Shown one piece after another: positions 1-64,000 of a stretch of 64,000 nt of DNA. Origin of the DNA: Mesostigma viride (Eukaryota; Streptophyta; Mesostigmatophyceae; Mesostigmatales; Mesostigmataceae); the NCBI GenBank assembly GCA_009746045.1, contig RPFO01000667.1, positions 686,721 to 750,720 of the forward strand, given 5' to 3'. The notes beneath the pieces are model-generated. The model worked only from the letters and a program-made list of their open reading frames with translations, was not told where the DNA came from and did not search any database. Within the stretch, counting starts at the first letter, position 1. The number at the start of each line of letters is the position of its first letter. Made by a program: the position numbers and the translations under genes.

Positions 1-247
1 GTGTATCGTATATAACAGTGTTATGATGCCACCCACACCTTGGGCACTGTTCGGTGTGCCGAGTACAACATCAAGGCCGAGTACAACATGGGGAACTCAT
101 GGAGCCCACAAGGCAGATGACTGCCCCCTTAGAAAACAAGGAGGGTTCCCGGCGGTTGCATTGCGAAGCCGTAGAAAGGAGGTGAAGCTACACAGGACTA
201 GAGCACGCAAACAGGTAAGGAAATCGACCCTTTTGTCCAAGTGGGCC

Positions 248-375
248 GTGTTCAGGCCTTACAGCTTGTCTTCCTTTCCCGTGTCGTGTTTAGGCCTTAC
301 AGCTCCTATTCCTTTCCCGTGTCGTGTTTAGGCCTTACAGCTCCTATTCCTTTCCCGTGTCGTGTTTAGGTCTTA
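248..375. repeat. 38-bp tandem repeat, about 3.5 copies
   Basis: Units begin with GTGTTTAGGCCTTAC at about 248, 286, 324 and 362. They lie in the part of the nicalin gene where the last exons are expected, presumably in an intron or 3' region. I could not place a further nicalin exon between position 1 and 488. Confidence 0.85.
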
Positions 376-488
376 CATGCCTTAACCCTACCACAGCAGC
401 CTTCTCAGCATACCTGCCGCAGTTGATGACCTCTTAGAAAACAGACTACCGCAGCCTTCCACGCTCCACCCCTCCCCAGACCCCCCAC

Positions 489-3400
489 CTGCGGTCCATG
501 ATGCTCGGGCGCCTGCCGGCCGACGCAGGGTCCCTGTGCGCCGACAGCGTCATGGCCAGCAGCCGTTGCCGCGAGAACTGCTCGTGTTCCCACGCGAGCT
601 GCGGCGAGGGAGGGGACGGTGAGGGCATGGAGGAAGGGATAGTGAGGGCATGGACACGGACAGGTGGAGAAAAAGGCGGTATGTGTATGTGAACCTGACG
701 ACACACACAGGGTGCAACAACAGAGACCGGCTCGTGCTTGCACCCAAGCTGTCGTGGGAGAAGGGGCAGACAGCAAGAGACAAAGGGGGAGGGGGGGGTG
801 GCAGAATGAAAGGGGATTCGGGTTTAGTAAGGGGATTCCGTTTAATAAGGCAGAATGAAAGGGGATTCGGGTATAGTAAGGGGATTCCGTTTAATAAGGC
901 AGTATGAAAGGGGATTCGGGTTTAGTAAGGGGATTCCGTTTAATAAGGCAGAATGAAAGGGGATTCGGGTATAGTAAGGGGATTCCGTTTAATAAGGCAG
1001 TATGAAAGGGGGTCCTGGTGGCGCAACATCCCTGTTGGGGCTGCATGCTTCAAATGCAACCCACATTGCAGTGGGGGGTTTCGGCCCTATACCCTACATT
1101 CCACTTTAAACTCCATCCCCATCAACTTCCATCCCCATCAACTTCCATTCCTCTTAACAACCCTTACTCCTCTTAATGACCCTGTATTGGCCCAGGTGGC
1201 AGAATCAGTATCAACATTCATGGCACATTAGTATCAATGTAGTCTTATAACCACCCTTGCCGTCTCCGCTTCACTGCAAGCACCCACGTAGTCACCAACG
1301 AGTTGCAATCGTTTCTACGCTGGCGTTTTCCCATCGGTTCCTGCGCAGACCTGCAACTGGAGGCACAGGAGCTAAAACTAGAACGTAGTAGGCACTAAAC
1401 GTTGTCTAGCTAGCACATCGTAGGTCCTTGTCCTAATGCTGGCGTCTTCCCCTCGAGGTCCTTGTCCCCACAGGTTCCAACACGTACATTCAACTGCTAC
1501 GGTCTACCAGGGTGATCCCTCGCGTTGCTTCTCTTGCCAACACGTACGATGACCAAACAGCCAACAACGTCACCGCTACGGTCCGCGAGGGCGGGCCGAG
1601 GATTTCTGCAACTGGAGGCATGTGAGCTAAAACCAGACAAGTCCATCCTTGTTAAACTAGCACGCCCCTAGGTCCTTGTTAAACTAGCACGCCCCTAGGT
1701 CCTTGTTAAACTAGCACGCCCCTAGGTCCTTGTTAAACTAGCACGCCCCTAGGTCCTTGTTAAACTAGCACGCCCCTAGGTCCTTGTTAAACTAGCACGC
1801 CACTAGGTCCTTGTTAAACTAGCAAGCCCCTTGGTCCTTGTTGTCCCATGCCCATACAGGTGCCCATAATTTCTCTCATGGTCTAGCACTGGTGGTCTCC
1901 CATGCACGCAGATGCCAGCAAACACGACCCCCCCCCCCCCCACGCGTGCGCGCTTTACCCATCCGGTCCAGGATAGGCCTAGTCGTTATCCACGCTGCCA
2001 CCTTTGGTTTCAAAGCACTCCCTCTCCTTTGGGTCCAGCACACAGGGTCACCCAAGAGCTCACCTTTGGGGTACTTGGGCCTGAAGCCTGTACCACATGC
2101 TCACCTTTGGGTTGGGTCCAGCACACAGCATCATCCATCCCATGCGCTTGCTATATGTTATTGGAATCAAAGGGTCATCCCATTAGTACTGTCGGGTCGG
2201 GGAGACACATGACAGGGGTGACCCTCTCGCTCTGACCTCTACATTTTTAAATATATTTTTTAAAATGCGGTTTGTGTAATTTGGGACCAGGACACAGCCC
2301 TCATCTTGTGCTAAGTGTTCAGACCCGTATGTCACAGCCAAAACCACGCGCCCACCTTTGGGTCGGACATGTTGATCTTCTTGTGGACAACCTCCAGGGG
2401 GATGCCGCCCGCCTGGGCCGCGCCCGAAAAGCTCTGGCAGGGCACAGGGTAGCGTGGACGCGCAAAGTTTTTTTGGGGGTGGGTGGTTGGGGGGTGCGGG
2501 TGGGGGCGTTGTGGTGGGGTGAGTGGGGGGCATAGTGCAAATGCAGGGTAAATGTGTGTGTGTGTGTGTGTGGTGGGGGAAATTGTACAACAGAGTCAGC
2601 GTCCAATGGTTGTACGTACTAGCATCCAGTTAATATGTATTTAGAGCGCACCCCAAGGGATGCGCATGGCGAGGTGGCGCGACATGAGTGGAGGAAGGCA
2701 CCATGGCGGCCCAACATGGCATCAGCGAGGCATGAAAAGAAGACGCAGGTTAGCAAGCAGGCAAGCACGCTCGCAAGAAAGCAAGGCACTGTCTGTGGGC
2801 AAAGCAAACCAGATCAAACTCTGTCGTATGCTAGAAGCCACAATGAATAGACAGCAGCTCACGACTCCCATCATGCACAAGCAAAAGACCAAGTCACAGC
2901 CCATCCCGGCCACTACGTCATACACCAGCAAGCAAGCAAGCAAACAAGCAAGCACAAATACCAGCCACTCATGTCGTACACCAGCAAACAAGCATGAATA
3001 GGCAGCACCAATAGACAGTACGATAGGACACCAGCTCAAAACAAAGCAAAAGACCATGGCATAACCCATCCCGGCCACTCACGTCGTACACCTGCTGCAC
3101 GAACGGGTCCTTGGCCGGTTTCGAGACGTGGAGGAAAAGGCCCTGGTCGGGCTGCGGCCCCCATGAGCCCACACCCTCTAGGCACACCGCCATGTCGATG
3201 CTCTCCGTAATGCGAGCATCCGCGTTGGCCAGCCACTGCGACCAAACCGGTGGAAAGGCATCGAATGCAATGGGACCAGCCACAAAACCAAAATGGGGGG
3301 CAGGGGGCTAACGGTGAGGGGTGGCGCGCGCATCCGCGTTGGCCAGCCACTGCGCCCAAAAAGGTAGAAAAAGGCATGGTGGGCCATGGACAGCATGCCG

Positions 3401-6400
3401 CAGGTCGGACAGGGCCAAGAACGGGCTTGTCATCCATGTTGTGAAGGACCAACAACAGCTCTTCGTCCGCGTTGGATAGCCACAGGGACAGGGAGACAGG
3501 TGGCTCGTTTACGGCCTTCGCTGGTTTCCGTACTTCTTGGGGATGAGTGCATGTGGGGCGATGAAAAGCATTCCCGGTGGCGCAAAAGGTAGCACCCAGC
3601 GCAGGTGGCGCACACATCTCAACATCTAGCACACATCCAGAACTATCAATGCGATGACCAGAACTACACCAACATCTAGCACACATCCAGAACTATCCAT
3701 GCGATGACCAGAACTACACTCATAGTATGAGGAGCATGTACATATGTAATGCGGACGGCCGTGGTACGCTACTGTGATGCCGCGCCAGCCCCTGACGTGA
3801 TGCCGTCTACGAGTTATTAAATAATGCCAGCAGCGCAAACCCGAAAACCCCCAGAGTCATGCGCCCCTACCCCAAATGAGCACAACATCCTATCCATCAT
3901 GAGCACATTTCTGTTTCCCACAAAAGAGATACGCGAGCGCCCCTACCCCAAATGAGCACACACCCCTATCCATAGTGAGCACATTTCTGTTTCCTACAAA
4001 AGAGATACAAGGGCCCCCCTACCCCAAATGAGCACAACCCCCTATCCATAGTGAGCACATTTCTGCCTCCTACAAAAGAGATACAAGAGAGGTCCTACCA
4101 CGCTTGTGCCTATCACGCGCACGTACGTGGCGCAGGCCCTCGTAGTTCTGCTGGCCGCCCCCCGTGAGCAGGAAGAGCAGGTTGTGGCCGCCCCGGGTGC
4201 TGGCGTCCCGGTACAGATGCGAGAAGAGGCGCATGATCTCCAGCAGGGCCGCCACGCCGCTGCCGTTGATGTCGCTGCCCACCGCCAGGTGCTGGCAAAA
4301 ACACAGCGGACACACAGAGCAAACATAGAGTATGCATGGATTAAACACAGAGCAAACACAGAGTATGCATGGATTAAACACAGAGCAAACATAGAGTATG
4401 CATGGATTAAACACAGAGCAAACATAGAGTATGCATGGATTAAACACAGAGCAAACATAGAGTATGCATGGATTAAACACAGAGCAAACATAGAGTATGC
4501 ATGGATTACACATAGAGTAAACATAGAGTATACATGGATTAAACACAGAGCAAACATAGAGTGTGCATGGATTAAACACAGAGCAAACATAGAGTACACG
4601 TAGTATTAACACAGACCAATTAAGAGGGTTAGTAGAGGAGGGTTAGGAAAGCACAGAGGCACGGCTTATCTGCCCGCCATTACTAATGGAGAGTGTTGTG
4701 CTCGTTTCAATACTGCATACTTCCCACCAACCAGTGCTGTGCCTTCAACAGGAACAGGCGGTGGGGAAGGAAACCGGAATACAAGTTTAGCGGAAATCAA
4801 TCCAGTTGAAAACCGTCTGTGCATTAATAAGGGGCGCTGCCCACCGCCCGGTGATGTGGGTGTGAGGGAGTTTAAACAGCCGGGGGACGTCAGATGACAA
4901 GAGGCTCAAAAAGGACAAATGTAAGACGACAAAAGGTTCAAAGAGGGAAGAGGGCACGAGGTTTAAGAGAGGGTCGGGGACAAGAGGTTTGAGAGAGGGA
5001 AGAGGACAAGAGGTTTGAGAGAGGGAAGAGGAAAGAGGTTCAAAGAGGGAAGAGGGCAAGAGGTTTAAGAGAGGGAAGAGGGAAAGAGGCTCAAAAGAGG
5101 GAAGAGGGAAAGAGGTACAACTAGGAAAAAGGACAGGAGGTTCAAACAGTGAAGAGGGCAAGGCGTTCAAACCACCACCAATCCAGTTGAAACTGTTTGG
5201 CGCTGGGAACGCGGGCGCAGCCAACCACCATATGGCGGCAAAAGAAGGGGAACACGGTTGAGTGCAACGGAGAAAGGCACTGAGGGAGGAGGCAGTAGGG
5301 AATTGACGAAAACGAAAGACGCAAGGGGGAAGGTGTAAAGACTTTGAACCAGTCAAACCCAAATTATTAGATCAATGATTTGCACTTGGCCGTGAGGTGC
5401 TGTGGCATGTGACCGTGGCGGCAACCATAAACTAGGCCCTGTCAATAGCAAAAGCACGAGAAGAAAAATACTAGGTTATATAGAACGGCCTTGCTGCCCT
5501 CATCATATGCTAGTAAAGACATACTAGTGATGATAACCACAATAGGAGTGATAATAAAATCAATAATGACTGGTTAATAATAATAATGATAATGATTGAG
5601 AATAAATACTGACAGGCGCGACCCCCCACGTGTCGTAGAATGCCACCACTGCGATGGTCTTGGAGTTGGCCACGGCCATGGGGCCGTCCTTGCTGCCGAT
5701 GAGCAAGCCCTGTCGAAAACCATTTTCGGGGCAAGGAAACGAGATGAGGCAAGGGTGTGAGAGGCCCAAGATGACGGATGCCGGTGAGCAAAGCCCAGAC
5801 AATCCTCTGATGTCCCAGTTTTCGCAGGACTCATTAATTTCCGGATGAGGGCGCAGAAAAAGGAGACGAGAGGAGACAAGGCAACGAGAATAGAATGATA
5901 CGAAAAAAGAGGCGAGATGAGATTAAGGCAATGAGAATAGGATGATAAGAGAAAAGAGGCGAGAGGATTCGAGGCAACGCGACTAGGATGAAGCAAGGGT
6001 GTGAGAGGCGAGAGGTGATTGCTGCGGGTGAGCCAGCCGTGATAAAAGATGGCAACGAAAAGAGAGGTGAGAGGAGAAGTGGCATTGTACATGCTTCACC
6101 ATTCCATTTTGTACATGCTTCCATGGCTTCCCCTGATTGTTTTTACTGCCAGACATGGTTCCGTGGCTTCCCCTACTTGTTTGTACTGGCAGACATGCTT
6201 CCATGGCTTACCCTATTTGTTTGTACCGTCAGACATCTTCCTACCTGGAAGCTGTATAGCCAGGGCTTCTCCTATTTAAAACTTCCTACCCAGTGTACAG
6301 CCACAGCCCCCCTAACCTGGAAGTTGTACAGCCAGGGCTTCTCTTGCATCTTTGGCTCCGGTCCAGAGACAGAGAGCTTGTACCTGCGAAGGGGGTTGGG

Positions 6401-9400
6401 CAGCAACAACGGGCAACACAGGATGCAGAAAGGAAGGAATGAAGGGTTTTGAGCCCGTATCGCCCCTTAGTTGGAAACGGCAATGGCCAACGCCTGGATT
6501 GTGACAGGAACATGTGGCCCTTATGGCACGCTGGGTCACGGAAAAGGCACAGCGATGGATCGCGACAGCTTTTCTGCGTTGCTGCAGGATTTGTTCTTTT
6601 CTGAGATAAGGCCAAATGCTCAACGGCGAAATGCTTAGGAAAGGCCAACTGGTGGATCACCACAGGCTCAGAAAAGGCCAAAATAGTGATGGATACCGAC
6701 ATGCTTGTGTGGCCCACATGCCCCCATTATAATACCTCAATGACCAAAACAATGGAAACTTCCCTGGCGAGCTAAGAAATGGGATTGGGAACCGATGGGC
6801 TTGGCTGGTTGGTTGGTTGCAGTCGCGATAGCGGGTGACGCGTGGCAGAGTTTGCCAAAACCTTGCAGCATGCATGCTTTCACCTTGGCACTTGACCCCA
6901 CACGAGAAGACTGAGCATTCAGCTTCAGTGACTACCATAAACTGCCAAGTCCAGGCATCAACATCCCTTTCATGCCGCCGACGCAGGCAACCCGGTTCCT
7001 CTCCATTCCATTTGTCTTTTTATTGTGCGTGCACAGTGATAGAGGCAACCAGGCACCACGATCCACAATAGGCAACTCCCCCCCCCGACGCGGGCAGACG
7101 CAGGCACCCCGTCCTTCTTCTCTCCTTTGGTCTTTGTGCACAGTAGTACACAGGTAACCATGATCCACCGTGGTAATACGGATCTACATAAATATTAGGC
7201 ACGCACCCCCCTGATGCGGCCGATGCAGGCACCCCGTTGCGCTCCTCCCCCTTGATCTGCTGCAGCATCGCGTCCACGTTGTCGTCCTCGTGCACAAAGT
7301 ACACGGGAATCTGGCGACCGCAACACACACACAGACACACACACACAACACACACAGAGAGCCCACAGCATGCGTCATCCACGAGTAGAGGGGCCGTCAG
7401 AGGGAAAGGAGCAATCAGAGATGCATGAACCTTCAGAAACAGACCCATAATTTTTTTTTTGGGGGGGGGAGCATCACAGATACATAAGGTATGAATATTT
7501 GTTAGGAACGATGCCTTGGAGGGGTGACATCAGCAACAGCAACAAAAGCACGGACTTGGGAAACCCTAGAAAGCAAGTGCAGCTAGCCAACGAAACAAAG
7601 AAGTGCTACTGCAGGGAGGCAGGACTGCCGGCTACATACATAATGTATGTAATGAATATAATGTATATAATGTATATAATGCATATTCATTGAGAATTAT
7701 AAGTTACGGAGGTGAGAGGGGCATGCAACATAAGGAAAACCCGGAAAATGTATATAATGTATATAATGTCTATAATGTAATGTATACAATGTATTCTCAA
7801 CGAGCACGGAACAATGAAAGGCGCAACTCGCCCGGAAGCTGCTCCGCAGGAGAAGACTATCTAGATACTGCATAGCATCTACAAGCCGAAAACAGCTACA
7901 TAGCATGCATGCTCCATATATAGGGCGCAGCTCACCGGGATGGTGCTCCGCAGCAGAATCTCCTCCAACGCCATCGCGGCCGCCAGGTCACGCCCCCCAC
8001 CGGCGACGGCCCCGCTTCCGTCAAAGTCCCTCGGCAGCACAAACAGGAGACCCCCGATGGAGCTGGCGTTTTGTAGCAAGTCTGCCAGCCGTGGAGGGAG
8101 GCACGGTACAGCGGAGGGGAGGCGAAACAAGTGGTAGTAAGGGACACTTTACAGATCAGCGTTTAGTAGCAAGTCTGCCAGCCGTGGAGGGAGACATGTT
8201 ACGTCAGAGGCGCGCATATATTGATATTCGCATGTCAGGAGGGAGGCAAAACAAGTGGTGGCAAAGGGGGTGGCGAAGGGACACCACAAAGGCCACATGG
8301 TGCCGGAACTGGAGCGAGGCGCAAGAGAAAGAGAAGAGGCAAACATGGAGATGGGACTGGGTGTCCGGTGGTGGTATTCGACACTAGCAGGGAGGCAAGA
8401 GGACAAGGAAAAGAGGCCAGGTGCCGGATGGTGGTATTGGACACTAAGGAGGAGGCGAGAAGACAAGGATAAGAGGCCGGGTGCCGGATGGTGCCGGGTG
8501 GCGTGAGAGAGAAGGCGAAGGGCACAAAGGTCAACCTAGGGGCGAAGAAAGGGGACATTTGAAAAGAGGCCAAAAGAAGAAAGAAAGGGGGAAAAAAAGA
8601 AAAAAAGAAGACAATTCAAACGGCAGCAAAGGGACTGGACAAAGGTCAGGAGGAAAAAAAAAAAAGGTCCGGGGGGGCAGGAGAACACTGGTCATGTGAG
8701 TTGTGTGGTGGGGAAAGTACTCAGGTTGGGTCAACCATGTTACATCAACATGGGAACAAGGTCAGGCGCTGACGGTGGCGTTAAAGCAGAGGCACAGAAC
8801 TAGGGCCAATCAAGGGGAAAAGAAAGGAAACAAGCAAGCGGCCAAAGACAGACGGACGAAAGACAAGGCAAAGCCAGGCGGCAGGCCAATGCGTATACAA
8901 TCACAGCCATGACCTTTTAACCTAGTCGACTCCAGGTGCCCTAGCAATGGTTTTCCTTGACATGGGCCCTCGTGGTCCCCAAAGCATCGTTGCCAGACCT
9001 CGACGATCGCTAGGAATGTTTGCAGTAGATCTTTAGATTTCTTATTAGCACTAAATTTTTTTAAACATGGAAAACATGCGCTAGATTGCGCAAATAAAAA
9101 CATGGAAAAGGACAACTTGCCTGCAAGAGCAATCTCTGCCTCCTCCCTAACCACACAAGCCATCTACACCCCACCCTGCCCCACCCCACCCCGCCCCACC
9201 CCACCCCACCTCACCCCACCCCACCCCACCCCACCCCACCCCACCCACCCCACCCCCCCACCCCACCCCACCACCCCACCCCACCCACCCCACCCCACCC
9301 CACCCCACCCCACCCCACCCCACCGCCCAGCCCAGCCCAGCCCAGCCCAGCCCCGCCCCGCCCCGCCCCGCCCCGCCCCGCCCCGCCCCGCATCGCCCCG

Positions 9401-11137
9401 CCCCGCCCCGCCCCGCATCGCCCCGCCCCGCCCCGCCCCGCCTCGCCCCGCCCCGCCCCGCCCGCCCCGCCCGCCCCGCCCCGCCCCGCCCCGCCCCGCC
9501 CCGCCCCGCCCCGCCCCGCCCCGCCCCGCCCCCCCGCCCCGCCCGCCCCGCCCCGCCCCGCCCCGCCCCGCCCCGCCCCGCCCCCGCCCGCCCCGGCCCG
9601 CCCCGGCCCGCCCCGGCCCGCCCCGGCCCGCCCCGGCCCGCCCCGGCCCGGCCCGGCCCGGCCCGGCCCGGCCCGGCCCGGCCCGGCCCGGCCCGGCCCG
9701 GCCCGGCCCGGCCCGGCCCGGCCCGGCCCGGCCCGGCCCGGCCCGGCCCGCCCCGCCCCGCCCCGGCCCGCCCCGCCCCGACCCGCCCCGCCCCGGCCCG
9801 CCCCGCCCCGCCCCGCCCCGCCCCGCCCCGCCCCGCCCCGCCCCGCCCCGCCCCGCCCCGCCCACAGAGATTACATTCTTATCGAAGGAGAAAAAGGCTA
9901 GCATTCTTTCCCCCCTTCACCCGCACTCATATAGGCCCTTGCTGAACGGAGACCTTGATGCCTTATCTGCTTTTTTGAGCCAAGGCTTCCCAAAGCTGCC
10001 AGCACGATGGCCTTACTTGCCATATCTAGGGTTTACGACACGATTTGATACCAGTGTTGATGTTTCATAGACCGAGATACTGTCACAAGCAGGAACACTG
10101 AAATCAGTGGGCTCTGTTTTGTTCATGCTGCCAGGCACCCCCAGGAAACTTGGACGCATTCAGGTGTGACAGCCATCTTGAGAAAACTATGGACGCATCA
10201 ACCCGGTGGGCAGTCTGCCTCCGGGCAATGTCAGCAAGCAAGCACGGGAAGGAAGATTGAATTATTAGTGGGATAATGCCGGCCGGCTCTGCTATAGCTT
10301 CGTAGGGCAACCCGTTTCTTCGGCAGGTCTGCTCAGGTCTGTCCAGGTGTACCCTGTCAGCTCTCATTATCAGCTGTCAGTTCTCTCTAGTTGCCCACAA
10401 GCTGGGTGGGTCATGGGTGCCTGCCTGGCTGTGACAAATTGCAAGTCCACAAGAGGCTGTTTTGGGTGCGGCTGAACCCGCGTGGAAAATGCTGTTGCTT
10501 GCGTAAAAGAAACGGTCAGACGGGTACATGCGATGCAGCGAGAGCCAGCTGCGAGCTTGGCGCGATGTCTGCTGGGAAAATGCCCGGACATGCTACAATC
10601 TACTTGCCAAATCGAGGAAGGCAAGTCAGCGACTGTTGCACTAAGGACTTAATGTGCACTAAGGACCTAATGACTGCAGCACTGTTGCACTAAGGACTTA
10701 ATGTGAACGAGGATGCAGCGGCTCGTTCTTGGCAGACCGGGGGATGCAGTCGGTGGATGGAGAGTGACGAAAATATATATTCTAATCCCAGCTGACATCG
10801 TCTACACGCCACATGTACTTGGGCTCAAGAAACAAGGGAGGGACGACAGAAATGCGAGCATACCGTTTAAGATATCGGGCTTGAGATCCAGAAAGGGTAG
10901 TATAATGATGGAGCGTGTATTTCTGGAGCCCGTTGGCAGCTGCATGGTGGCGTGACTGTTCATAGACGCCCTTCGCGACCCCATGGGCTTCCTCTCGACG
11001 TCATACTGTATCATCCGGTAGACATCGACCACATTTTCGGCCCCGCACATCTCCAATTCAAGAAGCACGACGCAGGACAACGCGCACGCTAACACCAACA
11101 GCCCCCACCGGCATGACGGCGAAAATAACGGCCCCAT
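489..11137 (-). CDS. NCLN: Nicalin-like ER membrane protein (plant-type NCLN), 3' end outside the window
   Basis: Nicalin is an ER membrane glycoprotein related to nicastrin and M28 peptidases; in animals it works with TMEM147 and NOMO in the translocon-associated BOS complex. Exons seen on the minus strand are 10864-11137, 7936-8081, 7207-7310, 6317-6383, 5614-5709, 4127-4291, 3083-3235, 2356-2433 and 489-598. All junctions are GT-AG and phases fit, giving 397 codons plus two bases. Residues 11-27 form a signal peptide core. The N-terminal VYRMIQYD block matches animal nicalin (VYRMQQYD). Further landmarks are AFYDTWG (about 220-226), GSDINGSG (234-241), LHVSKP (319-324) and AWEHEQFSR (363-371), closest to plant nicalins. 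The metal-binding His of true M28 enzymes is Phe in AFYD, so the protein is probably not catalytic. The last 150 or so residues, including the membrane anchor, should lie left of position 480. The start was chosen as the ATG before the signal peptide. Confidence 0.9.
801..1010. repeat. 49-bp tandem repeat, about 4 copies
   Basis: Copies start at about 801, 850, 899, 948 and 997 and alternate between two variants (GCAGAATG and GCAGTATG), so the array grew by duplication of a two-unit block. It lies in the nicalin intron before the last visible exon. The remaining 1010-1640 holds no gene I can recognise. Confidence 0.88.
1646..1845. repeat. 27-bp tandem repeat, about 7 copies
   Basis: Near-identical units containing CTAGCACGCCCCTAGG lie in the intron between nicalin exons 8 and 9. 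Only the last two copies carry substitutions. Confidence 0.9.
1999..2117 (-). repeat. Echoes of the nicalin exon 8 donor edge
   Basis: The exon 8 donor edge (plus-strand CCCACCTTTGGGTCGG at 2351-2366) recurs in weaker form around 1999, 2055 and 2097, for example CTCACCTTTGGGTTGGG. All copies lie on the intron side of the real donor. Confidence 0.6.
3215..3487 (-). repeat. Echoes of the nicalin exon 7 acceptor edge
   Basis: The first 20 or so bases of exon 7 and its acceptor (plus-strand CCGCGTTGGCCAGCCACTG, near 3218) recur perfectly near 3331 and in decayed form near 3465. Both extra copies are in the intron upstream of the acceptor. Confidence 0.85.
3840..4085. repeat. Tandem repeat of about 60-65 bp in nicalin intron 6
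   Basis: Units contain CTACCCCAAATGAGCACA and CTACAAAAGAGATAC and abut the donor of exon 6 at 4126. Three full copies and a partial one are visible. Confidence 0.8.
4316..4605. repeat. 33-bp tandem repeat, about 9 copies
   Basis: Units of GCAAACATAGAGTATGCATG plus 13 further bases start within 30 bp of the acceptor of nicalin exon 6 (4291). The period is a multiple of three, so long open frames appear on both strands, but these are repeat translations and not genes. Confidence 0.92.
4930..5150. repeat. Purine-rich GA minisatellite
   Basis: Loosely repeated GAGGTTTGAGAGAGGGAAGA-type units, pyrimidine-rich on the nicalin sense strand. Entirely inside intron 5 (4292-5613). The surrounding 4606-4930 and 5150-5613 show no coding signal. 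Confidence 0.75.
6237..6272 (-). repeat. Echo of the nicalin exon 4 donor edge
   Basis: The segment TACCTGGAAGCTGTATAGCC, followed by AGGGCTTCTC, is a mutated copy of the exon 4 end and donor at 6313-6345 (AACCTGGAAGTTGTACAGCC). It lies about 75 bp inside the intron. Confidence 0.8.
6965..7140 (-). repeat. Two decayed echoes of the nicalin exon 3 donor edge
   Basis: The exon 3 end (7205-7265; GATGCGGCCGATGCAGGCAC on the plus strand) is followed into the intron by similar blocks near 7085 (GACGCGGGCAGACGCAGGCA) and near 6972 (ATGCCGCCGACGCAGGCAA). Each is followed by a similar CTCC-rich stretch and GTGCACAGT. Confidence 0.65.
7640..7800. repeat. AATGTATAT-type short tandem repeats
   Basis: Two AT-rich blocks (about 7640-7690 and 7745-7795) of AATGTATAT/AATGTCTAT units separated by unique sequence, in the intron between nicalin exons 2 and 3. 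Confidence 0.8.
8164..8193 (-). repeat. Echo of the nicalin exon 2 acceptor edge
   Basis: Thirty bases at 8071-8100 spanning the exon 2 acceptor (plus-strand GCAAGTCTGCCAGCCGTGG) recur at 8164-8193 with one or two changes. The copy lies upstream of the real acceptor on the sense strand. Confidence 0.9.
9168..9864. repeat. C-rich pentanucleotide satellite (CCCCA / CCCAG / CCCCG / CCCGG)
   Basis: About 700 bp of 5-bp units arranged in blocks: CCCCA first, a short CCCAG block, then CCCCG, then pure CCCGG (roughly 9640-9745), then CCCCG again. It sits in nicalin intron 1. The minus (sense) strand is G-rich and could form G-quadruplexes in RNA. The 322- and 246-residue Pro/Arg- or Gly/Arg-only frames here are artefacts. 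Confidence 0.95.
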
Positions 11138-11954
11138 TGTGAACTACTCCCGCTCAATACGGTTCCCAGCTGCCTGTTAGATCGTGCTGGGTATTGCGGG
11201 CTTTGCGTCACACTGCGTGTCGTTGTCTGGCCGCGCCGCTAACGTGAACTCAATCCTACTGAAACGTTGACAGCCATGCTTGAAAGAGCCAGGAAGTGTG
11301 TGCAGAGTGCAGACTGCACGACCTGTGACAAAGCGCGCGCGTCTCGTCGGTCGACCGTGTCCCAAGCGTGGCCTGGGGGCGGGAGCTGCCAGCGAGCGCC
11401 AGCAAGGCCCGATCGCGGCAAGTTGGCCGAGTAGGCTCCTCGTGGCAGCAATGCAGCTACCCGAAAATTGCACCCAATACGGACGACCGCTTCATGCAAA
11501 ATATATTTCTAGGTGCTGCCGCCCGGCACGAGAAAAGTTCGCCAGCGCAAGTGAATTGAGCTTCTCCCAGAATGTCGTCACTTATCTTTTGTCTAGTGGT
11601 AGCTACCACGATAAAACCTATTGTGCCTTTCCCCACTTCCATTGGCTTATCCGAAACACACTGTATATCCTGGTCAGTCAGTCAGTCGTCATCCCGTCAG
11701 TCAGTCAGTCAGTACTCAGTAGTAGGATATTCCCACCACGCAACCCCCCCAAACCCTGCTCAAGCGGCAAACGTAACACACGTCTTGCAAATTGCATGTT
11801 GTTGGCTTGCATCCTCGCTTGCAAACGTGGAATATCCAACGGGAAAGGGATAAATACGTCGTCGCCATTTCAAAGAAGGGCTAATAATTTGCAAGGAAAC
11901 CGCGAAGCCCGGGATGACAATTTGATATCGATAGCCTGCCTTTTGCAAATTGTT
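11138..11954. promoter_or_regulatory. Divergent promoter region between nicalin and the plastid membrane protein gene
   Basis: This 817-bp interval separates two head-to-head start codons. It holds a cluster of CAGT repeats at about 11672-11718, resembling a cluster in the other divergent promoter at 38480-38512. No TATA box was assigned. The open frames crossing it look like untranslated or promoter sequence. Confidence 0.6.
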
Positions 11955-14900
11955 ATGGCTTCCGCCGTTTCCCTGTCTGGTGTTCTGTCAAGGCCATTTA
12001 CGACACGCAAAGCTGCGACGCTTAACGCCCGTCCAACCAAGCAGGTTAGTTTAAAAGTAAATGTCCATGGTGGATGATATGGTGTCCTGACCATCATATG
12101 CCATTTCAAACCTGAGGATTAACGAGCGCTTAATGAAGCACTGCTGCTGCAGGTAGATTGAAGCACCAGCCACAGTGACAAATAAAAATGCCAGGCGCGG
12201 CAATTTGGCATTAATCTTCTCGGCATTCTTTTGCACCACCTCGCACATTACACTGGTGCAGGCATCTCCATAATAATGCAAGCTTTATGCAGTTCACAAG
12301 TTTAGTTATAATCAGCTAAAGCAGATATTTTCCTATTTAAGGCAGGGCGCGCGCGTATATTCGGGCTGGATAAGCAGCCTCTCGGGTTGACTTCTCGCGA
12401 ATATCCATTATTACCAGACCAAGCAACTTCACAGCATAGCATGTACTACGTCTTGTGAATGTACACTCGTCCTCTAAAGCTTCTGAAAAGTTCGCTCTCA
12501 TAATAGGGCGGATTTATATTGCCTGCAGGCCACATGGGGGGCGTTGGCGACAGCGCTGTCGAATGCCACGTTGATCAGGCCAGCTAGCTTATAGGCCGCA
12601 CGCGTCACGTTTTCCGCATGTCACGTTTTGTCCACATTGTCATGTTTTGTTCCACGTCGTCACGTGGAGCATGCTAGCGTGGCTGGCCTCCTCATACGGA
12701 GGCTGTACACAGTTTGCACATTTCTTTTCTTTTTTTCAGCTTTAATGCTAAAATTCATCTTCCTTCTCCTGACTTTCTACGCTTTTTAAACAGGCTCGTT
12801 TATGCTTCTCTAAGAGAATTGTGTCTGCGTCATGTCACTAGCTCAACAGCCGTAGGGCCTGTTGCCATAACCTACAGTAACAGTGTGTGTGGGGGGGGGG
12901 CAGGGGGTACACGATGCTCCGTTGCTCCTGCCTTTGCATGCTGACCTCTGCTGAATTTCAAGGTTACTGCCATTTCGCCCTTGGTTCCCCCCCCCCCCCC
13001 CCCCCCCCCCTCACCCCTCACCCCTCACCCCTCACCCCTCACCCCTCACCCCTCACCCCTCACCCCTCACCCCTCACCCCTCACCCCTCACCCCTCACCC
13101 CTCACCCCTTACCCCTCATCCCGCACCCCTCACCCCTCACCCCTCACCCCTCACCCCTCACCCCTCACCCCTCACCCCTCACCCCTCACCCCTCACCCCT
13201 CACCCCTCACCCCTCACCCCTCACCCCTCACCCCTCACCCCTCACCCCTCACCCCTCACACCTCACACCTCACCCCTCACACCTCACACCTCACACCTCA
13301 CACCTCACACCTCACACCTCACACCTCACACCTCACACCTCACACCTCACACCTCACACCTCACACCTCACACCTCACACCTCACACCTCACACCTCACC
13401 CCTCACCCCTCACCCCTCACCCCTGCCCCCTGCCCCCTGCCCCCTGCCCCCTGCCCCTCCCCCTCCCCCTCCCCCCTGCCCCCTGCCCCCTGCCCCCTCC
13501 CTGTCCCCCCTCCCCCTGTCCCCTCCCCCTCCCCCTCCCCATCATTCGCCCTTTCTTCGTTTTCTTTCCCCGTTGTTGCCCTCAGCCCCTTCCCGCCCGG
13601 CGGCTCACGATGCCCAAGACCGGTGGCCGCGGCCCCGCCACCCCCGCATCGCTGCAACCCCGGAAGAGGCAGGCCAGCCACGTGACAAGCGCCAGCGCCT
13701 CCTCGGCATCTTCGGACGTGCCCCCCCAAGGCACTGATGCCAAGGTATGGCCTGAGGGTTTGTAGCTTTCATAAGCCAGTATTGGCCGGGCTAGACCTCT
13801 GTTGCTATGGGCTGGACCTCTGTTGCCATTAATTAATTAATTAAACTCGTGCTTTCGTTGCGTAGTCACGGAGCACCTGAAAGCTTTTAATCCCTGTGTG
13901 TGCACAGCGGGTAGGGGGCAGACCCCTGCCCCCCCTTCCCTCATGCCACTGGGATGCCACAGGGTGCACAATCGGACCCGTCGAAACGATCTGGCATCCC
14001 CTGTATGTGCAATAAAGCTTCGACATAGCGAAATCATAGCGGGTGCAGTAGGGCCGCCCCATGGTCCAGTGGCCACAGATAGGCGTGGAGCTCATTCAGA
14101 GGCGCCCGTTTGGGAGAATAGAACCTCTCCCGGAGCCTGACTCTGTTGCCATGGGGTAGACCTCTGTTGCCATGGGCTAGACCTCTGTTGCTATGGGGTA
14201 GACCTCTGTTGCTATGGGGTAGACCTCTGTTGCTATGGGCTAGACCTCTGTTGCCATGGGCTGGACCTCTGTTGCTATGGGCTAGACCTCTGTTGCTATG
14301 GGGTAGACCTCTGTTGCTATGGGCTGGACCTCTGTTGCTATGGGGTAGACCTCTGTTGCCATGGGCTAGACCTCTGTTGCTATGGGGTAGACCTCTGTTG
14401 CTATGGGCTGGACCTCTGTTGCTATGGGGTAGACCTCTGTTGCTATGGGCTGGACCTCTGTTGCTGTGGGGTAGACCTCTATTGCTATGGGCTGGACCTC
14501 TGTTGCTGTGGGGTAGACCTCTGTTACCATGGGCTAGACCTCTGTTGCTATGGGGTAGACCTCTGTTGCTATGCGCTGGACCTCTGTTGCTGTGGGGTAG
14601 ACCTCGGTTCGGCTACGGCTTCGCAAGCAGGCCCCTGTTGGTGGCGGGAGCATGGCAGTGGCTGGTCTTGATGGAGGCCGGGAGGAAGGACAGGGAAATG
14701 GCCAGGCTGCTATTGGCGTGCTGGCTGCTTTTTCGACCTCAATAACTGCTTTTGTTCTCTCCCAGGCAGGGATCAGGGATTGCAAACATAGCATTGGAAG
14801 GCTCGCAAGTATTTCACATGGCGCGTGTGCTATGTGGTGGTATTATGCGAGAGTACTATGCCACACGCTACCATACTATCTCTCGTATTGTGCTAGGATT

Positions 14901-17900
14901 TGTGTTCCAGTACTTTTGTGGGGGGAAGAGCCACCTGGACACTGGCGTATGCTCGGTATAGGTGTAAACTTGCACATGCGCTAGCAGTATGCGGCATGCG
15001 CATAAAGTGCCGGCACAGCAAGAAACCATGTCCACTGTGCCCCACCTGACTCACATGGTTCGTTGGCACACGTGGTTTCTTGGCTCACTTGGTTTGTTGG
15101 CTCACATGCTTGGTTCGCACACATGCTTGGTTTGCACACATGGCATGTTGGTTTCTGCTGAACCTTGGCTCCCCAGGACGGGTCGCCCCCCGCGCAGCAG
15201 GGCGGCATACTCAACTACCTCAAGGCCTACTTCCTGACAAAGAAGGTAGGGCACGGTTAGCTACCTCAAGGCCTACTTCCTGACAAAGAAGGTAGGGCAC
15301 GGTTAGCTACCTCAAGGCCTACTTCCTGACACAGAAGGTAGGGCACGGTTAGCTACCTCAAGGCCTACTTCCTGACAAAGAAGGTAGGGCACGGTTAGCT
15401 ACCTCAAGGCCTGCTTCCTGACACAGCAGGTAGGGCACGTTTAGCTACCTCAAGGCCTACTTCCTGACAAAGAAGGTAGGGCACGGTTAGCTACCTCAAG
15501 GCCTACTTCCTGACAAAGAAGGTAGGGCACGGTTAGCTACCTCAAGGCTTACTTCCTGACACAGCAGGTAGGGCACGTTTAGCTACCTCAAGGCCTGCTT
15601 CCTGACAAAGCAGTGGGGGGGCAGGAATCAGGATTGTGACTTAAGTATTTTTATACGTTATTGTGATCTGTGCTATTAGTATCTTTATCGTTATGTATAT
15701 AATATAGTATTGTAGTACCTTTGTTATACGTTACTACCGTGCTATCTTTATAATATAGTATAGTAGTACCTTTGTTATGCGCTACTACCGTGTTATATTT
15801 ATAATATAGTATAGTAGTACCTTTGTTATACGTTACTACCGTGTTATCTTTATAATATAGTATAGCAGTACCTTTGTTATATGCTACTACCGTGTTATCT
15901 TTATAATATAGTATAGTAGTACCTTTGTTATGCGCTACTACCGTGTTATCTTTTTTGTATAGTCTTTTTTGTATAGTAATACTTGTCTACCCACAAGCGT
16001 TACTGGAGGAGTGTTATAATGTGTTTCTTGCCCAGGTAGACGGTCTGCGTTGCTCCAAGGACCTTAATTGTACTCTACGCTACTCTGTATGTCATGAACG
16101 CGCGCCGCCTGCTCTGCTGCCCCACGCAGACAGTCTTGAGTCAACCGTGCTCAAGCTGTCTAACCCTAGGTTCACACGCTCCTGGTCCTTACCCACTGGT
16201 TCCTAAGATGTATGCTCACGTGACACAGTCTACGCGTCTTTTGAATCAAGTTACTCAATTAACCCTACTCCCACACACTGCGGCTCCCACCCACTGGTTC
16301 ACATGGCCCCTTTATCTATCGCCCGGACAGAGTCGATCACAGTCACATCGCTTGACCATTCTCCCCCTACTACGTGACACTTTTACTCGTACATCGGCTC
16401 ACCAACGAATAGGCACTCCTCTACGGCACTCCCTACACCTGGCCCGAGTCTGCCGCGCGCATGCAGCATAATACTAATTCACGTGCACACTCTGACCTAC
16501 TAAACATACGCCTAATACTACATGCACACCCTATACTTTAACTCTTGTAGTAGGGCTCAACACCCACTACCGCCCAGATGGAGTCGGCACACTAAACACC
16601 CACTACCTGTACACCCACTAGCTATACAACCCACTAACTATACACCCCCTAACTATAAACCCACGAACTATACACCCACTAGCCATACACCCACTAGCTA
16701 TACACCCACGAACTATACACCCACTAGCCATACACCCACTAGCTATACACCCACTAGCTATACACCCACGAACTATAAACCCACGAACTATACACCCACT
16801 AACTATACACCCACTAGCTATACACCCACTAGCTATACACCCACGAACTATACACCCCCTAACTATACACCCACTAACTATACACCCGCTTGCTATACAC
16901 CCACTAACTATACACCCACTTGCTATACACCCACGAACTAAACACCCACGAACTATACACCCACTAACTATACACCCACTAACTAAATACCCGAAACTAT
17001 ACCCACATCCAATATTGCCCAGTACGTTATACTTATGTTATATTCCCAGTACGTTATACTTATGTTATATTCCCAGTACGTTATACTTATGTTATATTCC
17101 CAGTACGTTATACCTATGTTATATTCCCAGTACGTTATACTTATGTTATATTCCCAGTACGTTATACTTATGTTATATTCCCAGTACGTTATACTGATGA
17201 TATATTCCCAGTACGTTATACTTATGTCATATTCCCAGTACGTTATACTTATGTTATATTCCCAGTACGTTATACTTATGTTATACTCCCAGTATGTTAT
17301 ACTTATGTTATATTCCCACTACGTTATATTCACGTGCACACTGTGACCCACTACATACACCCAACGCCATGCGCACACCCGCTATCGCCCAGACCGAGTC
17401 GGCCGCGCTCAAGGAGCGCATCGGCAAGCTGGGCTTGGCCGCGGTGCTGGCGTACGGGCTGGTGGACGGGCTCACCTACACGACTGCCTTCTGCATCGCG
17501 TTTGTCAGCTACGAGAAGGCGACGGGGCTCAACCCCGCGCGCAACCTGCAGGCGCTCGCGGGGGTGGGTTGGGGGAAGGGGCTGTTGAAATTATATGCTT
17601 TCTTTTTTAACGTGGTGAACAGGGGGTTTAGTGAGGGGTTAAAGGCTGCATGAAGCTTGCCTGGGTGAGGTGGTGGTGGGGCGGTGGAACAGGTTGGATG
17701 GCGTGGGTCGCGGTGGAACTGGTTGGATGGTGTGGGCAGCGGTGGACGTTCGAGCCAGGTATAGTGGAACGTGCAGGCGTGCATGGGTTCGGGCTGGGGA
17801 GGGGAGGTGGGCTGGAATAGGGTGGGGTAGAATAGAGGCACCGTGCTTCGGCTATGCGAGGCAACCCCCGTTGTAAGAAGGTGTTGGTTTCCGTACTTGT

Positions 17901-19141
17901 TGTCGCTGCATAAGAAGGTCACGGGGGTGAGCCGAGCACCAGGAAAGGGGGGGGGGGGGGGGGTTTGGCCTCTAGTTATCTTGGAATTAGATTTCTCGCT
18001 CTTGTCATACTGCCTTTGTGGCTGCGTGGTCATATCGCATGTTGTGGTCGCCGCCCGTTAGCTGATCTCATGGTAGTTCTTATCCTACTAGTAGTCTCAC
18101 GGTAGCTAATCTCACGGCAGTATCCTCTGTTGTGTGATCTGCTTGTACAATATTACAAGTCGTCGTGGCAGTCGCTCGCTTGATCCCGTCTCACAGTCAT
18201 ATCAAGATGATACAATTTACAATACTACTATCAGAACACTAGTAACTTTGTTGCAGTAATGTAATATACTAACCGTTTTATACTACCGTTTCCTACGTCT
18301 GTCTGTGTCACCGCCGCAGGTCGTGGTGGCCATGTGGGCGGGCAACAACGTCACGCGGCCGTTCCGTATCGGCTTTGCGGCCGCGTTTGCTCCCCTGGTG
18401 GACAGGGGGTTGAAAAAGGTGAGGCTGTGAGCCACTGGCAACTTTTCTCCCCATCTTCCCTTGCCCACCCAAGCCTCAGAGCCGCGACATCCACCCTTGT
18501 TTCCGTACTCCAACTTTCCGTATGCCAATTTTCTCTTTTCCACGACGCATGATGCCTGCTGTGGCCTGCCCACTTGCGGCAGTGAGAGAAGCTAGGGCGT
18601 CCTCCCTCCTTCTCGTTGTGTATATAGGGTTGAAGGTGCCTTTACTCTGTCTTGGCACCCACGTGATGCAGTCACGTGCTTATTAATTAATTAGTTAATT
18701 AATGATGCCGTCAGCAAGGATTATCTGGAGTCCATCAACACAGTGTGATGAGGTAGGCTGTCCTGGCTGCACCGCCGGGGGTGGAAGTGCCTCAATTACC
18801 TTTGTCCTGGCTTCCAGGAGAGTTTTACTTATATATGTATAAGATCAATATTCTGGCAGTCTGCCTTGGCATCCAGCGCATGTTTCAAACATAGATTTGC
18901 ATTCTAAACAACGATTGAAACTAATCAAATACCCAACTGTCCCTTTGCCTGCTTTTTGATGGGATCACGCCTGGTCGTCTTGCCCACGTCTGTTCCATCA
19001 TCACCCTGTTGCCTGCAGGTACAAGAGGTGCTCCGGTTGCCCAAGCAGATCTATGCCTTCATCATCGTGACAGGCACGTTTGCGGCCATCTGTCTAAGCA
19101 TTGTCGGCTCCCTCATCCTGTGGCGTCTACAACGGCCATAA
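11955..19141 (+). CDS. Plastid-targeted conserved multi-pass membrane protein of unknown function (DUF1279/FAM210-like)
   Basis: Six exons: 11955-12044, 13586-13744, 15177-15245, 17393-17563, 18320-18418 and 19019-19141 (stop included). Every exon starts and ends in phase 0 with GT-AG borders, giving 236 residues. Residues 1 to about 80 (MASAVSLSGVLS onward) are rich in Ser, Ala, Arg and Thr with almost no acid, typical of a chloroplast transit peptide. Residues 107-236 hold the conserved part: a hydrophobic stretch with GLAAVLAYGL and YTTAF, a second with AMWAGNNVTRPFR and APLVDRGLKK, and a last membrane span starting at IYAFIIVTG. I recognise this pattern from plant and algal proteins of unknown function that resemble the DUF1279/FAM210 group; that family name is my least certain point. 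A chlorophyte-type TGTAA polyadenylation signal lies at 19430, about 290 bp after the stop. The placement of exon 1 rests on phase and transit peptide character. Confidence 0.83.
12987..13545. repeat. (ACCCCTC)n heptamer satellite and related C/T blocks
   Basis: A pure C run (about 12987-13010) leads into dozens of ACCCCTC units, then ACACCTC, then ACCCCTC again, then CCCCTGC and CCCCTC. The tract is pyrimidine-rich on the sense strand and ends about 40 bp before the exon 2 acceptor (13585). It may act as an overgrown polypyrimidine tract. Confidence 0.95.
13830..13935 (-). mobile_element. Retroelement 3' end with (TTAA)n tail
   Basis: On the minus strand, GTGCTCCGTGACT, then AAGCACGAGT, then TTTAATTAATTAATTAATG match the 3' ends at 20230-20275 and 20755-20815. 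This is a truncated insertion in intron 2 of the membrane protein gene. Its 5' limit is unclear. Confidence 0.7.
14140..14610. repeat. 21-bp tandem repeat, about 22 copies
   Basis: Units of CTCTGTTGCTATGGGGTAGAC, with G/C-T and TGG/AGA variants alternating in a higher-order pattern. The period is a multiple of three, so one strand reads as a 199-residue Leu/Trp/Arg-rich frame. Intron 2 of the membrane protein gene. Confidence 0.93.
15246..15610 (+). repeat. 46-bp array made of the exon 3 edge and its splice donor, about 8 copies
   Basis: Each unit repeats the last bases of exon 3 (CTACCTCAAGGCCTACTTCC, then TGACAAAGAAG) followed by the donor GTAGGG. The array begins at the real donor and continues about 365 bp into intron 3. 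Copies are nearly identical; some read ACACAGCAG instead of ACAAAGAAG. All copies keep a GT donor. Confidence 0.97.
15660..15965. repeat. AT-rich tandem repeat of about 52 bp, 5 copies
   Basis: Units contain CTACTACCGTGTTATC and TATAGTATAGTAGTACC. They follow the 46-bp exon-derived array in intron 3. Confidence 0.88.
16309..16595 (+). repeat. Echoes of the exon 4 acceptor of the plastid membrane protein gene
   Basis: The real edge TATCGCCCAGACCGAGTCGG (17383-17402) recurs as TATCGCCCGGACAGAGTCG near 16317 and ACCGCCCAGATGGAGTCGGC near 16570. The second copy also keeps the upstream intron text TTCACGTGCACACT that precedes the real exon. Weaker versions are visible near 16034 and 16120. Confidence 0.8.
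16600..16995. repeat. 15-bp tandem repeat (ACTATACACCCACTA)n
   Basis: About 25 units of TATACACCCACTAAC/TATACACCCACGAAC variants, between the acceptor echo at 16570 and the next array. Confidence 0.92.
17018..17330. repeat. 27-bp tandem repeat, about 11 copies
   Basis: Units of CCCAGTACGTTATACTTATG plus TTATATT, ending about 60 bp before the exon 4 acceptor. The period of 27 makes open frames that are not genes. Confidence 0.94.
18553..18705 (+). mobile_element. SINE-like element with CACGTGA hairpin and (TTAA)n tail
   Basis: About 150 bp ending in ACGTGATGCAGTCACGTGCT (a stem of CACGTGA pairing with TCACGTG around TGCAG), followed by TATTAATTAATTAG. An inverted copy lies at 23617-23765 and a partial one near 50565-50605. 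No internal promoter boxes were recognised. It sits in intron 5 of the membrane protein gene. Confidence 0.75.
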
Positions 19142-19489
19142 AAACACCGCATGATGCCCAACTAAATCATGTAGAAGTCTTGTTAGTCAATAAGAAAAAC
19201 TACGCACTGGTATTTCCTTTTTCATCCTTCCTTCCCTTCGACCTTCATGGATGCCAACCAGGAACAATGCGTATTCCTTGTGTTCCTGGACTTCCTTAAT
19301 GGTGCTAGAAATGAGTGGCATGCCCAAGTATAATCTTTCCAAGCGCACCTGCGCAGCATACCCTGAAATGTACTAAAACATACTATGCACTGAGACAATG
19401 TTACGGGTGGTGTTGCCATCCAGCCTAGCTTGTAATGCTGCCGTGAGCGTCCACGTCAGCTCTGCCCCATAGGTGAGGACGGGGAGGAC

Positions 19490-20275
19490 AAGAATTCTTT
19501 ACCTTGAAGAGATCCTGTTTCTCCACCATGCCCAAGGGCTGGCGCCATGCACAGCGCGCGGTAGCGCGACGCAGGGCGTGGCCTATCTGCAGGCTAATGC
19601 TCCGCGGCCTCCCTGTTCTTACGTACGGGGCCGAGACGTGGACCCTCACCGCCGATCTGGCCGGAAAGCTGGACGGCGCGGTCACCAACATGTTGCGATC
19701 CATTTTCCGAGTAGGCTATGCTGCTCATGTTCGCAATGAGGACCTGTACCTCGGCATGCCATATATCACCAGCACCATTACGCAGCGGCGCCTGCAGCTA
19801 GTAGGGCACTTAGCTCTCACCAACCAGGTAGACACCTCACGTGCCCCCCCCGCGGGGCTGCGCCCAGCTCCGCCTGTTCGGCACCTCCTTACGTGGGCCG
19901 GGCCCAGCAATGCTCGCCGCCGCAAGGCCCGCACCTTCAAAGCACAGCTAGTCGCAGACATGGGGGGCCTAGGTCTCTCCGCGAGATTTGGAACAAGATG
20001 ATGGACATGCAAGGCCAAGTGGGACCAGGTCATAGCGGACAACGACCCCCCTCCCGTGGGGAAGCGCCCGCGTGTGCAAACATACGGGAAGCATGCCAGC
20101 GATCGACAGGTCCCCTAGGGTAGAGTGCTTATAGACTAGTTGTTGTAGATAGATGCTGTAGATAGATGTTGTGGATAGATGAGACCGGTAGGACTGTTTG
20201 CGCCCATCCATCCCTCGGGCCGGTTTAATGCTCCGTGACTCCCCAACGGGAGCACGAGTCTAATTAATTAATTAA
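19490..20275 (+). mobile_element. Non-LTR retrotransposon fragment: C-terminal part of reverse transcriptase and 3' tail
   Basis: The frame at 19504-20001 contains LTYGAETWTLT, LDGAVTNMLRSIF, and ITQRRLQLVGHLA, a pattern typical of the region after the RT domain in LINE-type elements (YGAETWTL and RRLRWAGH blocks). The frame breaks near 20001 and continues in another frame to about 20120. It is followed by GTAGATAGATG repeats, a CTCCCCAACGGGAG hairpin (about 20240) and TAATTAATTAATTAA. The copy is 5' truncated and dead. It lies just downstream of the membrane protein gene. Confidence 0.82.
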
Positions 20276-20639
20276 CTAATGCTCCGCTTATTAATTAATG
20301 CTCCGCGGCACCCCAACGGGACTGCGTGACTTACTAGTAGTATTAGTATAGGCACCCTCGTGAAACGTATTGTGACCCTCGCAACATGGATGTCATGCAC
20401 TCTCGAGAAAGTTAATTGTCGCTGACCAGTAACCAAGTTGTTGAATCCGCCATCCTCTCGACCTCCACGTAGATCTTTCTACATGCAGACAGCCATACGG
20501 CTTCACGGTCTTCGCACCTCCTCTTAGACGACTCGTACTCTAGCTTCAGCTAGTGCGCTTACATGCACAATGATGGAAAGGCCATACATGTGTCCATGCA
20601 GGCCGGACACATGTATGTCCCCCTCGGGCAGCGTGCGGC

Positions 20640-20815
20640 TGCCTAGATAGATGTTGTAGTTAGAATGCTGTTAGGTAGATGTAGTATGTAGCCAATGTAG
20701 ATAGATTAGACCGGTAGGAATGTTTGCACCCATCCATCCATCCATCCATCGGGGTTAATGCTCCGTGACTCCCCAACGGGAGCACGAGTCTAATTAATTA
20801 ATTAATTAATTAATG
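20640..20815 (+). mobile_element. Second non-LTR retrotransposon 3' end
   Basis: GTAGATAGAT repeats, ACCGGTAGGAATGTTTGC, a CATC microsatellite, the hairpin GTGACTCCCCAACGGGAGC and a (TTAA)n tail reproduce the end of the element at 20110-20275. The stretch 20276-20640 between them holds no coding sequence I recognise. Confidence 0.8.
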
Positions 20816-21234
20816 CAGGCCGGAATAGTTGTCGATCAGCTCATGTGCATTTTGGTATCCAGCTAGCTGAAAATCATGCACGCGGCTCCCGAGCCAGTAG
20901 CCACAGTACGTTGTTCCTGCATGTGTTTTCGCTTCGATCCTTTCACCCAGACAATTACTATTTAATCGACAAGCCATGCATCCCGCCGCATGCACATGCA
21001 TGCGCTGTCTCATCAGCTCAGTAAAACCCTTGCTGAAGCTACATGCAGACGTGAACCGGCAAGTCGGACGTCCGGGACATACGAACGTACTGCTCATATG
21101 CAGTAGGTAGATACTTCCATGTGTTAGAAATGTACAACAGCCAATACTCGGCAAATGCCTGGCTGCTAAACACGTTAGACATTTAGTTTTCGGTAGACAA
21201 ATACTCATACCTATATGAAGGAGACAGCGCAGGG

Positions 21235-22975
21235 TTGGACGTAAAAGGGTTTACGTTACGGGAAACACGTAATTACGTTGACGTAATTAATTAATTAATT
21301 AATTAAAATCATAGCTCCGTTGGGAGCATATGTAACACATAGCCCTGAGAAAGGGGCATCTATGGGTTTGTAATACAATCAGGGCTACAACCTGCAGGTG
21401 GAGGATGTACAACTGTCACCTGCTCTGGGTGCACAAGGTGCACCTGCACCGCCATGATGGTTCATGCCTCCTTAACAAGCACAGGCACCCAGGGGGGGCT
21501 TGAGGAGAGGGCCTAGAAGGCCTGCATGACATATGGGGTGGAGGGTATGTGGCTAGGCTATAGCTGGTGTACACATGGCATCTCAGCAGAGAGTAACTCC
21601 CTGCATAGGCATCGCATGGCTAAATTCTTAATGCATCATCCATGGGAGGTCCCATTGTAGGCTGGGCGCGGCTAGATACCGAAAGCATCATCCATGGGGG
21701 CCATTATGGGCGCACATGCGCGTGGGCCACTTGCAAGGCTAAGCCTATCTAATCTACACTACTGGTATATTCCCTAGCCTGGAGTGGCAGGAGGGGCCTG
21801 CCAGGGCTTGTGGTCAACGTGGATGACCGCCCCCCTCCAGTATACCGGCTTCCCCCTGCACGCTGCCGGAGCTGAAGGTAGGTCGGCCATAGCTCGCGTC
21901 GCCGCTGTTGCTGGGCCAAGGTCAAGTCGTCGTCCAGCGTGAAGCGAGTCTCCGAGAGCTTCTTGCGGCATTTAAGGAACGCCAGCTTGTCCGTCATGTA
22001 CTTAAAGGTGAGGAGCACGGGTGCCGGGCCAGCCTTCCCCCGCGCGCGGGGGAGGCGGACAACCGACATGTCCAGCTCACCAGTGAGTAACATGGGGGCA
22101 AGAATGGCGCGCTTAACTGCCTCAAGGAGACTCGTGGAGGTCTCACCTGCCGGCTGGTCGAAGTGCTTGACGATGACATTGTGGCTGCGCTTGTCGAGCT
22201 CGGCCGCCTCGCGAAGGTCGAGGGCTTGTTGCTTGAGTTGTGCCGCGATGGTGGAGGTGGTGGAGGTGGTGTGATGCTTAAGCAAGTCCGCCCAGGTGGA
22301 GGGAACATCACTGGCCGGGCCAGCAGGTGCCGGCTGGGCAGCGATTTCCTGCACCGCTTGGGCGGTGAGGCCGGCGGTGTCATGCAAGCTCTCAAGGGCG
22401 GTGGCGGTGGCTTGAAGGCGTTGGTCGAGGTCGAGGAGCTGGGCTTTGATGTCGGCAGTGAAGGCGGAAACGGCGGTGGAGGTGGAGGCGGCGGCGGTGG
22501 AAATGTGAGGAAGTTCAGCAGTCAGCGTGCCGCCGATTGCTGAAATGTCGGCAGCAAGGGGGGTCACGTGCTGCTGAAAGGCTTCCGTCAGGATGGAACG
22601 GAGTGTGGGGGCGGAGATGGATGGAGCCCAGATCTCGCCGTCGGAGCGCTTGAGAAGGGAGTTGAGGATGGCGTGCTGGAGTTGGGGGCGGGTGGTCCCG
22701 AAAAGCATGTGGATGTTAACCCAGCGGATGCCGTTCGGGGTGAGGAGGCGATCGGTGTCGTGGAGATGGAGGCCCAGGTCGTAAAGCGAAGCGTAGTCCC
22801 CGTAGAAGATGCAGTCCATAGCATCGGACGGAGGCATGTTGTCCCAGTCGTAATCATCGACCTGGAAAGGCCGGGGCCGAAAGCGCGGTTCTGAGGGGCG
22901 TGAAGACCCTCCTGTTTTGTCGGCTGAGCGGGTGCGCTTGGGGTCAGGCGATGCAGATGACGTAATTACGTGCAC
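21235..22975 (-). mobile_element. ORF1-only retroelement copy (LINE ORF1-like), minus strand
   Basis: The element reads right to left: ORF1 at 22975-21749, a 3' untranslated part to about 21320, the hairpin GCTCCCAACGGAGC, and a (TTAA)n tail at about 21285-21305. ACGTAA-rich DNA lies on both outer sides. No reverse transcriptase follows ORF1, so this copy is either non-autonomous or internally deleted. Confidence 0.75.
21749..22975 (-). CDS. LINE ORF1-like RNA-binding protein
   Basis: A 408-residue open frame without breaks. The middle (about 110-230) is a long Ala/Thr/Gln-rich helical, probably coiled-coil region. Residues about 270-350 resemble the RRM of L1-type ORF1 proteins (NVIVKHF, RLPRARGKAGPAPVLLTF, then DKLAFLKCRKKL). 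This is followed by DDDLTLAQQQRRRELW, which resembles the DLT...R motif of the ORF1 C-terminal domain. The true start is uncertain because the first residues overlap the ACGTAA-rich flank. It is homologous to the frame at 24022-25224 and to the fragment at 23324. A nucleic-acid-binding chaperone role is inferred from the family. Confidence 0.72.
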   Translation of the reverse strand: MHVITSSASPDPKRTRSADKTGGSSRPSEPRFRPRPFQVDDYDWDNMPPSDAMDCIFYGDYASLYDLGLHLHDTDRLLTPNGIRWVNIHMLFGTTRPQLQHAILNSLLKRSDGEIWAPSISAPTLRSILTEAFQQHVTPLAADISAIGGTLTAELPHISTAAASTSTAVSAFTADIKAQLLDLDQRLQATATALESLHDTAGLTAQAVQEIAAQPAPAGPASDVPSTWADLLKHHTTSTTSTIAAQLKQQALDLREAAELDKRSHNVIVKHFDQPAGETSTSLLEAVKRAILAPMLLTGELDMSVVRLPRARGKAGPAPVLLTFKYMTDKLAFLKCRKKLSETRFTLDDDLTLAQQQRRRELWPTYLQLRQRAGGSRYTGGGRSSTLTTSPGRPLLPLQAREYTSSVD

Positions 22976-23100
22976 GCTTTACGTGGCCAAAATGGGCACG
23001 TAATGCCTTTACGTACGTCGTCCTTTACGTTGCCTTTCTACGTCATTTTACTCGTAAAAACGTATTGTAAAGTGGACGTAACGTAAACCCGTGTGGGAAT
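22955..23100. repeat. ACGTAA/TTTACGT-rich segment
   Basis: Dense TTTACGT, ACGTAA and ACGTCAT words. Similar segments occur at 21235-21300, 23265-23300 and 26020-26130, always at retroelement borders. Confidence 0.7.
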
Positions 23101-23288
23101 GTCGGCAGATGGTTGCAAGGTGAAGGGGCTCAAGTGAACTCTTGTTAAGGCCTAATGGCGCCGTGTCGCGCCGCGTGTCGGCGCCGCACCAGGTGGTGCA
23201 CGGACAGCAGTGTCTGTTTTTTGCATGGAAATGGTGGAAAATCTGAGCTTTTGCCTGAGCTTTTGTACGGTTTTACGTTAAGTACGTT

Positions 23289-23640
23289 ATGTCTTTACTA
23301 CTCCTTTACTACCCCTTTAAGTACATGGCGGACAAGCTGTCGTTCCTTAAGTGCCGCAAGAAGCTCTCGGAGACTCGCTTCACGCTGGACGACGACTTGA
23401 CCCTGGCCCAGCAACAGCGGCGACGCGAGCTATGGCCGACCTACCTTCAGCTCCGGCAGAGCGCAAGGGGGAAGCCAGTATACTGGAGGGGGGCCGTCAT
23501 CCACGTTGACCACAAGCCCTGCAGCGGGCCCCCCCTGCCACCTCAGACTAAGGAATATATACCAGTAGCACGTAGATTAGTCAGGCTTAGCCTAGCATGT
23601 GGCCTACGCGCATTAATTAATTAATTAATAAGCACGTGAC
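23289..23640 (+). mobile_element. 5'-truncated ORF1 retroelement fragment, plus strand
   Basis: Encodes the same YMADKLSFLKCRKKL, DDDLTLAQQQRRRELW and KPVYWRGAVIHVDHKP blocks as the minus-strand copy at 21749-22975. It ends in ATTAATTAATTAATTAA at about 23610, exactly where an inverted SINE-like element begins with its own tail. Confidence 0.8.
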
Positions 23641-23765
23641 TGCGTCACGTGGGTGCCAATACAGAGTAAAGGAACCTTCAACCCTATATACACAGTGAGA
23701 AGGAGGGAGGGCGCCCTAGCTTCTCTCACTGCCGCAGGTGGGCAGGCCACAGAGCGCTCTCTCCA
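23617..23765 (-). mobile_element. SINE-like element, inverted copy
   Basis: Reverse complement of the element at 18553-18705, with the same hairpin (GCACGTGACTGCGTCACGTG) and TTAA tail. Joined tail-to-tail to the ORF1 fragment. The interval 23766-24020 shows nothing else recognisable. Confidence 0.78.
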
Positions 23766-24021
23766 CGGCATGGTGCCGGGGCGCAACACTGTGGGTGCAA
23801 TACAACCAGTGCAATACCATAGGTAGGCTGACGCATAGCTTATGCTACAAATGTGAGGTGGGCTCAAGACGTCGGCTAATTAAGGCGCAAGCTGATGGCC
23901 ACAAGGTGCCAGAGCTAATTGAAGGTACTATAACGCTGTGCGCTAATATCGTTTCAAGTGCTGTAATGCCTAAGCTATCCCATCATCGATTGCCCCCATC
24001 TAGACAACTAGCTGGAGTGCT

Positions 24022-25490
24022 CTATCCCGGGGAAGCCCGGGGGGGCTTCCACAGTTTCTTGTTGACATAGAGGTCCCCGCCCCGCCAGTACACTTGGGGC
24101 TTCTCGGGGTTGGTCTTGTGGCGGATGTAGTCGGGCCACTGATCGCGGCGTTGCTGCTGCTGGGCTGGCGTCAGGTCGTCGTCAAGCGACCAGGAGGTGT
24201 CCACCAGCTTCTTGCGGCGAGAGAGGAACCGAACTCGGGCTGTGATGTCGCTGAAGGTGAGGACCACTGGAGGGGGCCCAGCCTTGGCCCGTGGATGGGG
24301 CAGGCGGTAGGCGCCCTGCAGTATCGCACCTGGCAGCTGCATGCACGCCAAGAGCTGTTTCTTCAGCTCGTCGAGAAGAGAGTCTGGGGTCTCCTCCGGC
24401 AGCATGTCGAAGCGCCTGAGGATGACCCGGCAGCGGCGACGGTCGCGGTCAGCGGCCTCGCGGCGCGTGTCTTCCAGCTCCTGGAGCTTGGTGGTGATGG
24501 CGGTCGTGGTAGAGGATGCCTGGCTCTTGAGCAGGTCCGCCCAGGAGGCGCGAGTCGAGGGGTCATCGCTAGCCCTACCAGCAGGTTGGGCGGCGATGGT
24601 GGCCGTTCGCTCGGCGATCTCGGGGACCTGCTGCGTGGCCAGGGCGTCTACCTTGGCAGCAACTGCCTCAAGTTTCACGGTGCCTTGGCCGACTCGGCCT
24701 TCCACCTGGTTAAGGCGGGTGGTCACAGTGGCTGTGGCCTCGGAAACTTTGGTGGCAATGTGCTCTTGCGTAGCAGTAAACTGAGGCTGGAGCTTAAGGG
24801 CGACTCTGGCTTCAATGTTGTTGACCTTGGCCGAGAGAGTGTTGAGTGGGCCGTCAGGCGCGTTCAGGGCGGCGAGCTGCTCAGCCATCGGCGCCAGCTG
24901 CTCCGCCACTGCAGCTCGGATGGAGTCCGTGCTGGGGGAGGTGCTGCTCTGCGGGGATGCTGCAGCTGCTGTGGCTGCCCGTCTGCGCTCATGCAGGAGG
25001 CTCCTGAGGCCAGCGTAGCCAATCTGGGTGATGTCGTGGGCGTCGCAGCGCAGGTAGCTGCACATGATGACTGCCTTCAAGTACGCCTCCGGTTCTTGAA
25101 GCAGCCATTCCCAGGCGGGCTTGGTGACCTTGTCGCCAGGGGTAGGCAGGAAAAGTTCGTCATGGCGGGCCAGGAACTTGATAACATCGTCACATTGTTC
25201 CTTCGTGAGCGTAAAGATTTCCAAGATGCAAAAATCCCGCTGGCCGGCGCCGAAGCGGCGGACGTCCCATTTGGTATGGGAAGTTCGGGTTTTCTTGGGA
25301 ATGGGCGACGAATTTGGCGTAGAGCACTGCGTCGAGGGAGGCAGACCGGGGGGGAGAGCTTCGATCAGCGCAAAAAGGTTGGCGTCCGCAGGAGTTGATG
25401 TCGCACGTGCTGCTGTCGACGGGAATGCCGACGACTGTCAGCTCAAACTGAAAATGTTTGTCAAGGCTGCGTTTTGGTGGCATTTGCAGA
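24022..25490 (-). pseudogene. Second LINE ORF1-like gene, frameshifted near its N-terminus
   Basis: The main frame (25224-24022, 400 residues) has an Ala/Thr-rich helical middle, an RRM-like part (RVILRRFDMLPEETPDSLL, then GPPPVVLTFSD) and DDDLTPAQQQQRRDQW. It is clearly related to the frame at 21749-22975 but with a different N-terminus. A second frame (25483-25190) beginning MPPKRSLDKHFQFELT overlaps its start. The two look like one protein broken by a frameshift near 25225-25270. A 434-residue frame on the opposite strand is an antisense shadow. Confidence 0.68.
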
Positions 25491-25639
25491 ATACTGCGTT
25501 ACAGCCGTAACCGATTATACTAGCAGATGCGTCTTGAAAAGACGCATCTGATGCAAGTAGCCTGACTGAATTTGGGGCTCAGACGCAAAAGTTCTGAGCT
25601 CCGCCGTCAGCCATGTCCGCTCGTGGCTCGTGGCTCGTG

Positions 25640-26060
25640 GCCTACGCGCATGTGCGCCCATAATGGCCCCCATGGATGATGCCTTCATAATTTAGCCACG
25701 CCCTGCCTCTAATGGGACCCCATGGATGTCGCATTAAGAATTTAGCCATGCTATGCCATGCAGAGAAATGCTCTCAGTCGAGAAGCCATGCCCTAGCTCT
25801 TGTATAGCCATGATGATCTCCCCCCACATGACATACTCCCCCTTAGCTGGGCATAGTGTGAAGTTCATGAGGGTGCAGGTGCCCTGGTGCACCTAGAGCA
25901 CGGGTAGCTTACATTCCCACCCTTGCAGGCCGGAAGTAGCCCAGAATGTATTAAAAGCCATATGCCCCTTCTCAGGGATATGCGCTACATGTACTCCCAA
26001 CGGAGTTATGGTTCTAATTAATTATGTCTTTACGTTACGCCTGTAAACCGCTACGTTGAT
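25640..26060 (+). mobile_element. 3' end of an ORF1-type retroelement, plus strand
   Basis: This stretch is the inverted counterpart of 21310-21720: CACATGCGC/GCGCATGTGCGCCC, CCCATGGATG, GAATTTAGCCATGC and GGTGCAC words match in reverse. It ends in a hairpin ACTCCCAACGGAGT at about 25993 and TAATTAATT. The matching coding part was lost or replaced by the minus-strand copy at 24022-25490. Confidence 0.72.
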
Positions 26061-26454
26061 TTTGCGTTTTACGTCACCCTTTCCCCCATTTTACGTGTTT
26101 ACGTTACGTCAACTCCCTGACCCCCTTTACGCTCAACCCTGAACCAGCACAGGCCAGAAATCATTACAATTTCACTGCACCTAGCTGGCTAGCGGTAAGT
26201 TTCCTTGACCAGCTAGTCCTAACATATCTGTCCCTCGCCACAGTCCACGTCTACTGTATGGGGCTTGGACCAACAACCGAGGCAATATATGGCCACGAAG
26301 AGAGCATCCACACGGAGCCCTGCCATACAAGCTGGTCTGACCTTCCTGCCAACGGCATCCACGCGAAACGACCGCTCACGATCGTATCCGTGCTCACCAC
26401 TAGACACTCCCGGCCAGTTAGGCTCGAAACACACGCCTTGATCAAGCATGCTGT

Positions 26455-26600
26455 TTCCGGCCCCACCGTCTAGGTCATCTAGTCGCTCTACACGTAAGCC
26501 AGCCATAATTTCAATGCGCAAGGATACAAATTTCCATCACCATTCATCTTCATCATCCTGAACGACTCGAACACGCGGACAAGATAACGGCAGGCTCGAG
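26455..26600. repeat. Dispersed repeat family, copy 1
   Basis: About 140 bp (CACCGTCTAGGTCATCTAGT through GGCAGGCTCGAGCTAC) recurs at 56863-56996. Copy 1 continues with different sequence to about 26950, where the shared GCCTGCGCTGGTTGTCTCC end motif appears, so the family has variable interiors. Confidence 0.8.
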
Positions 26601-29148
26601 CTACACATATGCTGCCTGGCCAACACCCACACGCCCAAAGTACCCCGTTCCCTGTGCCCACAGTTTCCAGCGCGCACTATGCACCACACCATGCATGTCA
26701 CCCCTGTTTTCTCCCCACGGGCCCTCGGCCCATCGGTAGAATGCAGGGTAGAAGTCCTCAGGCGTAGGTTGTTGCCCCTGAGCATAGCCGCTACACTACC
26801 GACTCGTCTGCCATTACAGTAGAGGACAGCTCAGATGAGGATTACATCCCCCTCTAGTGACCATATCAAGAGGAGTGACCACATTCAGTTAGACAACTAT
26901 GCCTGGACGTATATGTGACTATATGGCCTGCGCTGGTTGTCTCCTTGATATGGTTGCGGCATGATGCAGACGATATTTGTAACTTTCGTGCAATTATCTT
27001 TCTAATGAGATTAGCATAGTACTCCGTGGCATGCCCATGCGCATGACACGCAAGTACTTGCTTACTTATGCATGTCACCGCATGCACTCGCTGGGATTTT
27101 TCCAGAGCAGGCAGACGCAATCAAACAGCGGCGGTATGAGCACTATGAGCACTGCGTCTTGACAGCAATCCCCACATGGCACATGCCACCAAATACCTTC
27201 ATCAGCATTTCTAGCCCGGAGAAGGGAACAAAGGGAAGAGGGCACTCTCAATCCCTGCAAGCCCCAAGCAGCCAACGTGCCCGGTATCAAGGAGATAGCC
27301 AGCACGGTCCTCTATGAAATCGCGATCCCCTGATTAAGCCTTTGCCCGCCTTGGTTGAGAAGTGTGAAAAAGCTTGCGCCTTCTGGACAAAAGCACCACG
27401 GGGGTCATTCCCCCCCTTCCCCCCCCCCCCCCCCCCCCTGCCAACCTTTCCTGTTGTCCACTAAAGGGGGCCATGGCATGTCAGCCACGGTGGAAGCGAT
27501 ATACTAACAAAATTTGGGGTGCGCAAGCTCATGCCTCTATGAAACATGCCGCCAAATGTCACCAATTGCCACAAGTAATGATCATGGTCATTGGGGCACC
27601 AAACAGCCCTTTATCCACCATCCATCTGGGCAGTCACGTGATGTAATTAATTGATCTGGGTGCACCATGCATGCTTAGGACTGCCTTAGCATGCGGCTGA
27701 TGGCACTTCCCCAGCCATGCTTTCCCAACGCCATACAGCCAGGCACAGAACGAGCTCCCCCTCAGGAGATGGCAGAGCCACACGTGAAGAAGCTGGTCCC
27801 CGCCACCCCCACCCCCGCTGCATTACTCGTTCTTCCCCTCTGCATTACTCGCTTTCAGCCAGGCTTTCATTTCCGCTGTCGGCCGGCACATATTGCCCCA
27901 TGCCTTGTCTCGCCTTCTTTTCAGGACGGGCTCACAGGACCACTCAATCTTAGCTGCTGATTGAATGACAGTCCACTGGAGACAGATGCTGGAGACCACC
28001 CCCATAGCACGGCAGGTGCACCCCCATGCATGGCAGCATGGCTCAGCCCACGGCCCAGCCAGACCACTTGATGGCTGCTTGCTCATCGTGGGCTCACATA
28101 ACATGTTGTCCAATCAACCTGGCAGGGAGGCCTGAAGCGTAATAGGCCAGAAGGCGGGGCATCCCATGGGCGAGTACTTTTTGACAGTTTACTTGGGCGG
28201 GGAAGGGAAGCCAGCCAAGAGACCCAGCGGTTCCCCTGCTCACCACCAGGACCACGAGATAACGGCAAGCCCACTCCCATGACGAGAAGTGGCCGTCGGG
28301 TGCTCCACGCGACATTGACCCATTACCCTGCCGTAGGTGCAGAGGGCCTGAGGGAGGACGTAAGCGCCGCCGGTGTCTCACGCCAGCTGCGCCCGGACCC
28401 TTGCTCTGGATTCGTCGCTTCCACTTCCCCTTGACGACGATCCTTAATATGCCCTCAAGCTCCGGCAGGCGCGAGCTCGCCTTGTCCTTATCTAGGGCCA
28501 GACTAAGGGCACGACGAAAGGCACCGACTAAGGGCGCAGCGCGGATAATTTGAGGGCGCGGATTATTTATGCTTGGCTAATTTTAGGGCGCGGGGCTCCC
28601 ATTGGTACTTCCCATGAAGACTGCATGGCACCGCACCATTGACTGCCGGTTCAGGGTGAGAGCGGCCGTCGTGTGGGCCATAATCATTGGCTGCGCAGAT
28701 TCTTGACTGCATTGGCTGCCCAAACACTCCTCGAAGCAGACAAGCTCATACGTGCTCTGAAATCAACCAAAAGCCAGAGCTCAATCACTCAAGAGCGCAA
28801 CGGCCGACCGGGGCATCTACCCAGGCACGCGGAGTAGGCGCTTGCGCATCGGAACTTGGAAAAGGGGGCTGGCTGGCCCCCGCATGAAGTGAGACCGCGC
28901 GACTCAGGGGGCTGCCATGCAAGGTGTGGCAGTTTCGTGGGCCGTGAAAGGCTTGGGACATGCGTGGCTGCCGGGTGATTCCTACAGCTGCATGGCTGCT
29001 GGGTTTACTCGGACGAGGCTTCCCAAGGGGCGCTGGGCATCCAAATTATACACCTCCAAAGGGAAGCTTCTACAGGGAGGCTGTCAATGGGAGGCTGCTC
29101 ACAAGGATCCCAAAGGCCTCTTTTTTTTTTTTTGAGTCGAGGGTTTTG
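26600..29148. other. Interval with no recognisable gene
   Basis: Apart from the end motif at about 26925-26950, a C run at about 27420-27440 and a T13 run at 29121-29133, I see no homology, splice-consistent exon or repeat array. Short open frames here (up to about 95 residues) look random. It contains the 3' flank of the STN8-like gene. Confidence 0.6.
29121..29133 (-). other. A13 run just after the STN8 stop codon
   Basis: Thirteen T on the plus strand, that is A13 on the sense strand 15 bases after TAA. It could be a chance run or an insertion scar. No TGTAA-type polyadenylation signal was found nearby. Confidence 0.7.
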
Positions 29149-32100
29149 TTAAAAGCCCGGGACAGACAGGAAAAACCGATGCCTCAGCGCCTCCTCGGCG
29201 CTTAGTCGGCCTGGCAACAGGGTCCCCTTGCGGCAGATGAGCTTGCATGCCAGGTCCCACCCCGCGCCAAAGTCCATGTCGAGGACGGAGAAGTCTTCCT
29301 TGGAGTCCTGGCGCCACGCCTGCAGGTCGTAGTTGTAGCGGCGAATCTCGCGGTTGAAGCGGTCGAGGCCGCTCCGGTTGCGCAGCGAGGGGAGGCACAT
29401 CTGGCGGGGTGGGTCGATCGAAAGAAAGAAGAAAAGAAAAGGGAAGTTTCCATGCGGAGCAGTGATGACACAACACCCATTAAATAAGGAACGATTACAA
29501 CTACTTATACAATATAGCGCAGCGAGGGGAGGCACATCTGGCGGTGTGGGTGGAAGGAAGGAAGGAAGGAAGGAAGGAAGGAAGGAAGGAAGGAAGGAAG
29601 GAAGGAAGGAAGGAAGGAAGGAAGGAAGGAAGGGAGGGAGGGAGGGAGGGAGGGAGGGAGGGAGGGAGGGAGGGAGGGAGGGAGGGAGGGAGGGAGGGAG
29701 GGAGGGAGGGAGGGAGGGAGGGAGGGAGGGAGGGAGGGAGGGAGGGAGGGAGGGAGGGAGGGAGGGAGGGAGGAGGGAGGGAGGAGGGAGGGAGGGAGGG
29801 AGGGAGGGAGGGAGGGAGGGAGGGAGGGAGGGAGGGAGGGAGGGAGGGAGGGAGGGAGGGAGGGAGGGAGGGAGGGAGGGAGGGAGGGAGAGGGAGGGAG
29901 GGAGGGAGGGAGGGAGGGAGGGAGGGAGGGAGGGAGGGAGGGAGGAGGGAGGGAGGGAGGGAGGGAGGGAGGGAGGAGGGAGGGAGGGAGGGAGGGAGGG
30001 AGGGAGGAGGGAGGGAGGGAGGGAGGGAGGGAGGGAGGGAGGGAGGGAGGGAGGGAGGGAGGGAGGGAGGGAGGAGGGAGGGAGGGAGGGAGGGAGGGAG
30101 GGAGGGAGGGAGGGAGGGAGGGAGGGAGAAAGGGAGGGAGGGAGGGAGGGAGGCAGGGAGGGAGGGAGGGAGGGAGGGAGGGAGGGAGAAAGGGAGGGAG
30201 GGAGGGAGGGAGGGAGGGAGGGAGGGAGGGAGGGAGGGAGGGAGGGGGGAGGGAGGGAGGAGGGAGGGAGGGAGGAGAGAGGGAGGGAGGGGGAGGGAGG
30301 GAGGGAGGGAGGGAGGGAGGAGGGAGGGAGGGAGAGGGAGGAGGGAGGGAGGGAGGGAGGGAGGGAGGGAGGGAGGGAGGGAGGAGGGAGGGAGGGAGGG
30401 AGGGAGGGAGGGAGGGAGGGAGGGAGGGAGGGAGGGAGGGAGGGAGGGAGGGAGGGAGGGAGGGAGGGAGGGAGGGAGGGAGGAAGGGAGGGAGGGAGGG
30501 AGGAAGGGAGGGAGGGAGAAAGGAGGAAGGAAGGAAAAGGAAAGACAGGGGCCATGCCGAGCAGTTATGACAAATACCACGTTAGATAAGAAATGATACC
30601 TCCTAGTTTTACAATACAGCGCAGAGAGCGGAGGCGCACCGGGATGACGAGGACAGGGCCACACGAGTGGGTGGTAGAGCAAAGAGGGGAGAGCCAGGGA
30701 CCAACGTGTGTGCCTGGCTGCTTCCATCATGCTTCATCAATGTTGTGCAACCGTGTGGGTACACAAACGGCTGACTCTGCCACGCGTTAGGGTATATTTG
30801 TAGCGGGTGGTCGTGAGATCCTTTGCCAGGTTTCCGGTCATTTCACCGGGCAGAAGCGACTGAAAATGCAGAAGCAGCAGCGAGATGGCGACAGCACTTC
30901 ATGATGGCTCGGGAAAGCTAACTGCAGGGCTGGGTATGGACTAGTAATCTGCACTTGGTAGGGGAAGTGCCTATTAAGAAAAGAATACAACTTGGAAATG
31001 CCTATTTAGGGGTAGTTGGGCACGTACGACAGCGAGGGGGCATGCTTTGCGGCCTCCTCCGGATCGTCCGAATGCCCCCCACCCAAAACAGAAACAGAGG
31101 CGGCACGGATTATCACCGCAACAATCTTCCACTGTGTCACAAAAATTGGCGGGTGGGCATTATCTAGCAAGCGGCGCTGGTGCAAGCTTGTTGTGGTGGC
31201 TGGCGCGCATGGGGAGGTAGCTGTTGTCAAACACGTGCACAAAGTGGTCCATGGTGCATGTGGCGTGCGCGGGCACTTACTTGCATGAGCATGATGCCCG
31301 CGGAGTAGGTGTCAAACACGTCGGGATGCTTCAGCTGTTCCGAGGTGGGGTGGGTGGGGGTGGGGAGGGGGCCGCAACAAATGGACAAGGACAGGTTCAA
31401 GAAGTGTTTACTGGTTTTAGTGGTACGTATGATAGGTTTAGTCAAGCATTCTATTTACTAAAAATATAAATTTATTAAAAATATAACGAACCTGTTGGGA
31501 TGCTTCAGCTGTTCTGGGAAGGGGGGGGGGGGGGGGCACAAATGGATGACGACATGTTTGAGAAGGGTATATTGGGTTCGTGGTGTGTATGATCGGTTTG
31601 GTCGAACATATCTGGCCTGCACTGGTTGTCTCTTAGATATCGGGGTACTTCAATGGTATTCCTATTCATGGTATACCTATACATGGTATACCGATTAATG
31701 GAACCTATCGGGGTACTTCAATGGTATTCATATTAAAGGTCCAGAGTGAAGCTGTTGCAGGGAGGGGGGTGGGCAACAAACGAACATGGACGAGTGCAAC
31801 TATCACCCTACTGCTACTATAACGTTGCATAGTGGTAGAGATGACCGGGCTTGTGAGTACAGCTAGGCACCCACATGGAGGAGTGATACCTTCAACGACA
31901 TAGGTCATAGTAAGCCACCCAAATAGGCCCAGTAAGTCAGGTCGAGTAAGACATAGGTCATAGCAAGCCACCCAGCATGGAGGAGTACCCGATGATAGGG
32001 GTATGAAGAAGCACCCAGCATGCTAAAGGAGTGACATACGAGGGGGGGGGGGGGGCTATGCACCTGCCACAGGATGGGCGACAGCAGCTTGGCCAGCAGC

Positions 32101-35100
32101 AGCGGCGGCGGCGCGGGCGTGGTGTCGTCCATGACCAGCTGTTCCGGCGGACAGTAGTCGGGGTCGAGCATTGCGCGTTCTGGGATGTAGTTGACGCCCG
32201 CGCGCAGATCCACGGCAGCGCCGAGGTCGATTAGGAGCACCTGGCCCCTGGGATGGGCAGAATACGTAGTAAAGGAATAAAGGAATATAAATAAATAAAT
32301 AAACAGGGAGATAGGCTGCTCGATTCAGAAAAATTTCCATCTGATCCTCTCGTTTCCGTTTATTCTGCCCCCACACTGTATAATAGAACGGCCCCGCGCC
32401 ACCCACTCTGCCCGACTTGGGTGGCCCAGCCTTGCCCCACTCAGCCCACCTTGGCCCCACTCAGCCCACCTTGGCCCCACTTAGCCCCCACCGGGTCACT
32501 TTTCCAACAAAATACCTTTCAGGGCTGAACATCGCGGATTCGCCATGCCCTCGACCCTTGCCAGAATTGAAACAATCTCTGCCCCTCATGTATCCCAAGC
32601 CGACCACTCTCACGCGTCTTGCAACGCAACCGCTGTCACGCGCCTGGCGAGGCAACCGCTCCCCACGCCGTCCGATTCGCTCGTCGGTCACAAACAGAAG
32701 GCTGCGCGGCTTCAAGTTGTGCGGCATGGTACCTCTTGTCCCTCCATCTCTGCGACACTTGTACCTCCATACCAGTAGCCCCCCCCTACTACTTTTGGGG
32801 GTACAAGTGGCCAGTCATCCTATTACGATGCAACTACCCCGCTCCCCTCCCCGCCTCCCACCGCAACTCATGTTTTGCTCACGACCAAGTTCCAAGGCGA
32901 GATGAACGTGTGAGTTGGACATGTAAGTGTCGTGAGTGCACACCGATGCACCCCAATCTTGCCCATAGTAGTAGTACCGTCTTAAATAGTAAATAGTAAA
33001 TAGTAAATAGTAAATAGTAAATAGTAAATAGTAAATAGTAAATAGTAAATAGTAAATAGTAAATAGTAAATAGTAAATAGCAAATTTATATCCAGTGCAG
33101 TAGTACATCCACTAGTATGGTATTGCGAAGCAACAATTCTCAAGCGGACTGCAAGCATACAAAACCCACTTCTCGCCTCCTGCACTCACATGTCGGTCCC
33201 GGTGAACAAGGCGGATGGCTTCGTGACACGGGTGCACGCTTCCCTCTTTACTGCTGATGTACTATAGTACCGCCTCCACTACCCCCCCTTCCACCCCCGC
33301 ATATACTACACACATTATTACTACACCCATGATACACTCACTTGTCCGTCACGATAAAGTTGGACGGCTTGATGTCGCGGTGGACGATCCCCGTCGAGTG
33401 CAAGCGCGCGATGATGGTGAGGATGCGGCGCATGACCACGCGGACGACTTCGCGCCGGCGCCGCGTCTTGTCCTTGGGCACAAAGGGGCCCTTGAGGAAC
33501 ATGGGGACGATGTTCTCCGGGAAGTCCTTGGTGAACAGAGCGTCGATCGTCGACTCGCCCTGAAGGGGTGTAGAGGTATGGTGGGACACATCGCGGTAGG
33601 TTCATGGGGACAAAGGAGCATGGAAGTGACACAAATGTGTAGGGGGGAGGATTATGGGCAAACGAGCGCATGAGTGATGCAACGTGTACGGGGGCACGAA
33701 ACTGGAGCACGCGGACATGTTTCCAGGAATACTACGCACGGGAAGCGCTCAAATGATGCGATGCAAAGGAGCGCGGGGGTGACACAACCTGAAGGGGGGC
33801 GGTCCATGGGGGCGTGCAGATATGATCCAAACACATCTGGAAACAGGTGGCACGAGAGGCTGTGATTGGCGCAATGCGCAGGGATTCAAGCACATGACAC
33901 GATGTGCAGGGACTGGCACAAATGAAGCTATGTGCAGGGGATGAGGCGAGGCAAAGTGGCAAGGAGCTAAAGAAAGGAGTTCATCGCGCGGCTTTGCTGG
34001 GGCCATTAGCCGATAGTCCGGCTAAGCAGGGCAAGTCGTCCCTTCTTCGCAGTGCACTAGCTGGTCAGGCTAGGCAGGGCGTGTCATCCCTTCTTCGCAG
34101 TGCGCTAGCTGGTCAGGCTAGGCAGGGCGTGTCGTCCATTCTTCGCAGTGCGCTAGCTGGTTAGCTCGCAAACTCACGGATTTGTCAGCTAATTATTAGT
34201 GTAGCTCACTACCTGATAGCTCCACGCCGAGTAGAAGACACCATCCATCTCGTCGAAGCAGCCTGTCTAGCAAACCCATTGGCTAGGCAGCAAACTATTG
34301 AATAGGCGAGCTACTGAATATGCCGACTAATAGCTAGGCTAGGTACCTGGAACTTCCACGCCAGGTAGAACGCGCCATCCTTCCTGTCGGTGAAGGAGCC
34401 CAGGTAATCCGCCGAGATGCCAGGCACCCCCCGCCGCAGCCGCCGGTTCATGTAGTCCTCCACCGTGCCGGTCTCCTGCGCCTCCATGCTGCCCTTGACC
34501 TGTGGTGCGTGGGAGGGAGAAGAGAGGTGACAGCATCGGCATTAGCTTCTTTACTACTTGTACCCACCACGCCGGTCTCCTGCGCCCCCATGCTGCCAAG
34601 GCCTGCCAAGAGGTTCGCCGAATTCCTCGGAAAATACGTATTTAAGAAGTTGCACCGATTGATAGCAAAGGGGTTGCCTTGCGAAGCCCCAGCTTCTGTA
34701 GTAGACCCATCGGTCACTATACTGGTCACTACAACGCTTGGGTGGTTGCCTTGCGAAGCCGTAGGCTGATAAGAGTCATAAGACAGAAACCAGCGCCTGC
34801 CGATACCAGACAATGGGATGTACTGTTAGTACTAGTATAATATTATACTGCTACTAGTATGAAATAATACCGCTAGTATAAAAATAGTACTACGGCTACT
34901 ACTTGTATAGAATAATATTACTAGAAGTATACTATGATACCACAAGTAGTATAATATAGTACTGTATAGATAATGTTTCAGTCGTACAACATCAAATATT
35001 AATGCGATGTTGCCCAGTCCGTCTTGCGGCATTCTGCTGCCCTTGACGGTTTCGTTCTATGACGCCACCTGTCCCCCACCCCACCCCTTCGAGGATCCTA

Positions 35101-38100
35101 ATGTTGTAAAGCATGCTTATCATCCTAGTGTTGTAAAGCATAGCTTCTTAAGTATGCTAGTTATCATCCTAGTATTGTGAAGCATAACTTCTCAAGTATG
35201 CTAGTCCTTATCATCCTAGTATTGTAAAGCATAACTTCTTAAGTATGCTAGTCCTTATCATCCTAGTATTGTAAAGCATAACTTCTTTAGTATGCTAGTC
35301 CTTATCATCCTAGTATTGTAAAGCACAACTTCCTTAGTATGCTAGTTATCATCCTAGTTTTGTAAAGCATAACGTCTTTAGTGTGCTAGTCATTATCATC
35401 CAAGTATTGTAAAGCATAACGTCTTTAGTATGCTAGTCCTTCGCCCACGCACCCGCTCAACCGACATCCTTATAACCTTATTTCAAGCTTTCTTTGCAAA
35501 CTGCGGCTGCCCACACGCCTGTTTGAACTTGCGGATGGTACCACCGAAAATTTGAATTTCCGCAGCAGCAGGCTCGCGCTAGCATGGTCCGGATTCTCCA
35601 AAATTCTGGCCTGCCCTGGTTGTCTCATTCACACCATGGTCACTATAGTATAGTAATTCCATGCCCACGCTGGTTGCCCCACTGACACTAGTAGGACACT
35701 GCCGTGAGATCAGCCGTAGTGTAGTGACCACAACTTGCGATATATTTATATATTGATAGTTCCTTTTGAAGGCCTACGCTACTCGCTGCCCAGTGCCCAC
35801 TCACCCGCTTGAGGATGAACTTGGTCGGCTGCTTCTTATCCGCCGTCTCGGCCAGCGCGACCTCATACACGGTCCCAAACGAGCCCTCGCCCAACCGCCG
35901 CAGCACCTTGAGGTTCTTGGTGGCGTACCGGCGGTCCCGCAGGATGTCGGCGGCGCGGTCCAGTGGCGCCAGCAAGTAGGAGTCCAGTATACCCAGCAAC
36001 ACGCTGGGCCGCGTGGTCAGGTAGAGGGCGGCGAGCGTGCCAAGGATCGCCGTGCTGACTTGGTCGCCCTCAGGAAGGGTAGAAAAATAGCTGCGACGAG
36101 AGGGGGGGGGGGGGGGGGGGGGGTAGATGTAGTGAAATGTGTGTGTGGGGGTGTCAGGGTAAGAAGAGGCCCGCGACGAACGTGTGGGGAGGATTGAAAG
36201 GCAGGGGAAGCCACCTGGTGAGGGTTGCCTTGCAAAGCCGTAGATGTGTGTGAGAAAGGTGGAATGTTGGGGGGCGTGTATAAGCCGGATGGGGGGCGGA
36301 TGGCGTGCATGTCGGGGGGGAGAACGATACCCTAGCATGTGTGTGTGTAGTGAGGGGAATGCCAGGCATGTGTGCGTGGGTAAGGCACACATGCGTGGGT
36401 AAGGCAGAGGGGAAATAATACGACGTTACTTGTATCCTTACTACTATCTCAAACTACACAAAACTATGCTATAACTATACTGCACACCCTATCATCGTGA
36501 TATCTCAAACTAATTTATTGCCGACGGCACGGCTATCGCCATGCCTCCTAACAGTTTCTGGTTTAGGGTTTAGGGTTGGGAGCTGGGAAAGCCTCAAATT
36601 AAAGGTAGGATGCATGTGAGCTTGGGGCAGGGTAGGGGTGGGGTGGGCTGGCGGGTGGTAGGTTTGGACAGCCCGAAGCGGGTATGCGGAGGTTAGGCAG
36701 AGCCGTGTTTGCCCTTTACCAATGAGACAACCAGCGCGTATTGTTGAATGTGGTACATTTGGAAGGAAGTCGACCAGGATAGACGCTAGGAACAGTTTTT
36801 ACAAACGGTGGCCATGGCCGTGGCTGTTGTTATACTGCTAGTGTTTACTTTCCTAGAGTGACCAGAAAAGTGGCTGTAGCTGGCTCTTTTCTTCGTGAGC
36901 TTACGAAACAGGTTCTTTCGGAGGCGGGGCATGGGGACCATGGTGCTTGCAAACTTTGGGGAAAGCAGGCACGATATCAAGGAGACAACCAGTGCATATA
37001 TGTGGTTTGGCACACTCAACTAGCGCATCGGAAGTAGACCATTCACTCAACTAGCTAGCATCGGAAGTAGACCATTCACTCAACTAGCTAGCATCGGAAG
37101 TAGACCATTCACACAACTAGCGCATCGGAAGTAGACCATTCACTCAACTAGCTAGCATCGGAAGTAGACCATTCACTCAACTAGCTAGCATCGGAAGTAG
37201 ACCATTCACTCAACTAGCTAGCATCGGAAGTAGACCATTCACTCAACTAGCTAGCATCGGAAGTAGACCATTCACTCAACTAGCTAGCATCGGAAGTAGA
37301 CCATTCACTCAACTAGCTAGCATCGGAAGTAGACCATTCACTCAACTAGCTAGCATCGGAAGTAGACCATTCACTCAACTAGCTAGCATCGGAAGTAGAC
37401 CATTCACGCTGGCTTTTCTCCAGCACGCTCAAAGATAAAGATCACAGCACAACAGGCCTATGATTGAAAGACCACAGCACATTGTGTCTGTGATGGAAAG
37501 ACAACAGCAAAATATGTCTGTGATTGAAAGACAGGGTCCGCGAATACGCTCAAACTCGAAGTGGCTAGAATACGTTAAGGCAGATGGATGCAGGAGTTAG
37601 TAAGTGTGGACAGTTTCTCGAGGATAAGACAGTGTATCCAACAAGAACCAAACCCTAGCTATCTCGATAGTGTACATCTTAATTGGAAGTGGATAAGGTT
37701 GATGACAGCATGCAAAACAGCCGTCGAGCGGGCTTATCCTAAGCGTCCATACAAAGCACGTCGGCGGCAAGGGTCGAGCACAAACACTGGGGAGACAAGC
37801 ATTACCTGATATACGACTCCACGGGTTCGGCGATAACGGCAGGCACGTAATTAGCGACGGTGGAGGCTGCCCCCGTGGCGGCGTCTATAATGCTGGGTGG
37901 CAACGCACTTTGTGCCGCGCTTTGGACCTGATCCAGCAGCGCGATGGCAGGTGAGGGTCCTCTACCCTGGTTGACAGAAGGGAATGAGAAAACCGTCGGC
38001 AATCGACTTCCAAAAAGTGCAGACGCCTTGCGCGACACTGGAACAACATTCTGCCGCACTGTAGTCGCGCCCGCTACTCGTTCTAAACGGCATCCATTCC

Positions 38101-38152
38101 TTGGAGAGAGGCTAACGGCTGCTGCCGCCGCACAGCACTGCGTGCAGGCCAT
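29149..38152 (-). CDS. STN8: STN8-like thylakoid protein kinase
   Basis: In plants STN8 is the Ser/Thr kinase that phosphorylates photosystem II core proteins such as D1, D2 and CP43 on thylakoids; the Chlamydomonas counterpart is STL1. Seven exons on the minus strand: 37806-38152, 35805-36090, 34347-34499, 33342-33559, 32064-32247, 31281-31334 and 29149-29400. All are GT-AG with matching phases, giving 497 residues (Arabidopsis STN8 is similar in length). Residues 1-60 resemble a transit peptide. A membrane span lies near 128-150, followed by the glycine loop [10 protein letters not shown] (182-191), Lys210, HRDIKPSN (322-329, catalytic Asp324), DLG (342-344, in place of DFG), [16 protein letters not shown] and [14 protein letters not shown]. 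The C-terminal [12 protein letters not shown]...[12 protein letters not shown]-type end and the TRPSVL...LAPLDRA region fit STN8 better than STN7. The paired N-terminal cysteines of STN7 are not seen. It is divergent with the IREH1-like gene. Confidence 0.94.
29385..30640 (-). repeat. Triplicated exon 7 acceptor edge with an expanding purine tract
   Basis: GCGCAGCGAGGGGAGGCACA (exon 7 edge) occurs at about 29384 and 29517 and in decayed form at about 30618. Each of the first two copies is followed by a purine run and then by CATGC-GAGCAGT-ATGACA text (29452 and 30552). The repeated block therefore includes exon edge, purine tract and intron sequence. Confidence 0.88.
29547..30535. repeat. 1-kb (GGAA)n/(GGGA)n purine tract
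   Basis: About 80 bp of GGAA units followed by about 900 bp of GGGA units with occasional GGA, AGAA and GCA interruptions. It is pyrimidine-rich on the STN8 sense strand and lies in its last intron. It is a mirror-repeat-rich sequence capable of forming triplex DNA. The Gly/Arg/Glu and Pro/Ser-only frames are artefacts. Confidence 0.97.
31497..31610 (-). repeat. Echo of the STN8 exon 6 acceptor edge
   Basis: GGGATGCTTCAGCTGTTC at 31323-31340 recurs at 31499-31516. Over about 110 bp more of intron text is also shared (TATGAT-GGTTT-GTC-A-CAT pattern at 31428-31450 and 31588-31610). A weaker third version is near 31740-31790. Confidence 0.85.
32684..32730 (-). repeat. Distant echo of the STN8 catalytic-loop exon
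   Basis: Read on the minus strand this segment encodes [14 protein letters not shown], resembling [13 protein letters not shown] at the end of exon 4. The donor GT is lost. It lies inside intron 4. Confidence 0.6.
32984..33082. repeat. (AAATAGT)n heptamer repeat, about 13 copies
   Basis: Nearly perfect 7-bp units in STN8 intron 4, between the two exon 4 echoes. Confidence 0.95.
33183..33235 (-). repeat. Near echo of the STN8 exon 4 donor edge
   Basis: On the minus strand it reads [12 protein letters not shown] followed by a GTGAGTG donor, against [12 protein letters not shown] and GTGAGTG at the real exon end (33335-33380). One extra codon is present and the frame is kept. Confidence 0.78.
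34015..34165. repeat. 48-bp tandem repeat, about 3 copies
   Basis: Units contain CTAGCTGGTCAGGCTAGGCA and CCCTTCTTCGCAGTGC. Located in STN8 intron 3. Confidence 0.88.
34208..34262 (-). repeat. Frame-preserving echo of the STN8 exon 3 donor edge
   Basis: On the minus strand the echo encodes [14 protein letters not shown] followed by a GTAGTG donor. The real exon end at 34343-34390 encodes [14 protein letters not shown] followed by GTACCT. Nine of 14 residues are the same and there is no frameshift. Confidence 0.88.
34567..34610 (-). repeat. Echo of the STN8 exon 3 acceptor edge
   Basis: CCGGTCTCCTGCGCCCCCAT (34573) copies CCGGTCTCCTGCGCCTCCAT (34468) of exon 3. Translated on the minus strand it gives [12 protein letters not shown] against [12 protein letters not shown]. 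It lies in intron 2, upstream of the real acceptor. Confidence 0.88.
35090..35445. repeat. Tandem repeat of 47-49 bp, about 7 copies
   Basis: Units of TATCATCCTAGTATTGTAAA with CATAACTTCTTTAGTATGC in STN8 intron 2. Confidence 0.92.
37017..37410. repeat. 33-bp tandem repeat, about 12 copies
   Basis: Units of CATCGGAAGTAGACCATTCA plus CTCAACTAGCTAG, nearly identical, in STN8 intron 1 about 400 bp from exon 1. The stretch 36100-37017 of the same intron has a G run at about 36102-36122 and no coding sequence. Confidence 0.95.
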
Positions 38153-39580
38153 GGCTGGGGCTGTAATGTTTTCCAGCCAGTAACAAAAGGCTCCCCGACA
38201 CCGGACTTACCACGCAGCGGACATCGCTAGCTAATCAATGAAAGATAGAGTGATCACAATGTGGGTGCGTTTGCAGCGAGCGCCACGTAACCTCGCATGT
38301 AGCCCCTAGTTTGCCCGTCAAGGATCATGAGATCACATGACCCACCTGGCCCGGCCCACGAGAATCCTGGGCAGTGGGCAGCTAGAACATGATGGTTGTT
38401 ACTTGTTAGGAGTTCATGGGGTCCAACCAACGTCATCTCTCGAGGAAATACGGAGCTTCGGCCCAGTCGCAGTCTCGCTGAGTTGTGCTGAGTCAGCCAG
38501 TCATCAGTCAGTACATTCCCACGCCGGTTATCCGACAGAGTCCGACAGACTGCTGAGAGTACGCGCGCCGCCGTATCCTTTGTTTCCGTCGCTCGACGCA
38601 CCTCACCTTACGGCTATCTCATTGCTGCCTAGTAAAATTGCACAGGCGTATCTCGCACCAATGTGGATTTCTCAACCGTATCGATGTTTTAGTACGTAAA
38701 AAAATAGAGCGATCGTCCTGCCGCAAACTCGAATCTCTGTCGGTCATGACTACGGCATGGGAACTAACAAACAAAAGTAACTGCCACTGCTGACTGCGGC
38801 GAGTTGACGATTGGGAATGATCTTGGCAGCCCCTTTTAGGGTCCCAGAAGGGGTATAGTAGCCATGAAAATGGCAAAAAATGCCGGGAATTTTTCTGTGC
38901 GGCCCTGGTGCGGCTCTTCAACCCAGACCTGGCTCAACACAGTCAACGGAGTCCACAACAAGCTCGAAACACGTGTCACCGCTGAGATGCGGGGAAAGGG
39001 GGCGCTGACCAGTGACCAGCCTGGGAAATGGGGCAAGTCACCGCGATCCCGTAGGCCGTCAGTCACGTGGTGCGCCTTGCGCGCACGCGGCCGCCGCGCA
39101 ACTACGTGCAGTGGACGCTTCTGAACGGACGCCAGTACTTGGCTCCAGCCGGGCCGCGCAAGCGTGTATGACCCAGCCAGTGCCATGCATAGGCAACGCA
39201 CCCACGGCCCGGGCGAACCCGACGTCCCCGACGCGCGATGCGGGAGCTTGGGTCGATCTGTGTGGCCTGTTGGGGCAAAACATCCTGCAACCGTGGACCA
39301 GGCATGGCCGGTGCTGCATTGCTCGGTGCGACACATGCATTCAACAGGGCTGGTCTTCTAGGTCTGTGATAGTTAGCAGCGACAAGCGTGAGGCGCATGC
39401 AGATGAGCGAGTAATGTGATATGCCTAGACATGTTATCCCCTGGTCGCGGTGACGTTATGGACTGGCCATTGGCTTGTCAGCACCCCCGTTTGCATTGTG
39501 GCAGTGTTTTTCAGCATGTGGCGAGACTGCATGCCGTCGTTCGAGGAAGCTTTTGTCGCTGATGATAGTGTGTAGCTGAG
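38153..39580. promoter_or_regulatory. Divergent promoter region between STN8-like and IREH1-like genes
   Basis: A 1428-bp interval between two head-to-head start codons. It carries a CAGTC/AGTCAGTCAGT cluster at about 38480-38512 similar to the one at 11672-11718, CACGTG-like G-box words (for example TCACGTGG near 39062), and high GC. Core promoter elements were not identified. Confidence 0.6.
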
Positions 39581-61580
<22,000 letters not shown>

Positions 61581-64000
61581 GGTTGGAAAGATCACGGACG
61601 CAGGGGGATGCAACAAGCCGGGCCTCAGGATCCTAGGGGCCCAATCCACTGGATCAGGGGGATGAGCACAACGCGAGTGAGGGGACGTGGAGCCTGGGGA
61701 GGGACGGGGCGAGCTCTCTGCTGTGTGTTGCCAAAGTTCAAGCAAGGGCCTAGAGCAACCAGGGCCTAGGGAGGCCACATTCAAGCAAGGGCACAGCACG
61801 TGAGGGGCGAGGAGGAACGAGGTCGAGGCTGGGAAGTGACAACAAAGGGGAGTCCGGCGCGAGGACTACGGCTTTGCAAACAGTCTGGGGCCCTATGTGG
61901 TGTCAGGCCAAGTACATGGCATGCGAGACAAGGCAAGGGACAGGACATGCAAGGAAAGACAACGGCGCCTTCAGCCAAGCAATCAATCAAGTATGCATGG
62001 TATTAGGACGTGTACGTGCCCTTCGAGGGGCCTTCTCGATTAGAGGAGCCCCTTCTTGAGGGGATGCGAGGCCCTCTATCTGCGGTGAGGCTCAAGGGAA
62101 AGAATGGCAGGCCCCACAGTCGACCCCCTTGCCTTCTTCCCTTTGGCTGCTGTACACATTCGATGGTGGTGCAAGTAGGGAAACACGAGAGTGCTGCGAT
62201 GACGAAGGGTGGCTTCCGCCAAGCCTAGCGTGGTGGCCATGCTTTCTCTGAGGAGCTTTCTTGGGTGGCATGATGGTCTTATTCGTGAGGCCTTACGGCC
62301 TTTTGACCGTATGGCCCTTTCTTGAGTGCCGAGGTTCCGATGAGTGGCTACTGCCGATGGGGCGGCTGCCATGGGATTGGAAAAGGGCCATCCTTTTCTT
62401 AAAGAAGGCCATCACCGTCGCCTTGAGGGCACCCATCTCCTTGTCACAGCAGTGCTGTGACCGTGTGGTGTTGGTGGCAAGACAGGCAGCCATGGTCCGG
62501 CACTTGCACGAACCTTTTCACCACGGGCCACTTTCATCGTGCAAGGACTTTTTCCCGCTATGTAGTCCTGATAGCCATGTAGTCCTGGGAAGCCTCTTTC
62601 ACCGGTTCCCAGGCGTGGTGTGCGACACCTGGGGGGCATGCCCCTGTGTCCCAGCAGCAAGCATTGTCCCAGCGGGCCCGAATGCGTCCCTGGGTGGGCT
62701 GGTCGTGATGAGAACGAAAGCCCCCTTGTCCTGTTTCTCCACTGCTGCCATCCGCCACCGTGTGAAGCAAGCCATGATAATGTGAAGAAGCCATCACGTG
62801 AAACCGCGAAGCACGTCAGGGCCCGAATGTCTTGTCCTCAGCTTTGCCTCCCATTATCGTGACCCGGAAGATGGTGCCATCACGACGGGGAAGATGTCGC
62901 CATCAGTTGACTGGCAGGGCTCCGCGGGCCCATCATCGTGGGGGCGTAGTACGGTAGTAGTATCCCGAGGTGCCATTCTCCCCCTCTCCCCCACCTCCCC
63001 TACGGTTGGATGAGGATGAGGTTTTGGGGTAAGGTTTTTGTGACGAGGCCTGAGACTGGTGGTGTTTGTAAGGGGCATGTGCTTTGTGCCAGCTTAGGAG
63101 ACACTCTCTTGGGGGGGTGACGTTTTTCACCTGGCCAGAACAGCGTGGCAGCCAGAAAGGGCTCGGTTGTCGTACTCGTTGGCGACACAGGGGGAGGTGG
63201 GAAGCACTCTACCTGCAACCACGCGGCTTGCCTGTTGGCAGGCCCGCTTTGAAGTGCCCAGGCACCGTTATGTGTTCCATAGGGGGCATTGGTCCTGCAT
63301 AAGCGTCCAGCGGCATCATGGCGGCGACTTTCGCACAGGACGTTCACACGACCAGAGCGCGATGAGTAATTGCACCATCCGCGTAGTATGTAGTGACCGA
63401 TGCATGGGACAGTCATACGTTTTGGTTGGGGCCTGGGTACGGCCCCATCGTTTTGGCACGCGTACTCAGCCAAAGCATGTGTTGCTGCGCGAGGCTTCTC
63501 GGGGGTGGTTCCCCACCGCTAGGCTTCGCGGGTTCCCTAGTTCTAGCATCTACCTCACCATGTAGTCCCATGATAGCGCAAAGTGGCGCTTTAGATGTTA
63601 TAGTGACAGCTGCCAAGCATGTCGAACAAGACTAGCCTCGCTTGGGGTGCAGCATCAAGGAGACAACCAGCATGCCCAATCCCTTGCATATGCGGCTCAA
63701 GCTTTCATGGTCCGGATAAGGTCCTGATTTATCATGGTCCAGACTTCAGGCATGCGTTGGTTGTCTCTAGATATGGGCCCCTGTTTTCTGGCTCCTGAAT
63801 TAAAGATGTCAGTAGAAGATCACCTCTTGTGCTGGCTTATCATCTAGTCACTGGTGGAGTTTGTTGGCATACTCACTCCTTGTACTTTATGTGTTTTAGG
63901 TGTGTGACCGGTGGTGAGGCGATGCCGTGCCACGCAGTTAGACCTCCCGTCCATACATGTGCGCGGCTTTGCTATGTGCCGGACCGCCTGCCTGCTTATG
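61581..64000. other. Downstream interval with no recognisable gene
   Basis: Contains the 3' flank of the IREH1-like gene. Open frames up to 174 residues (62261-62785) show no family signature or splice logic I can support. GCCTGCGCTGGTTGTCTC-type end motifs occur inverted near 63655 and forward near 63745. No tandem arrays are present, unlike the introns. Confidence 0.6.

What the first reader, a model, noticed from the sequence alone, without database searches (positions are those of the whole stretch)
489..61580. Exon-edge echoes: introns of all four genes contain repeated, decaying copies of their own exon borders
In at least 20 exon borders, the exon edge plus its splice site recurs one to eight times in the neighbouring intron. 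Donor echoes always lie downstream of the real donor and acceptor echoes upstream of the real acceptor, so the functional site is the outermost copy. Copies range from near-identical to barely visible. Some still encode similar residues in frame and keep GT or AG. This is not ordinary transposon insertion, because each border echoes its own sequence. I infer repeated local tandem duplication across splice junctions, which lengthens introns without harming the protein. Tandem duplication across splice sites is a known idea for intron gain, but a genome-wide intron-growth process of this kind would be new to me.
Basis: partly seen in the sequence, partly recalled or inferred. Interest (0 to 1): 0.93.

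Follow-up and report, generated by a model that had tools for sequence, protein, structure and literature searches.

The report
Introns built from exon-edge copies
In this stretch of a eukaryotic (green-alga-like) genome, many introns hold decayed tandem copies of their own exon borders, which suggests that these introns grew by repeated local duplication across splice sites while the outermost, original splice site stayed in use.

Summary
Confirmed and far above chance. I modelled four genes (33 introns, 66 borders). With exon-only 40-mers, 29 of 66 edges match their own intron at p<=0.01 against shuffles; the intron's reverse complement gives 1 of 66. At score >=16, 23 of 66 edges match their own intron and 0 of 2112 edge/foreign-intron pairs do. 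Junction-spanning queries find echoes at 42 of 66 borders; 5 of 66 pass in reverse.

The anatomy fits tandem duplication with decay: the nearest exon-bearing echo lies 89-152 bp away at 24 of 39 borders, all 36 strong echoes reach the junction, and mismatches are even over codon positions.

Two facts exceed plain 'random duplication plus selection'. Units take little exon (1 of 36 above 60 nt; 18 expected). Local duplication is common in introns but near background between genes.

Copy identity does not fall with distance. Tandem duplication is a known route to new introns, and a boundary-crossing case is described; pervasive growth of existing introns this way did not turn up in ten literature searches. 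Genome-wide extent, relatives and species remain untested.

The parts
489..8081 (-). Gene 1, nicalin/nicastrin-like (name recalled), 8 exons found, incomplete: 7936-8081, 7207-7310, 6317-6383, 5614-5709, 4127-4291, 3083-3235, 2356-2433, 489-598
   Evidence: exon 2 end corrected; Pfam Peptidase_M28 2e-7 above cut-off, Nicastrin 4.3e-4 below cut-off
11955..17653 (+). Gene 2, small protein, plastid-type by eye, 4 exons: 11955-12044, 13586-13744, 15177-15245, 17393-17653
   Evidence: open frame; no Pfam match
29149..38152 (-). Gene 3, STN7/Stt7-like kinase, 7 exons: 37806-38152, 35805-36090, 34347-34499, 33342-33559, 32064-32247, 31281-31334, 29149-29400
   Evidence: open frame; MsStt7d 4ix3 E 1.8e-35
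42922..61580 (+). Gene 4, protein kinase (IREH/MAST-like, name recalled), 18 exons found, 5' end incomplete, one frame break inside exon 12
   Evidence: PF00069 1.7e-66
15246..15613 (+). Least decayed case: 46-bp unit (about 31 nt exon end + 15 nt intron start) repeated head-to-tail directly behind the donor at 15245
   Evidence: (15215-15610, 8.6 copies, 95%)
7820..7854 (-). Donor echo, gene 1 intron 1
   Evidence: score 23, id 0.83, 23 nt exon
6953..7133 (-). Two donor echoes, gene 1 intron 2 (7069-7133, 6953-7017)
   Evidence: id 0.75 and 0.74, 52 nt exon each
6222..6271 (-). Donor echo, gene 1 intron 3
   Evidence: id 0.80
3326..3503 (-). Two acceptor echoes, gene 1 intron 5 (3326-3389, 3466-3503)
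   Evidence: id 0.81 and 0.74
2879..2985 (-). Two donor echoes, gene 1 intron 6
   Evidence: id 0.87 and 0.75
34564..34597 (-). Acceptor echo, gene 3 intron 2
   Evidence: id 0.91, reaches 40 nt into the exon sequence
34194..34263 (-). Donor echo, gene 3 intron 3
   Evidence: id 0.70, 54 nt exon
33168..33244 (-). Donor echo, gene 3 intron 4
   Evidence: id 0.68, 51 nt exon
31489..31534 (-). Acceptor echo, gene 3 intron 5
   Evidence: id 0.80
29517..29575 (-). Acceptor echo, gene 3 intron 6, 137 bp upstream of the last exon's acceptor; a further decayed copy near 30640 seen by eye only
   Evidence: id 0.86
43307..43336 (+). Donor echo, gene 4 intron 1
   Evidence: id 0.83
44765..45128 (+). Five scored donor echoes, gene 4 intron 2
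   Evidence: id 0.70 to 1.00
46462..46624 (+). Two donor echoes, gene 4 intron 4
   Evidence: id 0.81 and 0.79
49105..49441 (+). Three donor echoes, gene 4 intron 6
   Evidence: id 0.80, 0.87, 0.70
51159..51220 (+). Acceptor echo, gene 4 intron 7
   Evidence: id 0.73, 56 nt exon
51610..51901 (+). Three donor echoes, gene 4 intron 8
   Evidence: id 0.69, 0.81, 0.77
52039..52222 (+). Two acceptor echoes, gene 4 intron 8 (52039-52117, 52162-52222)
   Evidence: id 0.72 and 0.80
52489..52682 (+). Two donor echoes, gene 4 intron 9 (52489-52519, 52623-52682)
   Evidence: id 0.91 and 0.68
53013..53169 (+). Two acceptor echoes, gene 4 intron 9
   Evidence: id 0.68 and 0.79
53484..53631 (+). Two donor echoes, gene 4 intron 10
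   Evidence: id 0.76 and 0.69
54452..54934 (+). Three acceptor echoes, gene 4 intron 11, of an exon edge inside the kinase domain
   Evidence: id 0.77, 0.73, 0.76
58370..59096 (+). Four donor echoes, gene 4 intron 15
   Evidence: id 0.72 to 0.82
59804..59953 (+). Two donor echoes, gene 4 intron 16, behind a 42-bp array
   Evidence: id 0.86 and 0.75
60548..60608 (+). Donor echo, gene 4 intron 17
   Evidence: id 0.77
61041..61344 (+). Three acceptor echoes, gene 4 intron 17
   Evidence: id 0.72 to 0.79

Best explanation
These introns have grown by repeated local tandem duplication of units of about 100 bp (scored lags 36-339 bp). When a unit spans a splice junction, the exon edge and the splice site are duplicated with it. 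Purifying selection on the protein and on splicing keeps the outermost, original site in use, so the inner copy becomes intron and decays as non-coding DNA. Shown here: own-intron, same-strand, junction-including copies with non-coding decay. Inferred: that selection picks the outermost site, and that the duplications come from ordinary DNA processes such as replication slippage, template switching or unequal exchange. The short exon share is probably a splicing filter (inferred): a copy that carried more exon would carry enough exonic signal to compete with the true site.
For: Own intron only: 23 of 66 own versus 0 of 2112 foreign pairs at score >=16. Same strand only: 29 of 66 forward, 1 of 66 reverse at p<=0.01. 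All 36 strong echoes reach the junction although up to 200 nt of exon were offered, as a contiguous duplication requires. Units filled head to tail at 13 of 25 scored borders, and serial offsets such as 101/204, 94/233/381, 106/216. Mismatches in the exon part are nearly even over codon positions, 115/677, 131/677, 133/665, and like the aligned intron part, 293/1456: echoes decay as non-coding DNA. At fixed lengths over 69 echoes the exon part keeps 0.76 identity and the intron part 0.64 (random places 0.54 and 0.57), as expected if only the echo drifts in the exon part but both copies drift in the intron part. Echoed edges are conserved protein (gene 3 against MsStt7d; gene 4 kinase domain), so the copy went from exon to intron.
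Against: Random breakpoints predict about 18 of 36 exon shares above 60 nt; 1 of 36 is seen, so a filter or a mechanism must be added. Sequence between genes shows little local duplication (2.3% of 1047 windows against 16.2% of 1614 in introns), which a genome-wide slippage process does not predict; the sample is small. Identity does not decline with distance (rho -0.01, p 0.95; nearest copy better in 12 and worse in 7 of 20 multi-echo borders), only score does (rho -0.40, p 0.0007), so stepwise outward growth is not shown. 12 of 25 scored self-matches do not fill the unit. Intron-part homology of the echoes is weak (>=0.60 identity in 46 of 69, random 29 of 69). Exon third positions diverge hardly more than first and second, which needs constrained synonymous sites.
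Confidence: 0.75

Rival explanations
1. A sharper version, not exclusive of the best explanation: the duplication process is tied to transcribed, spliced DNA or aimed at exon-intron junctions (for example by R-loops, or by breaks at the edge of exon-positioned nucleosomes), so introns grow preferentially from their ends.
For: Border-spanning windows have the highest local-copy rate: 28.5% of 256 at score >=18, against 12.8% of 109 just inside the border, 11% of 1890 in introns, 1.1% of 373 in exon cores and 2% of 1928 between genes (unmasked windows). Exon share mostly within 56 nt (35 of 36). Near-match pairs: 39 exon-intron, from short edges, against 38 intron-intron and 15 intergenic.
Against: Exon edges hardly drift, so their echoes stay detectable longer than intron-intron pairs; this alone inflates the border rate. 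Intron interiors duplicate too, and 35% of intron bases lie in masked arrays. No direct mechanistic evidence.
Confidence: 0.3
2. Dispersed templated insertions: break repair copies nearby pieces, exon edges included, into introns, not head to tail.
For: 12 of the 29 scored self-matches have 36-292 bp of other sequence between the copies. Behind 15245 the exon copies look as if separated by a 15-nt filler (by eye).
Against: Exon-core pieces without a junction would be tolerated in introns but are absent among the 36 strong echoes; strong near-side bias (donor 14 of 33 near, 0 of 33 far).
Confidence: 0.08
3. [quoted passage not shown]
For: Also a tandem duplication at splice sites.
Against: That model puts the upstream exon end at the 3' end of the intron and the downstream exon start at its 5' end: 0 of 33 in the last 150 nt and 0 of 33 in the first 150 nt. 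Old events could have decayed.
Confidence: 0.02
4. The reverse direction: splice sites slid into intron repeat arrays, so exon edges were made from intron repeats.
For: Some introns hold minisatellite arrays that touch the border.
Against: Echoed edges lie in conserved protein that aligns without insertions there.
Confidence: 0.03
5. Echoes are functional: alternative or decoy splice sites, or mutually exclusive exon edges, kept by selection.
For: GT kept in 27 of 36 junction-spanning donor echoes (23.3 expected from their identity).
Against: AG kept in 13 of 27 (16.3 expected); no codon-position bias; offsets modulo 3 are 20, 28, 22.
Confidence: 0.03
6. Chance, low complexity or assembly artefact.
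For: 35% of intron bases lie in tandem arrays; 6 of 66 swapped introns score in the self-alignment control; 5 of 66 reverse controls pass.
Against: 0 of 2112 foreign pairs at score >=16; scored exon-bearing echoes are mostly 0.65-0.91 identical, not assembly duplicates.
Confidence: 0.01

Closest known systems
[quoted passage not shown]
   Same: Tandem duplication near splice sites; local, same-strand copies.
   Different: There an exon piece is duplicated and a NEW intron appears; here existing introns lengthen and the copies lie at their own border, not the opposite one.
Potato RdRp duplication across an intron-exon boundary (PMC4974935, abstract and outline read)
   Same: A tandem duplication crosses an intron-exon boundary and carries splicing signals along.
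   Different: A single case that made a new intron; here dozens of borders in four genes, outermost site apparently kept, copies decayed.
Near intron pairs and intron sliding in Drosophila (PMC2891723, passages read)
   Same: Duplication or competing splice sites near a junction.
   Different: The intron position changes there; here no change of position is needed.
Introner elements (Amoebophrya, with Micromonas cited; PMC7789003, passages read)
   Same: Repeats at intron borders in protists.
   Different: Introners are alike BETWEEN introns and carry short direct and inverted repeats; here exon edges echo only in their own intron (0 of 2112 foreign pairs at >=16).
Intronic minisatellites / VNTRs (recalled)
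   Same: Tandem arrays in introns.
   Different: Ordinary arrays are not defined by carrying the exon edge and splice site in the unit.

Membership tests
[quoted passage not shown]
   0 of 33 in the last 150 nt, 0 of 33 in the far half, score >=14
[quoted passage not shown]
   0 of 33 in the first 150 nt; 4 of 33 somewhere in the far half
Introner elements | Sequence shared between different introns of the genome | tested here: inconclusive
   Exon-edge matches are to the own intron, 23 of 66, and 0 of 2112 foreign pairs at >=16; whole introns were not compared with each other
Tandem duplication across a splice junction | Copies in direct orientation | tested here: met
   29 of 66 forward, 1 of 66 reverse at p<=0.01
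Tandem duplication across a splice junction | Copied stretch includes the junction | tested here: met
   36 of 36 strong echoes reach the junction to within 10 nt
Tandem duplication across a splice junction | Copies contiguous head to tail | tested here: inconclusive
   13 of 25 scored borders fill the unit; the others are decayed or spaced
Tandem duplication across a splice junction | Absent at the same place in a relative (empty site) | not testable with these tools
   No eukaryotic comparison genome found; the genome search did not complete
Alternative or mutually exclusive exon edges | Copies under coding constraint | tested here: not met
   Mismatch 0.170, 0.194, 0.200 at codon positions 1-3

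The most novel reading that the evidence does not exclude
A standing, gene-specific growth process: introns lengthen by duplication that starts at or near their own splice junctions (exon-side breakpoint mostly within about 56 nt, unit about 100 bp), tied to transcription, splicing or the chromatin of exons, so that each intron is a fossil record of its own borders. It would be a general, previously unnamed route to long introns in this lineage.
Probability: 0.3. Interest if true: 0.87.

Novelty: new variant of a known kind. Interest (0 to 1): 0.7.

Why it matters
How introns get longer is far less understood than how they arise. Here the exon half of each duplicated unit can still be compared with a conserved original, so intron growth leaves a readable record: unit size, breakpoint positions, relative age and decay can be measured border by border in one genome. 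If it holds genome-wide, it offers a direct test of whether intron growth is neutral mutation filtered by splicing or a process tied to transcription and splice junctions. The short exon share also points to a measurable limit on how much exon a duplicate splice site may carry before it competes with the real one.

Tried and rejected
Intron gain by AGGT duplication: wrong ends of the intron (0 of 33 and 0 of 33). Introner-type sharing of exon-edge matches between introns: 0 of 2112 foreign pairs at score >=16. Coding or alternative-exon function: no codon-position or frame signal. Selection on echo GT/AG: 27 of 36 against 23.3 expected and 13 of 27 against 16.3 expected, no clear signal. Age gradient ('tree rings'): not seen in identity. 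The exon-versus-intron decay ratio fits a clock only roughly. The self-alignment first lacked a control; one search added one and showed 6 of 66 swapped and 5 of 132 shuffled introns scoring as well. The lag spectrum has no correction for the longer visibility of exon-intron pairs.

Species: not identified. Cymbomonas and Haematococcus papers were looked at by passage (PMC5741210, PMC10675990, PMC7617258) and Chlamydomonas (PMC8226300); the passages describe nothing like this.

Literature: ten searches in an open-licence library; none listed a paper on systematic lengthening of existing introns by junction-spanning duplication. Subscription journals and preprints are mostly not in it, so a prior report may exist. 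Papers seen: passages of PMC3443670, PMC2891723, PMC7789003, PMC5741210, PMC10675990, PMC7617258, PMC8226300; abstract and outline of PMC4974935 and PMC8469720; the others as listings only.

Full report
What was checked. The window is eukaryotic nuclear DNA; the species is not known to me. I read the gene regions and built models by hand for four genes that join in frame with GT-AG introns: a nicalin/nicastrin-like gene (-, 489-8081, incomplete), a small plastid-type gene (+, 11955-17653), an STN7/Stt7-like kinase (-, 29149-38152) and a large kinase (+, 42922-61580, 5' incomplete). One exon end was corrected by 1 nt. Support: STN7 against MsStt7d E 1.8e-35; kinase PF00069 1.7e-66 and Peptidase_M28 2e-7. 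This gives 33 introns and 66 borders. The large kinase has a frame break in exon 12 within a G-rich run. No RNA evidence was available.

Using only exon bases, so that splice consensus cannot help, 29 of 66 edges match their own intron at p<=0.01 against dinucleotide shuffles, and 29 of 66 against pieces of other introns; the reverse complement gives 1 of 66 and 0 of 66. Own against foreign introns at score >=16: 23 of 66 against 0 of 2112. With junction-spanning queries 42 of 66 borders have echoes, 103 in all, and 5 of 66 reverse controls pass. Of these, 70 echoes at 39 borders carry at least 8 nt of exon. 24 of 66 borders show none.

Anatomy. The nearest exon-bearing echo lies 89-152 bp from its junction at 24 of 39 borders; offsets under about 40 bp were not searched, because the first 40 intron bases were masked. 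Further echoes often follow at about twice or three times that distance. Self-alignment scores at 29 of 66 borders, 25 of them with at least 8 nt of exon, and 13 of those fill at least 95% of the lag, i.e. stand head to tail; controls score in 5 of 132 shuffled and 6 of 66 swapped introns. The clearest case is a 46-bp unit behind the donor at 15245, repeated about eight times.

Exon share. With up to 200 nt of exon offered, all 36 strong echoes reach the junction, and they extend 11-76 nt into the exon (median 30; 1 of 36 above 60, 18.2 expected if breakpoints were random). In the position profile, donor-side 30-nt windows centred 45, 60, 75 and 90 nt inside the exon have 0 hits (of 32, 29, 25 and 21 unmasked), against 41% of 32 at 15 nt; on the acceptor side 42% of 33 at 15 nt, 10% of 31 at 45 nt and 0 of 27 at 60 nt. 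Absence of exon-core pieces argues for contiguous duplication rather than scattered insertion: a scattered exon-core copy in an intron would be harmless. The cap on exon share is not explained by that and needs a filter or a mechanism.

Where duplication happens. Same-strand local copies at score >=18 (unmasked 40-mers): 28.5% of 256 border-spanning, 12.8% of 109 just inside borders, 11% of 1890 intronic, 2% of 1928 intergenic, 1.1% of 373 exon-core; reverse-strand 0 to 0.9%. Counting all intronic windows, masked arrays included, 54% of 3320 have a same-strand local relative at score >=14, against 7% on the reverse strand. Away from borders by more than 80 nt, introns still exceed intergenic DNA (16.2% of 1614 against 2.3% of 1047 at score >=16; block bootstrap difference 0.094-0.182). 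So local direct duplication is a property of introns here, not only of borders. Border rates are inflated because exon edges are conserved and their echoes stay recognisable longer. My 'intergenic' class may contain unfound exons and introns, and a TE-rich part was set apart (17.7-25.5k, 3.7% of 695).

Fate of the copies. Mismatches in the exon part are almost even over codon positions (115/677, 131/677, 133/665) and like the aligned intron part (293/1456). At fixed lengths, 69 echoes keep 0.76 identity in the exon part and 0.64 in the intron part; random places give 0.54 and 0.57; the intron part is >=0.60 in 46 of 69 against 29 of 69 at random. This fits one-copy drift against two-copy drift, but the intron-side signal is weak. 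GT is kept in 27 of 36 (23.3 expected) and AG in 13 of 27 (16.3 expected): no sign of use, at most a hint against decoy AGs. Offsets modulo 3 are 20, 28, 22. Identity does not fall with distance (rho -0.01), score does (rho -0.40): the order of ages is unresolved, and array turnover may blur it.

Interpretation. Best supported: repeated local tandem duplication in introns, including across junctions, with the outermost splice site kept by selection on protein and splicing. That direction (exon to intron) follows from conservation of the echoed edges. 'Outermost copy' is then expected and is not itself evidence for a special mechanism. Open: whether the process is aimed at junctions or transcription-linked. 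The short exon share and the intron/intergenic contrast lean that way; the detection bias and the small window argue for caution. These two readings overlap, so their odds do not add up to one.

Known work. Tandem duplication as a source of NEW introns is established (PMC3443670, passages), and a potato duplication crosses an intron-exon boundary (PMC4974935, abstract). The far-end signature of the AGGT model is absent (0 of 33 and 0 of 33). Introners differ in being shared between introns (PMC7789003, passages). In ten searches of an open-licence library no paper on systematic growth of existing introns by junction-spanning duplication was listed.

Noticed in passing
window 26925-26949 and 57020-57044 (+), 31614-31638 (+): An identical 25-mer occurs between genes and in intron 13 of gene 4, with a 3-mismatch copy in gene 3; neighbouring sequence around 26590 and 56975 also looks shared in opposite orientation (by eye), so probably a transposable element in the intron.
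   Followed up: partly
window 154-173, 34672-34691, 34744-34763, 36223-36242 (-), 17847-17866 (+): A dispersed 20-mer (TACGGCTTYGCAAGGCAACC) occurs five times with up to 3 mismatches, chance mean 0.01; no hit of a 21-mer version in viral contigs.
   Followed up: partly
window 19477-20114 and 21749-25437: Long open frames that look like retroelement pieces by eye; the one tested, near 19.5 kb, had no Pfam match.
   Followed up: partly
window 41350-41650 (+): Probable further upstream exon of gene 4: an open frame rich in P and S ends at a GT site (by eye).
   Followed up: no
window 55250-55400 (+): Frame break in exon 12 of gene 4 within a G-rich run, perhaps a base-calling error or a tiny intron (two stops in the joined frame).
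   Followed up: no
window 29555-30518, 9169-9863, 13007-13537, 49838-50514, 41978-42313: Very long short-unit arrays (4-16 bp units), in introns and between genes.
   Followed up: no
window, exon parts of echoes: Third codon positions of exon edges differ from their echoes hardly more than first and second (0.200 against 0.170 and 0.194), which suggests constrained synonymous sites near junctions.
   Followed up: no
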